A stretch of DNA of 64,000 bases from Pseudomonadota bacterium (GTDB taxonomy: Bacteria > Pseudomonadota > Gammaproteobacteria > Burkholderiales > Ferrovaceae), in contig JAGWIJ010000003.1 in NCBI GenBank assembly GCA_028873535.1, positions 1-64,000 on the forward strand, written 5' to 3'. A model generated the notes under the pieces. That model searched no databases. It was not told where the DNA came from and was given only the letters and a program-made list of their open reading frames with translations. The position numbers and the translations under genes are program-made. The first letter of the stretch is position 1, and every line of letters begins with the position of its first letter. Shown piece after piece: positions 1 to 64,000 of this stretch.

Positions 1-2
1 CC

Positions 3-128
3 TATCTGGCCGTGGCCCTCGCGGCGATCTTCCGGCGCAGCAGTGGCGCACGCCGCAAGCGCCGGTTCGAAGGTTCCGGTTTGCCCGCTGCCGATGCAGG
101 GGCGGCGGGAATGGCCACGGTCTGCTAG
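3..128 (+). CDS. 3' end of a truncated CDS (C-terminal hydrophobic segment followed by a basic tail, YLAVALAAIFRRSSGARRKRR...ATVC*); family not determinable
   Basis: Open frame from the window edge to TAG at 126-128. Confidence 0.4.
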   Translation, partial: YLAVALAAIFRRSSGARRKRRFEGSGLPAADAGAAGMATVC

Positions 129-229
129 CCGGCCCCATCTGATGGCGACCTTGGCAGCCGTCCGCGAGGGCTTGTCGATTGCCTCTGCCTAGGCGACATC
201 GAGGGTCGCGCCGCCGCAACGGGCGGAAC

Positions 230-742
230 ATGCTGCTGGCCTTCGGACTGGTGGCCGGGTGCATGCTGCTGCTGAGCGTGGCGCCGCGGCGCGGCGCCAC
301 GCTCACGATCGCCTGGGACGCCGACCAGCGGCAGCCGCAGGTGGCGGGCTACAAGGTCTACTACGGCACGCGAAGCCATGTTTACGACGATTTTCAGGAT
401 GCGGGGAAGGCTCACAACTGCCGGATCGGCGCGCTGGCCGATCGCACGACCTACTATGTCGCCGTTGCGAGCTACGATCTCACCGGAACCGAGAGCACCC
501 TGTCGCGCGAGGTTGCCGGGATGGCCAGATCGGAATGGCCCGCTTTGGCGCTGCGCGGTGCCGGCGATCGTCGCGGTTGCGATGGCGGACGCGCCGCTCC
601 CTTGCCGTTCGAATCCGCCATCCAGTTCCTGATGTCGCGGTTTCGCGTGCGTCTGGCGGCGCTGTTTGCATCAATCCCTTGGCCGGTTGCGGACCGCGGT
701 GGGCGCCTGTCTCCAAACGGAGACGGCAAGAGTCCTTTGTAA
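230..742 (+). CDS. Secreted/anchored fibronectin type III-like domain protein
   Basis: Hydrophobic N-terminus MLLAFGLVAGCMLLLSV; fn3-like segment AGYKVYYGTRSHVYDDF...LADRTTYYVAVASYDLTGTESTLSREV; C-terminal half looks low-quality. Confidence 0.5.
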   Translation: MLLAFGLVAGCMLLLSVAPRRGATLTIAWDADQRQPQVAGYKVYYGTRSHVYDDFQDAGKAHNCRIGALADRTTYYVAVASYDLTGTESTLSREVAGMARSEWPALALRGAGDRRGCDGGRAAPLPFESAIQFLMSRFRVRLAALFASIPWPVADRGGRLSPNGDGKSPL

Positions 743-855
743 TCAATGACGGAGTCGCGCGAGGCGAGGTGAGGTGTTGGTGATTGACGACAGATGCCGA
801 CGCCATTTCATGGACTTTGTCGTCGTATCCTAATGTTTTAATGGCTTTTTGATGA

Positions 856-871
856 TGGTACGTGGCTTGCT
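856..871 (+). promoter_or_regulatory. Sigma54 (-24/-12) promoter candidate TGGTACG-TGGC-TTGCT upstream of the beta-helix protein
   Basis: GG and GC separated by exactly 10 nt; one mismatch to TGGCACG-N4-TTGCW; 99 nt upstream of the ATG at 971. Confidence 0.7.
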
Positions 872-970
872 TGCAACGCTGTGTGCGGACTTGCGCGCAG
901 TCTGAAGTCCCTGGGCAGGCTGAAGCGCCCGCAACTGGCGTCAAACATCTTTGAAATCTGGAGTCTCTCA

Positions 971-2659
971 ATGTTTGGTAAAAATTTACGCTGGATCGCA
1001 TTCCTGATCGCGCTGGTCGGATTCGCCTTCGCAAGCGCGGCTCAGGCCGCTGCCCCGCAGCTGTTCTTCACCGATCTGCTGAGTGCGCCGGCGACGGGCG
1101 GCGAGAACGGCAATGGCGCCTACGTCACCCTCTACGGCAATGGCTTCGGCGCCAGCCAGGGAACCTCGACCGTCAGTCTCAACGGCTCCACGAGCAGTGT
1201 GCGCGTGGTGTCCTGGGGAACCGGCTGGCTCTGGTACCAGAAGATCGTGGTGCAGTTGCTGCCCAGCGCGACCACCGGCAACCTCAGCGTCAATGTCGCC
1301 GGCACGGGATCCAACTCGCTTCCCTTCACGGTTCGCGGCGGCCATATCTACTACGTTGCGACCAGCGGCAGCGACAGCGCAGCGGGCAGTTTCACGGCGC
1401 CGTGGAAATCGGTCGCGAATGCGGTCCATACCATGTCCGCGGGTGACATCACCTATGTCGGCAATGGTGTGAGCCAGACCGCCATGGACAACTACAACGG
1501 CTGCGTCGCGGTCACCGGCGGCAGCGGCACGGCTGCACTGCCCGTGGCACTCGTCGGCTATCCGGGCGCGATTGCCACCATCGGCAGCGCCAGCAACTGC
1601 AGCTATTCCCTGCGCACCCCGCAAGTCTCGGGATCGATGGACTACTGGGTCGTCGCCAACCTGAAGTTCGTCAGCGGCGACTTCGATCTGGTCTCGGTGA
1701 GCGGCTGGCGCGTCGTCGGCAACGACCTCAGCAATACGCGCGGTTCGGGCCAATCCGCCACCCTGCACGCGGAAACCGTCACGCAGCTGACTGTCAACGG
1801 CAACTACGTCCACGACGTGGGCACGGCTGCCGGCTCGATCGACAAGTACTATCATGGCGTCTACTACACGACCAACTCCAACCACATCTTCATGGGCTGG
1901 AACGAGGTGGCGCCGAATAACACCAGGTCGACCACCAGCGGCGGTTGCCGTGCGGTCCAGTTCTATTCGACCGGCGGCGCCGACCAGTTCGATCTTCACG
2001 TGCACGACAACCGCATCCATGACGCGATCTGCGATGGTCTGAATTTCGCCACCGTCAACCCGGGCGGCGGCACGGTCGAGGCTTACAACAACGTCATCTA
2101 CCACGTCGGCACCGGCCCGGATCCCGGCAACGGCAGCTCGAACTATGCCTGCATCCTGGTCGGCTCCGGCGGCACACCGACCGTGGCAGCCGACCTGTAC
2201 AACAACACCCTCTACGACTGCGGCAGCCGCGGCGTCTCGGAAGGCGATGCGGGCGCCCTGGCGGTCTTCGGCGTGCCGGTGCGTCTGCGCAACAACGCCA
2301 TCCAGATCCTCAGCAACGAGGCCTACCTGACCAACTCGACCAGTGGCTATTGCTCGTCGCTTACCGGCAGCAGCAACCTCTGGTTTGGCGGCAGCGGCAC
2401 CGCATGCAGCAGCCAGCTTTCCGGCAATGTAGGGTCGGATCCCCTGTTCGTGGCCGCCGGCTCGGCCAACTTCCACCTGCAGTCGGTGAGCCCGGCGATC
2501 GACAAGGGCACGACGATCAGCGCCCTGACCACGGATCTCGACGGCAATGGACGCCCGCAGGGGCCTGCCTACGATATCGGCGCCTACGAATACGGCACAG
2601 CCACGATTCCCCAGCCCGCCGCCCTGCAGCCTCCCACCAACGTGCGCGTCGTTCCCTGA
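971..2659 (+). CDS. Secreted right-handed parallel beta-helix / choice-of-anchor Q type protein with N-terminal IPT/TIG-like domain
   Basis: Signal peptide MFGKNLRWIAFLIALVGFAFASAAQA; repeated N-x-I/V-x-x beta-helix pattern; SPAIDKGT...DLDGNGRPQGPAYDIGAYEY motif. Confidence 0.8.
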   Translation: MFGKNLRWIAFLIALVGFAFASAAQAAAPQLFFTDLLSAPATGGENGNGAYVTLYGNGFGASQGTSTVSLNGSTSSVRVVSWGTGWLWYQKIVVQLLPSATTGNLSVNVAGTGSNSLPFTVRGGHIYYVATSGSDSAAGSFTAPWKSVANAVHTMSAGDITYVGNGVSQTAMDNYNGCVAVTGGSGTAALPVALVGYPGAIATIGSASNCSYSLRTPQVSGSMDYWVVANLKFVSGDFDLVSVSGWRVVGNDLSNTRGSGQSATLHAETVTQLTVNGNYVHDVGTAAGSIDKYYHGVYYTTNSNHIFMGWNEVAPNNTRSTTSGGCRAVQFYSTGGADQFDLHVHDNRIHDAICDGLNFATVNPGGGTVEAYNNVIYHVGTGPDPGNGSSNYACILVGSGGTPTVAADLYNNTLYDCGSRGVSEGDAGALAVFGVPVRLRNNAIQILSNEAYLTNSTSGYCSSLTGSSNLWFGGSGTACSSQLSGNVGSDPLFVAAGSANFHLQSVSPAIDKGTTISALTTDLDGNGRPQGPAYDIGAYEYGTATIPQPAALQPPTNVRVVP

Positions 2660-2728
2660 CGTCTTAGACTGCGAGGGGGCGCATGCCGTGGCGGCCGACG
2701 TCCGCGCCGTCCGGTGTGAACATCCCAA

Positions 2729-3766
2729 GTGGAACGAGTAGCCCCCGTGTCTTCCCGACCTGCTCCAATCGCATCAGCAGAATGTCTGCCCCCCCTGGAG
2801 CGGTCCGGCCGCCTTGCAGTGATCATTCCGACGCTGAACGAGGAGCGCATGATCGGCGCCTGCCTGCAGGCGCTGGTCGCGCAGGACCTGGCGCGCGAGC
2901 GGATCTCGGTGGTGGTGGTCGACAACGGTTCCACCGATGGCACCCTGGGCGTCATCGACACCTTCCGTGAACAGCTTGCCGTGCGCGTATTCCAGCGCCC
3001 GGGCCTGCGCATTTCGGGCCTGAGGAACTTCGGCGTCGCGCAGGTCGACACCCCGGTGATCGCCTTTCTCGATGCCGATTGCCTGCCTGAGCCGGACTGG
3101 GCGGCGCGCGCCCTGGTCGCGCTCGACACGCTGGGACCGCGGATCATCCTGGGCGGCGACTACCGCATTCCTCCAGCATCGAGCTGGCTGGCGCGCGCCT
3201 GGTTCGAACAGCGCAGCGCACCCAAGTCCGGCTCGGTGGGCTACCTGCCTTCGGGAAACCTGCTGATGCGACGCGCGGAATTCCTGGCCCTCGGCGGATT
3301 CGACGAATCGCTGCAGACCAACGAGGATGCCGAACTGTGCGCGCGCGCGCGGGGTACCGGCTTCAGCGTCCATGCCGACCCGCAACTCGCTGTCGTCCAC
3401 CTGGGGACTCCGCAGACCATCGCGCAGTTCTTCCGCAAACAGCGCTGGCATGGCAGCCACGTCTTCCGCGTGTTCCTGCGCAGCCGGGGACGGCAGAACC
3501 TGAAGCCGGTCGCGCTGGCCTTCACGACCATCATTGCGGGCGGCGCGCTGCCCGTCACTCTGGCTTACGCAGCCTCAGGCGGACGCCTCGAACCGGCTTC
3601 GATCGCCGCGGCGCTGCTGCTCGGGCCGCCGCTGACCCTGGCCTCCCGGTCGATCCTGCGCCATGGGCGGGTACGCTATTTCCTGCCTATTGCAGCCGCA
3701 GTGCTGCTTTACGGGGTGGCGCGCGCGGCTTCGATCCTGCAGTCGGGGCGCTCCAGCCGGGGATAG
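2729..3766 (+). CDS. Glycosyltransferase family 2 protein with C-terminal hydrophobic region
   Basis: LAVIIPTLNEERMIGACLQAL...VVVDNGSTDGTL...FLDADCLP; GTG start. Confidence 0.85.
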   Translation: MERVAPVSSRPAPIASAECLPPLERSGRLAVIIPTLNEERMIGACLQALVAQDLARERISVVVVDNGSTDGTLGVIDTFREQLAVRVFQRPGLRISGLRNFGVAQVDTPVIAFLDADCLPEPDWAARALVALDTLGPRIILGGDYRIPPASSWLARAWFEQRSAPKSGSVGYLPSGNLLMRRAEFLALGGFDESLQTNEDAELCARARGTGFSVHADPQLAVVHLGTPQTIAQFFRKQRWHGSHVFRVFLRSRGRQNLKPVALAFTTIIAGGALPVTLAYAASGGRLEPASIAAALLLGPPLTLASRSILRHGRVRYFLPIAAAVLLYGVARAASILQSGRSSRG

Positions 3767-3785
3767 CGGCGGCTGGCTGCCCTGC

Positions 3786-4838
3786 TCAGTGCCGGTCGGC
3801 GCAGTGCACGCGCCAGGGCTGCCAGATCAGGTAATAGCTCAGTGCCGCGACGGAGAATCGGCCGTCGGGGCCGGTGACCTTGCCCTCGCTCAGATTGATA
3901 CGCGGAATCGCCAGCGGGTCGGTGTCCGCACACCAGACGCCCGGATCATTGGCGAATGCCAGGCGGTAGCCCGCCGCTTCCACGCGTGCGCGCGCTGCGG
4001 CATTCCAGTCCCCGTTCGGGTAGCTGAACAGGGCGAGATCCTCGCCACTCTCGACGGCGATCAGGCGACGCGACTCGGCAAGCTCGCGGTCCATCGCGGG
4101 GGCATCGAGATTGCTCAGGATCTCGTGGTGCATGGTGTGCGATCCGAAGCAGATGTCGCCCTCGCGCAGGGAACGCGCCTCGTCCCAGCGCATCGTCCGG
4201 TCGCACGGGGCAGCAGCGGCAGGGAAGCGCGCAACACAGGCTGCCAGCACCTGCCCGCGCGCTGCCGGCGCCAGCCGCTTGAGCAGGGCCAGCAGGTCCT
4301 CGGGCGACTGGCAGGCCGCCGCGCCCAGAGCGGTCTGCAGCAGTGCCTGCAGCGCCGTCAGGCCGGCACCGTTGGTGGCGACCGCGGAACGCCAGACGCC
4401 GACCGCAGTTTCCGGCCAGTAGGGCGAGGCGCTGTCCATCCGGCCTGGGCACAGGAAGATGCACGCCGGCGCACCTGCCTGGCGCAGCAGCGGCGCAGCG
4501 TTGCGCACATTGTCCTCCCAGCCGTCGTCGAAGGTGAGCGCCAGCGCCAGGCCGGTGGCGGGCGGCGACGCGCAGCGGCGCAGGTCGATCAGCGGGTGGC
4601 GTCGCGCGACGTAGGCGACCAACGCGGCGAATGTGCGTGTGCGCATCACCATTCCGGCCGGCGAATGGGTCGCATCGAACTCGGCGTCGTCCAGGATGCG
4701 GTGCAGGTTGACCACCAGCGCGCAACCCGTCCGGCGCAGCCTCCAGCGCGCCCAGCCGATGAGTCCCGAGCGCAGCAGCAGCTCGAACCAGCATGCCTTG
4801 AGCCAGCGCCGCGCGTGCGCCCGCAGGGTCGCCCCCAT
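3786..4838 (-). CDS. Polysaccharide deacetylase (NodB-like) family protein
   Basis: LALTFDDGWEDNVRNAAPLLRQAGAPACIFLCPG, FGSHTMHHEIL, SYPNGDWN; start overlaps upstream stop (TGATG). Confidence 0.85.
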   Translation of the reverse strand: MGATLRAHARRWLKACWFELLLRSGLIGWARWRLRRTGCALVVNLHRILDDAEFDATHSPAGMVMRTRTFAALVAYVARRHPLIDLRRCASPPATGLALALTFDDGWEDNVRNAAPLLRQAGAPACIFLCPGRMDSASPYWPETAVGVWRSAVATNGAGLTALQALLQTALGAAACQSPEDLLALLKRLAPAARGQVLAACVARFPAAAAPCDRTMRWDEARSLREGDICFGSHTMHHEILSNLDAPAMDRELAESRRLIAVESGEDLALFSYPNGDWNAAARARVEAAGYRLAFANDPGVWCADTDPLAIPRINLSEGKVTGPDGRFSVAALSYYLIWQPWRVHCADRH

Positions 4839-5623
4839 CAGATTGCCCGGAAGCCCTTGCGCCGCCAGGCCGCGATTTCGGCGATGGTGGGAAACGTGAA
4901 GTAGCTGCCCTGGCTGTGGTCGAGGGGTACCGCGCGCGCGGTACCGGCTTCGATCTCGCCGAGCGCGCGCGCCACGCAATGCGCGCCGTGGCGCTTGGAC
5001 CGCCGGATCAGGTGATCGAGCGTCTCGCCCGGATCGATCGCCAGCGACTCCTGCAACAGGGCAGGTCCTTCGTCGAGCTCGGCCACGACCTGATGAACGG
5101 TGACACCGACCTTGGTCTCGCCGTGGAACATCTGCCAGAAGGTCGGCATCATGCCCTTGAAGCGCGGCAGCGGGGCATGATGGATGTTCACGCAGCCCTG
5201 CGGCGCCAGGTTCAGCATGGGCTCCTTGAGCAGATACGGGCAGGCCACCGACACGATGAGATCGGCGCCGGCGCGCCGCGCCGCCTCCACGCACTCGGGC
5301 GAGTTGGGATTGCCCATGGGCACGCAGGGAATGTCGAATGCCGTGCACAGCTGCGCGAGCGAATGGAAGCGGCGCGTGTTGCGGTCCGCCGGGAGCCTGC
5401 CGCGCAGCTTCGCGACCAGCACGCGCGTCGCGAGACGCGCGAAACCCAGCGTGCCGTAGAGCGACGCAAGCTCGCGCGCCATCTGCAGGCGGCCCCGCTT
5501 GCCCATGGCGCGGCTGCAGAACACGCCGCGGATCTCGAAGCGGTCGGCGTAGTGGACGAGGAACTCCTCGAAAAACGGCAGGATGTACAGCGGGTCGTCC
5601 TGCGTCAGGAACAGTATCTTCAT
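4838..5623 (-). CDS. Formyltransferase family protein (methionyl-tRNA formyltransferase-like fold; candidate sugar N-formyltransferase)
   Basis: VNIHHAPLPRFKGMMPTFWQMFHGETKVGVTVHQV..DEGPALLQ, typical formyltransferase core. Confidence 0.8.
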   Translation of the reverse strand: MKILFLTQDDPLYILPFFEEFLVHYADRFEIRGVFCSRAMGKRGRLQMARELASLYGTLGFARLATRVLVAKLRGRLPADRNTRRFHSLAQLCTAFDIPCVPMGNPNSPECVEAARRAGADLIVSVACPYLLKEPMLNLAPQGCVNIHHAPLPRFKGMMPTFWQMFHGETKVGVTVHQVVAELDEGPALLQESLAIDPGETLDHLIRRSKRHGAHCVARALGEIEAGTARAVPLDHSQGSYFTFPTIAEIAAWRRKGFRAI

Positions 5624-5629
5624 GGCGGC

Positions 5630-6781
5630 CTATTTCCGTACGGTTTCCCACACCACGTACTTCCGTCCGCGCAACACCTCGACCACGCTGACCAGCGCCG
5701 CGAGATTGACGATGCAGAAGTAGAGGGGGACGGTGAGGACCCTGGAAATGCGCTGCAGCGGCAACGCCAGGCTGGCGAGCGCGCAGCCGTAGACCAGGGC
5801 CTGCGCCAGGAAGGCGCAAAGATAGAACGGTCGCCCCAGCAGGGGGAGGTTGGCCAGCAACAGGCCGATCAGGAAGAACGGCACCAGCCAGCGCAGAACC
5901 TTGTGCGACAGCAGCTGGAACGCGATCCAGCCATGCCGCAGCGGATTCAGGAGCTCGGCCACCGACAGCATGCCGCGGATTCCGCGCGTGACGACCCGCA
6001 CGCGCATCGAGAATTCCTCGCCGCTGGTCTGGGTGGTCTCCTCGTAGGCGAGAGCGCGGTCCTCGAAGGCGACGCGGAAGCCCTTCTTGATCACCTGCAG
6101 CGGCTGGACGAGGTCGCTGATGATGTCCGGATCGAGCGCGGTGTAGGCGCTGGCGCGCACCGCGTAGATGCAGCCGCAGCAGCCGCTGATGGTGCGGATC
6201 CGCGACTGGAACTTCTTGATCAGGTTCTCGTAGTTCCAGAACGCGATGGTGCCGAGGCCGGTCGGCGAAGCGCCCGTCTCGTCGAAGTACTGGTAGCGGC
6301 CGCTGGCCGCGCCGACAGCCGGGTCACGGAACTGCGACGCGAGGTAGCGCAGGGCCATCGGATGGTAGACGGTGGTGGCATCCGAAAAGATCAGCACTTC
6401 GCCGCGTGCCTCGAGCACGCCGTTGTTCTGGGCGCTGGTCTTGCCGGCGCGCTTTGCCATGCGCAGAAGGCGCACACGCGGATCGCTGACAGCCTTGACG
6501 ATCCCGTCGGTACCATCGCTGGAGCAATCGGACAGCACCAGGATTTCCATGCGGTCCGCCGGGTAGTCCAGGCGCAGGGTCTGTTCGAGCTTGCGTCCGA
6601 TGTTGGCCGCCTCGTTGTAGGCGGCGATCAGGATCGTGATGCGCGGAAAGTGATCCGGCGCGGGAGCGGGGCGACGCACCCAGCGGCTCAGGAACGCCAG
6701 CAGCAGGGGATAGCCGGCATAGGTGTAGCAGAGCAGGCCGGCAAATAACCAGAACAGGGTGGCGGCGACATCATCGATCAT
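5630..6781 (-). CDS. Membrane glycosyltransferase family 2
   Basis: ITILIAAYNEAANIGRKLEQTL...VLSDCSSDGTD; N- and C-terminal hydrophobic segments. Confidence 0.88.
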   Translation of the reverse strand: MIDDVAATLFWLFAGLLCYTYAGYPLLLAFLSRWVRRPAPAPDHFPRITILIAAYNEAANIGRKLEQTLRLDYPADRMEILVLSDCSSDGTDGIVKAVSDPRVRLLRMAKRAGKTSAQNNGVLEARGEVLIFSDATTVYHPMALRYLASQFRDPAVGAASGRYQYFDETGASPTGLGTIAFWNYENLIKKFQSRIRTISGCCGCIYAVRASAYTALDPDIISDLVQPLQVIKKGFRVAFEDRALAYEETTQTSGEEFSMRVRVVTRGIRGMLSVAELLNPLRHGWIAFQLLSHKVLRWLVPFFLIGLLLANLPLLGRPFYLCAFLAQALVYGCALASLALPLQRISRVLTVPLYFCIVNLAALVSVVEVLRGRKYVVWETVRK

Positions 6782-9054
6782 CGGGCTTTCCTTCGCGCCC
6801 TGAGGGCGGCGTCGTAGACATCCATCAATCCCTCCATCATGCCCTGGACCGTGAAGGTCGCGAGCGCGATGCGGCGGCCCTCGCGACCCATGCGTGCGCG
6901 CAGTGCCGGGTCTTCCAGCAGTGCGGCCAGCCGCTCCGACAGCGGCCCGGCGGCCTCGCTGGCAACCAGGAAACCGTTCACGCCCTCGCGCACCGCCTCG
7001 CCGTTGCCGCCCACATCGGTCGCAACGCAGGGCAGGCTGCACAGCATGGCCTCGACCAGCGCGTTCGAGAACCCTTCGCTGCGCGAGGGCAGCACGAATA
7101 TGTCGCTCGCCGCGAGGACCGCTGGAATGTCCTCGCGCGCGCCGACGAACAGCAGCGTGCGCTCCAGGCCATGGGCGGCGACGTAGGTCTGCAGCGCCGT
7201 CATGTGATCCGGTTCGTGCGCGTCACCGACCACGACGAATCGCGCGGTCGGGAAGCGTTCGCGGAGCCGGGCCGCCGCTTCGGCCAGCACATCGACGCCC
7301 TTGACGTGGCGGATATGGCCGACCGTCGTGATCACGAGGTCGTCGGCGCCCAGCCCCATGCCTGCGCGCATCTCGTCGCGCGCGACGGTCGCGGAAGTGC
7401 GATCCTCGATGCCGTTGTAGACCGTGACGACCCGCTCGGCGGGCAGACCGTCGACCGCGCGACAGTTGTCGCGCACGCGGTCCGATACCGCCACCACCCG
7501 ATCGAACAGCGGAGTCAGCAGGCGGTACGCGATTGCGTGCTTGCGGCTGCGCAGGATGCCCATGTCGCGCCGGCTGGAAATCAGTGCGACCTGCCCGGTC
7601 GACTTGGCGACCAGCCCGCCCCAGAGATCGGAGGTTTCGAAGAAGGTGTGGACCAGCTGGATCCCGTGCCGCCGGATGTGCGCGCGGATCCTGCGCGCGA
7701 CCTGCAGCGCATTCCAGTTGTAGGTGCGGCCGAGCGGCATGACCGTCAGGGGACAAGGGAACGCGCGCACCAGCGGCTGTTCCAGGTCGGCACGGAAGGT
7801 GATGGCGGTCGGGGTGAAGCGTTCGCGCGGGAGGTGCTGGATCATGCGCATCAAGGCGCGTTCGGCGCCGCCCATCTCGATCAGTTCGTCGACGATGAAC
7901 AGCACCGGCACGCTGCGTGCTGGCGCGACCCGGGAGCGGGCCTGCCGGTAAAGCTCCAGATACTTGCCGGCCATGATGCTCGCCGTGAATTCCTGCCTCA
8001 CGCGTGCCTGGCCCTGCAGGCCGAGACGGGCCGCCAGGGCCGGGTCTTCGAGCAGCGGTGCCAGTGCCTCGGTCAGTGCTTCGGGTGCACGCGGCGGCAC
8101 CAGACGCCCGGTGCCGTGGTCGATCACCATGCGTGGAATCTGGCCCACCGCCGTCGCGATCACCGGCTTGCCGGCCGCCATGGCTTCGAGGATGGTCATG
8201 GGAAATCCTTCGTCATGCGAGGGCAGCACCAGCACATCGATGGCCGCATAGAGGTCGGCCATGTCCCGACGAACGCCGAGAAACCTCACTTTTTGCGTCA
8301 GGCCGAGCGTCGCGGCAAGTGCTTCGAGCGTGGACCGGTGCGGTCCGTCGCCGATCAGCAGCAGTTGCATCCCCGGCACGCGCGCATGGATGCCAGGAAG
8401 AGCCGCCAACAAGTCCTCCAGCCCCTTCTCGGCGGCCAGGCGTCCGACGTAGCCCAGCACCGGTCTGTCCTGCAGCCCGAGTTCGCGGCGCAACTGCCCA
8501 TTGCCGGCCGCGAATGCCGCAGGATCGATACCGTTCCCGATCAAGGCCAGCCTGTCGGTCGCCACCCCATGGCGGCCAAGTTCGCGCAGCACCGCATCCG
8601 AGACGGCTGCCACGCGGTCGAAACCGCGCAGCGCAAACTTGTCGAGTGCCGCATAGGCTCTCATCTTGAGCGTCTTGACGGGCCAGTTGTGCACCGTGGC
8701 GACGCGCGCATGCCGCCTGCCATCGATGGCCAGGCGCACGTAGAGATCCGCCTTGTAGCCGTGGCTGTGCACGACGTCGAAGCTGCCGCTGCTGGCGACG
8801 TGGCGCAAGGCCGCCACCGAAGCACGGTCAAGCCTGCCGCCGCAGTCTATCTCGTGCGATTCGAATCCCAGCCCCCGCGCCTGACGTGCGAGGTCAGCGC
8901 TGCCGCCTGCCGGTGTCAGCAGCGATGCCAGCGCCACCTCACAGTCGTGCGCCGCCAGGCCCTTCATCAGTGCGAGGATCATGTTCTCGGCGCCGAAGTA
9001 TCCGGAGCTGCTGATCACCTGGAGGATGCGCATGGGGGACGGCGGCGTGCTCAT
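6778..9054 (-). CDS. Bi-modular protein: two tandem GT4-type glycosyltransferases in one ORF
   Basis: MRILQVISSSGYFGAENM...EGFPMTILEAMAAGKPVIAT followed by VPVLFIVDELIEMGGAERALMRM...EGFSNALVEAMLCSLPCVATDVGG with no stop; ATGA overlap with upstream gene. Confidence 0.88.
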   Translation of the reverse strand: MSTPPSPMRILQVISSSGYFGAENMILALMKGLAAHDCEVALASLLTPAGGSADLARQARGLGFESHEIDCGGRLDRASVAALRHVASSGSFDVVHSHGYKADLYVRLAIDGRRHARVATVHNWPVKTLKMRAYAALDKFALRGFDRVAAVSDAVLRELGRHGVATDRLALIGNGIDPAAFAAGNGQLRRELGLQDRPVLGYVGRLAAEKGLEDLLAALPGIHARVPGMQLLLIGDGPHRSTLEALAATLGLTQKVRFLGVRRDMADLYAAIDVLVLPSHDEGFPMTILEAMAAGKPVIATAVGQIPRMVIDHGTGRLVPPRAPEALTEALAPLLEDPALAARLGLQGQARVRQEFTASIMAGKYLELYRQARSRVAPARSVPVLFIVDELIEMGGAERALMRMIQHLPRERFTPTAITFRADLEQPLVRAFPCPLTVMPLGRTYNWNALQVARRIRAHIRRHGIQLVHTFFETSDLWGGLVAKSTGQVALISSRRDMGILRSRKHAIAYRLLTPLFDRVVAVSDRVRDNCRAVDGLPAERVVTVYNGIEDRTSATVARDEMRAGMGLGADDLVITTVGHIRHVKGVDVLAEAAARLRERFPTARFVVVGDAHEPDHMTALQTYVAAHGLERTLLFVGAREDIPAVLAASDIFVLPSRSEGFSNALVEAMLCSLPCVATDVGGNGEAVREGVNGFLVASEAAGPLSERLAALLEDPALRARMGREGRRIALATFTVQGMMEGLMDVYDAALRARRKAR

Positions 9055-9797
9055 CGGGCATTGGCCTGCATGCCGCTGCGGCCGGTGAGCAGCGACCACG
9101 CACGGTGATAGAGGCGGTCGCCAAGCAGCGACTTGAGGGTCTCGCGCGTCGTGTGGAGGGTCCGGATGGCGAGGTAGGGCGCGAGGTCGCCGCGCACGTA
9201 GCGCTGCAGCCATGCCTGCGACATCTTGCGGTTCATCACCAGGCGGCCCTCGAATGCGATGCCGGCGCGGTCACCGCCTTCCTTCCATGGCACCGAACCA
9301 TAAACGCGCTGGTATCCGGTCTCGGCACACATGTCGAGGACGCGCCGGTTGCAGCGCCCTCCGGGGAGCGAAATCCCGGTGACTGCCTGGCCGAGCCGAT
9401 CCTCCAGCAGCCGCCTGGCATCGCGCAGCTCGGCGCGCAGGTCGGCGGTGTCGAGCTGGGTCAGGAAGCGGTGCGTCAATCCGTGGCACCCGACCTGATG
9501 GCCCTGACGCGCAAGCTCGCCCAGCTCGGCCCAGCTCATGAAGCCTTCGCGCTGACCGATCCAGCCCGCGGTCACGAAGAACCTGGCGGTGCGCGCATGC
9601 GCGTGCAGCAGCGGTGCGGCCACCCTGGCGTTGCTGGCGTGGCCGTCGTCGAAGGTGATATCGACCGCCGGGCCGCCGGCTGTCGCGAGCGCGTTGAACA
9701 CGGCAAGCTGATGCGAGAACTGCTCCGCCGACAGCGAATAGAAGGAATCCGAAGGTCCTTCGACGATCTCGTGGTAGCCCAGTATCCTGCTGCGCAT
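9051..9797 (-). CDS. Polysaccharide deacetylase family protein
   Basis: VDITFDDGHASNARVAAPLLHAHARTARFFVTAGWI; VGCHGLTHRFL. Confidence 0.88.
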   Translation of the reverse strand: MRSRILGYHEIVEGPSDSFYSLSAEQFSHQLAVFNALATAGGPAVDITFDDGHASNARVAAPLLHAHARTARFFVTAGWIGQREGFMSWAELGELARQGHQVGCHGLTHRFLTQLDTADLRAELRDARRLLEDRLGQAVTGISLPGGRCNRRVLDMCAETGYQRVYGSVPWKEGGDRAGIAFEGRLVMNRKMSQAWLQRYVRGDLAPYLAIRTLHTTRETLKSLLGDRLYHRAWSLLTGRSGMQANAR

Positions 9798-9809
9798 GCC
9801 GCCGTCCTC

Positions 9810-11126
9810 CTACGAAAGTGGCGCGGATCCGGGAGCCGCGTCGACCAGCATCTGGCCGCGGATGACACAGCCCAGCAGCACCCAGATCACGCCGTCGATC
9901 TGCTGGTAGGTCCAACGGTCGCCGAAGAAGTTGACGACCACCGCGCCGCATACCAGGGCGAAGAAGCCCAGGCCTACACCGGACCAGAACCCGTCCTGCG
10001 CGGTCCGGAACAGCCGCAGGCCCATGCGTGCCAGCCGCAGCAGCAGCCACAGGAACATCAGCAAGCCGACGAAGCCGGTCTCGACCAGGACCTTGACGTA
10101 GTAGTTGTGGGTGTCGCGATACGGACCCACGCGCCCGAGGTACTCGTAGGTATGAAAGCCGGTTCCCGTGACAGGATTCTGCTTGAGCAGATCGAAGGCG
10201 TCCTGCCACAGGCTGAGTCGCTCCTGCGCCGACGAATCGAGCATCGCGCCCTCCTGGGCATCACCCGTGGTCATCAGGATGCGTTCCTGCACCGCGGTCG
10301 GAAGCACGGTCTGCCAGGACACCAGCAGGGCCAGCAGCAGCACCAGCAGCGAGCGCTTGCGCAGGATGCCGATCACCAGCAGCACTGCCAGCATGGCGAC
10401 ATAGCCGCCGCGCGAGAACGAGAACAGCAGACAGTAGGCCGAGGTGGCCAGCAGCACCAGGATCGCCAGCCGCGCACGCAGGGACGTCACATGGCAGTAC
10501 ATGCCCAGCATGAACGCCGAGAACATGACTTCGAGCGCGGCCAGTCCGTTGACCCCGGCATAGCCGACCAGACCGTCGTCGCGCACGTCATAGTTGAAGT
10601 GGGCCAGGTTCCGCTCGCTCATCAGGCTGTAGTAGCTGCGATTGACCACCAGCATCGACAGGCAGATCGTCACCAGCAGCCAGGTCACCTGACGGCGGTC
10701 CTTCAGCGCGGCGGCCACCACCGGTGCGAACAGGAACATCTCGACGTAGTTCTTCCAGTCGGACAGGCGCGGATCGGCCAGATCGATGGGCAGCGGCGCC
10801 GACATGAACAGCGAGCCCTGCCAGAGCGAGAGGTAGCAGTAGATCGCGAACAGCAGCAGCAATCCGTTCACGGGTGACCTGGGAATGACGTCCTCGTTCT
10901 TCAGCTTCAGCCCGATGATGGTGCCGAGCAGCAGGATATCGAGGAAGTGTGATCCAAGCGGCAGGTCGAACAGGCGGTAGCGCCCGGTCTGCAAAGGCAG
11001 GGTCAGCGCCAGCAGATAGACGCCGACCGCCGGGCGCCAGAAGATAGACGCGGCAAACGCGGTCCACATGGCCAGGTACAGTAGCAGCGGGGCGAAGCCT
11101 TCAAGGCCGAAGTGCAGGTTGGGCAT
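9810..11126 (-). CDS. O-antigen ligase / Wzy-like polymerase family membrane protein
   Basis: Multiple hydrophobic segments; central loop SAQERLSLWQDAFDLLKQNPVTGTGFHTYEYLGR..DTHNYYVKVLVETGFVGLLMF typical of the Wzy_C/O-antigen ligase family. Confidence 0.87.
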   Translation of the reverse strand: MPNLHFGLEGFAPLLLYLAMWTAFAASIFWRPAVGVYLLALTLPLQTGRYRLFDLPLGSHFLDILLLGTIIGLKLKNEDVIPRSPVNGLLLLFAIYCYLSLWQGSLFMSAPLPIDLADPRLSDWKNYVEMFLFAPVVAAALKDRRQVTWLLVTICLSMLVVNRSYYSLMSERNLAHFNYDVRDDGLVGYAGVNGLAALEVMFSAFMLGMYCHVTSLRARLAILVLLATSAYCLLFSFSRGGYVAMLAVLLVIGILRKRSLLVLLLALLVSWQTVLPTAVQERILMTTGDAQEGAMLDSSAQERLSLWQDAFDLLKQNPVTGTGFHTYEYLGRVGPYRDTHNYYVKVLVETGFVGLLMFLWLLLRLARMGLRLFRTAQDGFWSGVGLGFFALVCGAVVVNFFGDRWTYQQIDGVIWVLLGCVIRGQMLVDAAPGSAPLS

Positions 11127-11149
11127 GCTGGCAGACTCTCCCGTGCGGC

Positions 11150-12325
11150 CTAGCCGCGCCGCGCCTGCAGCACATGGTCGCTGACCGCGCGCAGCTGCGG
11201 CGCGCGCGTCGACCACGCGAACTCCGCGCGTGCCCGCTGCAGGCCGCGTTCGCCGAGCGCGTGCCGCAGCTCCGGCTTGGCGATCAGTTCCGACAGCGCA
11301 GCGCTGATCTCGGGAATGCTCTCGGGATCAACCAGGCGGCCGGTGACATGGTCGATCACCGCTTCGCTCGTTCCGCCGGTGCGTCCTCCCAGCACCGCCT
11401 TGCCGCAGGCGTTCGCCTCCAGGAAGACCATGCCGAAGCCTTCCAGGTCGCCCGCGATGTCGCGGTTCGCCAGCACGAACAGGTCCCCCAGGTTGAAGCA
11501 GGCAGCCAGCCTGGACGCCGGTACCTTGCCGGTGAGGGTCACGCGGTCCGACAGTCCCAGCTCGCCGGCGAGCGCCTCGATGCGCTGCCGCTCCGGGCCT
11601 TCGCCGACGATCAGATAGTGCCACGCGGGCAGCGCGTCGGGCAGCGCAGCGAGCGCGCGCAGGATCTGGGAGTGTCCCTTGCGTTCGACCAGCCGTCCCA
11701 CGCTCAGCAGCACCACCTTGCCGCGCAGGCCCAGGCTGTCCTGCAGCTTCGCGTCGGGCGGACGCGGGCTGAAGGTCGCCAGGTCGACGCCAGGCAGGAT
11801 CTTGAAAATGCGCTCTGCCGGCACGCCGATCCTGAGCAGCATGGAGCGCGCGAAGTCGTTGGCGGCGATGACGGCGTCTGCCGAGCGGTAGATGAGGTCA
11901 CGCATGCGCGGCTGAAAGCGGCGGTGATCGATCTGCGTGACTTCCTCGCCGTGGCAGTAGGCGACGAACGGGATGCCCAGCAGCCGCTGGAGCACGACCG
12001 CGACCAGCCCCTGCGGGAACAGGTCGCCGCAATGCATGATGTCGGTGCGTCCGCCGCCGGCCGACCAGGCGGTCCGGACGAGGTCCGGCAGGAACTTCGG
12101 CAGCTGCGTGTAGCGCCAGTCGGGCAGGGGGCGGAAGCGCCTGAAGATGCGCAGCGCCGGCGTGGCGTGGTCGCGGTCGAAGTCCTCCCAGCCGGGCACC
12201 TTCTTGGTCAGCACGGTGACCTGGTCGGGATACTGGCGGACCAGCTCGCTGTAGAGCGTGTAGTAGTAGACGCGCGATCCGCCGGCGTGCGGCAGGAAGG
12301 CGTCCGTGTTGAGCAGGACCTTCAC
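11150..12325 (-). CDS. GT4 family glycosyltransferase
   Basis: HAGGSRVYYYTL; VVLLSVGRLVERKGHSQILRAL; EGFGMVFLEANACGKAVLGGRTGG; GTG start overlapping upstream stop (GTGA). Confidence 0.87.
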   Translation of the reverse strand: MKVLLNTDAFLPHAGGSRVYYYTLYSELVRQYPDQVTVLTKKVPGWEDFDRDHATPALRIFRRFRPLPDWRYTQLPKFLPDLVRTAWSAGGGRTDIMHCGDLFPQGLVAVVLQRLLGIPFVAYCHGEEVTQIDHRRFQPRMRDLIYRSADAVIAANDFARSMLLRIGVPAERIFKILPGVDLATFSPRPPDAKLQDSLGLRGKVVLLSVGRLVERKGHSQILRALAALPDALPAWHYLIVGEGPERQRIEALAGELGLSDRVTLTGKVPASRLAACFNLGDLFVLANRDIAGDLEGFGMVFLEANACGKAVLGGRTGGTSEAVIDHVTGRLVDPESIPEISAALSELIAKPELRHALGERGLQRARAEFAWSTRAPQLRAVSDHVLQARRG

Positions 12326-13239
12326 CTGCGATCCCCGCGCTGCGTGTCGGCGTCGCTGCGCGCCAGCTGCCCCGTCAGGCGTCTGGCGTGGTGCAGCAGC
12401 GGGTGCAGCAGACGACCCGGCCTGGGGTCGTAGCGCAGGCTCTCGAGCATGCACGCGGCCGCCTTGCGATACATGCCGACGTCATAGAAATACCAGCGTC
12501 CCAGTGTCCACATGTTGCCGGCATAGATCGCGGCTGCCGCGCGGTCGCCCGCATCGGCGAACGTCCGGTGGTTCTTGCGCAGCAGGCGTGCCGTGAAATC
12601 CAGCACGCGCGCGCGCTTGCCGGTGGTGATGCTGCCTTCGCGCCAGGTGTAGACGTACAGCGGCTGCGCCAGGTAGGTGAAGTCCTTGCGCGCTGCGAAC
12701 ATGCGGATGTTGAGGTCCCAGTCCTCGCGGTACTTCATTTCCTCGTCGTACATCCCGACTTCGACAAAGGCATCGCGCCGGAAGAACATGCCGCGGCGGA
12801 TGAAGTCCTCGCGCAGGATGGCGTGGAAGGGGTCATCCGCGGGAATGTCGGAACGCTGGACCTCGCGTCCCTCGGGTCTGGCCTTGAGGATGTCGATCAG
12901 GCACCAGCTCGCGCCGCTGCGGTCGAGTGCATCGACCATGCGGCGCAGCGCATCGGGATCGAGCAGATCGTCCGCGTCGAGAAAGGCCAGGTACTCCGAG
13001 TGCGAGATCCTGACGCCGGCGTTGCGGGCGCCGGGCAGGCCCCGGTTCTCCTGGCGGTGATAGCGGAACTGCGGGTGGGAGCGGAAGCGCTCGAGCACCT
13101 GCGCGGTGTTGTCGCCGGAGCCGTCATCCACCACGATCAATTCGAAATCCGGAAAGCTCTGGTCCAAGACCGAAGCCACTGCCGCTTCCACATAGGGCGC
13201 GCAGTTGTACGAGGGAATGACGACCGTGACCCGGGGCAT
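12322..13239 (-). CDS. Glycosyltransferase family 2 (an in-frame TTG at 13257 would overlap the upstream stop)
   Basis: MPRVTVVIPSYNCAPYVEAAVASVLDQSFPDFELIVVDDGSGDNT. Confidence 0.88.
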   Translation of the reverse strand: MPRVTVVIPSYNCAPYVEAAVASVLDQSFPDFELIVVDDGSGDNTAQVLERFRSHPQFRYHRQENRGLPGARNAGVRISHSEYLAFLDADDLLDPDALRRMVDALDRSGASWCLIDILKARPEGREVQRSDIPADDPFHAILREDFIRRGMFFRRDAFVEVGMYDEEMKYREDWDLNIRMFAARKDFTYLAQPLYVYTWREGSITTGKRARVLDFTARLLRKNHRTFADAGDRAAAAIYAGNMWTLGRWYFYDVGMYRKAAACMLESLRYDPRPGRLLHPLLHHARRLTGQLARSDADTQRGDRR

Positions 13240-13253
13240 GGCGGCTGGTCCGG

Positions 13254-14375
13254 TCAAGGCTGGGAGCGTCGCCGCAGGCCGCGGCGCATGGCGCCGACGC
13301 CATCACGCAGGGCGCGGCCGAAGCCGCCGGTGGAGAGCAGCAGGTACTGCAGCAGTACCTTGGGCGCCATCGGATTCTCGCGCAGGGCCAGCCCGTAGTT
13401 GCGGTGCGCCGCTGCGTAGTCCTTTTGCCAGTAGAAATAGGTGCCCATGGTCGCGTACATGCGCGCGCGGATCCAGCGTTGCTCGGCCGCGCCGCTGGCA
13501 TGGCTGGCCAGGGACGCGTCCACCGTCTCGAGGGTGATCGCCGGCTTGCCCTGCAGGTAGCGCCGGGTCGCGAGGCTGCGCGCGTACTCCTTGGCGATCG
13601 CGAGCCTGCACGCCTCTTCGACCCGGTGATGGCCGAGCGCCGCAGCCTGCTGCTTGATGTTCCAGGGCAGCTCGAAGTCCTCCTCCGAGCACGCATCGAT
13701 CTGGCCGCCGAACATGAGGGTATTGGTCATGCTGAGCGCGTGGCGCCGGTAGCACACCATCGGCTCGGCGAAGTAGGCCACGTTGTAGTGCAGCGCGAAC
13801 GCGCACCACAGGTACCAGTCGCCGCCCCAGGGCATGTTGAGCGGGAAGTAGCTGACCTTCTCGTAGCATTCCTTGCGCGCCATCGCGGACGGCGCCACGA
13901 TGGTGTTGCCCATGATCAGGCGGCACAGGAACTCGCGACCGTCCCACACGGCGTCGCGCGGCCCGTGCACCGAATAGTCGAGCAGCTCCCTGACCTCGCC
14001 ATCCTCAAGACGGAAGGCGGGGCAGAAGCAGTAGCCGATGCGCGGATCAGCATCCATCGCGGCCACGTAGCGCTCGAGGACGCGCGGATCGCGCAGGCAG
14101 TCGTCAGCGGAGATCAGCCAGACGTAGCTGCCCTGCGCCATGCGGATGCCTTCGTTGTAGTTGCGCAGGTGGCGGAGGTTCTCCGCATGGCGGATGTGCC
14201 TGACGCGCGGATCCTTGAACGAGGCAGCGACCTCCGGCGTGTTGTCGGGCGAGCAGTCGTCCATGATCAGGATCTCGAAGTCCGCGAAGCTTTGCGCGAG
14301 GATCGAGTGGATGCACTCCGGCAGCAGGTGCGCAAGCTTGTAGCAGGGGACCACGAAGCTCACTTTCGGTTTCAT
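13254..14375 (-). CDS. Glycosyltransferase family 2
   Basis: MKPKVSFVVPCYKLAHLLPECIHSILAQSFADFEILIMDDCSPDNT; ATGA overlap with upstream gene. Confidence 0.87.
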   Translation of the reverse strand: MKPKVSFVVPCYKLAHLLPECIHSILAQSFADFEILIMDDCSPDNTPEVAASFKDPRVRHIRHAENLRHLRNYNEGIRMAQGSYVWLISADDCLRDPRVLERYVAAMDADPRIGYCFCPAFRLEDGEVRELLDYSVHGPRDAVWDGREFLCRLIMGNTIVAPSAMARKECYEKVSYFPLNMPWGGDWYLWCAFALHYNVAYFAEPMVCYRRHALSMTNTLMFGGQIDACSEEDFELPWNIKQQAAALGHHRVEEACRLAIAKEYARSLATRRYLQGKPAITLETVDASLASHASGAAEQRWIRARMYATMGTYFYWQKDYAAAHRNYGLALRENPMAPKVLLQYLLLSTGGFGRALRDGVGAMRRGLRRRSQP

Positions 14376-15685
14376 TCCAGGCCTCCGCTCGGTGCCAGTT
14401 GCAGGGCGTCGGCGAGCGGCAGCAGCGGCTCGCCAGCGTCCGGGGAGCGTCCTGGCGTGGTGCCGGCACCGTCCCAGGACCAGCGCGCCGATTCGTGGAA
14501 CACGCCGAAATGGGTGTCGAACGTGTCGTGGCGCACGTGGAAGGTCCCGCCGATCTGCGCGCACAGCACTTTCTGGAAGCCCGGTTCGCGCACCAGCACA
14601 TGCACCGTGTAGAGTTCGGCAACCAGCTTGAGCGGAGGGGTCACCAACTCGATGACACCGTCCCCGTCGAGCCCGTCCAGCACCGCGCCGTCCACTTCGC
14701 TGCTGAAATTGCAGCAGGCCACGCCATCGGAACGCACGAAGGCCACGATGAAGTTGGGCTTCCCGACCGGGCGGCGCGTCTCGAAGCGCAGACGCAGCTT
14801 CATGCGCTCGCCATGATCGAAGACCTTCTTGGCGCGGTCGTCGTCATCCGTGATCACGCAGTCCTTGATGATCAGGGGCCAGGCGTCATGGTCGCGCCCC
14901 GCCCATGGCAGCGTGCTGAGGCTGCAGTCGTCCTCGTAGTGCCGGATACCCTCGTCGGTCGGGCCGTCGAACTGCACCTGTCCCTGCTTCAGGTAGATGA
15001 CGCGACGGCACATGGTCTTGATGCTGAACATGTTGTGCGACACGAACAGGATGGTCGCATTGCCGGTCTGCATGCTCTTGGCGAAATCCATGCACTTGCG
15101 CTGGAACGGCAGGTCGCCCACCGACAGCACTTCGTCGATCAGCAGGATCTCGGGCTGCAGGTGCGCCGCGACGGCGAAGGCCAGGCGCACGTACATGCCG
15201 CTCGAATAGCGCTTGACGGGCGTGTCGATGAGATCGGTGATCCCCGAGAAGGCGACGATGGCGTCGAACTTGGCGTCCATCTCGCGCTTGCTCATGCCCA
15301 GGATCGAACCGTACAGGTAGACGTTCTCGCGTCCCGTCAACTCGGAGTGGAAGCCGGTGCCCACCTCCAGCATCGCGCCGACCCGGCCGGCGATGCGCGC
15401 CACCCCGGTGGTCGGTTCGACGATGCGCGACAGGATCTTGAGCAGCGTGCTTTTGCCCGCGCCGTTCAGGCCGATGATGCCGACGCTTTCGCCGCGCTCG
15501 ATCTCGAAGCTGGCGTCGCTGAGCGCCCAGAAGGCGTTGCGCCTGCCGCCGGTGCCGGAGTCCCTGCGCAGCATCGACCTGACGCCTGCGCTGATCGCGT
15601 CGCGCAGGGTATTGTGCTGCTGGCCGCCGGCTCCCAGGCGGTACTGCTTGCCGAGGTGCTCGACCTGAATGGCGAGGTCTTTCAT
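14372..15685 (-). CDS. wzt: Polysaccharide ABC transporter ATP-binding protein (Wzt type) with C-terminal extension
   Basis: Walker A GLNGAGKSTLLKIL; RYSSGMYVRLAFAVA signature; EILLIDEVLSVGD; about 180-aa C-terminal Wzt_C-like region. Confidence 0.9.
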   Translation of the reverse strand: MKDLAIQVEHLGKQYRLGAGGQQHNTLRDAISAGVRSMLRRDSGTGGRRNAFWALSDASFEIERGESVGIIGLNGAGKSTLLKILSRIVEPTTGVARIAGRVGAMLEVGTGFHSELTGRENVYLYGSILGMSKREMDAKFDAIVAFSGITDLIDTPVKRYSSGMYVRLAFAVAAHLQPEILLIDEVLSVGDLPFQRKCMDFAKSMQTGNATILFVSHNMFSIKTMCRRVIYLKQGQVQFDGPTDEGIRHYEDDCSLSTLPWAGRDHDAWPLIIKDCVITDDDDRAKKVFDHGERMKLRLRFETRRPVGKPNFIVAFVRSDGVACCNFSSEVDGAVLDGLDGDGVIELVTPPLKLVAELYTVHVLVREPGFQKVLCAQIGGTFHVRHDTFDTHFGVFHESARWSWDGAGTTPGRSPDAGEPLLPLADALQLAPSGGLE

Positions 15686-16533
15686 CAAATCACATCCGCG
15701 AAAAAGCGTTCCATCTTCTTGAAGTGGACGACGCCGCCTGCCAGCGCCAGCAGGATGAGCAGCGCGCCGATCCCCATCACTGCGAAATCGGGATTGGCCC
15801 GGCCCAGCAGCGCCCACCTGAAGCCCTCGATGACGCCGACCATGGGGTTGAGGCTGTAGAGGAAGCGCCAGCGCTCAGGCACGATGCTCACCGGATACAC
15901 CACGGGCGAGGCGTACATCCAGATCTGGATGATGAAGGGCAGGGTGTGCTTGATGTCGCGGAAGCGCACATTGAGCGGGCCGAGCCACAGCGCGACCGCC
16001 AGCGCCAGTGCCATCGCGACCAGCATGAACAGGGGCAGGAACACGATGTTCATGGTCGGCGCCACACCATACCAGGCCATCATGACCAGCAGCACGCAGA
16101 ACGACAGCAGGAAATCGACCAGGGGTGCGGTCACCATCGCCACCGGAATGATCAGGCGGGGAAAATAGATCTTGCGGATCAGGTCCGCGTCGTCGACCAG
16201 GCCGGTGCCGCCGCGCCGGAAGGCTTCCGCGAAGTAGGTCCACGGCAGCAGCGCGGCGAACGCGAACACCGGATAGGGCACGCCGTCAGAGGGCATGCGC
16301 GCGAAGTTCCCGAAGATCGCCGTGAAGATCAGCACGGCGATGACGGGCTGCAGGATCGCCCAGCCAACGCCGATCGCGGCCTGCTTGTAGCGGATCTTGA
16401 GTTCGCGCCATACCAGGAACAGCAGCAGTTCCCGGTATCGCCACAGCTCGTCCAGGCCGAGATCGAACACGCCTTTGCGGGGCCGTATTTCGATCAGGGT
16501 GCCGGGCGCCCTTGCTGCCGGTGTCGGGTTCAT
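15685..16533 (-). CDS. wzm: Polysaccharide ABC transporter permease (Wzm / ABC-2 type)
   Basis: ELLLFLVWRELKIRYKQAAIGVGWAILQPVIAVLIFTAIFGNFARMPSDGVPYPVFAFAALLPWTYF. Confidence 0.9.
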   Translation of the reverse strand: MNPTPAARAPGTLIEIRPRKGVFDLGLDELWRYRELLLFLVWRELKIRYKQAAIGVGWAILQPVIAVLIFTAIFGNFARMPSDGVPYPVFAFAALLPWTYFAEAFRRGGTGLVDDADLIRKIYFPRLIIPVAMVTAPLVDFLLSFCVLLVMMAWYGVAPTMNIVFLPLFMLVAMALALAVALWLGPLNVRFRDIKHTLPFIIQIWMYASPVVYPVSIVPERWRFLYSLNPMVGVIEGFRWALLGRANPDFAVMGIGALLILLALAGGVVHFKKMERFFADVI

Positions 16534-16594
16534 GGATTCGGTGCCGCCGGAGGGGTTGCAGGGTGGTTCATTCGATCGTCCTGGGCGCCGGGGC

Positions 16595-17872
<1,278 letters not shown>

Positions 17873-17945
17873 GATCCGTCGCGATGAAGAAGTACAGGGG
17901 TGTTGATCGGCTTGCGTCGTCGTTCCGCGGAGGTCTGCGGGATCC

Positions 17946-18857
17946 TCACGGGAGATCGTCCTGGAACACCTGGTCCATGCGGCCCCAGCGGAAATCCGTC
18001 AGCAGCTGGCGCAGGCGGCCATCCATCCTGCCGAGGTTCACGTAGTGGCGGAAGCGTGACTTGGCCGAGACGCCGGCCGGACGCGGCTGCCCTGGGTCGA
18101 TTTCCCAGGGATGGAAATAGAACACCGCGGGCTGGCGGTCGACCGCGTTGATGCGGCGGATCGACCAGCGCGACAGCGCATACGGCAGCAGGCGGAAGTA
18201 GCCGCCGCCTCCGGCCGGCCGGTTGGCGTTCCAGACATTGACAGTGGAAATCGGGATCTCGAGCAGGCCGGCAGGCAGCCGGTGCGCGAAACGCGGCGCG
18301 TCGGGCACGCCATAGTGGTCATGCCGGATCGGATAGATGCTCGAACTGTACAGATAGCCTGCCGCAGCCATGCACTCGAAGGCCCAGGGATTGGCCTTGC
18401 CCACCGAGAAACTCGGGGCGCGGTATCCCTTCACCTGTCGTCCCGCGATGTCCTCGAGCAGGCCTTTTGCACTGCGGATGTCCGCCAGGAATTCGGCCGG
18501 ACTCTGGTCGGTCGCGCGCAGGTGGCCGTAGCCGTGGCTGGCGACTTCATGGCCATTCTCGACCATGCGGCGGACCACGCCCGGATAGCGCTGCGCGATC
18601 CAGCCCAAGGTGAAGAACGTCGCCTTGACGTCGGCGTCGGACAGCATCTGCAGGATGCGGTCGACATTGCGTTCGACGCGGCAGGGCAGGCTGTCCCAGC
18701 TGGCGCGATCGATGAAGGGCGCGAAGGCGGACACCTGGAAGTAGTCTTCGACATCGATGCTGAAAGCATTGATGAGCTGGCCCGCGGCAGTCGCCAGCGG
18801 AGCGGCGTGGTCCGGCGCGATGCCGTCCGCGCCCGCAAGCGGCCGCTGGCTAGGCAT
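17946..18857 (-). CDS. XrtA-system type polysaccharide deacetylase (TIGR03006-like)
   Basis: [16 protein letters not shown]...[54 protein letters not shown]. Confidence 0.88.
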
Positions 18858-20010
18858 GGGCGGCCACCGTTGCGAACTGGAGGGCGCCGCGCAGCGATGC
18901 CGCGACGGCATCCTGTTCGGCTGCGGTCATCTGCGGGAACAGCGGCAGGATGATGCAATGGTCCTGGGCGCGTTCGGATTCCGGCAGCGCATGGTCGAGC
19001 GGCGCATCGGCATAGGCCGGCTCGCGATGGCTGCACATGATGCCGCGCCGCGTGCTGACGCCGTCGTCCAGCATCTGCTGCATCACCGCGCGCTGGTCGA
19101 GCCCGTCCGGCAGGCGCACACAATAGCTTTGCCAGTTCGAGCGGCACCACTCCGGCTCGTGCGGCAAGGCCAGGCCACGGACCTCTCCCAGCAGGGCGCG
19201 GTAGCGGTCCGCCTGGGCACGCCGCTGCGCGATGATGTCGGGCAATCGGCGCAGCTGCTCGCGCCCCACGGCGGCCTGGATGTCGGTCATGCGGTAGTTG
19301 AAGCCGACTTCAGGGTAGGACTCGAAGATCACCTTGCTGGCACCGTGGCGCACCGTGTCCGGCACGCTCATGGCGTGCTGGCGCAGCAGGCGGAAGCGGC
19401 GGTCCCAGTCCGCGTTGGACGTCGTGATCATGCCGCCATCACCCGTGCTCACCACCTTGCGCGGATGGAAGGAGAAGCACGCGATGTCGCCGTGCGGCCT
19501 GCCGATCTTCTCCCACTTGCCCTGCCACAGGATTTCGCTGCCGATCGCGCAGGCGGCGTCCTCGATCACCGGCAGGCCGTGGCGGCGCGCCACCGCCAGG
19601 ATGCCTTCCATGTCGCACGGCATGCCGATCTGATGGACGCACAGGATCGCGCGCGTGCGCGGGCCGATCGCGGCCTCGATCAGGTGCGGGTCCATGTTGA
19701 ACGAGGCCGCTTCGATGTCGACGAACACCGGCCGTGCATCGCAGTAGCGCACTGCATTGGCGGTGGCAATGTAGGAGTGGCTCACGGTGATGACTTCATC
19801 ACCGGACTGCACACCGACCGCCAGCAGCGCCAGATGCAGCGCGGTCGTGCAGTTCGACACGGCACACGCGTGTGCTGCTCCGGTGTATTCCGCGAATTCG
19901 CGCTCGAAGGCGGCCACCTCCGGGCCCTGGGTGATCCAGCCGCTCAGGATCACGCGACGCGCCGCTTCGGCTTCGGGTTCGCCCATCACGGGCCTGGCGA
20001 TCGGAATCAT
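18850..20010 (-). CDS. DegT/DnrJ/EryC1/StrS family aminotransferase
   Basis: MIPIARPVMGEPE...GWITQGPEVAAFEREFAEYTGAAHACAVSNCTTALHLAL; GLPVIEDAACAIGSE. Confidence 0.9.
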   Translation of the reverse strand: MIPIARPVMGEPEAEAARRVILSGWITQGPEVAAFEREFAEYTGAAHACAVSNCTTALHLALLAVGVQSGDEVITVSHSYIATANAVRYCDARPVFVDIEAASFNMDPHLIEAAIGPRTRAILCVHQIGMPCDMEGILAVARRHGLPVIEDAACAIGSEILWQGKWEKIGRPHGDIACFSFHPRKVVSTGDGGMITTSNADWDRRFRLLRQHAMSVPDTVRHGASKVIFESYPEVGFNYRMTDIQAAVGREQLRRLPDIIAQRRAQADRYRALLGEVRGLALPHEPEWCRSNWQSYCVRLPDGLDQRAVMQQMLDDGVSTRRGIMCSHREPAYADAPLDHALPESERAQDHCIILPLFPQMTAAEQDAVAASLRGALQFATVAAHA

Positions 20011-20981
20011 GCCTTCACGGCCTCCTTGTTGGCGCGCCACCAGGCAACCAGCCGGCGCAGTCCCTCGTCGAGGCCGACCTCGGCCTTGAAGCCCAGCAGC
20101 CGCTCGGCCTTGCTGGTGTCGGCGAGGCGCCGCGAGACGGGATTGACCTTGCGCTCCGGACCGTATTCCGGCACCAGGCTGGATTCCATCACGCGCAGCA
20201 GCGCCGCCGCCAGCTCGTTGAGACTGGTCTCGACGCCGCACGCGACATTGAAGACGTCATCGCCAAGCTCCGACTGCAGTGCCAGTATGTTCGAACGCGC
20301 GACATCCTCGATATACACGAAATCCATGGTGGCGCTGCCGTCGCCCAGGATCAGTGGCGGGATCCCGGCGTCGATGCGTTCCATCCAGCGGATCAGCACT
20401 TCGGTGTACTTGCCGTGGATGTCCATGCGCGGTCCGTACACGTTGAAGTAGCGCAGGGCCACATAGGGCAGGCCGTACATGTCGTTGAACGAGCGCAGCA
20501 GGCCTTCGAGCATGACCTTGCTGGCGCCGTACCAGGTGCGGTTGTTGTACGGGTGATGATCCTCGCGGGTCGGGAAGCTGTCGGCCAGTCCGTAGATCGA
20601 GGCCGACGATGCCGTCACCACCCTCCTGATGCCGGCCGCCTGGGCTGCCTCCAGCACGTTGTAGCTGCCATCGCACATCACGCCCAGCGCCGCGCGCGGC
20701 TCGGCCGCGCAGGCCGTGATGCGCAGCGTGGCCATATGGATTACCGCATCCATGCCCACGCTCGCCTTGTGCACGGCCTCGACATCGCGGATGTCGCCAC
20801 GCACCAGCGTGACGCGCGGATCCTTCAGCGCCTGTTCGACATTGGCGAGCGTTCCGCGGCTCAGGTCGTCGAATATCACGATCCGCCCCGGCGCATGGTC
20901 GCGCAGCAGCAGATCGATGGTGGTCGACCCGACAAGGCCACATCCACCCGTGACCAGAATGCTTGCGTCATTGATCTTCAA
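20007..20981 (-). CDS. NAD-dependent epimerase/dehydratase (SDR)
   Basis: ILVTGGCGLVGSTTIDLLL; YGASKVMLE; ALRYFNVYGPRMDIHGKYTEVLIRWMERI. Confidence 0.9.
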   Translation of the reverse strand: MKINDASILVTGGCGLVGSTTIDLLLRDHAPGRIVIFDDLSRGTLANVEQALKDPRVTLVRGDIRDVEAVHKASVGMDAVIHMATLRITACAAEPRAALGVMCDGSYNVLEAAQAAGIRRVVTASSASIYGLADSFPTREDHHPYNNRTWYGASKVMLEGLLRSFNDMYGLPYVALRYFNVYGPRMDIHGKYTEVLIRWMERIDAGIPPLILGDGSATMDFVYIEDVARSNILALQSELGDDVFNVACGVETSLNELAAALLRVMESSLVPEYGPERKVNPVSRRLADTSKAERLLGFKAEVGLDEGLRRLVAWWRANKEAVKA

Positions 20982-21024
20982 TTTGTGTTCTCGCTCTCGT
21001 GGAATGGATTCGATGGTTCCGGCA

Positions 21025-21681
21025 TCAGGCCGGCGCGTCCGGGGCGGACGCCCGTTGCCGAAGCTCCCGCGCCGGGTTGCCGGCCACGGTGGTGCCGGGC
21101 GCCACGTCGCGGATCACGCAGCTGCCGAGGCCGATCAGGCAGCCGTCGCCCAGGTGCAGGCCGTTCATGATGCTGCTGCCGCTGCCGACATAGCAGTTCT
21201 CGCCGATACGCGTGCCCCCTGCAACGGTCACGTTGGCGCCGATCAGCGACCAGTCCCCGACGGTCGCATCGTGGTGGACCACGCTGTTCGGCAGGATGCA
21301 GACATGGTCGCCGATCACGGCATTGCTGGTGATGACGGCGCCCGCCATGATCAGCACGTTGCGCCCCAGCCTGGCCAGCGGTGAAACCTGCGCGGCGGGA
21401 TGGATCACGGTCGCGAATCGCGCCGTTGCGAGCCCTAGTCCCTCGATCACCTGGCGCCGCGAACGGAAGCTGGTCGCGGAACCCGGCACCGCCAGTACCG
21501 AGGCGGCCGGGAACCCATCCAGCGCGCTGCGCGCGAACACCGGATGGCCGTAGGCGTCGACGCCTTGCTGCTCTGGCGCGTCGTGGATGAATCCGACCAT
21601 GCGCCATGCCGTGCCGAGGCAAGCCAGTGCCTCGACACCATTCCCGTTGCGCGGGAATATCAGGATTTCGCGTGCCTGCAT
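21025..21681 (-). CDS. NeuD/PglD-like sugar acetyltransferase (hexapeptide repeat)
   Basis: Left-handed beta-helix hexapeptides VIGDHVCILPNSVVHHDATVGDWSLIGANVTVAGGTRIGENCYVGSGS; GLGSCVIRDVAPGTTVAGNPAR. Confidence 0.85.
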   Translation of the reverse strand: MQAREILIFPRNGNGVEALACLGTAWRMVGFIHDAPEQQGVDAYGHPVFARSALDGFPAASVLAVPGSATSFRSRRQVIEGLGLATARFATVIHPAAQVSPLARLGRNVLIMAGAVITSNAVIGDHVCILPNSVVHHDATVGDWSLIGANVTVAGGTRIGENCYVGSGSSIMNGLHLGDGCLIGLGSCVIRDVAPGTTVAGNPARELRQRASAPDAPA

Positions 21682-21724
21682 GACGTGTCCGCCTGCTGTG
21701 CCGTCAGCCGATGTGCCAGCGCGC

Positions 21725-22828
21725 TCAGCGCGCCTGGGCCAGCGCGACCACGGCGGCGCCCACCGCAGCGGTCTGATCGGCTGTCAGCTCCGGGAACATG
21801 GGCAGCGACAGCACTTCGCCGGCCGCGGCCTCGGAGTGCGGGAAATCGCCGGCGCGATAGCCAAGATCCTCGTACGCAGGCAGCAGATGGACCGGAATCG
21901 GGTAGTGGATGCCGGTCTGAATGCCCCGGGCCTGCAGCGCCTCCTGCCAGGCCGCGCGCGCCTGGCTGCGGATCGCGTAGACATGGTAGACATGGCGCCG
22001 GTCAGGCATCGCCTCCGGCGCTTTCACCGCGGTATCCGCGAAAATCCCAGCATAGCGCGCGGCAGCGGCACGGCGTGCCTCGGTCCAGGCCTCGAGGTGA
22101 CGCAGCTTGACGCGCAGCACGGCGCCCTGCAGGCCTTCCAGACGGTAGTTGTAGCCCTTCAGGACGTGCTGGTACTTCTTCTCCGCGCCCCAGTCGCGCA
22201 GCATGCGCAAGGTGCGCAGGTAGTCGGTGTTGGCGGTGACCACCATCCCGCCTTCGCCGTAGGCGCCCAGGTTCTTGCCCGGGTAGAAGCTGAAACAGCC
22301 CATGTCGCCGATGCTTCCGGCTCGCCGGCCCTTGTACTCGGCGCCATGCGCCTGCGCTGCGTCCTCGATCACGGTCAGGCCGTGGCGTCGCGCGAATTCG
22401 AGAATGGGGTCCATGTCGGCCATCTGACCATACAGATGGACCGGAATGATGGCCTTGGTACGGCTGGTGAGGGCGCGTTCCAGGCCGGCAGGATCCATCG
22501 TGAAGCTGCGAGGATCGATGTCGACGAACACCGTACGCGCGCCGCTGTAGTGGATCGCGGCGACCGTCGCGACGAAGGTGAACGGGACCGTGATGACCTC
22601 GTCGCCAGGGCCGACGCCGGCGGCCAGCAGGGCCAGATGCAGGGCGCTGGTTCCGGAATTGACGCCGACGCCATGGGCACTCTGGCTGTATGCGGCGAAT
22701 TCCTCCTCGAAGGCGGCGACCTCGCTGCCCAGGGTGAACTGGCAACTGTCCAGGACTCCCTGGATGGCTGCATTGACTTCCTGCTTGATCGACGCGTACT
22801 GCGCCTTGAGATCGACGAACGGAATCAC
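21725..22828 (-). CDS. DegT/DnrJ/EryC1/StrS aminotransferase, WbpE/WlbC-like
   Basis: MIPFVDLKAQYASIKQEVNAAIQGVLDSCQFTLGSEVAAFEEEFAAYSQSAHGVGVNSGTSALHLALLAAGVGPGDEVITVPFTFVAT; GTG start overlapping upstream stop. Confidence 0.88.
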   Translation of the reverse strand: MIPFVDLKAQYASIKQEVNAAIQGVLDSCQFTLGSEVAAFEEEFAAYSQSAHGVGVNSGTSALHLALLAAGVGPGDEVITVPFTFVATVAAIHYSGARTVFVDIDPRSFTMDPAGLERALTSRTKAIIPVHLYGQMADMDPILEFARRHGLTVIEDAAQAHGAEYKGRRAGSIGDMGCFSFYPGKNLGAYGEGGMVVTANTDYLRTLRMLRDWGAEKKYQHVLKGYNYRLEGLQGAVLRVKLRHLEAWTEARRAAAARYAGIFADTAVKAPEAMPDRRHVYHVYAIRSQARAAWQEALQARGIQTGIHYPIPVHLLPAYEDLGYRAGDFPHSEAAAGEVLSLPMFPELTADQTAAVGAAVVALAQAR

Positions 22829-23856
22829 GGCCGGTTTTCCTCTGCATTGATGTTGATGGTCTCGCCGCGCTGGCGCATCGATTGCGTTGCGGCCTCGATC
22901 AGCGCGACCACGCGCGCACCGAGGCGCCCGTCGGTTTCAGGGACGGCCTTGCTGGCAATGCATTCGGCGAAATGCTGTCCGGCGCGGCGCAGCGCTTCCG
23001 TGCCATCGAGTTTCGGCGCCCACATGTCGCCCGTGCGATAGCCCACGCGCATCTCGTAGATCTGTTCGGGGTCGTCGGTCACGCTGACCCCTTTGTCGTA
23101 GATCTTGACCTTCTCGCTGGGTTCGAGGTCGTCGTAGGTGATCATCTTCTGGCTGCCGCCGATCAGGATCTGGCGCACCTTGACGGGTGCCAGCCAACTC
23201 ACGTTGGCGTGGGCGATCGTGCCCGAGGCATAGAACAGCGTGATGTACGCCAGATTCTCAGGTGTGCCGGGAAAGTGGTTGGTGCCGCTGGCAGAAACCG
23301 CAATCGGATGCTCACCGAGCAGATAATCCAGGATGGCAAAATCGTGGACTGCCAGATCGGATATCACATTGACATCTTTCTGAAACAGACCCAGGTTCAC
23401 GCGAATCGAATCGTAATAGTAGATCCGGCCCAGTTCGCCGCGCTTGATCAGTTCGCCGATTTTGCGTACTGCCCCGGTGTAGACAAAGGTGTGATCCACG
23501 AACAAGGTCAGGCCGCGCTGCTCGGCTTCGGTACAAAGCTGGCGCGCCTGTTCTGCTGTTTCGGTCATCGGCTTTTCCAGCCAGACATGCTTGCCGGCGC
23601 GCAATGCCGCCAACGCGATATCGAAATGCGTATTGACGGGGGTGGCAATGGCCACTGCATTGATGGATGGATCCGCGAGCAGGTCGTTAAAATCCGCCGA
23701 AACCTTTACTGCCGGAAAACGACGTTCCACGACGGCCAGCAGCTTGGGATTCTTGTCCACCACGCGGGCCAATGCAATACCCGGAATCTCGGCGAAGTTC
23801 CGCACCAGATTCGGTCCCCAATAACCATAACCGACAACACCGATATTGATCATCAT
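22825..23856 (-). CDS. Gfo/Idh/MocA oxidoreductase, WbpB/WlbA-like
   Basis: MMINIGVVGYGYWGPNLVRNFAEIPGIALARVVDKN; AVAIATPVNTHFDIALAALRAGKHVWLEKPMTETAEQA. Confidence 0.88.
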   Translation of the reverse strand: MMINIGVVGYGYWGPNLVRNFAEIPGIALARVVDKNPKLLAVVERRFPAVKVSADFNDLLADPSINAVAIATPVNTHFDIALAALRAGKHVWLEKPMTETAEQARQLCTEAEQRGLTLFVDHTFVYTGAVRKIGELIKRGELGRIYYYDSIRVNLGLFQKDVNVISDLAVHDFAILDYLLGEHPIAVSASGTNHFPGTPENLAYITLFYASGTIAHANVSWLAPVKVRQILIGGSQKMITYDDLEPSEKVKIYDKGVSVTDDPEQIYEMRVGYRTGDMWAPKLDGTEALRRAGQHFAECIASKAVPETDGRLGARVVALIEAATQSMRQRGETININAEENRP

Positions 23857-23953
23857 TGACTTCCTGAAAACGTTGTTCGATGGCTCTTGGTCCAGGCACG
23901 CAGAGCGGCCAACCGGAGCGCCTGCTCCAGCCGGCGTCACACGCGGCCGGGGG

Positions 23954-24436
23954 TCACTTGACGGGTTCGCGCGTGTCTCCGATCACCCTTGCGGGTACGC
24001 CGGCCACGATCGCAAACGCCGGAACGTCGCGCGTCACGACGGCGCCGGCACCCACCAGGGCGCCCTCGCCGATGGTCACGCCGGCAATGATCGTCGCGTT
24101 GGAACCGATCGAAGCGCGCCGCCGGACCAGCGTGGATTCGACCTGCCAGTCGGCTTCGGTCTGCAGGCTTCCATCCGGGTTGGTCGCACGGGGATGGAGG
24201 TCGTTGGTGAACATGACGCCGTGGCCCACGAACACTTCATCTTCAATGGTCACGCCTTCGCAGATGAAAGTGTGCGACGAGATCTTGCAGCGCACACCGA
24301 TGCACACGCCCTTCTGGATTTCCACGAAAGTCCCGATCTTGCTGTCCGCGCCAATCGAACAGCCGTAAAGATTGATCAGGTCGGGGTGGAAGATCTTGAC
24401 GCCATTTCCCAGTTCCACGCTATCGGCTATTGGCAT
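23954..24436 (-). CDS. Hexapeptide N-acetyltransferase, WbpD/WlbB-like
   Basis: KIGTFVEIQKGVCIGVRCKISSHTFICEGVTIEDEVFVGHGVMFTNDLHPRA; IIAGVTIGEGALVGAGAVVTRDVPAFAIVAGVPARVIG. Confidence 0.88.
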   Translation of the reverse strand: MPIADSVELGNGVKIFHPDLINLYGCSIGADSKIGTFVEIQKGVCIGVRCKISSHTFICEGVTIEDEVFVGHGVMFTNDLHPRATNPDGSLQTEADWQVESTLVRRRASIGSNATIIAGVTIGEGALVGAGAVVTRDVPAFAIVAGVPARVIGDTREPVK

Positions 24437-24930
24437 GACAGATTCTCATTCAATTGGACCGTATTCATTCCTGTTTCGTCGCCAGGCGCATCGACGTGAT
24501 CGATGATTGGTCTGAAGTCCATCCCAATATATACAAGGATGGTGCACCTGCAACATCGTGGCGACGTGGATATCGAAAAGTTCACAATGCTGACGTCCGT
24601 GAGGCTGGCATGGCGGCATGCTGCGATGTTAACGTCATGGCATGGCATCGCAACCGAGATCGGCTTCTGCTTTGAGTCCTCCTGGCCGTGACGCTTGCAG
24701 GTGTTGCTCAGGGAAACACTGTATTTGCAGTCCCGGGGGGCATGTATTTTCTGTTTGAAACGCACCCGATGCGAATGCAAATGCTGCTTGCTATAGTCTG
24801 GCATGGCAGCAGGTCCGGAAAAGCCTGTTACTACCGCCGAATCGCTTGCCGAGGTCAACGTCGGCCTTGAAACGAATTGTGCCAAGTACAGCAATGGTCG
24901 CCGCAGCTTACGCGGTGCAGGGAGCGGAAA

Positions 24931-27900
24931 ATGACAACGATATCCGATAAGTTTTGGCGCCAGTTGCTGCTGGGCCTGGTGGTGATGGCATGCTTCGGCC
25001 CCCTTCGGTCGTTCGCGTCATGCGCCGCTCCGGCCAACGCCATCGAGGCCGAGAACTGCCTGCCCGGCAACCCGTACACGCAGTGGGACATTCCCACGGC
25101 GGACATGGGTGACCCGACCATCCAGGGTTTCGCGACGGACATCAGCATCAACCAGGGCGGGACCATCAACTTCAAGGTCAACACGCCGGCATCCGCGTGG
25201 ACGCTGGACATCTACCGCCTGGGCTACTACGCGGGCCTGGGCGCGCGCAAGGTTGCATCGCTGGCGCCATCTGTCCGGCTTCCGCAGAGCCAGCCGGCGT
25301 GTCTGGTCGACCAGCCCACCTTGCTGACGGACTGCGGCAACTGGGCCGTGTCGGCTTCCTGGGTCGTGCCAGCCAATGCGACCTCGGGCGTCTACATCGG
25401 CAAGCTGACCCGGACCGACACCGGCGGCACCAGCCACATGATCTTCATCGTGCGCAATGACGCCAGCCATTCCGATGTGCTGTTCCAGACCTCCGACCCC
25501 AGCTGGCAGGCGTACAACCACTTCTCGCCCGATTTCTACGATTGCATGAACACGGCCAACTGCCGTGGCTACAAGCTCAGCTACAACCGTCCGTTCACGA
25601 CCCGCTCGGTGGAGCCTGAGACCTGGGTGTTCAACGCGGAATTCCCGATGATCAAGTGGCTCGAGGCGAACGGCTACGACGTGACCTACTTTGCGGGCGT
25701 CGACACCGACCGCAGCGGTGCCCTGCTCAAGAACCATAAGCTGGTGCTGTCCAACGGCCACGACGAGTACTGGTCCGGCGGCCAGCGCGCCAGTGTCGAG
25801 GCGGCGATCGCAGCGGGCGTGAACTTCGCTGCCTTCAGCGCCAATACCAGCTACTGGAAGACGCGCTGGGAAAGCGCGATCGACGGATCGGGATCGCCCT
25901 ACCGGACCCTGGTCTGCTACAAGGAGACCTGGGCCAACGCGCGCATTGATCCACTGGCTCCCGGCACCTGGACCGGCACCTGGCGCGATCCGCGCTTCAG
26001 CCCGTCTGGCGATGGCGGTCGTCCCGAAAACGCATTCCTCGGTTCACAAACCATCGTTGCCGGACCGAATCTCGGCGACCTGATCGTTCCGCAGGCAGAC
26101 GGCAAGCTGCGCTTCTGGCGCAATACCTCGGTGGCGCGCCTTGCCACAGGCCAGGCGGCAACCCTGTCGTCGGGCATCCTGTCTTCCGAGCTGGACAGCG
26201 ACGTCGACAACGGCCAGCGCCCCGCGGGCCTGATGCACCTGACGACCACCAACGTGACCTCGGATCAGGTCCTGCTGGACTTCGGCAACACGGTGGGAAC
26301 GCGCAGCATCGTCCACAACGCCACGCTCTATCGCAATGCCAGCGGCGCGCGCGTGTTCGCGTCGGGGTCCTACAACTGGGCATGGGGACTGGACGCCGAT
26401 CATGATCGCAGCAACCTGGGGGCGATCGTCGATCCCAACATGCAGCAGGCGACGGTCAACCTGTTCGCCGACATGGGTGTGCAGCCGCAGACCCTGCAGC
26501 CTGGCCTGGTCGCCGCCAGCGCGTCGACCGATGTCACGCCGCCCACTTCGCTGATCGTGAGCCCGGCGTCGGGCGCGATCCTCACCGGCGACGTGCCGGT
26601 CACGGTCACCGGCACGGCCTCCGACCTCGGCGGCGGGGTGGTCGCCGGGGTCGAGGTCTCGACCGACGGCGGATCGAGCTGGCATCCGGCCAGCGGTCGC
26701 GAGAGCTGGACCTACGCCTGGACGCCCACCATGGCCGGCAGCATCACGGTGCTGTCGCGCGCGGTCGACGACAGCGGCAACCTCGAAACCCCGGGGGCCG
26801 GTGCCAAGCTGACCGTCAGCGGCACGTCCTTCCTGAGCATCTTCCCGGTCAATGCCACGCCCGCCAATCCGGACGTCGGCGCTGACGCGTCGGTCGAACT
26901 CGGGGTCCGCTTCGTCGCCGACTACAACGGCTTCATCAAGGGCATCCGGTTCTACAAGGCGGCTGCCAACACCGGAACGCACATGGGCAATCTGTGGACC
27001 AGCAGCGGGACCTTGCTGGCCACGGCGACATTCAGCGCTGAGACAGCCTCCGGCTGGCAGCAGGTGCTGTTCGCGACACCCGTTGCGATCACTGCGGGCA
27101 CCACCTATGTGGCGTCCTACCATGCGGGCGCCGGACACTACAGCGGTGACGCCAACCGCTTCATCGGCAACGGTTTCGACAACGCGCCCCTGCATGCACT
27201 CGGTACCGACGCCACCGGCTCCAACGGTGTCTACACCTACGGCGCGAGCAGCCTCTTCCCGAGCCAGAGCTATTCCGGCACCAACTACTGGGTGGACGTC
27301 GTCTACAGTTCGACCGACATGCCGACCGCGCCGCTGGGCTCCATCGCCGTGACGCCGGCGACCGCCAGCGTCACGGCCGGCGGCGCAACGCAGCAGTTCA
27401 GTGCCACGGGCACGTTCACCGATGGCAGCACCCTGGACATTACGCAGAAGGTGAGCTGGGCGTCCTCCAATGTCGCGGCTGCCACCATCAGCAGCGCTGG
27501 TCTGGTCACGCCGGTCGCCACCGGGACGAGCAACATCACGGCCACCATGTCCGGCAAGACCGGCAGCGCCAGCCTCACGGTGCAGCCGGCAGCGCTGTCG
27601 ATCACGACCACGGCGCTGCCGGGCGGATCGGTGGCGGCGCCTTACACATCCGCGCTCGCCGCATCGGGTGGCACTGCGCCCTATAGCTGGTCGGTGTTTG
27701 CCGGTACGCTTCCGCCGGGACTGAGCCTGAATGCCGGCACGGGCGTGATTGCCGGAACGCCCACGGTGGTCGGCAGCACCAGCTTCACCGTGATGGCCAC
27801 CGACAGCAGTGCGGCCAAGGCTTCGATCACGCGCTCGCTCAGCATCACCATTGCCGCGCCGGCCGGGTCGGTGTGGCCTGCCACCGCGGTTCCGGCCACG

Positions 27901-29112
27901 CCGGATGCGGGTGCCGACGGGTCTGCAGAACTCGGCATGAAGTTCCGCTCCGACGTTGCCGGCTATATCAACGGGGTGCGCTTCTACAAGGCTGCCACCA
28001 ATACCGGCACCCACGTCGGCAACCTCTGGTCGCTGACGGGGACCCTGCTGGCCAGCGCGACCTTCACGGCCGAGACGGCCTCCGGCTGGCAACAGGTCAA
28101 TTTCGCCAAACCGGTCGCGATTGCCGCCAATACCGTGTACCTCGTCTCGTATCACGCCGTGGCAGGACACTACAGCTACGGCTCGGGCTACTTCACCGGC
28201 AAGGGTGTCGACAATCCGCCGCTGCATGCGCTGGCCGATGGTGTCTCGGGCGGCAACGGCGTCTACAGCTACGGCTCGGGCAGCGTCTTTCCCAGCCAGA
28301 CCTACGCAGCGAACAATTACTGGGTCGATGTGGCCTTTGGCACCAACCCGCCCGCCCTGACGTTCACGCCACCCACCCTGGCGACGGGCCTGACCGGCAT
28401 CGCCTACTCGGCGACCCTGTCGGCTGCGGGCGGCACGGCGCCCTACACCTGGAGCCTTGCCTCCGGCGCGCTGCCCGCCGGACTGAGCCTGAACGCCAGC
28501 ACCGGCGTGATCTCGGGTACGCCGACCGCCGCGGGCACTTTCGGCTTCAGCGTCAAGGTGGTCGATGCGTCGGCGAGCCCGCAAACGGTCACGGCAGCGT
28601 TGACGCTCACGGTCGCTGCCAGTGGCGGCGTCTCGCTGTGGCCCGGCACGACGGTCCCAGCTGTGGTCGACGTGGGCGCGGACAGTCCGGTTGAACTCGG
28701 GGTCAGGTTCAAGTCCGACTCCACCGGCCATATCGCCAGCATCCGCTTCTACAAGTCGGCCGCGAATACCGGCACGCACGTAGCCAACCTGTGGTCGAGC
28801 ACCGGGGCCCTGCTGGCCACGGCCACCTTCACCGGCGAGACCGCGTCAGGCTGGCAGCAGGTCAACTTCGCCACGCCGGTGGCAATCAGCGCAGGCGCCG
28901 TGTATGTCGCGTCCTACCACACCAACGTCGGCCACTATGCCGACAACAACGGCTACTTCAGTGGTGCGGGCTACGACAGCGCGCCCCTGCATGCACTGGC
29001 GGATGGCGTGTCGGGTGCCAACGGCGTGTACGCTTATGGCAGCAACAGCAGCTACCCGAGCTCCGGTTACCAGGGTTCGAACTACTGGATCGACGTGGTT
29101 TTCACGCCCTGA
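24931..29112 (+). CDS. Large secreted multidomain protein: N,N-dimethylformamidase large-subunit-like domain, Ig-like segment, BIG2-like and putative-Ig domains, three DUF4082-like repeats
   Basis: Hydrophobic leader; ETWVFNAEFPMIKWLEANGYDVTYFAGVDTDRSGALLKNHKLVLSNGHDEYWS; three repeats with GIRFYKAAANTGTH(M/V)GNLW...ASGWQQVxFATPVAI..YVASYH..GHY. Confidence 0.82.
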   Translation: MTTISDKFWRQLLLGLVVMACFGPLRSFASCAAPANAIEAENCLPGNPYTQWDIPTADMGDPTIQGFATDISINQGGTINFKVNTPASAWTLDIYRLGYYAGLGARKVASLAPSVRLPQSQPACLVDQPTLLTDCGNWAVSASWVVPANATSGVYIGKLTRTDTGGTSHMIFIVRNDASHSDVLFQTSDPSWQAYNHFSPDFYDCMNTANCRGYKLSYNRPFTTRSVEPETWVFNAEFPMIKWLEANGYDVTYFAGVDTDRSGALLKNHKLVLSNGHDEYWSGGQRASVEAAIAAGVNFAAFSANTSYWKTRWESAIDGSGSPYRTLVCYKETWANARIDPLAPGTWTGTWRDPRFSPSGDGGRPENAFLGSQTIVAGPNLGDLIVPQADGKLRFWRNTSVARLATGQAATLSSGILSSELDSDVDNGQRPAGLMHLTTTNVTSDQVLLDFGNTVGTRSIVHNATLYRNASGARVFASGSYNWAWGLDADHDRSNLGAIVDPNMQQATVNLFADMGVQPQTLQPGLVAASASTDVTPPTSLIVSPASGAILTGDVPVTVTGTASDLGGGVVAGVEVSTDGGSSWHPASGRESWTYAWTPTMAGSITVLSRAVDDSGNLETPGAGAKLTVSGTSFLSIFPVNATPANPDVGADASVELGVRFVADYNGFIKGIRFYKAAANTGTHMGNLWTSSGTLLATATFSAETASGWQQVLFATPVAITAGTTYVASYHAGAGHYSGDANRFIGNGFDNAPLHALGTDATGSNGVYTYGASSLFPSQSYSGTNYWVDVVYSSTDMPTAPLGSIAVTPATASVTAGGATQQFSATGTFTDGSTLDITQKVSWASSNVAAATISSAGLVTPVATGTSNITATMSGKTGSASLTVQPAALSITTTALPGGSVAAPYTSALAASGGTAPYSWSVFAGTLPPGLSLNAGTGVIAGTPTVVGSTSFTVMATDSSAAKASITRSLSITIAAPAGSVWPATAVPATPDAGADGSAELGMKFRSDVAGYINGVRFYKAATNTGTHVGNLWSLTGTLLASATFTAETASGWQQVNFAKPVAIAANTVYLVSYHAVAGHYSYGSGYFTGKGVDNPPLHALADGVSGGNGVYSYGSGSVFPSQTYAANNYWVDVAFGTNPPALTFTPPTLATGLTGIAYSATLSAAGGTAPYTWSLASGALPAGLSLNASTGVISGTPTAAGTFGFSVKVVDASASPQTVTAALTLTVAASGGVSLWPGTTVPAVVDVGADSPVELGVRFKSDSTGHIASIRFYKSAANTGTHVANLWSSTGALLATATFTGETASGWQQVNFATPVAISAGAVYVASYHTNVGHYADNNGYFSGAGYDSAPLHALADGVSGANGVYAYGSNSSYPSSGYQGSNYWIDVVFTP
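26836..27312 (+). repeat. DUF4082-like repeat copy 1 (coding)
   Basis: SIFPVNATPANPDVGADASVELGVRF...NYWVDVVYSS. Confidence 0.8.
27868..28341 (+). repeat. DUF4082-like repeat copy 2 (coding)
   Basis: SVWPATAVPATPDAGADGSAELGMKF...NYWVDVAFG. Confidence 0.8.
28632..29109 (+). repeat. DUF4082-like repeat copy 3 (coding, C-terminal)
   Basis: SLWPGTTVPAVVDVGADSPVELGVRF...NYWIDVVFTP. Confidence 0.8.
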
Positions 29113-29261
29113 AAGGGGCAGGCGGCCTGTCGGCAGTCAACCCGGATCCGGGCCAGGGGCGGCGCCGGGAGGGCTTCGCCCCTTTGCTTTGGCATGGTGC
29201 CGCACTGGAATCCTTGCGTGAACCGGCGCCGGGGCCTGGCCCGGTGGTCCGCGGTTGAAGC

Positions 29262-30368
29262 TCAGGCCAGGCGTGACGAGCCGGGCTTGCTCACAGCGGG
29301 TGCCACAGCCTCGTCGGCAACCGTCCCGGCTGGAGCGGGGGGCGTCGCGGCAGAGGCACCGGCCGCCAGCAGGTCGACACGGTTCTGCAGCGCGATCAGT
29401 GCGGACTCGAGCTCGGACACGCGGCGGACCAGCCTGGCCGGAGTGGAATCGCCACTGCGCGCATCGCCAGCGCCACGCGTGTTTCTGCTGCCGCCAGCGC
29501 CCGCCGCTGCGCCGGCGGCGGCATTCGCGGCCGGCGCAGCGTCATGCTGCTCGAGCCCGAATTCCTTCGACTGTTCCGCAGCCACTTCTTCCACGCTCGC
29601 AGACTCGATCTGGTGCACGTCCTCGAGGAATGCATACAGCATCAGGCGATTGCACAGCATGTTGATCTGGCGCGGAATCCCGCCAGTCGCCTGGTAGATC
29701 GCGGTGAAGGCGTCGGCACTGAATGCGGGATCGTCGTGCCAGCCTGCCGTGACCAGGCGGTGCTCGATGTACGCGCGCGTCTCACCCGCGTCCAGGGGCC
29801 CCAGATGACAGGATGCGATGACGCGCTGACGCAACTGCTCCATGTGCTCCGCCTGCATGGTGTCGCGGAACTCGGGCTGGCCAACGAGGAAGCTCTGCAA
29901 CAGGGACTTTTCGCCGATCTGGAAATTCGACACCATGCGCAGCTCTTCGAGGGCGCTGGCGCCCAGGTTCTGGGCCTCGTCCACCAGCAGCAGGGCACGT
30001 TTGCCCTGCGCCTGCTGCTCGGCCAGGAAGGCCTCGAGGCGTTGCAGGATCGTCGCCTTGCTGATCCGATCGGTGGTGAGTCCGAAGGCCGTCGCGATCA
30101 TGCGCAGCATGTCGTCGCCCCCTACCTGGGTGCTGACCAGTTGCGCCACCACCAGCTGCTCGGCATCGAGATGGCGGCGCAGGCTGCGGATCAAGGTGGT
30201 CTTGCCGGCGCCGACGTCACCGGTGACGACGATGAAGCCTTCGCCCTGGTTGACCCCGTATTTCAGGTAGGCGAGCGCGCGGTTGTGCACCTTGCTGCCG
30301 AAATAGAAGGCCGGGTCCGGCGTAAGCTGGAAGGGCTTGCTGTGCAGGCCGAAATGGCTCTCGTACAT
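29262..30368 (-). CDS. XrtA/PEP-CTERM-locus secretion ATPase (TIGR03015-like, ExeA-type AAA)
   Basis: MYESHFGLHSKPFQLTPDPAFYFGSKVHNRALAYLKYGVNQGEGFIVVTGDVGAGKTTLIRSL; LLLVDEAQNL. Confidence 0.92.
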   Translation of the reverse strand: MYESHFGLHSKPFQLTPDPAFYFGSKVHNRALAYLKYGVNQGEGFIVVTGDVGAGKTTLIRSLRRHLDAEQLVVAQLVSTQVGGDDMLRMIATAFGLTTDRISKATILQRLEAFLAEQQAQGKRALLLVDEAQNLGASALEELRMVSNFQIGEKSLLQSFLVGQPEFRDTMQAEHMEQLRQRVIASCHLGPLDAGETRAYIEHRLVTAGWHDDPAFSADAFTAIYQATGGIPRQINMLCNRLMLYAFLEDVHQIESASVEEVAAEQSKEFGLEQHDAAPAANAAAGAAAGAGGSRNTRGAGDARSGDSTPARLVRRVSELESALIALQNRVDLLAAGASAATPPAPAGTVADEAVAPAVSKPGSSRLA

Positions 30369-30376
30369 GGTGCAGT

Positions 30377-31924
30377 CTAGAACAGCTGGCTCAGCGAGAC
30401 GCGCACGGAGTTCTCCAGGTATGCGCTGTTCGCGTCGGTGGAGGTCCTCTGCAGGCGGCGGAACTCCAGCGCAGCCCTGGCATCCGGTGACAGGCGGAGA
30501 AACGCGCCCAAGGTGAAGGTCAACTGCCGGTCGACCTGCGCGATATCGCTGAAGTCGAAGCGGCTGAGGTTGAGGCTGGACGCGAGGGTCAGGCGAGGTG
30601 CGGTGCGAATGCCGAGGCTCACGCCGGCACCGTCGGTACGGATGCGCCGGCTTACCGCGAAATCGGCCGCGCCGGCAGCAAGGGTGTTGTCGAGCGCCTG
30701 GCGGATCTCGTCGTAGATCGCGAGCAGTGCCGTGGACTTGCCGCTGTTGTAGCCGAGCTTGGCCTCGAAGCGCTTGTCCAGGAAGGTGTTGGTGCTCAGG
30801 AAATTCGTCGGGTAGGCAAGGCTGGCGGGCAGTCCGCGGTCGTTGATCAGCTGGTGCGCAAGCTGGCCGCGCAAGGCCGGATCAGGCGTGGTCGGTGCCA
30901 GCAGCGTTTCCAGGAAACCCAGGGTGTCGGTCGTGGCGGGCAGGCCGAACGTCGACTGGGCCGTGGTGACGTCCTGATTGTAGGTCACGCGCGCGTAGGA
31001 GTTGCTCGCGTGGTGGATCAGGTCGAGGTCGTAGGTCGGACCGAATGGACGGTGGCCGACCGACAGCTCGGCGCTGCTCAGCGGCGTAGGCGACCATCGG
31101 ATCCCGGTGCTCCAGCGCCCCCCTTCGACCGTTCCTGTCTGACCTGCGAAGTCGAAACGTTCGGCACCGGCCTCGTTGAGCCACCGCAGAACGGGGTTGA
31201 CGCGCACATCCAGATGCGCAAGCGCATTCTGCGAGCGACTGGACTGGCTGCTGGCGAAATCAACCTGGTCGCGGTAAACGCTGAGGCCGGCGCTGGCCCG
31301 GCTTGCCGCGCTGCCGCTGTCGAGTTTGGCTTCGATGCGGTTGTCGTTGCTGTTGTATGCGCCACCGCCGCTTCCGGAATCCAGCACGCGATGCGTCAGG
31401 CGCAGTTCGCCGTTGCCTTCCCCGCCGATCCGGCCGGCAAGCACCGGGCTGAGCTGCCAGGTGCGTACGGTCGAGAGATTGGTCGTTGCATTGCTGCTGT
31501 CGACCGCCTGCGGTCCGAGCAGGGACGTGTTATCCCGGCTCACATCCGCGGCGGCGTCGATGGAGAGCAGCCGCGAGGCGGTCTCGGCGTGCGCATCCGA
31601 ATGCAGCAGGCTGTGGCTCTGATCGAGGTCGGTTCGCGAACGGTAAAGCAGATTCTGCAGCACGTAAAAGACGTGCGCGGCGGCCAGCGGTCCTGTTGCG
31701 ACCACATTCAGACTGGGAGCCACCTGGGTGAACGCGTCGCCACTGCCGTGCGGGCTCGGGACCAGCGCAACGTTGTCGCTGTAGCCAGTGGCCACCTCGA
31801 TCCCCGGTGTCCAGCGGATACCCTCCGCCCGCGCGGTCGGCGACATCAAGCACTGCAAAGCGGCGCTCGCAGCCAGCGCGCCCAGGCCCGCGCGCGCCCC
31901 GCTGCCCAGCCGTCTAGCCACCAT
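30377..31924 (-). CDS. TIGR03016-like PEP-CTERM system-associated outer membrane beta-barrel protein
   Basis: Signal-peptide-like N-terminus, EGIRWTPGIEVATGYSDNVAL; alternating beta-strand pattern; C-terminal phenylalanine; position between ATPase and kinase. Confidence 0.85.
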   Translation of the reverse strand: MVARRLGSGARAGLGALAASAALQCLMSPTARAEGIRWTPGIEVATGYSDNVALVPSPHGSGDAFTQVAPSLNVVATGPLAAAHVFYVLQNLLYRSRTDLDQSHSLLHSDAHAETASRLLSIDAAADVSRDNTSLLGPQAVDSSNATTNLSTVRTWQLSPVLAGRIGGEGNGELRLTHRVLDSGSGGGAYNSNDNRIEAKLDSGSAASRASAGLSVYRDQVDFASSQSSRSQNALAHLDVRVNPVLRWLNEAGAERFDFAGQTGTVEGGRWSTGIRWSPTPLSSAELSVGHRPFGPTYDLDLIHHASNSYARVTYNQDVTTAQSTFGLPATTDTLGFLETLLAPTTPDPALRGQLAHQLINDRGLPASLAYPTNFLSTNTFLDKRFEAKLGYNSGKSTALLAIYDEIRQALDNTLAAGAADFAVSRRIRTDGAGVSLGIRTAPRLTLASSLNLSRFDFSDIAQVDRQLTFTLGAFLRLSPDARAALEFRRLQRTSTDANSAYLENSVRVSLSQLF

Positions 31925-32810
31925 AGCTCCCGTAACCGTAGGGCTGGCTTGCCAGGTCGAGCGAGTGGCTCTTGTTCAACAGCAGATTGACGACGTCGCA
32001 CGACTCGATCAGTTCGAGCGCCTCGCCGACCGCACTCTGCGTGGTGTGGCCGGCTTCGACGACCACCACCACCTGCCCCATCTGGGTTGCCAGCACGCGC
32101 GACTCGTTGGTGATCAGCAGCGGGGGAGAATCGAAAATGATGATGCGGTCCGGGTAGCGCTGGGTCATGTCCTGCAACAAGCGGTGCATGGCGCCGCTGG
32201 CCAGCAGTTCGGTGGCGTTGGCACGGACGTTCCCCGCCGGAAGCACCGACAGCTTCTCGACATCGGTCTTGATCAGGACGTCGGCCATTTCCAGCGACTC
32301 GTCGAGGATCAGGTCCAGCAGCCCGCGCCCACCTTCGAGCCCGAGCAGATCGAGAATCGAGGGCTTTGCCACGTCGGCGTCGACCAGCAATACCGTATTG
32401 TCGAGTTCGCGTACGATGCTCATTGCGAGGTTCACGGCACAGAAGCTCTTGCCTTCGCCAGCCACGGCACTGGTCACCATCACCAGATTGCCGTTGCGCA
32501 GCGGCGGCACGTTCTTCTTGCCGAACGCGTTTTCCAGCAGGGGACGCTTGATGCGACGGAACTCCTCGGTCAGCTGACGGTTGGCGCCATCGGGCGTGAC
32601 CATGCCCAGGGCCTGCAGCCGGCCAAGATTGACGGTCCCGGCGCGCGCGGAATGACGCCGTGAGGGGCGCGCGGGCGCTGGCGCCGAGGACTCCGCCGGC
32701 GCTTCCGCCGTTGACGCGCGGACGTCGGCATCGCCAGATGCCGGTGGGTCCTCCGCCGGCATTTCCCGTTGAAGCCGGCGCGCGGCTCGTTCGATCAGAT
32801 CCAATTCCAT
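31914..32810 (-). CDS. XrtA-associated tyrosine autokinase (CpsD/CapB/BY-kinase family)
   Basis: NLVMVTSAVAGEGKSFCAVNLAMSIVRELDNTVLLVDADVAKPSILDLLGLE; IIIFDSPPLL; Tyr/Gly-rich C-terminus SQPYGYGSYGG. Confidence 0.9.
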   Translation of the reverse strand: MELDLIERAARRLQREMPAEDPPASGDADVRASTAEAPAESSAPAPARPSRRHSARAGTVNLGRLQALGMVTPDGANRQLTEEFRRIKRPLLENAFGKKNVPPLRNGNLVMVTSAVAGEGKSFCAVNLAMSIVRELDNTVLLVDADVAKPSILDLLGLEGGRGLLDLILDESLEMADVLIKTDVEKLSVLPAGNVRANATELLASGAMHRLLQDMTQRYPDRIIIFDSPPLLITNESRVLATQMGQVVVVVEAGHTTQSAVGEALELIESCDVVNLLLNKSHSLDLASQPYGYGSYGG

Positions 32811-32868
32811 CGACTCCCCTGCATGGCGCTCCCGACCCTCGCCGGGGTTTGCCAGTGCTGCATGATGA

Positions 32869-34503
32869 TCAGGCCGCGGCTATGCCGACCATCGTGACGA
32901 TTCCGATCAGCGCGGCATAGCAGCCGAACAAGCCCAGCACGACCATGCCGAACGCCATCCTGGTGTTCCACCCTGCCTGTTGCTTCCGGGCAGCGTGCAC
33001 CAGCGAGACCGTTCCCAGCACGGGACGGCGGGTCAGCTGGCGCAGCGCGCGCTCCGACTGGAAGCTCGGCCACACGCGGCTGAGGCCGATCGCCAATGCG
33101 ACGGCGCCGCCCAGCCCCAGCAGGAACACGAGCGAGATCAGCAACAGACGATTCGGGCCGGACGGGTGCAGCGGGACCCGGGGCGGCTCGACGATGCGGA
33201 AATCGATGCCACGCGAGGAACTGGCCATGTTCTCCGAAATCTGTTCCGACTCGCGGCGCTGCAGCAGCTTTTCGTAGTTGGCGCGATTGACCTCGTAGTC
33301 GCGGTTGAGCTGGGTCAGGTCCGCTTCGACCTGCGGCACCTGATCGGCCTGAGCGCGCAGTTCCGCGTAGCGTCGGCCGTATTCACCGACACGCGCGTTC
33401 AGCGTGGCGATCTGGGCTTCCTGGTCAGCGAGCGAAACCTTGAGTTGCTCCAGAACGGGATTGCGCTCCCGGTGCGCGCTGCTGCGCGTCCCGGCCGGCG
33501 CAGTTGCTGCGCGCCGGTCATCCTGCGCGTGTCGTGCGGCAGCACGCGAACGTTCGCGCTCGCGCTGCGCTTCGAGATTGGCCAGTGCGCGTTGCGCCGC
33601 CATGACGTCGGGATGTGCATCGGTGAACCTGAGGCGCAGCTGGTCGAGGCTGTCGCGCGCCTGCTCGATGCGGCTGTCCAGTGCCGGATCCACGCTCTCG
33701 CCAGACACGGACGCGGTCTCGCCCATCCGCAGGTCCCCGCTGACAGCCCCTTCACTTTGCGGCGGATCCGCGGGTTCGTCAGCCATCCGGCGCAGGACCG
33801 CTTCACGCGCGCTCTGCGCCTCGCGCAACTCGAGGCGGGCCTGGCGCAGCTGCGTATTGGCCTGGTCCAGGCGGCTGAAGTAGTCCTGCTTGTCACTGGG
33901 CATGACGCCCAGGTTCCGGCGTTTGAAGTTCTTGAGCGCGTTCTCGGCGGCGGCAAGCTTGGACTCGTAGCCGCGGATCTCGTCATCGATGAAACGCCGT
34001 GTCAGGTCCATGTCCTTGCGCCCGGCCCCCAGGCTGCTGGCCACGAACATGTCCAGCAGCGACTGGACAACCAGCTTGGCACGCGCCGGATCGCGATCGC
34101 GGTAGGCCACGGAATAGAGATTCTCGGTGCCCGCGCTCTTGAATTCGATGTGCGAGGCCAGCCTGTCGATGGCTTCGTCGCGTTCGACAGCACTCTTCAA
34201 CGTCGCGTCCATGCGCGTGATGTGGAGCACGCGCTCGAGGTTCGGACGGTTGATCAGGGTGCGGCTCATGACGGCGATCTGCTGGTCGAGCAGGGAATCC
34301 GCAGCAAGGCCGTTCATCAGCGGGTTCAGCATGGTGCGCGTGTCCACGAAGACGCGCGCCGTGGCGTTGTAGCTGTCGGGAACGAAGTACACGGAAACCC
34401 AGCCGATCAGGCAGATACCCCAGGCCAGCGCGGCAGCGTGCCATCGATATCGCCAGGCATCCCGGGCCGCGGTCAGCAGCTCCTCGACGATGTTGGCCCT
34501 CAT
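32869..34503 (-). CDS. XrtA-system polysaccharide chain-length determinant (TIGR03007-like, Wzz/PCP)
   Basis: N-terminal TM plus YNATARVFVDTRTMLNPLMNGLA; long coiled coil; C-terminal RGIDFRIVEPPRVPLHPSGPNRLLLISLVFLLG. Confidence 0.9.
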   Translation of the reverse strand: MRANIVEELLTAARDAWRYRWHAAALAWGICLIGWVSVYFVPDSYNATARVFVDTRTMLNPLMNGLAADSLLDQQIAVMSRTLINRPNLERVLHITRMDATLKSAVERDEAIDRLASHIEFKSAGTENLYSVAYRDRDPARAKLVVQSLLDMFVASSLGAGRKDMDLTRRFIDDEIRGYESKLAAAENALKNFKRRNLGVMPSDKQDYFSRLDQANTQLRQARLELREAQSAREAVLRRMADEPADPPQSEGAVSGDLRMGETASVSGESVDPALDSRIEQARDSLDQLRLRFTDAHPDVMAAQRALANLEAQRERERSRAAARHAQDDRRAATAPAGTRSSAHRERNPVLEQLKVSLADQEAQIATLNARVGEYGRRYAELRAQADQVPQVEADLTQLNRDYEVNRANYEKLLQRRESEQISENMASSSRGIDFRIVEPPRVPLHPSGPNRLLLISLVFLLGLGGAVALAIGLSRVWPSFQSERALRQLTRRPVLGTVSLVHAARKQQAGWNTRMAFGMVVLGLFGCYAALIGIVTMVGIAAA

Positions 34504-34550
34504 GTCGGATTGCCCTGCAGGGCGCGTGCGGCGGTCATTCTGCAGTACCC

Positions 34551-35168
34551 TCAAAACCAGCTTTCGGGGATGAACAGCACGTCTCCCGGTCGTATGTCCA
34601 CGTTGGCGCTGATGTCACCCCGGCGCACCAGGTCCTCGAGCCGCACCGACAACTGCTCGTTGCCGCTGGCGCGCACGATGGTCGCGCGATTGCCGTCCGC
34701 GAAATCGGTCAGGCCGCCGACGGCGATCAGCACATCGAGCAGGGTCATGCTCTGGCGGTAGGCCAGCGCCTGCGGCTTCGAGACCTGCCCCAGGACGCGC
34801 ACCTGCTGGGCGTATGGGCCGGCGAAATTCTGCACAATCACCGTGACCACCGGTTCCTTCAGGTAGCGGGCCAGTGACTTTTCGATGTCACGTGCCAGTT
34901 GCGTGGGTGTCTTGCCGCTGGCCTGCAGATCCTCGACCAGTGGCGCAGAGACCTTGCCGTCCGGCCTGACCGGCACCGGGCCTGAGAATTCCGGGTTGTG
35001 CCAGACCACGACATTGAGCAGGTCGCCGGGGCCGAGCAGGTAGTCGGCGTCCGCGCTGCCGCTGGCATGCGTCGGTGCCGGCGGAAAGGTCTGATGGGCG
35101 CAGGCCGTGACGAGGCAGAGTGCAAACAGCGCGGCGACGACGTTGAGCAGATTTTTGAGCGCGACCAT
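34551..35168 (-). CDS. XrtA-system exopolysaccharide export protein (OPX/Wza-like lipoprotein)
   Basis: Lipobox LVTACAHQ; DYLLGPGDLLNVVVWHNPEFSGPVPVRPDGKVSAPLVEDLQASGKTPTQLARDIEKSLARYLKEPVVTVIV. Confidence 0.9.
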   Translation of the reverse strand: MVALKNLLNVVAALFALCLVTACAHQTFPPAPTHASGSADADYLLGPGDLLNVVVWHNPEFSGPVPVRPDGKVSAPLVEDLQASGKTPTQLARDIEKSLARYLKEPVVTVIVQNFAGPYAQQVRVLGQVSKPQALAYRQSMTLLDVLIAVGGLTDFADGNRATIVRASGNEQLSVRLEDLVRRGDISANVDIRPGDVLFIPESWF

Positions 35169-35314
35169 GATTACCTGGGAATGTTGTTGGCTGTTGTGGA
35201 AACCGGGACCTGCGCGCCCCTTGCCTGTCTGGATCGCACTTGCCGACCCGCACGCGTCACCAGACGCATCTGGATACAATTTAGCAGATTGCCTGCAAGG
35301 CCCCATGGTTCAAG

Positions 35315-36712
35315 TCAGCGTGCTCCCTTGCGCCCGAGGACCACGGCCACGGTCTCGAACAGGATGAGCAGGTCGAGTGCGAAGGAATGGTTTTTGACGT
35401 AGTACAGGTCGTACTGCAGCTTCTCGACCGTATCCTCGATCGATGCCGCATAGGCATAGCGCACCTGCGCCCAACCCGTGATGCCCGGCTTGACGCTGTG
35501 GCGCGCCGCGAAATAGGGAATCTCGCGCGTCAGCGGTTCCACGAAGACCGGACGCTCCGGACGCGGACCGACGAAGCTCATGTCGTTGTTGAGGACGTTG
35601 AAGATCTGCGGCAGTTCGTCGATCCGCAACTTGCGGATCACGTTGCCGACGCGCGTCACGCGCGGGTCGCCGGCGCTTGCCCAGCGCGCTTTGCCGTCGC
35701 GCTCGGCGTCGGCGCACATGCTGCGGAATTTGTAGATCCGGATGATCCGTCCGCCCTGGCCGACGCGTTCCTGCGAGTAGAACACCGGCCCCGGGCTCTC
35801 AAGCTTGATCAGGATCGCGGTCACGATCATCACCGGCCAGGTCACGGCCAGCAGCGCCAGACTGGCGACCACGTCGAAAGTCCGCTTGACCGTGTCGCGC
35901 AGCCGCGTGTGATTGAAACCTTCGCCCAGGATCAGCCAGCTCGGGTCCAGCGCATCGACGCGCACGTGGCGCTCCACGCGCTCGAGGAAAGTGCTGAACT
36001 CGGTCACCTTGACCCCGCGCAGGCGGCAGTCGAGCAGTTCCTTGAGCGGAAGGACACCGCCACGCCGCTGCTGCACCGCCAGCACGATCTCGTCGACTCC
36101 CAGGCGCGACACAGCCTCAGTCAGCGAGGTCCCGGGCGGCAGGATCTTCGTCTCGGAAACGCATTGCACGGCTCCCGGCACGGCCAGATAGGCGACGATT
36201 TCCTCGTTGGCGTGCCGGCTTCCGCGCGCCGACTCCAGATTGAGGGCACGCGCGCCGGTGCCAATCACCAGGATACGACGCGGCCGCAGGCCGAACTCGG
36301 CACGCTGATACAGCAGCAGGCGGCAGGTACAGACGCCAGCAAACACCAGATTGAATCCCAGCTTGAGTTCGGCGTGGCCCATGAACAGATTGGGCAAGGC
36401 CATCGACGTCAGGCTCAGCACGCCCATGCAGAACAGGAACACCGCAAGGATGCGGATCAGCGGATGCGTCGGACGGTAGCCCGACCGGCGCATATAAAGC
36501 TTGTACGTGACCAGACACAGCAAGGCCAGACCCACACAGGCCAGCGCTGCCGGCAGGGGCTCCCCCGGGGACCAGTGCAGGTCCGTTGCGAACCGGAACA
36601 GGTTCAAGGTGACGCCGACATAGACAGCCGCGACGACCAGCAAGGCGTCGACTGCTGCCAGCCAGACCACCGGCATCTTCGCGGGTTCCTCAAAGGCTCT
36701 CGTAGTCGCCAT
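35315..36712 (-). CDS. XrtA/PEP-CTERM system glycosyltransferase (TIGR03013-like, polyprenyl-phosphate sugar-1-P transferase)
   Basis: KRTFDVVASLALLAVTWPVMIVTAILIKLESPGPVFYSQERVGQGGRIIRIYKFRSM; RIDELPQIFNVLNNDMSFVGPRPERP. Confidence 0.92.
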   Translation of the reverse strand: MATTRAFEEPAKMPVVWLAAVDALLVVAAVYVGVTLNLFRFATDLHWSPGEPLPAALACVGLALLCLVTYKLYMRRSGYRPTHPLIRILAVFLFCMGVLSLTSMALPNLFMGHAELKLGFNLVFAGVCTCRLLLYQRAEFGLRPRRILVIGTGARALNLESARGSRHANEEIVAYLAVPGAVQCVSETKILPPGTSLTEAVSRLGVDEIVLAVQQRRGGVLPLKELLDCRLRGVKVTEFSTFLERVERHVRVDALDPSWLILGEGFNHTRLRDTVKRTFDVVASLALLAVTWPVMIVTAILIKLESPGPVFYSQERVGQGGRIIRIYKFRSMCADAERDGKARWASAGDPRVTRVGNVIRKLRIDELPQIFNVLNNDMSFVGPRPERPVFVEPLTREIPYFAARHSVKPGITGWAQVRYAYAASIEDTVEKLQYDLYYVKNHSFALDLLILFETVAVVLGRKGAR

Positions 36713-37393
36713 CTTTTGTTCCAACCCTAAGAGTCGCGCGCGTCAGCATTGCGCGGTCAGTTGCATTCATATTCTTTTTAACACGCCACTTCCTTGATCA
36801 GAGTCATTCCCGGGCGAAGTGACACAAGTTGACATCCGTGAAGAATCGATGAATTACGCCGTGTGGCGGAAATGCAATCGCTCCATGCACAACAATCCCA
36901 AGCTGCCCACTTGGGCGCGATACCGCAACCGAATGTCAGGCACCCTGCTCACCTTGACCTTCGGCTTCCCCGCAGCCACTGTGCCGCATGGCTTGGCTGG
37001 CTGCGTGCGGGCGCTTTCGGGCGCTGGCCTCAACCGGACGCGGCAGTCAATCCCCGGCGCGATGTTTCACTCGGATTACAAAACATTACCCATGGAAGAC
37101 GGTCGCTCGTATTCTTTGCGCGGAGATTGTTCCACGGCGATGGTGCGAAAGTTGTGCGCGAATGAAAATGGGGGGGCGTAGTCGCGAAATACAGTCAATT
37201 ACCCGTCTTGCCGCCGCAATCGACCTAAGGTGTTTACCTTGCATTGGCCGCGTCCGTGCCCCCTTTTCTGGCGGGCTATCCGGATCGGCCGGTGGCCGCC
37301 CGGACGCCCCGTCCGGCCGTCCTGCGACGGGCGGCACCAAGGGAAGTGCGCGTCTTCCGCTATACTTGCAGGATTGCCCAGAGCTCCAAGCCC

Positions 37394-37741
37394 ATGCCTA
37401 TCTACGAATACCGTTGTGGCCAGTGCGGTCACGAAGTCGAATTGCTGCGAAAGGTGTCGGATCCGCCCGCGGTCGAATGCCCGGCCTGCCATGCCGCTGC
37501 GCTGCAGAAGAAGGTCACCGCTGCCGGCTTCCAGCTCAAGGGCACGGGCTGGTATGTGACAGATTTCCGTGGCGGCAGCAGTGGTGCTGCGCGCCCCGAG
37601 GCTGCGGCCGCCAGCGCACCCGCATCGGCCACTGAAGCGCCGGCCGCCGCTGCCGGCGCCGCCGCCAGTGACGCCCCGGCAGTCCCGGCAGCGACCGCAA
37701 CGCCGGCCGCCCCGGCGCCCACTACCGGCGGCGCGTCTTGA
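37394..37741 (+). CDS. FmdB-family zinc-ribbon protein with long Ala/Pro-rich tail
   Basis: [58 protein letters not shown]. Confidence 0.92.
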
Positions 37742-37746
37742 TTCAC

Positions 37747-38373
37747 ATGCGCCGCTACTTCATGGCCGGTCTGCTGGTCTGGATCCCGCTCGGCATCACG
37801 CTATGGGTGGTGCGTCTGATCCTGGTCACGACCGACGAGACCCTGTCGCTGATCCCGCCTTCCTGGCGCCCCGAGGCACTGGTCGGCCACAATCTGCCCG
37901 GCGCCGGCCTGCTGATCGCACTGGCGGTGATCCTGCTGACCGGGGTGGTGGTGGCCAACTACGTCGGGCGGCGTCTGTTGCGCTTCGGCGAAGGCCTGCT
38001 GGTGCACATCCCGGTGGTGAAGTCGATCTATGGCGGCGTCAAGCAGGTCAGCGAAACGCTGTTCTCCAGCGAAGGCCAGGCCTTCCGTCAGGCCCTGCTG
38101 GTGCAGTACCCGCGCCACGGCAGCTGGACCATCGCGTTCCAGACCGGGGTTGTGGGCGGCGAGGTGGCGCGCGCACTCGATGGCGAGCACGTCAGTGTCT
38201 ATGTGCCGACCACACCCAACCCGACCTCGGGCTTTTTCCTCATCATGCCGCGCAGCGAAGTGATCGAGCTTGGCATGAGTGTCGACAGTGCCCTCAAATA
38301 CGTGATTTCCATGGGGGTGGTCGGTCCGGACGACGACACCCCGGCGGTAACGCCCCGGCCGTCGGCCGCCTGA
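37747..38373 (+). CDS. DUF502 family membrane protein
   Basis: [21 protein letters not shown]...[20 protein letters not shown]...[40 protein letters not shown]. Confidence 0.92.
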
Positions 38374-38417
38374 GGCCGCATCCGCAGACCCCGTTCCGCT
38401 TTCGACCCGAGAATTCC

Positions 38418-40181
38418 ATGCGTACCGACTATTGTGGCGCCATTGACCGGCGTTTCCTGGGCCAGACCGTCACCCTGCAGGGCTGGGCCCATCGCCGCCG
38501 CGACCACGGCGGCGTGATTTTCATCGACCTGCGCGACCGCGAAGGCCTGGTCCAGGTGGTGTCCGACCCGGACAACGCCGCAACCTTCGCAGTGGCTGAT
38601 GCCGTGCGCAGCGAATTCGTGCTCAAGGTGGTGGGACGCGTGCGCCCGCGCCCGGAGGGCACCGTCAATCCATCGCTGCGCAGCGGCGAAGTCGAAGTGC
38701 TGGCCGATCACATCGAGGTGCTCAACGCCTCGCTGACGCCGCCCTTCCAGATGGACGACGACAACCTGTCCGAAACCGTGCGCCTGACCCACCGCTACCT
38801 CGATCTGCGGCGGCCGCAGATGCAGCGCAACTTCCGCCTGCGCTACAGGGCTGCGATGACGGTGCGCAAGTTCCTCGACGAGCAGGGTTTCATCGACATC
38901 GAGACGCCGATGCTGACCAAATCCACACCGGAAGGCGCGCGCGACTACCTGGTGCCCTCGCGCGTGCACGCCGGGCAGTTCTTCGCATTGCCGCAGTCGC
39001 CGCAGCTGTTCAAGCAGCTGCTGATGGTCGCCGGCTTCGACCGCTACTACCAGATCACCAAGTGCTTCCGCGACGAGGACCTGCGCGCGGACCGCCAGCC
39101 GGAATTCACCCAGATCGATATCGAGACCTCGTTCATGGACGAGGCCGAGATCACCGTCCTGATGGAGCGGCTGGTGCGCGACCTGTTCAAGCAGGTCATC
39201 GATGCCGACCTGCCCGCCGAATTCCCCCGCATGAGCTGGCATGAGGCCATGCACCGCTTCGGCTCGGACAAACCCGACCTGCGCATCCCGCTCGAGTTCA
39301 CCGAGCTTACCGATCTCATGAAGACGGTCGATTTCAAGGTGTTCCGCGGCGCGGCCGACCTGCCCAACGGTCGCGTGGCGGCGCTGTGCGTACCCGGCGG
39401 CGCGGCCATCAGCCGCAAGGAGATCGACGACTACACCACCTTCGTCGCCATCTACGGCGCCAAGGGCCTGGCCTACATCAAGGTCAACGATGCCAGCCAG
39501 CCCAACGAGTCCGGTCTGCAGTCGCCGGTGGTCAAGTTCCTGCCGGAGCCGGTGCTGGCCGAGATCGTCAAGCGCACCGGGGCCGCCAACGGCGACCTGA
39601 TCTTCTTTGCCGCCGACACCTTCAAGATCGTGTGCGACAGCCTGGGTGCCTTGCGTCTCAAGGTCGGCCACGAGCGCGGCTTTTCCACCGGTGGCTGGAA
39701 GCCCTTGTGGGTGGTGGACTTCCCGATGTTCGAGTACGACCCCGAGGACAGGCGCTGGGTTGCCCTGCACCATCCCTTCACTGCGCCCAAGGCCGGCCAT
39801 GAGGCCTACATCGAAAGCGATCCTGGGCAAGCGCTGGCACGCGCCTACGATGTGGTGCTCAACGGCTGGGAGATCGGCGGCGGCTCGGTGCGGATCCACC
39901 GCGAGGAAGTGCAGTCGGCGGTGTTCCGCGCGCTCAACATCGGCCCCGAGGAAGCACGCGCCAAGTTCGGCTTCCTGCTCGATGCCCTGCAGTATGGTGC
40001 GCCTCCGCATGGCGGCATTGCCTTCGGCTTCGATCGACTGACCGCGATGATGACCGGCGCCGAGCAGATCCGCGATGTCATCGCCTTCCCCAAGACGCAG
40101 CGCGCGCAGTGCCTGATGACCGACGCACCAAGCCCGGTCGACGAAAAGCAGCTGCGCGAACTGCATATCCGCCTGCGCTGA
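38418..40181 (+). CDS. aspS: Aspartyl-tRNA synthetase
   Basis: [110 protein letters not shown]. Confidence 0.97.
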
Positions 40182-40252
40182 CGCTGGCGCAGCAGGCCGG
40201 CGGCAGCGCCGGCCTGCTGCGCGCCACGTCGCCGGCGGTCCGGAGCGCTGCG

Positions 40253-40708
40253 ATGGACTTCAAGATTCCCGAGTCGGTGCTGGTGGTGATCCACACCCCC
40301 GAGCTGCAGGTGCTACTGATCGAACGCGCCAACCACCCCGGCTTCTGGCAGTCGGTCACCGGAAGCCTGGATCGGCCCGACGAAGCGCTTGCCGCGGCCG
40401 CGCTGCGCGAGGTCGCCGAAGAGACCGGCATCGACGCGCGTGCGCCCGGCCATTTCCTGCGCGACTGGCGGCGCTCGGCCAGCTACGAGATCTTCCCGCA
40501 GTGGCGCCACCGCTACGCGCCGGGCGTGACGCGCAACGTCGAACATGTGTTCAGCCTGGAGATTCCTGCCGTGCGTGCGGTGCTGCTGGCGCCGCACGAG
40601 CACATCGCCCAGCAGTGGCTGCCGCAGCAGCAGGCCGCTGCGCTGGCTTTCAGCCACACCAACCGCGACGCCATCCTGGCGCTGTCCGAGGCCCCCTGGC
40701 GGGCCTAG
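40253..40708 (+). CDS. nudB: Dihydroneopterin triphosphate diphosphatase (Nudix)
   Basis: FWQSVTGSLDRPDEALAAAALREVAEETGI Nudix box; NVEHVFSLEIP; directly after aspS. Confidence 0.88.
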   Translation: MDFKIPESVLVVIHTPELQVLLIERANHPGFWQSVTGSLDRPDEALAAAALREVAEETGIDARAPGHFLRDWRRSASYEIFPQWRHRYAPGVTRNVEHVFSLEIPAVRAVLLAPHEHIAQQWLPQQQAAALAFSHTNRDAILALSEAPWRA

Positions 40709-40765
40709 GCCGTTGCTTCGGCCCAGGCCCGGCGCGGCCGCTCCGGGCCGGAACGGAACGGCGGC

Positions 40766-41755
<990 letters not shown>

Positions 41756-41756
41756 T

Positions 41757-41766
41757 CACTATAGTG
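41757..41766. repeat. Perfect 10-bp palindrome CACTATAGTG in the argB/bufferin-operon intergenic region
   Basis: Direct reading; 46 nt upstream of the DUF2282 ATG. Confidence 0.5.
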
Positions 41767-41812
41767 GCCGCTGGGCGCCGTCCCTCGCGTTTCCACCTTG
41801 CGGAGAATTGCC

Positions 41813-42082
41813 ATGAAACACCAGACCACCCTTGCCAGCGCGCTTGCCGCGGTGATCGGCCTTGGCGCCCTGGCCAGCGCCGCGCCGGCGGCCGCGGAAG
41901 GCACCGAGCGCTGCTTCGGCATCGCCAAGAAGGCGCAGAACGACTGTGGCAATGCCGCGCATTCCTGCGCCGGACAGGCCAAGACGGACAAGGATCCGGG
42001 CGAATGGAAGCGCGTCGCCAAGGGCACCTGCCAGAGCCTGGGCGGAAGCCCCACGCCGCCGGCCAAGGGCGATCACAAGTGA
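41813..42082 (+). CDS. bufA1: DUF2282 / bufferin-type (BufA1-like) RiPP precursor with signal peptide and four Cys
   Basis: [78 protein letters not shown]. Confidence 0.88.
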
Positions 42083-42906
42083 CCCGTCTGCCGCCGCGCG
42101 CCGGCATCGGCGTGCGTGCGGCACACTACCAGGACGTCCTGTCCAGCACTGTCGAGCCGGCCTGGTACGAAGTCCACAGCGAGAATTTCTTTGCGGCCGG
42201 CGGTCCGGCCTGGCGGCTGCTCGACCGTCTCGCCGAGCGTGCACCGCTGAGCCTGCACGGCGTCGGCCTCGCGCTGGGCTCGGCCGATCCGCTTGACCGT
42301 GAGCACCTGGAACGGCTTGCGCGGCTGGTCGAACATTTCCAGCCGGCGCAGGTTTCCGAGCACCTGTGCTGGGGACACGCCGCGGGCTGGCACAGCAATG
42401 AACTGCTGCCCATGCCCTACACCGAGGAGGCCGTCGAGCATCTGGCCCGGCGCATCCGCGCCGTGCAGGAGCGTCTGGGACGTCGCATCCTGGTGGAGAA
42501 CGTGGCCTGCTACCTGCGCTACAGCCATGACACCCTGTCCGAGTGGGACTTCGTGCGCGCCGTCTGCGAACGCGCCGATTGCGGACTGCTGCTCGACGTC
42601 GCCAACATCCACGTCAATGCGCGCAACCACGGTTTCGATGCGCGCGACTTCCTCGTCGGCGTGCCGGCCGGACGCGTTGCCGAGATCCACCTGGCCGGTC
42701 ATCAGGTGCAGGACTGGGGGCTGATCGACACCCACGATGGCCCGGTGGCGGCCGCGGTCTGGGAGCTCTATGCGGCGGCGCTGGCGCACTGCGGTCCGGT
42801 GGCCACGCTGGTCGAATGGGATCATGCGCTGCCGGAGTTTGGCGTGCTGCTGGCCGAGGGCGCTCGTGCCGACGCGCTGCTGGCGCGCACCGGGGCAGGG
42901 GCATGA
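42079..42906 (+). CDS. bufB: DUF692 / MNIO multinuclear iron oxidase (BufB-like)
   Basis: [13 protein letters not shown]...[69 protein letters not shown] start overlapping bufA stop. Confidence 0.92.
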
Positions 42907-43715
42907 GCGGGGCTCGAGGCGGTCCCGTCGCGCCCGGCCTGGCCGCCCTGCAGCATGCCTTTGCGGCCTGGCTGCGCAGCGACCACGCAGCCGTGCCGCC
43001 ACCGCTGCGAGCCGTCGTCCGTCCGCACGGCGCGGATCAGGCCGAACGCCTGGCCATCTACCGGCGCAGTTCGCGCCATGCGCAGCGCCAGGCGCTGGCA
43101 GCGGCGTACCCGGTGATCGCCGCGCTGCTCGGCGCGGAACTCTTCCAGGCCCTGTGCGAGGACCATCTGCGCGTGCCCGGCTCGCGCGCTGGCGATCTGC
43201 ACTGCCTGGGGGAAGGATTCTGCGACACCCTGCGCGCCGAAGCGGCCTGCGCGGGTCTGGACTTTCTGCCGGAGGTGGCGCGTCTGGAGTGGCTGGTGCA
43301 TCGCAGTTTCTTCGCTGCCGACCAGACATCCGCTGTTGCGCTCGATCCGGGCGTCATCGCGCCGCACGAACTGCCGCGGCTGCGTCCGATCCTGGCGCCA
43401 GGGCTGGCCCTGCTGGCCTGCGCAACGCCGGCGGGGCGGATCTGGCGCGCGCACCAGCCGGACAGCCCCGAGCGGCTGGCCGACATCGACCCGGCGGCCG
43501 GACCCGAATGGCTGGCGGTGCGCCGGGTCGCCGCCGGCGTCTGCCTGGACAGCCTGTCGGCACAGGAATTCGCATTGCTGGAGGCGCTCGAACGGGGGCT
43601 GACCCTGGCGCAGGCGCTTGATGCCCTCAATGCGCCGGCGCCGCCGCTGGCGGCGTGGCTGCCGCGCTGGCTGCAGTCGGGCCTGGTGCTGGGGCTGACG
43701 CTGGCTGACGGCTGA
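42903..43715 (+). CDS. bufC: DUF2063-type DNA-binding-domain-annotated partner protein (BufC-like)
   Basis: LQHAFAAWLRS...ERLAIYRRSSRHAQRQALAAAYPVIAALLGAELFQALCEDHLRVPGSRAGDLHCLGEGFCDTL; ATGA overlap with bufB. Confidence 0.87.
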   Translation: MSGARGGPVAPGLAALQHAFAAWLRSDHAAVPPPLRAVVRPHGADQAERLAIYRRSSRHAQRQALAAAYPVIAALLGAELFQALCEDHLRVPGSRAGDLHCLGEGFCDTLRAEAACAGLDFLPEVARLEWLVHRSFFAADQTSAVALDPGVIAPHELPRLRPILAPGLALLACATPAGRIWRAHQPDSPERLADIDPAAGPEWLAVRRVAAGVCLDSLSAQEFALLEALERGLTLAQALDALNAPAPPLAAWLPRWLQSGLVLGLTLADG

Positions 43716-44772
43716 GCGCCGCCTGCAATGCTGCGTGGCGCGCGTCGGCGCTTGCCGCCGCCAGACGCCGGACCTGGGCATAGAAGCGCGGCAGGTCGCC
43801 GTCCTGTTCGTGCAGCAGCACGCGGAAAGCCGGCACCAGGGCGGTATAAACCGCCACCGAAGCCAGCTGTGCGTTGTTCACGCCCTCGTCGAACCAGTGG
43901 TCGTAGCCGGCGAATCCGCCCCATTCGGCCTTGCGCGCCTGATAGTCCTGTCGCATGCGCGCCAGCCGTTCAAGCTTGCCGGCGCGCTTGTCGGCGTCGC
44001 TGGCGGCACTGGCGTAGAGCGCCGTCAGGTCCTGCTGCACGCCCAGCACCAGCTGCAGGAATCCAGCCCGGCGCTGTTGCGACTGCTGCCAGCGATCCTG
44101 CAGATCGATCCGCCCCTGCGCGGCAATCCAGCGCGCCACTCCTTCCTCTTCGACGGCGGTGGCGAAGGCTTCGTTGAAGGCGGTATCCCCGGCGGCATAG
44201 GCCACCTGGTGCGACAGTTCATGGAACAGCAGGCGCGCGAGCTCAGGCTGCGGCCAGCGCACATAGGTGCTGAGCACCGGGTCGTCCATCCAGCCCAGGG
44301 TCGAATAGGCCGGCACGCCGCCGACATAGCTGTCATCGCCATCCTCGCGCAGGCGTGCCGCCAGCGCGTCGGCATCGGCGCGCCGGAAGTAGCCGCGATA
44401 GGCCACGCAGCCGGCGATCGGGAAGCACCATTCGCGTGGAGTGGTCGACAGTGGCGGCGCCGCGAACACGTTCCAGATCACGTAGGGCCGGTCGAGCGCC
44501 ACGTACGAGCGATAGCTGCCGTTGTCGGGCAGTGCCAGCGCGTCCACGGCAAAGCGGCGCATGTCCTGGACCTGGCGCAGGATCGCGCGCAGGTCGGCGG
44601 GCGTGGCGGCGTCGGCCACCACGGCGTCGATCGGACGGCGCTGCCGCATCAGGTCCAGGTGGCCGCCGAGCGCCTGCCAGTAGTAGCCGGTGCTGCCGCA
44701 CCCTGCCAGCAGCTGGCACAGCGCCAGCAGGCCGGTCAGCCGAGCCGCCGGGCGCAGTGGGTTCAGATCCAA
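43627..44772 (-). CDS. Predicted aminopeptidase (COG4324-like) lipoprotein
   Basis: TTG start candidate; lipobox [57 protein letters not shown] zinc-protease-like motif. Confidence 0.85.
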
Positions 44773-45410
44773 TAGGCGCTCGCGGTCATGACACGCGCGC
44801 TCAAGCGCATCAGGGCGCGCACCGGTGCCGGCAGGCCGGCGCCGCCGTGGGCACGCGCCATCTCGGCGTGCGCCGCTTCCTCGTCGCGCATGCTGCTCAC
44901 GATGGCGCGCGAACGCACATCCTCGAGCGGCAGCCGGGCCAGGTGCGAATCCAGGTGTGCCTCGACCTGGCGCTCGGTCTCGGCCACGAAACCCAGGCTC
45001 CAGCGGTCGCCCGCCAGCGCCGCCAGGACGCCGATGGCCAGCGCACCGCCATACCACAGCGGGTCGAGGTGGCTGGGAGTGGCGCCGAGTTCCTGCAGGC
45101 GCTGGGCGCACCACGCCTGATGATCCCATTCCTCTTCGGCGGCCTGGTCCAGCGCCGCGCGCGCCAGCTCGTCGCGCGCGAACAGAGCCTGCCCCTGGTA
45201 CAGCGCCTGGGCGCACACCTCGCCGGCATGGTTGACCCGCATCAGGCCCGCCGCCCGGCGGCGCTGCGTGCTGCCCAGTTCGGCGTCTGGCAGGCTTGCC
45301 GCCGGCGAGGGGCGGCGGGCCGGTGGCGGCGCGAGCAGCACGCGCAGGCTGCGGTCGAACAGGGTGATGGCGCGGTCCAGGGAAGGCAGGGCAGGTGGCT
45401 TCGGGAACAT
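44763..45410 (-). CDS. coq7: 2-polyprenyl-3-methyl-6-methoxy-1,4-benzoquinone monooxygenase
   Basis: [81 protein letters not shown]. Confidence 0.93.
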
Positions 45411-45592
45411 GGCGGCGGTCGCAGAAGGTATTGCGCCGCATTCTAGCGCGCTGCCCGCCAGCGCTGCGCGGAGTTCAGTCCGTCCGTCGGTGGTGGAAAT
45501 TTCCACCATCCCAGGCGGTGTTGTCCCGATGTGGCGCCACCGCTATTGCCATAAAGCAATTAAAAACAACGTATTATGATTTTTTTGCAAGA

Positions 45593-45608
45593 TGGCCCGA
45601 AGATTGCG
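45593..45608 (+). promoter_or_regulatory. Sigma54-like -24/-12 element TGGCCCG-AAGA-TTGCG upstream of the sensor kinase
   Basis: GG-N10-GC spacing; two mismatches to TGGCACG-N4-TTGCW; only 12 nt before the annotated ATG at 45621. Confidence 0.45.
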
Positions 45609-45620
45609 TAGTGTTCCGCC

Positions 45621-47134
45621 ATGAAAGCTTTTTCACATCTGAACCCGGTCCTGCAGGATCCCGAGGCGCTGGGCGCCGGTCCGGGCACCCAGGTCGGCAC
45701 CCTGCTGTACGCGCCGACGCGGCGCTTGCTGATGGCGTTCCTGCTGCTGTCGCTGGTGTGCCTGGGAGGGGTGGTGTTCCTCAACCTGCGCACGGTGTCG
45801 CAACTGGATGCCATTCGCAATGGGCTCGACCACTTGCATCAGATCCAGACCATCGGTCTGGAACTCACGCGCCTGCAGGTCGTGGCAACCCAAGGGGAGG
45901 TGCCGGGGGACAGCGATGTGGAGCGTCTGCATCGCTCGCTGCTGCCGATGCTCGATCCCAGTGTCACGCTGGATGTCGGGAGCGCCCAGGCATTCCGCGC
46001 CGCCAGCGCGGTGCTGCTCGATCGCAGCAAGCCGGCCTCGATGCGGCTGGCGCTGTCGCAACGCGAGTTGCGCGATGCCACATTTGCCGAGGTCGGCGCC
46101 AGCGCCTTGCGGCTGGAGCGCGCAGTGGCAGACTCGCGCGCCCAGGCGTATGCCACCGTGGCCGCGATCGCGGTGTTGCCGATGGCCGGACTGTTGGCTT
46201 TCGTGGTGCTGCAGCGACGGGTTGCGGGTGGGCTGCGTGAACTGCATCAGCTGCTGCTGCGGCTGGCCGAGGGACGCTTCGTTCCGGTCCGGCTTCCCAA
46301 GGCCGAACCCATGCTGCAGGGCCTGTTCGAGAACTACAACCGCACAGTCAGCCGGCTGGACGAGCTCGAGCGCGAGCATCGGGAGCGCGCGCTGACGCTC
46401 GAACGCGAAGTGCGCCGCGTGACCCAGCGACTGATGGAGCAGCAGGGAGCGCTTGCGCGCGGGGAACGCCTCGCTGCGGTCGGGCAGCTGGCCGCCACGA
46501 TCGCGCACGAGCTGCGCAATCCCCTGGCCGGCATCCAGCTTGCCGTTGCCAACATCCGCGACAGCAGTCCGGACGGCGACCTGCGCGACCGCGCCGCGGC
46601 GGTGCTGCGCGAGACCCAGCGCATGGGCAAGCTGCTGCAGGACCTCCTGTCGCCCGTGCGTCCGCTGCGCGAGGCAGCGCGCGAAGTCGTGCTGGCCGAT
46701 CTGCTCGGCGACTTCGCGGGACTCGCCATCTACCAGGCCCCAGAACGCGTCACGCTGCGCGTCTCAGCGCCGCCCGGCCTGCGCGTCCAGGTACCTGCCG
46801 AAGGACTGCGGCAGGCATTGCTCAACCTGGTCCTCAATGCCTTCCAGGCCATGCGCGGGTTGGCTGGCGAAGTCGTGGTCTCCGTGAGCGCGGAGAGCGG
46901 CCGCCTGGTGGTGCGGGTGCGCGACCAGGGGCCTGGGTTTCCGCCGGCGATTCTGCGCGAAGGCGTGCAGCTGCTGCGCAGCAATCGTGAGGGTGGCACC
47001 GGGCTCGGGCTTGCGGTGGTGCAGCGCTTTGCCGCTGACAATGGCGGCGACCTCGCCATCGGCAATGGCGCGGACGGCGGGGCTGAGGTCGTCCTGAGCC
47101 TGCCAATGACGGCCTCCAGCGAACGGGGACACGC

Positions 47135-47138
<4 letters not shown>
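45621..47138 (+). CDS. Membrane sensor histidine kinase (NtrB-type HisKA/HATPase_c)
   Basis: Two TM segments; AAVGQLAATIAHELRNPLAGIQLAVANIRD H-box; N/G boxes LLNLVLNAFQAM, VRVRDQGPGFPP, GGTGLGLAVVQR. Confidence 0.92.
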
Positions 47139-48535
<1,397 letters not shown>

Positions 48536-48571
48536 AGTCCATTACCCATTTCCGACCCAAGCCCCGATCCC

Positions 48572-51500
48572 ATGTCCCTTGTTGCGTACGTCCTCAAACG
48601 CCCCTACACCGTAGCGGCTTCCCTGATCCTGCTGTGCCTGCTCGGTGCCGGCGCAGCCCTGCGCATGCCCATCGACATCTTCCCCGAGATCGACATTCCG
48701 GTGGTCAGTGTCGTCTGGACCTACAGCGGCATGCCTGCGCAGGACATGCAGAACCGCATCCTGACACTGCACGAACGCCAGCTCGCTTCGCTGGTCGACG
48801 ACATCTCCAGGATCGAGGCCACTGCCTACCAGGGCGTCGGGGTCGAGAAGATCTATCTTCATGAGGGCGCCGACGTCAGCCGTGCGGTGTCGCAGCTGGC
48901 GAGCAGCGCGCTGGTGGTGCTGAAGTACATGCCGCGCAACATCACGCCGCCGCTGATCCTGCGCTACGGTGCCACCGACGTGCCGATCATCCAGCTCAGC
49001 CTGGCCAGCGGCACGCTGACCGATACCAAGCTCAATGACCTGGGGCAGAACGTGATCCGGCCCGACCTGGCGGTGGTCCACGGCGCCTCGGTGCCTTATC
49101 CCTACGGAGGCAAGCCGCGCGTGATCATGGTCGATCTCGACCAGCAGGCGCTGCAGGCACGCGGACTCTCGCCCGGCGACGTGAGCGCGGCACTGATGCG
49201 GCAGAACGTGATCGCGCCAGCGGGCGACGTCAAGATTGGCGCCCAGGATTATCCGGTGCTGATGAACAACAGCCCGGACGTGATCGCCGAGATGAACCGC
49301 TTCCCGCTGCGCCAGATCGGCGGCAACCCCGTGTTCCTGGGCGATGTCGCCCATGTGCATGACGGCTATCAGGTGCAGACCAATGCCGTGTCGGTGGATG
49401 GCCGCCCGGGTGCGCTGATGATGGTGCGCAAGACCGGCGGGGTCTCCACCCTGGCGGTGATCGACGGCGTCAAGAAGCTGCTGCCGGACCTGGCGCGGCG
49501 CCTGCCGGCAGGCGTGACCATCAAGCCGATCTTCGACCAGTCGATCTTCGTGCGCGCTGCGCTGGACAGCGTCGTGATGGGCGGGGAAATGGCCGCCGGG
49601 CTGACGGCGCTGATGATCCTGCTGTTCCTGGGCAACTGGCGCCTGACCGTGATCATCCTGGCGGCCATCCCGCTGTCGGTGGTCGGTGCGATCCTGATCA
49701 TGTACCTGGGTGGACAGACGCTCAATACCCTGACGCTGGGCGGCTTTGCGCTGGCGGTCGGCATCCTGGTCGACAATGGAACGGTGGTGATCGAGAACAT
49801 CGAGCGCCATCTGCACGAAGGCGAGCCCCTGGTCACCGCCATTATCGAGGGCGCCGGCGAGGTCGGCGTGCCGACCATGCTGGCCACGCTGTGCATCTGC
49901 ATCGTGTTCGTGCCGGTGTTCCTGCTCACCGGAACCGCGAAATACCTGTTCTCGCCCCTGTCGCTGTCGGTGATCCTGTCGCTGCTGTGCAGCCTGGTGC
50001 TGTCGTTCACCCTGGTGCCGGTGCTGTTCCGCTTCCTGATGCGGCCGGCCGCGCACGCCGGGGCCGATGCGGGCGAACCCGCACCCCGCTCGCGCAATCC
50101 GCTGATGCGCATCCACTATGCCTTCGAGGCCGGCTTCGAGAGCTTCCGGGAAACCTACCGCGGCGTGCTCGACTGGAGTCTCGCGCGTCCGGCGCAGGCG
50201 GGCGGCTTTTTCGTGGTGCTGATGGCCGTCTCGCTGCTGCTGTTCCCCTCGCTCGGACGTGACTTCTTCCCGCAGGTCGATGCCGGCCAGATGCGTCTGC
50301 ATGTGCGTGCACCGGCCGGTACCCGTCTGGAGGATACCCAGCGCGATTTCGCCCAGGTCGAGGGCGCGATCCGCCGCCTGGTGGGCGACGACCAGATCGA
50401 CGTCATCCTGGACAACATCGGGCTGCCCTACAGCGGCATCAACATCGCCCTGGGCGATTCCGCCACCGTGGGACCGATGGACGGTGAGATCCTGGTCTCG
50501 CTCAAGCCGACCCACACGCCCACCGCCGACCACGTCTCCCGGCTGCGACGCGAGCTCCCGCGCACCTTCCCGGACATGAAGTTCTTTTTCCAGCCAGCCG
50601 ATATCGTCGACCAGGTGCTCAACTTCGGGCAGCCGGCGCCGATCGACGTGCGCGTCTCGGCCACCGACCAGGACGCCGCGTACCGTGTGGCCTCCGAAAT
50701 CGCAGGACGCCTCGGCAGGATACCGGGGGTGGTCGACTCCCATGTGTTCCAGGTGCCCGATGCGCCCGCGCTCAGCGTCGACATCGACCGCGCGCTGGCG
50801 CAGAGCCTGGGTGTCGATCAGGCGGCTGCCGCGAGCAACGTGCTGGTCACCACCAACTCGAGTGCGCAGACCGAGCCCAATTTCTGGGTGGATCCGCGCA
50901 ACGGCGTGAGCTATCCGCTGATCGTGCAGCAGCCAGCCTACCAGTTCGACTCGACCGCCGACCTGGGGCGCCTGCCGCTGCCATCTGCGACGGCCATCAA
51001 GGGCAGCGCGCCGCTGCTGATGAACCTGTCGCGCTTCGGTCGCCGCACCACGCCCCTGATCACCTCGCAGCTGAACATCCGGCCGGTGTTCGATGTCCAC
51101 GCCGACGTCGAGGGGCGTGACCTGGATTCCGGCGCGCGCGCCATCGACGCGGAACTCGACAAGGTTCGGGCCACGCTGCCTGCCGGGGTCAAGGTGATCC
51201 TGAGCGGCCAGGTGGAGACCATGCGCGAGGGCTATGCCGGCCTGTTCGGTGGCATGGGACTTGCGGTCGTGCTGGTCTACCTGTTCCTGGTCATCAACTT
51301 CCAGAGCTGGATCGATCCCCTGGTCGTGCTGATGGCGGTGCCGTTTTCCCTTGGCGGGGTGATGTGGATGCTCTATCTCAGCAACACCCATCTCAGCATT
51401 CCGGCGCTGATGGGTACGCTGATGTGCATCGGCTTGACGACCGCCAACAGCATCCTGGTGGTCACCTTCGCCAATGGCCGGCTGAATGCCGGCGACAGCC

Positions 51501-51772
51501 CGCGCGAAGCGGCATTGCAGGCCGGCTATACGCGTATCCGGCCCGTGCTGATGACTGCCGGTGCCATGATCCTGGGCATGATCCCGATGGCGCTCGGCGT
51601 CGGCGAAGGCGGCGAGCAGAACGCGCCGCTGGCGCGCGCCGTGATCGGCGGCCTGCTGTTCGCCACCGTGGCCACCCTGGTGTTCGTCCCCATCATGTTC
51701 CGCCTGCTGTGCCGTGCCAAGCGACCGACGGTCGCTGATGCGCTGCCCGGCGATCCCCTTGCCATCCACTGA
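48572..51772 (+). CDS. RND efflux transporter permease subunit
   Basis: MSLVAYVLKRPYTVAASLILLCLLGAGAALRMPIDIFPEIDIPVVSVVWTYSGM; 12-TM AcrB-like pattern. Confidence 0.93.
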   Translation: MSLVAYVLKRPYTVAASLILLCLLGAGAALRMPIDIFPEIDIPVVSVVWTYSGMPAQDMQNRILTLHERQLASLVDDISRIEATAYQGVGVEKIYLHEGADVSRAVSQLASSALVVLKYMPRNITPPLILRYGATDVPIIQLSLASGTLTDTKLNDLGQNVIRPDLAVVHGASVPYPYGGKPRVIMVDLDQQALQARGLSPGDVSAALMRQNVIAPAGDVKIGAQDYPVLMNNSPDVIAEMNRFPLRQIGGNPVFLGDVAHVHDGYQVQTNAVSVDGRPGALMMVRKTGGVSTLAVIDGVKKLLPDLARRLPAGVTIKPIFDQSIFVRAALDSVVMGGEMAAGLTALMILLFLGNWRLTVIILAAIPLSVVGAILIMYLGGQTLNTLTLGGFALAVGILVDNGTVVIENIERHLHEGEPLVTAIIEGAGEVGVPTMLATLCICIVFVPVFLLTGTAKYLFSPLSLSVILSLLCSLVLSFTLVPVLFRFLMRPAAHAGADAGEPAPRSRNPLMRIHYAFEAGFESFRETYRGVLDWSLARPAQAGGFFVVLMAVSLLLFPSLGRDFFPQVDAGQMRLHVRAPAGTRLEDTQRDFAQVEGAIRRLVGDDQIDVILDNIGLPYSGINIALGDSATVGPMDGEILVSLKPTHTPTADHVSRLRRELPRTFPDMKFFFQPADIVDQVLNFGQPAPIDVRVSATDQDAAYRVASEIAGRLGRIPGVVDSHVFQVPDAPALSVDIDRALAQSLGVDQAAAASNVLVTTNSSAQTEPNFWVDPRNGVSYPLIVQQPAYQFDSTADLGRLPLPSATAIKGSAPLLMNLSRFGRRTTPLITSQLNIRPVFDVHADVEGRDLDSGARAIDAELDKVRATLPAGVKVILSGQVETMREGYAGLFGGMGLAVVLVYLFLVINFQSWIDPLVVLMAVPFSLGGVMWMLYLSNTHLSIPALMGTLMCIGLTTANSILVVTFANGRLNAGDSPREAALQAGYTRIRPVLMTAGAMILGMIPMALGVGEGGEQNAPLARAVIGGLLFATVATLVFVPIMFRLLCRAKRPTVADALPGDPLAIH

Positions 51773-51787
51773 ACAAGCCCTACGCCG

Positions 51788-53017
51788 ATGAGTCCTGATC
51801 CCGTGAATAATTCCCTTCCCGCCAAAGGCGGACGCATCCGTGTGTTTGCCGTCGTCATGGCCTGTGTGCTGGCCGCCGGCTATGCCTTGACCCATCGCCA
51901 ACGTGCCGACGCCAGTGTCGCGCTGGCACGCGCCAGCGCCGATGCCGCGGCCCAGGCCGTTCCGGTCAGCGCCGTGCGCGTGGTGCTGACCAGTGGCCAG
52001 CAGAACCTGCGTTTGCCGGGCGCCGTCGCCGCGTGGTACGAGAGCACGCTGTATGGCCGGGTCAACGGCTATGTGGACCGCTGGAGCTCCGACCTCGGCG
52101 ATCGCGTGCACAAAGGCCAGGTGCTCGCCAGCATAGCCACGCCGGATCTCGATGCCGAACTTGCCGCGGCGCGTGCGCGCCAGCAGGCGGATCAGGCCGA
52201 GACGGCCGTGCGCAAGGCCGCGCGCGACTTCGCTGCGACCACCTTCGAGCGCTGGCGCGACTCGCCGGCCGGTGTGGTGGCCGAGCAGGAGCGCGAAGCC
52301 AAAAAGGCCGATTTCGACAGTGCGGCAGCGCAACTCGAAGCGGCCATCGCGCACGTCAACCTGGATCGCGCCGAAGTCGAGCGCCTCGAGGCCTTGAGTG
52401 CGTTCAAGCAGGTCACCTCGCCGATCGACGGCGTGGTCTCCGAGCGGCGCATCGATATCGGCAATCTGGTCACCGCAGGCAGCACCAGTGCGACCATGCC
52501 GCTCTACCGGGTCGTCGACGACAGCCGTTTGCGCGTGTTCGTGGACGTTCCCCAGAATCTGGCCGCACAGGTGGGGCCGGGCACGGAGGTGGCTGTGCTG
52601 GCCGGTGCGGATGCCGCAGCGATTGCCGCCAAGGTCACGCGATCTGCCGGTGCGGTCGATGTCCAGGCGCGCACGCTGAAAGTCGAAATCGACATGGCCA
52701 ATCCGGGGCGCCGGGTGGCGCCCGGCCAGTATGTGCAGGTCGACTTCAAGACCCGCGACAGCGCGCTCCCCATGGTGCCTGCGGCGGCCATCCTGTTCCG
52801 TTCCAGCGGTCCCCAGGTGGCCACCATCGCCGGCAACGGCAAGATCCATTTCCAGCCGGTCGTGATTGCGCGTGACGAAGGAACCCAGGTTGCCGTGTCT
52901 GGCGGGCTTGCGGCCGGCGATCTGGTGGCACTGAATCTGGGCAGCCAGGTTGCAGAAGGCGATACGGTCCAGGCTCAGCTCGGCAGCGCCACGCCAGCGG
53001 CGGGAGGCGCGAAATGA
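51788..53017 (+). CDS. RND efflux periplasmic adaptor subunit (MFP/HlyD)
   Basis: LRLPGAVAAWYESTLYGRVNGYVDRWSSDLGDRVHKGQVLASIATPDLDAELAAARA...SPIDGVVSERRIDIGNLV. Confidence 0.92.
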   Translation: MSPDPVNNSLPAKGGRIRVFAVVMACVLAAGYALTHRQRADASVALARASADAAAQAVPVSAVRVVLTSGQQNLRLPGAVAAWYESTLYGRVNGYVDRWSSDLGDRVHKGQVLASIATPDLDAELAAARARQQADQAETAVRKAARDFAATTFERWRDSPAGVVAEQEREAKKADFDSAAAQLEAAIAHVNLDRAEVERLEALSAFKQVTSPIDGVVSERRIDIGNLVTAGSTSATMPLYRVVDDSRLRVFVDVPQNLAAQVGPGTEVAVLAGADAAAIAAKVTRSAGAVDVQARTLKVEIDMANPGRRVAPGQYVQVDFKTRDSALPMVPAAAILFRSSGPQVATIAGNGKIHFQPVVIARDEGTQVAVSGGLAAGDLVALNLGSQVAEGDTVQAQLGSATPAAGGAK

Positions 53018-54591
53018 CGGCCTTGCGTTCAGCCCTTCCGCGCTCGGCGCTGGCGGCGGCACTGGCGCTGGCGCTGTTGAGCGGGTGTTCGGTGGCGCCG
53101 GTCTACCAGGGGCCGGCGGAACAAGGCGTGCCCGAGCATTTTGCAGCAGCACCCGCGGGCGACGCCAAGGCGATCGATCCGGCGTCCTGGTGGCATAGCC
53201 TGCAGGATGCCAGGCTGGACGCGCTGGTCGAAGATGCGCGCCGCTACAACCCCGATGTCCAACTGGCGCTGGCGCGTCTGCAGCAGGCGCGCGTCTATGA
53301 GGTGGTCGTGGCGGGCACGGCCGATCCTGCCGTGGGCGTGGGTGCCGGCGGCGGGCGTGGCAGCGGTTCGGATGCGACACGCGGACGCCTTGCCAACAGC
53401 CTGCGCGATGGGGAAAGCAGTGCCGGTCTGAAGCGCATAGCCTACGGTGCCGGCTTCGATGCGGGCTGGACGCTCGACCTGGCCGGCTACTATCAATCGG
53501 CGCTGGAAGCCGCACAAGCAGATCGCGGCGCTGCCGAAGCGGTGCGTCAGGCCGCCCTGGTGGCCGTGGTGGCCGATGTGGTGCGCGCCTACGAGGACAT
53601 GCGCGGCCTGGAGCTTCAGGCCAAGGTGCTCAGCCGCAGCCTGGATTCGGCGGACCAGCTCAGGCTGTTGATGCAGGAGCGTTATCGCCATGGCCTGATC
53701 AATGCACTCGATGTGCAGCTGGCGGAACGCCAGGTGGCGACCTTGCTGGCCGAGCAGGCCATGCTGCCTGCCCGGATCGAAGCGGCACGCAACACGCTGG
53801 CGGTGCTCACCGGCCGGTTCCCCGAGCAGCTGGCGGCGAGCGGCAGCCAGAGCGAGTTGCCGGCCTTGCCGGGCGATATCGTGCCCGGCCAGCCGATCGA
53901 CGTGCTTGCCAACCGACCCGACGTGCGCGCTGCCGAGCGCAGCCTCGCCGCAGCCACGGCGCAAGCCGGGGTGGCAGTGGCGCGGTTGATGCCGACGGTT
54001 TCGCTGGGCGCCGGGCTTGGCATCGCCGGACAGAGCCTGTTGCAGGGGGACGATCGCCATCGCCATCTGTGGTCGCTGGGCGCCTCGGCCTACTGGCCCT
54101 TGCTCGACTTCGGCGTGCTCGATGGCCTGAGCGAGATCGCCGACCTCGAAGTGCAGGCGCGCGCCAGCCTCTACCGGCGGACGGTGCTGCGTGCGGTGGC
54201 TGAGGTGGATACCGCCATGTCGACCTACCGTGCCGAGCAGACACGCCTGCAGGCGCTGGCCACGGCAGTGGCGGCCGGTTCGGATGCCCTTGAGCTGGCG
54301 CGCCAGCGCTATGATCGCGGCCTGGCCGATTTCCTCAACGTCGTCGACGCCGAGCGCCAGGTGTTCGCGCTGCAGGCACAATACGCCGAAGCACAGACGA
54401 CCGCCCTGGAGCAGTACGCCGACCTGTTCCGTGCCCTGGGCGGCGGCTGGCAGGACGCCGCGCCGCCGCCGCCGATCCGGCCGCCGCGTGCGGCCGTGGT
54501 GGCGGCGTTCGATCATCTGTTCCATTCACCGGCACGGTTGCCGGCGGCGCAGGACGCCGCGGTACCGGCACCCGAGGATCCCGCACCATGA
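53014..54591 (+). CDS. Efflux transporter outer membrane factor (NodT/OprM-type lipoprotein)
   Basis: Lipobox LLSGCSVAPVYQGP; WWHSLQDARLDALVEDARRYNPDVQLALARLQQAR; ANRPDVRAAERSLAAATAQAGVAVARLMPTVSL. Confidence 0.92.
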   Translation: MTALRSALPRSALAAALALALLSGCSVAPVYQGPAEQGVPEHFAAAPAGDAKAIDPASWWHSLQDARLDALVEDARRYNPDVQLALARLQQARVYEVVVAGTADPAVGVGAGGGRGSGSDATRGRLANSLRDGESSAGLKRIAYGAGFDAGWTLDLAGYYQSALEAAQADRGAAEAVRQAALVAVVADVVRAYEDMRGLELQAKVLSRSLDSADQLRLLMQERYRHGLINALDVQLAERQVATLLAEQAMLPARIEAARNTLAVLTGRFPEQLAASGSQSELPALPGDIVPGQPIDVLANRPDVRAAERSLAAATAQAGVAVARLMPTVSLGAGLGIAGQSLLQGDDRHRHLWSLGASAYWPLLDFGVLDGLSEIADLEVQARASLYRRTVLRAVAEVDTAMSTYRAEQTRLQALATAVAAGSDALELARQRYDRGLADFLNVVDAERQVFALQAQYAEAQTTALEQYADLFRALGGGWQDAAPPPPIRPPRAAVVAAFDHLFHSPARLPAAQDAAVPAPEDPAP

Positions 54592-54938
54592 GTGAAACGC
54601 CCGTCACGCACAGCCGCATGCGCATCTACCTTGGCGAAGACAAGCGGCACGGCGAGCGGCCGCTCTACCAGGCCATCGTGCGCAAGGCCCACCACATGGG
54701 TCTTGCGGGACTGACAGTTTTCCGGGGCAGTCACGGTTTCGGACATTCGACACGCCTGCACACGGCGGACGTGCTGTTTTCCGAGGACCTGCCGCTGGTG
54801 ATCGAACTGGTCGACCGCGCCGCAGCAATCGAGGCGCTGGGCCGCCTGCTGGCGGAGGTGGAAGGCATCGGCCTGATTACCGTGGATCCAGTCCAGGTCT
54901 TTCTTGCCCAGGGTGGGACACCCACAGCGCTCGACTGA
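54588..54938 (+). CDS. DUF190 family protein
   Basis: MRIYLGEDKRHGERPLYQAIVRKAHHMGLAGLTVFRGSHGFG; ATGA overlap with OMF. Confidence 0.9.
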   Translation: MSETPVTHSRMRIYLGEDKRHGERPLYQAIVRKAHHMGLAGLTVFRGSHGFGHSTRLHTADVLFSEDLPLVIELVDRAAAIEALGRLLAEVEGIGLITVDPVQVFLAQGGTPTALD

Positions 54939-55108
54939 CACCTCCGCTCGGACGGTTTGTTGCATTGCTACAACAGCAAGGCGCCGGAAAGGCGGTTCAA
55001 CCTTGCCCTGGCGATGGCCAGTCGATAGCATGCGCAATCAAGAAACGGCGCCCAGCGCCGCTCGCCGAGCTGCTTTCCTGTCTGAAAACTTCCCAAACAG
55101 AGGTTAAA

Positions 55109-56458
55109 ATGAGAATCAAGCGTCTAGCCCTCGCTACCGCCGTCCTGGCTGCGGTCTCCGCGACCGCCCAAGCCGATGATGCCACCGTCACCCTTTACGG
55201 CGTTTTCGACGTGGCCGTGGGTAGCCTGCAGCACTCGCTGAACGGCAACGACCAGTTTCCCGGTTCGGTCGATCCCTTCGACGCCGTGCGCACCACGGTG
55301 CCCGGTTCCATGGTCGGCATGATGGCCGGCGGCATCTCGGATTCGCGCTGGGGCATCCGCGGCAGCGAAACGATTTCCCCGGGCGTGAAGGCCTTCTTCA
55401 CCATCGAGTCGGGCATCAACCTGCCGACGGGCACCATCAACAACGCTGCCGGCGCGCTGGGCAACAACGCCATCTACGGCAGCAGCGAAGCGGCCGCTTC
55501 GTCGCTGAGCGGCCAGTTGTTCAACCGCCAGGCATTCGTGGGTCTGTCGGATGACAGCCTGGGCTCGCTGCAGTTCGGCCGCAACTACGTGCACATGTTC
55601 GACGTCTACACCAGCTACGATCCGGTGCAGGACGCCCAGCTGTTCTCGCCCTTCGGCTTCTCCGGCACCTACGGTGGCGGCAGCGGTGCGACGGAATCGA
55701 TGCGCTCCGATAACAGCCTGAAGTACAACAACCGTCTGGGCAACTTCAATTTTGGCGGTCTGTACCACTTCGGCAACTACGCCAACGGCGCCTCCAAGGG
55801 TCGCGGCTTTGACATCAACGTCGGTTACGAAGGCGAAACCTTCGGCGTGCAGGCGGTGTTCGCCCAGTACAACGACGTGATGCATGCTGGCACCAGCCAG
55901 GGCGTGGCCAACGCCGGCACCACCGCTTCGCCGGGTATCCTGGGCACCAACGCCGCCTGCCTGGGCGCAACCCTGGGTTGCTTCAACAGCGTCGCGCTGA
56001 CCGAGCAGAACGACCGCGGCTGGTTGCTGGCCGGCAAGTACAAGCTGACCAGCGCCGCCACCCTGAAGGCCGGCTGGCAATGGTTCCAGCAAGGTGCCGC
56101 CAGCGATCCGATGACGGTGCAGCAGTACGGTGACTACTACGGTCTGCAGGTCGCCACCATTGGCCAGATCAAGGGCCCGGCCAAGGAAACGTCGATTCCC
56201 TACGTCGGCGGCGACTACAACTTCACCGACCGTCTGAACCTGGCTGCCGGCTACTACGACATCATCACCAAGAACAACGGTGCCAACCAGAGCGGCGAAC
56301 AGCGTTACTACTCGATGCTGCTCGACTATCACCTGAGCAAGCGCACCGACGTCTATGTCGGCGACATGTACTCCAGCTTCAGCGGCCAGATTTTCCCGGC
56401 CGCCTCCTTCTACCAGTCGAACAACGTGCTGGCAGCGGGCATGCGCCACAAGTTCTGA
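55109..56458 (+). CDS. Gram-negative porin (Porin_4/OmpC-like)
   Basis: MRIKRLALATAVLAAVSATAQADDATVTLYGVFDVAVGSL...SRWGIRGSETISPGVKAFFTIESGINL; C-terminal GMRHKF. Confidence 0.93.
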   Translation: MRIKRLALATAVLAAVSATAQADDATVTLYGVFDVAVGSLQHSLNGNDQFPGSVDPFDAVRTTVPGSMVGMMAGGISDSRWGIRGSETISPGVKAFFTIESGINLPTGTINNAAGALGNNAIYGSSEAAASSLSGQLFNRQAFVGLSDDSLGSLQFGRNYVHMFDVYTSYDPVQDAQLFSPFGFSGTYGGGSGATESMRSDNSLKYNNRLGNFNFGGLYHFGNYANGASKGRGFDINVGYEGETFGVQAVFAQYNDVMHAGTSQGVANAGTTASPGILGTNAACLGATLGCFNSVALTEQNDRGWLLAGKYKLTSAATLKAGWQWFQQGAASDPMTVQQYGDYYGLQVATIGQIKGPAKETSIPYVGGDYNFTDRLNLAAGYYDIITKNNGANQSGEQRYYSMLLDYHLSKRTDVYVGDMYSSFSGQIFPAASFYQSNNVLAAGMRHKF

Positions 56459-56528
56459 GCCTTGCCTGGGTGGGCGCCGTACCTGGTGTCCGCCCCTTGC
56501 CGCAGTGCCGAAGGGCACGCGGCGGTGT

Positions 56529-56564
56529 AAAAAAACCTGCAGCCACAAGCTGCAGGTTTTTTTT
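56529..56564 (+). terminator. Rho-independent (bidirectional) terminator AAAAAAACCTGCAGC-CACAA-GCTGCAGGTTTTTTT
   Basis: 15-bp perfect inverted repeat with A/T tracts on both sides, between convergent genes. Confidence 0.95.
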
Positions 56565-56594
56565 CGGGTGCGCGCCGGATAGCGGCGTGGCGCT

Positions 56595-57512
56595 TCAGAA
56601 CGGTGCGCGAGCGGTGACCTGCCAGGCATTGTTGAATGTGCGAAAGCCGCCGATCGTCTTCTGATAGCCGGCGCCGATGGCGAAATGCAGGCGGTCGATC
56701 AGGGGAAAGCGGCCCAGCACCAGGCCTGCGGTGAGCATGGTCTGGTTTTTTCCGTCGTTGGGGCCGCCCGCGAAGTGGGTGAATTGCGTTTCGATCTCAG
56801 GCCACCACACTTCGCTGATGTGGGCCTGGAAAGCCGTGTTCCAGACGATGGGTTCGCCCAGCAGTGCCATGTTGCGGTCAGGTACCGAGATCGACAGTGT
56901 CGACTGGATGTCGTAGCCGTGCTCGCGCGTCCCCCAGCCCTTGCCGGCAGCAAGGGTGGGCGTGAAGATGTAGTGACCGGTGGTGATGGCGGAATCGCCG
57001 CTGGGCACGCTGACGCCCATGAATCCCGTCACGATGTAGTTCCCATTCTCCTCGTTGGCGGCGCTGACCCGATACTTGAGCAGGAAGGTGTCGTCGGCGA
57101 AGCCCTGGGTGGACTTGCCGTGCGGACCGCGGATGACCTGGTAGCCGGGTTCGCCCACGATGAGTTCGGTGTTCGGCGACGTGATCAGTTCCAGGCCTTT
57201 GCCCAGACCTTCGTTCATCGCGCTGACGCCCGCCGATCGGTATTGCCACTGTTGATCGAAGCGGAATTCCTGTTCGAGGCGTGGCGTCACGGTGACGACC
57301 GGCGTCATCCAGTGTGGTTGGGATTCCTTGGCGGCGTCCGAGCGCGTGAACCACGCGCTATCGCCATCGGCGGCCGACGCCGCTGGTGCGTCGGCCGCGG
57401 CCGCCAGCGTGCTCATACAGGACATGAGCGACAGGCTCAACGCCAGCGGTGCGCGACGCCGACGGTGTGAGAGCGGCATATGGACGGAAGAATCAAGGGT
57501 CGACATGGTCAT
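56595..57512 (-). CDS. Secreted outer-membrane beta-barrel-like protein (possibly of the phenol-degradation MetA-type transporter family)
   Basis: Signal-like N-terminus; alternating amphipathic strands; C-terminal ARAPF. Confidence 0.55.
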   Translation of the reverse strand: MTMSTLDSSVHMPLSHRRRRAPLALSLSLMSCMSTLAAAADAPAASAADGDSAWFTRSDAAKESQPHWMTPVVTVTPRLEQEFRFDQQWQYRSAGVSAMNEGLGKGLELITSPNTELIVGEPGYQVIRGPHGKSTQGFADDTFLLKYRVSAANEENGNYIVTGFMGVSVPSGDSAITTGHYIFTPTLAAGKGWGTREHGYDIQSTLSISVPDRNMALLGEPIVWNTAFQAHISEVWWPEIETQFTHFAGGPNDGKNQTMLTAGLVLGRFPLIDRLHFAIGAGYQKTIGGFRTFNNAWQVTARAPF

Positions 57513-57648
57513 CGGTTCCAAGGGCTGGCAGAGAAGGCGAAATTATAAATATATATAACGAGTGACGTTCATAAAATATTGCGATACAGGTATATGCAAC
57601 GTGCACTGAAGAATGTGCTATTCCGGGTTTCTTGGTTTGTGATGGACG

Positions 57649-59055
57649 TCATGATTTCCGGCGCGACTGATGGCTTGCCCGGAATGCGATGCGCACGCCG
57701 CTCATGACGCTGAGCACACTGGTGTTGAGATAGCCCGCGGAGAGGCCGTCCTCGACGCGGCTATGGAGCACGCCGCCATAGAAGTCGATGTTGTCGTCAT
57801 AGCGATAGTCGGCCACCAGCGAGAAGGCGTTCTCGATGCCGCTGCACGCTGCCGAAATGCTGCTACTGCAGTCGGCCGACCTGTCGGTGGCGTAGCTGTT
57901 CTGCCTGTAGTGGTACACGGCGCCCATCAGAGCGATCTCCTGAGTAAGCGCATACTTTGCTCCTGCCCAACTGACACCAAGGACCTTCGCCTTGGCAAAG
58001 CTGGTGGTGTTGAGCGAGCCGATGGCATAGCCGCCAATCGTGCTGGCTCCCACTGCGACGTACGGCAAAGTGCTGTCGGGCGTCGAATACACGATCGCCT
58101 CGTAGCCGCCGAACACCGTCCAGTCATCCCATTCGGAACGGGCCATCAGCGACACGCTGCGCGTGTCGGCCACGTCGGCGGCCAGCGAATTGGCCAAGGT
58201 CAGGCCCTGCCTCTGAAGGACGGTCAGTTGCGCGGTGGTCGGCGACCAGGACCCCAGCGAAATGGCGTCGCGCTTGTTGGTGTAGGTCAGGTCGGCCGAA
58301 AGCCCGGCGTGGGAGGCGCCGATATTGAATTGGTAGCCCTGCCCCCCCACTTCCTGGCCACTGGCCTGGTACTGCGCGCCGAAGCGCACCGGACCGAGCC
58401 CGCTGACATAGCGCGCGGAATTGTTCAGGCGGTTGTATTCGGAATAGCCGCCGCCCGCCGCTGATGAGGAAAAGCCGATCAGCGAAAAGGCGTAGGACCC
58501 GGCCAGCGGGTCGTAGGCCAGGACGTTGTCGTACAGCAGCCCATTCTGGCGCCCCAGCGTGAGGGTGCCGAAGCGCTTCGAGGACACTCCGGCCCAGGCC
58601 GCGGCACTGAACAGTTGGCCGGCCTGGCTGGAATCACCGTTCGCCGACTGCGCTGCCAGAGCGACGCCGTTGTTCTGCAGCAGCGAGTGCGGTCCGTTGG
58701 CGATCTCGCCGCTCAGCGGACTGAAACGCGTCTCCAGTGTGAACAGGCCGCTGAGATCCTCGCTGAAGGCGTGCGTGCCTTTGACGCCCAGGCGCGTCTG
58801 CGAAAGTCCGTTAGGGGCGAGTCCGGTCACCGCACTGCCGCTGTTCTTCGAGACGCCGAAGCCCACGCCTTGGGCGAAGTAGTCGCTGGCGTTGGCGCCA
58901 TGCGACTGGTAGGCGACACCGATGTCGACCACGCCGTAGAGGGTGATGCTCTGCCAGCTGGGCGGCGAGGCGGGTTCGTCGGCCAGCGCGATGGCGGGCG
59001 CTGGACTGTTGAGGGCCGCCGCCAGGAGGGCGACCGGCAGGGGCGTGCGGGACAT
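57649..59055 (-). CDS. Gram-negative porin
   Basis: SITLYGVVDIGVAYQSHGA...SQTRLGVKGTHAFSEDLSGLFTLETRFSPLSGE; SSKRFGTLTLGRQNGLLYDNV. Confidence 0.88.
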   Translation of the reverse strand: MSRTPLPVALLAAALNSPAPAIALADEPASPPSWQSITLYGVVDIGVAYQSHGANASDYFAQGVGFGVSKNSGSAVTGLAPNGLSQTRLGVKGTHAFSEDLSGLFTLETRFSPLSGEIANGPHSLLQNNGVALAAQSANGDSSQAGQLFSAAAWAGVSSKRFGTLTLGRQNGLLYDNVLAYDPLAGSYAFSLIGFSSSAAGGGYSEYNRLNNSARYVSGLGPVRFGAQYQASGQEVGGQGYQFNIGASHAGLSADLTYTNKRDAISLGSWSPTTAQLTVLQRQGLTLANSLAADVADTRSVSLMARSEWDDWTVFGGYEAIVYSTPDSTLPYVAVGASTIGGYAIGSLNTTSFAKAKVLGVSWAGAKYALTQEIALMGAVYHYRQNSYATDRSADCSSSISAACSGIENAFSLVADYRYDDNIDFYGGVLHSRVEDGLSAGYLNTSVLSVMSGVRIAFRASHQSRRKS

Positions 59056-59306
59056 GTTCGGAGTTCTCTGGCGTGCTGGTGCCAGCCAATATAGCGATTT
59101 GTTTTATGCACCAGAAAGAATAAAAAATTTATTGAATATCCTTAAAAAGAATATATATGGCGCTGGGGCTGCGTCCGTCCGGCCTGCCAGATCCGGCTTG
59201 GCGGGGCCGCTGTCCGCCTTGTCACCTTGCAATGTGGCTGTCATCTGCCTGTACTAGGCTCGAACGCTCTGCGGTGCCTGTCACCGGTTTGCCATGGATG
59301 TGCTCG

Positions 59307-59951
59307 ATGTCTTCAGCCGCCGCACCCCTCCAGCCGGAAGATGCCCTGACCGCTCCTGCCCGGCAGACCTTGATCGTGCTGGGGCGCGAACTCGCCGCCC
59401 TGGGCATGCTGCCTGCCACCAGCGGTAACCTCTCGCTGCGCATCGCGCCCGGGCGCGCACTGATGACGTGCTCGGGCTGCGACAAGGGCTTGCTCGGCAT
59501 GGACGACTTCCTGCTCGGCGAGATCGCGGCTGCGCCGCCTGCGGGTGCCTCCGCCGAGGCGCCGCTGCATCTGGCTTTGTACCGGCAGTTCGCCGATGCC
59601 GCATGCGTGCTGCATGTGCACTCGCGTGCCTCCGCCGTGCTGTCGCGTCTGGCACTGGCAGCCGCCCAGTCCGAACTCAGACTGCAGGGCTGGGAACTGC
59701 AGAAGGCCATCGCCGGGCAGGTCTCGCACGAGGCGGTGCTGGCACTGCCGGTGTTTGCCAACGACCAGGACACCGCACGGCTGGCGGATGCCGTGGCCGC
59801 GCGCCTGGCCGGAGCTGTGCAGCCGTATGCCTATCTGCTGGCCGGACACGGCCTGTATGCCTGGGGGCGCGACGCCGCCGAGGCGCGCCGACACGTGGTG
59901 GCACTCGACGTGCTGCTGCAGAGCGAACTCGACCTGAGGAATGCCGCATGA
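59307..59951 (+). CDS. mtnB: Methylthioribulose 1-phosphate dehydratase
   Basis: ELAALGMLPATSGNLSLRI; CSGCDKGLLGMDDFLL; CVLHVHSRASAVLSRL; YAYLLAGHGLYAWGRDAAEARRHVVALDVLLQSEL. Confidence 0.92.
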   Translation: MSSAAAPLQPEDALTAPARQTLIVLGRELAALGMLPATSGNLSLRIAPGRALMTCSGCDKGLLGMDDFLLGEIAAAPPAGASAEAPLHLALYRQFADAACVLHVHSRASAVLSRLALAAAQSELRLQGWELQKAIAGQVSHEAVLALPVFANDQDTARLADAVAARLAGAVQPYAYLLAGHGLYAWGRDAAEARRHVVALDVLLQSELDLRNAA

Positions 59952-60499
59952 CCTGGCTTACCGTCCATCCCGAACACGATGCCGGCACCCGCCTGCTGGC
60001 GAGCAGCGACGCCAGCGTGATTGCCGGCGAACTGCAACGCCGCGGCGTGCGCTTCGAACGGCCCGCAGGGCTGGAGGCACTGCCGGCCGGAGTCACCGTC
60101 GAGCAGGCGCTGGCGGCCTGCGGCGCGCTGATCGCGCGCCAGAAGGCCGTGCACGGCTACACCGTGGTCGATGCGGTCAGTGTCCACCCGGATCTGCCCG
60201 GCCTGGAGCAGGCGCGCGCCAAATTCCTGTCGGAACATACCCATGCCGAAGACGAGGCACGGCTGATGGTGGACGGCGCCGGAACCTTCTATCTGCGTGC
60301 CGCTGGCGAGGTACTGGTGCTGGAGCTGTGTGCCGGGGACCTGATCAGCGTGCCCCAGGGAATGCGGCACTGGTTCGACATGGGCGCCCGTCCGCGCTTC
60401 ACGGCGGTGCGCCTGTTCACGCGTCCCGATGGCTGGATCGGCAGCTTTACCGGCGATGCCATCGCCGAACGCTTTCCACGCTACGCTGGGGCGGCATGA
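59948..60499 (+). CDS. mtnD: Acireductone dioxygenase
   Basis: ARAKFLSEHTHAEDEARLMVDGAGTFYLRA; GDLISVPQGMRHWFDMG; ATGA overlap with mtnB. Confidence 0.94.
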   Translation: MTWLTVHPEHDAGTRLLASSDASVIAGELQRRGVRFERPAGLEALPAGVTVEQALAACGALIARQKAVHGYTVVDAVSVHPDLPGLEQARAKFLSEHTHAEDEARLMVDGAGTFYLRAAGEVLVLELCAGDLISVPQGMRHWFDMGARPRFTAVRLFTRPDGWIGSFTGDAIAERFPRYAGAA

Positions 60500-61170
60500 G
60501 CGTACGCGCCGTGCTGGTGGACATCGAAGGCACCACGTCTTCGCTGTCCTTCGTGCACGACACCCTGTTTCCCTACGCCGACCGCCTCCTCGACGACTTC
60601 GTGCACGCGCACCCGGGCCTGCCCGAAGTGGCGGCCGCACTGGCCGCTGCGCGCGCCGCCGAACCCGATCGCGCGCCGCTGACGGTGCTGCACGACTGGA
60701 TCGCCGCCGATCGTAAAGTCACCGAACTCAAGAGCCTGCAGGGCGCGATCTGGCGCGCCGGCTACATCGCTGGCGAGTTGCATGGCCATCTGTGGCCCGA
60801 CAGCGCGCCCGCCTTGCAGGCCTGGGCGGCACGCGGCCTGCAGCTGGCGGTGTTCTCCTCGGGTTCGGTGGCCGCCCAGCAGCTGCTGTTCGGCCACAGC
60901 ACGGCAGGCGACTTGCGGCCGCTGTTCAGCGCCTGGTTCGACACGCATATCGGCGCCAAGCGCGATCCGCAGGCCTACCGCGCCATCGTGGCGGCGCTCG
61001 GGATGCCGGCCGCTGACATCCTGTTCCTGTCCGACGTGGTCGAGGAACTCGACGCGGCACGTGCCGCCGGGCTGCGCACCTGCTGCATCGAGCGCGGCGA
61101 GGACGGGCTGCCGCCGGCACACTCGCACGCGCGCGCCGCCGATCTGGCCAGCGTGCCGGGCCTGGGCTGA
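60496..61170 (+). CDS. mtnC: Acireductone synthase (enolase-phosphatase E1)
   Basis: VRAVLVDIEGTTSSLSFVHDTLFPYADRLLDDFV; AVFSSGSVAAQQLLFGHSTAGDLRPLFSAWFDTHIGAKRD; ATGA overlap with mtnD. Confidence 0.95.
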   Translation: MSVRAVLVDIEGTTSSLSFVHDTLFPYADRLLDDFVHAHPGLPEVAAALAAARAAEPDRAPLTVLHDWIAADRKVTELKSLQGAIWRAGYIAGELHGHLWPDSAPALQAWAARGLQLAVFSSGSVAAQQLLFGHSTAGDLRPLFSAWFDTHIGAKRDPQAYRAIVAALGMPAADILFLSDVVEELDAARAAGLRTCCIERGEDGLPPAHSHARAADLASVPGLG

Positions 61171-61213
61171 ACGCGCCGCCGGCGCATGTCGGGCAGCGCG
61201 CGCCCGGCGCCGC

Positions 61214-62008
61214 TCAGGCGCCGAACAGGTCGGCCAGCGCCTGCCCTGGACTGGGCTGACGCATGAAGGCTTCGCCCACCAGGAAGGCGTGCACGCCGGC
61301 GTCGCGCATGCGGCGCACGTCGGCCGCGGCCAGGATGCCGCTTTCGGTGACCAGCAGACGGTCCGGGGGCACCCGTGCCTGCAGGTCCAGTGTGGTCTGC
61401 AGATCGGTGGCGAAGCTGCGCAGATTGCGGTTGTTGATGCCGATCAGCGACGTCGGCAGATGCAGGGCGCGTTCGAGTTCGTCGGCGTCGTGCACCTCGA
61501 CCAGGATCGCCATATGCTGCTCGCGCGCGTGAATGGCGAGCTCCATCATCAGGCCATCGTCGAGCGCGGCCACGATCAGCAGGATGCAGTCGGCGCCCAG
61601 GGCGCGCGCTTCCAGCACCTGGTAGGGATCGACCATGAAGTCCTTGCGCAGCACCGGCAGGGCGCAGGCAGCGCGTGCCTGCACCAGGTACTGCGGCGCG
61701 CCCTGGAAATAGTCGCGGTCGGTGAGCACCGACAGGCAGGCGGCGCCGTGCGCTGCGTAGTCGGCGGCAATGGCTGCCGGATCGAAGTCCTCGCGCAGCA
61801 CGCCGCGGCTGGGGCTGGCCTTTTTGATCTCGGCAATCACCGCCGGCCTGCCAAGTGCGATGCGCGCGCGCAGCGCGCCCTCGAAGTCGCGCACCGGACC
61901 CTGCGCCGCGGCCAGGGCCGCCAGTTCGCTGTCCGGGCGCTGCGCACGGTCGCGCCGCACTTCGGCGTGCTTGGTGGCGATGATGCGTTTGAGGATATCG
62001 TCGGGCAT
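61214..62008 (-). CDS. trpC: Indole-3-glycerol phosphate synthase
   Basis: [72 protein letters not shown]. Confidence 0.96.
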
Positions 62009-62021
62009 CTCGGTGCAGGCC

Positions 62022-63056
62022 TCAGTGGTGCGCGAACATGGCGATGAAGGCATCCAGGCGGCGGCCGGCCTCGCCCGAATCGATGGCGTCGCGCGCGCGC
62101 GCGATGCCGGCCAACAGGGAGTCGGTGAGGTCGGCGGCGTAGATGGCCGCGCCGGCATTGAGCAGCACGATATCGCGCGCCGGGCCTGCCTCGCCGCCCA
62201 GCACGGTGCGCACCAGCCGCGCCGACTGCTCGGCATTCTCGATGCGCAGCCGTGTCAGCGGCGCCGGACTGAAGCCCAGCTCCTGCGGCGTGACCATGTA
62301 TTCGGCAACCTCGCCGTGACGCAGTTCGGCGATCCGGGTGGGCCCCGAAATGCTGATCTCGTCGAGCCCGTCCAGTCCATGCACCACCAGCACGTGCCGG
62401 CTGCCCAGACGCTGCAGCACGCGTGCCATCAGGCCGGTCAGCGCCTCGTCGTAGACGCCCAGCACCTGGCACGGCGCGCCGGCCGGATTGGTGAGCGGCC
62501 CCAGCAGATTGAACACGGTGCGCACGCCCAGCTCGCGCCGGATCGGTGCGGCATGCTTCATCGCAGCGTGATGCTGGGGCGCGAACATGAAGCCAACGCC
62601 AAGCCGGTCCAGGCTATCCGCCACGGTCTGCGGCGTGGCGCGGCTGAGATCGGCGCCGAGCGCCTCCAGCACGTCGGCGCTGCCGGTCAGGGACGACACC
62701 GAGCGGCCGCCGTGCTTGGCCACGCGCGCGCCGGCAGCGGCCGCCACGAAGGCCGCCGTGGTCGAGATGTTGAAGGTGCCCAGGCCGTCGCCGCCGGTGC
62801 CGCAGGTATCGACCAGATTGCGCTGGTCGCCGGTCTCGACCTTGAGCGACAACTCGCGCATCACCTCGGCCGCGGCGGCCACTTCGGTCACCGTCTCACC
62901 CTTGCTGCGCAGCGCGACGATCAGGCCAGCCGTCTGCACCGGCGTGAGTTCGCCCTGCATCACGGCGCGCATCATGGCCAGCATTTCCTCGCGATTCAGG
63001 TCTTCGCGGTGGATCAGGCGGTTCAGCGTGCGCGCGGGAACGAAGGGGGCGCTCAT
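62022..63056 (-). CDS. trpD: Anthranilate phosphoribosyltransferase
   Basis: [57 protein letters not shown] overlap with upstream OsmC-family gene. Confidence 0.96.
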
Positions 63057-63487
63057 GCGGCGCCGCCCACGTCCACGAGCGTGAAGTCGTGGGTGATGGT
63101 GGCGGTCTTGGCCAGCATGATCGAGGCCGAGCAGTACTTCGTGGCCGACAGGTCGATGGCGCGCTTCACCTGTTCGGTCCTCAGGCCGCTGCCGCTCACG
63201 GTGAAATGCATATGGATGCGCGTGAACACCTTGGGATCGGTCTCGGCGCGCTCGGCCTCGATCTCGACCACGCAGTCGCGCACATCCGCGCGCGAGCGCT
63301 TGAGGATCAGGACCACGTCAAAACAGGTGCAGCCGCCGGTGCCCATCAGCACCAGTTCCATCGGCCGTGGCGCCAGATCGCGCCCGCCGGCCTCCGGTGC
63401 GCCATCCATCATGGCGACGTGGCCGCTTCCCGATTCACCCAGGAAGCTCATGCCTTCGCTGCCCAGCCACTTCACTCTTGCCTTCAT
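63053..63487 (-). CDS. OsmC family protein
   Basis: RPMELVLMGTGGCTCFDVVLILKRSRADVRDCVVEIEAERAETDPKVFTRIHMHFTVSG; KYCSASIMLAKTATITHDF. Confidence 0.9.
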   Translation of the reverse strand: MKARVKWLGSEGMSFLGESGSGHVAMMDGAPEAGGRDLAPRPMELVLMGTGGCTCFDVVLILKRSRADVRDCVVEIEAERAETDPKVFTRIHMHFTVSGSGLRTEQVKRAIDLSATKYCSASIMLAKTATITHDFTLVDVGGAA

Positions 63488-63709
63488 TGCCACCGACCCC
63501 TGATGTTCCGCTGTCTGTCGAACAGCGATTATAGGCAGGCCGGGGCAGCCACCGGTAGGCGCAATGCCGCGTGCCGGCACCCGCGCGCGCGGGTGCCGGC
63601 GGCACCTTGACGGCCCTGTCTGTTGCCAGTCATGTGCAATCGTAAGCAAATGTGACGCCTCAAGTGTGCCGGCTATGTCATTGTTGGATTTACACGACTT
63701 TACAAAATT

Positions 63710-63816
63710 CTTTACCCATTGAGCAATGCGGAAGGGTAAAGTAGTGCCCAGGAGTTACCTCCTCCTTTGGTGTTAGGTTTGACGCAGTCCAGCGAACTGG
63801 GCTGCGTTTTTTTTTG
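63710..63816 (+). ncRNA. Candidate small RNA ending at an orphan intrinsic terminator
   Basis: CTTTACCC...GGGTAAAG inverted repeat, AGGAG-TTAC-CTCCT hairpin with CCTCCTCC, then terminator; no CDS upstream on this strand; 5' end not determined. Confidence 0.35.
63783..63816 (+). terminator. Rho-independent terminator CGCAGTCCAG-CGAA-CTGGGCTGCG-T10
   Basis: 10-bp stem with one G:U pair, CGAA tetraloop, run of 10 T. Confidence 0.9.
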
Positions 63817-63921
63817 AACACTTGGCGACGGCCTCGAAGCCGGCGCCGCACGGCGCCCTCAGGTGCTGAACCGAAATGGCGGCTGCTGCCGGGCCGGGCG
63901 ATCCGCCGGCACGAGACCGCA

Positions 63922-63951
63922 TTGACAGTCTGGCTGCGTCTGCGCTAGAAT
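63922..63951 (+). promoter_or_regulatory. Sigma70-type promoter TTGACA-N18-TAGAAT
   Basis: Direct reading; upstream of ATG at 63991. Confidence 0.75.
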
Positions 63952-63990
63952 CCTGGATTACTTCGGATATATACATCCCCCAACGCCGTC

Positions 63991-64000
63991 ATGAAGACCT
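63991..64000 (+). CDS. 5' end of a CDS starting MKT... (possibly rplM)
   Basis: ATGAAGACCT at window end behind a strong promoter; many betaproteobacterial L13 proteins start MKTF; only 10 nt visible. Confidence 0.3.

What the first reader, a model, noticed from the sequence alone, without database searches (positions are those of the whole stretch)
3786..36712. Hybrid EPS locus: XrtA-type PCP/OPX/BY-kinase machinery together with a Wzm/Wzt ABC exporter and an O-antigen-ligase-like protein, without a Wzx flippase
Directly visible: an XrtA-type gene set (35315-36712 sugar transferase, 34551 OPX, 32869 PCP, 31914 BY-kinase, 30377 OMP, 29262 ATPase, 17946 deacetylase). Also present are a full ABC-2 polysaccharide exporter (14372-16533) and a Wzy/WaaL-family protein (9810). 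No Wzx-like flippase was recognised in the window. Established: Wzx/Wzy and Wzm/Wzt are normally alternative routes. Inference: either two surface glycans are encoded in one locus, or the ABC transporter replaces the flippase in an XrtA-type pathway.
Basis: partly seen in the sequence, partly recalled or inferred. Interest (0 to 1): 0.72.

Follow-up and report, generated by a model that had tools for sequence, protein, structure and literature searches.

The report
XrtA-type EPS locus with ABC exporter
This bacterium carries the standard 'XrtA-type' machinery for secreting a sticky sugar coat, but an ATP-driven ABC exporter sits where related bacteria have a flippase gene, and comparison with relatives shows that this exporter swap has happened more than once.

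Summary
The window carries an XrtA-type export core (EpsB_2, short OPX, PCP, BY-kinase, beta-barrel, ATPase). Next to it a 19-gene operon-like run holds the XrtA-type deacetylase, Wzm, Wzt (with Wzt_C) and a Wzy_C/ligase-like protein. No Wzx was found in the window or in the rest of the 93%-complete MAG. One correction: XrtA itself is absent; the exosortase is XrtB, on another contig.
New evidence favours exporter replacement. Among 81 order-mate loci anchored on the XrtA-type PCP, 50 have a Wzx within 50 kb, 5 have a Wzm within 60 kb, none has both (p about 0.007). In three genera the same XrtA locus carries Wzx in one species and Wzm/Wzt in another at the same position. The TIGR03097 Wzy/ligase-like gene, PCP and BY-kinase stay intact and under purifying selection after the swap. 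The window's Wzm belongs to a different clade, so its association looks separate.
Not proven: that core and ABC operon make one glycan here. An independent O-antigen is the main rival, and a wzx could lie beyond the truncated XrtB contig. Verdict: new variant of a known kind.

The parts
35315..36712 (-). EpsB_2, initiating polyprenyl sugar-phosphate transferase (TIGR03013)
   Evidence: 506 bits, cut-off 393; PF02397
34551..35306 (-). short OPX export protein (TIGR03027), longest frame 251 aa
   Evidence: 231 bits, cut-off 180; PF02563 plus SLBB
32869..34554 (-). PCP chain-length determinant (TIGR03007)
   Evidence: 518 bits, cut-off 279
31914..32810 (-). BY-kinase (TIGR03018)
   Evidence: 277 bits, cut-off 231
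30377..31924 (-). outer-membrane beta-barrel (TIGR03016), candidate partner of the short OPX
   Evidence: 203 bits, cut-off 91; PF10082
29262..30368 (-). XrtA-associated ATPase (TIGR03015)
   Evidence: 396 bits, cut-off 325
24877..29112 (+). large surface-type protein separating the two operons; not assigned to the pathway
   Evidence: DMFA2_C, Ig-like and DUF4082 domains
23954..24436 (-). hexapeptide acyltransferase, first gene of the glycan/exporter operon
   Evidence: PF00132
22825..23853 (-). Gfo/Idh/MocA sugar dehydrogenase
   Evidence: PF01408
21725..22828 (-). DegT/PLP sugar aminotransferase
   Evidence: PF01041
21025..21681 (-). NeuD/PglD-type sugar acetyltransferase
   Evidence: TIGR03570, 165.9 bits, cut-off 160.8
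20007..20981 (-). NAD-dependent sugar epimerase/dehydratase
   Evidence: GalE/LegB-like, below cut-offs
18850..20010 (-). DegT/PLP sugar aminotransferase
   Evidence: PF01041
17946..18911 (-). XrtA-type polysaccharide deacetylase (TIGR03006), overlapping its upstream neighbour
   Evidence: 445 bits, cut-off 276; spacing
16595..17872 (-). UDP-sugar 6-dehydrogenase
   Evidence: PF03721/PF00984/PF03720
15685..16533 (-). Wzm, ABC-2 polysaccharide permease
   Evidence: PF01061; nearest solved homologue 6m96/7k2t permease; only Wzm match in the MAG
14372..15688 (-). Wzt, ATPase with Wzt_C carbohydrate-binding-type domain
   Evidence: PF00005, PF14524; nearest solved 6amx/8dku; overlaps Wzm by 4 bases
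13254..14375 (-). GT2 glycosyltransferase
   Evidence: PF00535
12322..13257 (-). GT2 glycosyltransferase
   Evidence: PF00535
11150..12325 (-). GT4 glycosyltransferase
   Evidence: PF00534
9810..11126 (-). Wzy_C/O-antigen-ligase-like protein, distant relative of TIGR03097
   Evidence: PF04932 92.5 bits; TIGR03097 85.9, below cut-off
9051..9797 (-). second polysaccharide deacetylase
   Evidence: PF01522
6778..9054 (-). protein with two GT4 domains
   Evidence: PF00534, two stretches
5630..6781 (-). membrane GT2 glycosyltransferase
   Evidence: PF00535; weak PgaC-like
4838..5623 (-). formyltransferase
   Evidence: PF00551
3786..4814 (-). third polysaccharide deacetylase, last gene of the operon (start approximate)
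   Evidence: PF01522

Best explanation
The locus most likely encodes one exported polysaccharide. EpsB_2 starts the glycan on undecaprenyl phosphate. The glycosyltransferases and sugar-nucleotide enzymes of the 24436-3786 operon build it. Wzm/Wzt (in place of Wzx) moves it across the inner membrane using ATP. The PCP with its BY-kinase, the short OPX and the TIGR03016 beta-barrel carry it to the surface, with the TIGR03006 deacetylase modifying it. Shown: gene content, operon-like spacing, absence of a detectable Wzx in the MAG, mutual exclusion of PCP-linked Wzx and Wzm, and Wzx-for-Wzm/Wzt exchange at the same position in three genera. Inferred: that core and ABC operon serve one glycan in this organism, and whether Wzm/Wzt exports finished chains or short units that the Wzy_C protein then joins.
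For: Core and exporter families pass curated cut-offs. The XrtA-type deacetylase lies inside the Wzm/Wzt operon, whose gaps are at most 100 bases with repeated 4-base overlaps. The MAG has one Wzm, no PF01943 and no other Wzx-like match besides MurJ. Around 81 TIGR03007 PCP loci, Wzx lies within 50 kb in 50, Wzm within 60 kb in 5, both in 0 (p 0.0066). Same-genus exchanges: G184 against G337/G359, G290 against G397, G251 against G045. G251 (2 contigs, 99% complete) and G152 have the XrtA-type PCP and no PF01943. The Wzx cassettes of G337, G397 and G045 contain no second Wzy-like multi-TM protein by hydropathy, so they appear to depend on the core's TIGR03097 protein.
Against: The two operons of the window are separated by 4.8 kb holding an opposite-strand gene. 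The window's Wzm is only 37-40% identical to the Wzm clade found at XrtA loci; it groups, with modest support (83/69), with Wzm from loci not linked to XrtA. The MAG is 93% complete; its XrtB/WcaJ contig is only 5.8 kb and genus-mate G002 has a Wzx about 5.6 kb downstream of XrtB, so a wzx may sit in an assembly gap. PCP with BY-kinase normally belongs to Wzx/Wzy pathways (general knowledge). No expression or chemical data exist.
Confidence: 0.6

Rival explanations
1. Two glycans are encoded side by side: Wzm/Wzt and the ligase-like protein make an LPS O-antigen, while the XrtA-type core exports a separate EPS using a flippase elsewhere in the genome.
For: Wzm/Wzt plus a Wzy_C protein is a normal O-antigen set, e.g. 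M. xanthus O-antigen uses Wzm/Wzt (PMC7484181). Diamino-sugar and amino-uronate type genes occur in O-antigen loci (general knowledge). The opposite-strand gene splits the two operons. A wzx may be missing from the assembly near C60. The window's Wzm groups with non-XrtA-linked Wzm.
Against: The XrtA-type deacetylase is inside the Wzm/Wzt operon. No Wzx in the MAG. PCP-linked Wzx and Wzm are mutually exclusive in the order. Another Wzy_C gene that could be the LPS ligase lies on C36.
Confidence: 0.28
2. The exchanging cassette in the relatives is an O-antigen cassette that merely neighbours the XrtA locus, so the swap says nothing about EPS export.
For: In H. parainfluenzae, Wzy-type and ABC-type O-antigen loci occupy the same genomic position (PMC3989065). 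The cassette runs convergent to the XrtA core.
Against: The sampled Wzx cassettes hold no Wzy-like protein of their own by hydropathy. In several genomes the only PF01943 of the genome is the PCP-linked one, e.g. G051, G079, G228. No Wzx is found inside the core itself.
Confidence: 0.3
3. The XrtA-type core in the window is a non-functional remnant, since XrtA, FemAB, stp1 and TIGR03108 are gone.
For: None of these is found in the window and the MAG's clear exosortase is XrtB.
Against: All six core genes and the deacetylase are full-length open frames scoring above curated cut-offs.
Confidence: 0.08

Closest known systems
XrtA (EpsH/PEP-CTERM)-associated EPS locus of Proteobacteria (Haft 2006, PMC1569441)
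   Same: EpsB_2, OPX, PCP, BY-kinase, TIGR03016, TIGR03015 and TIGR03006 all present, core in the usual order
   Different: No XrtA, FemAB, stp1 or TIGR03108; ABC exporter and no Wzx; only a distant TIGR03097-like protein
ABC transporter (Wzm/Wzt)-dependent polysaccharide pathway
   Same: Wzm plus Wzt with C-terminal Wzt_C domain, no Wzx, ligase-like protein
   Different: Combined with a PCP/BY-kinase/short-OPX core normally seen with Wzx/Wzy
Composite short-OPX/beta-barrel export system (PMC9601211, PMC9603273)
   Same: OPX of at most 280 aa with a beta-barrel gene within five genes
   Different: Coupled to an ABC exporter, a rare assignment there: 14 ABC against 185 Wzx/Wzy of 453 couples
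H. parainfluenzae O-antigen locus (PMC3989065)
   Same: Wzy-type and ABC-type sets occupy one genomic position in different strains
   Different: LPS O-antigen within one species, not an XrtA-type EPS locus across genera

Membership tests
XrtA/PEP-CTERM EPS system | EpsB_2, OPX, PCP, BY-kinase, TIGR03016, TIGR03015, TIGR03006 | tested here: met
   All seven above curated cut-offs
XrtA/PEP-CTERM EPS system | Exosortase A (TIGR03109) | tested here: not met
   Genome search gives one clear exosortase, XrtB, and a weak XrtM-like match; MAG 93% complete
XrtA/PEP-CTERM EPS system | FemAB (TIGR03019), stp1 (TIGR03087), TIGR03108 in the locus | tested here: not met
   No tblastn match in the window to the G184 proteins
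ABC transporter (Wzm/Wzt)-dependent pathway | Wzm permease and Wzt ATPase adjacent | tested here: met
ABC transporter (Wzm/Wzt)-dependent pathway | No Wzx flippase serving the pathway | tested here: inconclusive
   None found in the MAG, but the MAG is incomplete and the XrtB contig is truncated
ABC transporter (Wzm/Wzt)-dependent pathway | Chain completed in the cytoplasm before export | not testable with these tools
   Needs biochemistry
Wzx/Wzy-dependent pathway | Wzx flippase (PF01943/PF13440) | tested here: not met
Wzx/Wzy-dependent pathway | Wzy-like protein and PCP | tested here: met
   PF04932 and TIGR03007; polymerase versus ligase role not resolved
Composite short-OPX/beta-barrel translocon | OPX of at most 280 aa with a beta-barrel gene within five genes | tested here: met
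   251 aa OPX; TIGR03016 protein three genes away; C-terminal helix not tested

The most novel reading that the evidence does not exclude
In these loci Wzm/Wzt works as an ATP-driven flippase for a pathway that still uses a Wzy-type (TIGR03097-like) protein and a BY-kinase-controlled PCP in the periplasm: a true hybrid of the two textbook routes, reached by exchanging the exporter gene alone.
Probability: 0.2. Interest if true: 0.85.

Novelty: new variant of a known kind. Interest (0 to 1): 0.6.

Why it matters
Wzx/Wzy and Wzm/Wzt are usually treated as alternative whole pathways. Here the inner-membrane exporter appears to be exchangeable while the PCP, kinase, outer-membrane exit and Wzy/ligase-like protein stay in place and under selection. 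That makes two open questions testable: whether TIGR03097 is a polymerase or a ligase, and whether a PCP with BY-kinase can serve an ABC exporter. No paper in the searched library holds exosortase, Wzm and Wzt together.

Tried and rejected
Anchoring the comparison on TIGR03013 alone was misleading: in most Burkholderiales-type relatives the EpsB_2 gene is far from the PCP core, so the test was redone on TIGR03007. The 80 named TIGR03006 loci with 10 kb flanks showed no Wzm and only two Wzx, because the exporter usually lies further away. The idea that XrtA was merely on another contig was rejected: that contig carries XrtB. Common descent of the window's Wzm with the XrtA-linked Wzm clade is not supported by the tree. 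Two family searches failed on wrong frames. Structure prediction was not used; it would not separate polymerase from ligase.
Full report
Setting. The window is the first 64000 bases of a 67493-base contig (C103) in a 3.43 Mb, 193-contig MAG, 92.9% complete. The best matches to its deacetylase are from betaproteobacteria.

What is there. The - strand carries two gene blocks. The first (36712-29262) is an export core: EpsB_2, short OPX, PCP, BY-kinase, TIGR03016 outer-membrane protein and TIGR03015 ATPase, all above curated cut-offs. The second (24436-3786) is a run of 19 genes with gaps of at most 100 bases and several 4-base overlaps. It contains sugar-nucleotide enzymes, the XrtA-type deacetylase TIGR03006, a UDP-sugar dehydrogenase, Wzm, Wzt with a Wzt_C domain, glycosyltransferases, a Wzy_C protein, two more deacetylases and a formyltransferase. 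Between the blocks lies a + strand gene for a 1411-residue protein with DMFA2_C, Ig-like and DUF4082 domains.

Wzx and exosortase. PF01943 finds nothing in the MAG. PF13440 and PF03023 find only MurJ on C183. A Wzx HMM built from relatives finds nothing in the window. The clear exosortase lies on C60, a 5.8 kb contig, and is XrtB, next to a WcaJ-type transferase. FemAB, stp1, TIGR03108 and XrtA have no match in the window. So this is an XrtA-type core without XrtA. Caution: in genus-mate G002 the WcaJ-XrtB locus has a Wzx about 5.6 kb downstream of XrtB, so a wzx may be missing only because C60 is cut short.

Comparison across the order. TIGR03013 above cut-off occurs in 106 of 399 genomes. 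In 80 genomes with it (chosen to avoid loci at contig ends) I located Wzm, PF01943 and the XrtA-type PCP TIGR03007. Positions were transcribed by hand from those outputs into the script. Of 81 PCP loci, 50 have a Wzx within 50 kb; 5 have a Wzm within 60 kb (the window at 17 kb; G251, G184, G290 and G059 at 42-51 kb); none has both. The chance of no overlap is 0.0066 if loci were independent, which related genomes are not fully. Six of the 80 genomes lack PF01943 altogether: G000, G152, G158, G168, G251 and G302.

Same-genus exchanges. In genus g100, G184 shares its XrtA locus with G337 and G359 (most core proteins 72-94% identical), and G184 carries Wzm-Wzt where G337 and G359 carry Wzx, beside the same AroB-type gene. 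The core annotation of G184 includes XrtA, FemAB, stp1 and TIGR03108, and the G337 counterpart of its ligase-like gene scores 611 bits to TIGR03097. G290 against G397 and G251 against G045 show the same exchange at matching positions. In the Wzx cassettes examined (G337, G397, G045) no second Wzy-like multi-TM protein is predicted (a simple hydropathy count). Across these pairs TIGR03097, PCP and BY-kinase have dN/dS of about 0.07-0.18, much as in the Wzx-Wzx pair G337-G359 (0.06-0.17); dS is high in some comparisons, so these ratios are approximate.

Wzm tree. Nine Wzm (G184, G290, G059, G251, G116, G271, G309, G152, G075) form one clade with 100/100 support; four are physically linked to the PCP and five lie on other contigs, two of these beside the AroB-type gene. 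None of these nine genomes has a PCP-linked Wzx. The window's Wzm lies outside this clade, joined with modest support (83/69) to Wzm of loci not linked to XrtA. The window's pairing of core and Wzm therefore looks like a separate event.

Mechanism. I favour one pathway with the ABC exporter in place of Wzx (0.6). The window supports this by the deacetylase inside the Wzm/Wzt operon and by having a single Wzm and no detectable Wzx; the relatives support it by exclusion and exchange. What is not shown: that both blocks act on one glycan, whether finished chains or short units are exported, and whether the Wzy_C protein is polymerase or ligase. The main rival is an independent O-antigen.

Known context. 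The short OPX with a nearby beta-barrel fits the composite system of PMC9601211, where 14 of 453 couples were assigned to ABC pathways and 185 to Wzx/Wzy. In H. parainfluenzae the two O-antigen export types share a genomic position, which the authors call unusual (PMC3989065). M. xanthus makes its O-antigen through Wzm/Wzt (PMC7484181). Wzk of H. pylori shows that an ABC transporter can flip Und-PP-linked sugars (PMC4990322). No paper in the searched library holds exosortase, Wzm and Wzt together.

Noticed in passing
window 41798-43715 (+): Small cysteine-containing secreted peptide followed by an MbnB/TglH/ChrH-type enzyme (PF05114) and a frame that resembles DUF2063 by eye: looks like a bufferin-type RiPP cluster.
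   Followed up: partly
window 24877-29112 (+): 1411-residue protein with a DMFA2_C domain, Ig-like domains and DUF4082 repeats, lying between the two operons on the opposite strand.
   Followed up: partly
L004 (G000:C60) 4576-5070 (+): Small protein with a PEP-CTERM-like C-terminus (TIGR02595, 22.1 bits) next to the XrtB/WcaJ genes.
   Followed up: partly
L006 (G000:C44) 4602-5168 (+): Weak exosortase-family match, nearest XrtM (72.5 bits, below cut-off 125).
   Followed up: partly
window 48572-51772 (+): 1066-residue frame with about 12 predicted TM segments; size and topology suggest an RND-type efflux pump, not tested by profile.
   Followed up: no
L226 1-3186 (+) and equivalents in G337, G290, G397, G251, G045, G059: Conserved protein of about 1040-1140 residues with an N-terminal GT2 domain and a C-terminal sulfatase domain, kept in both Wzx-type and Wzm-type cassettes.
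   Followed up: partly
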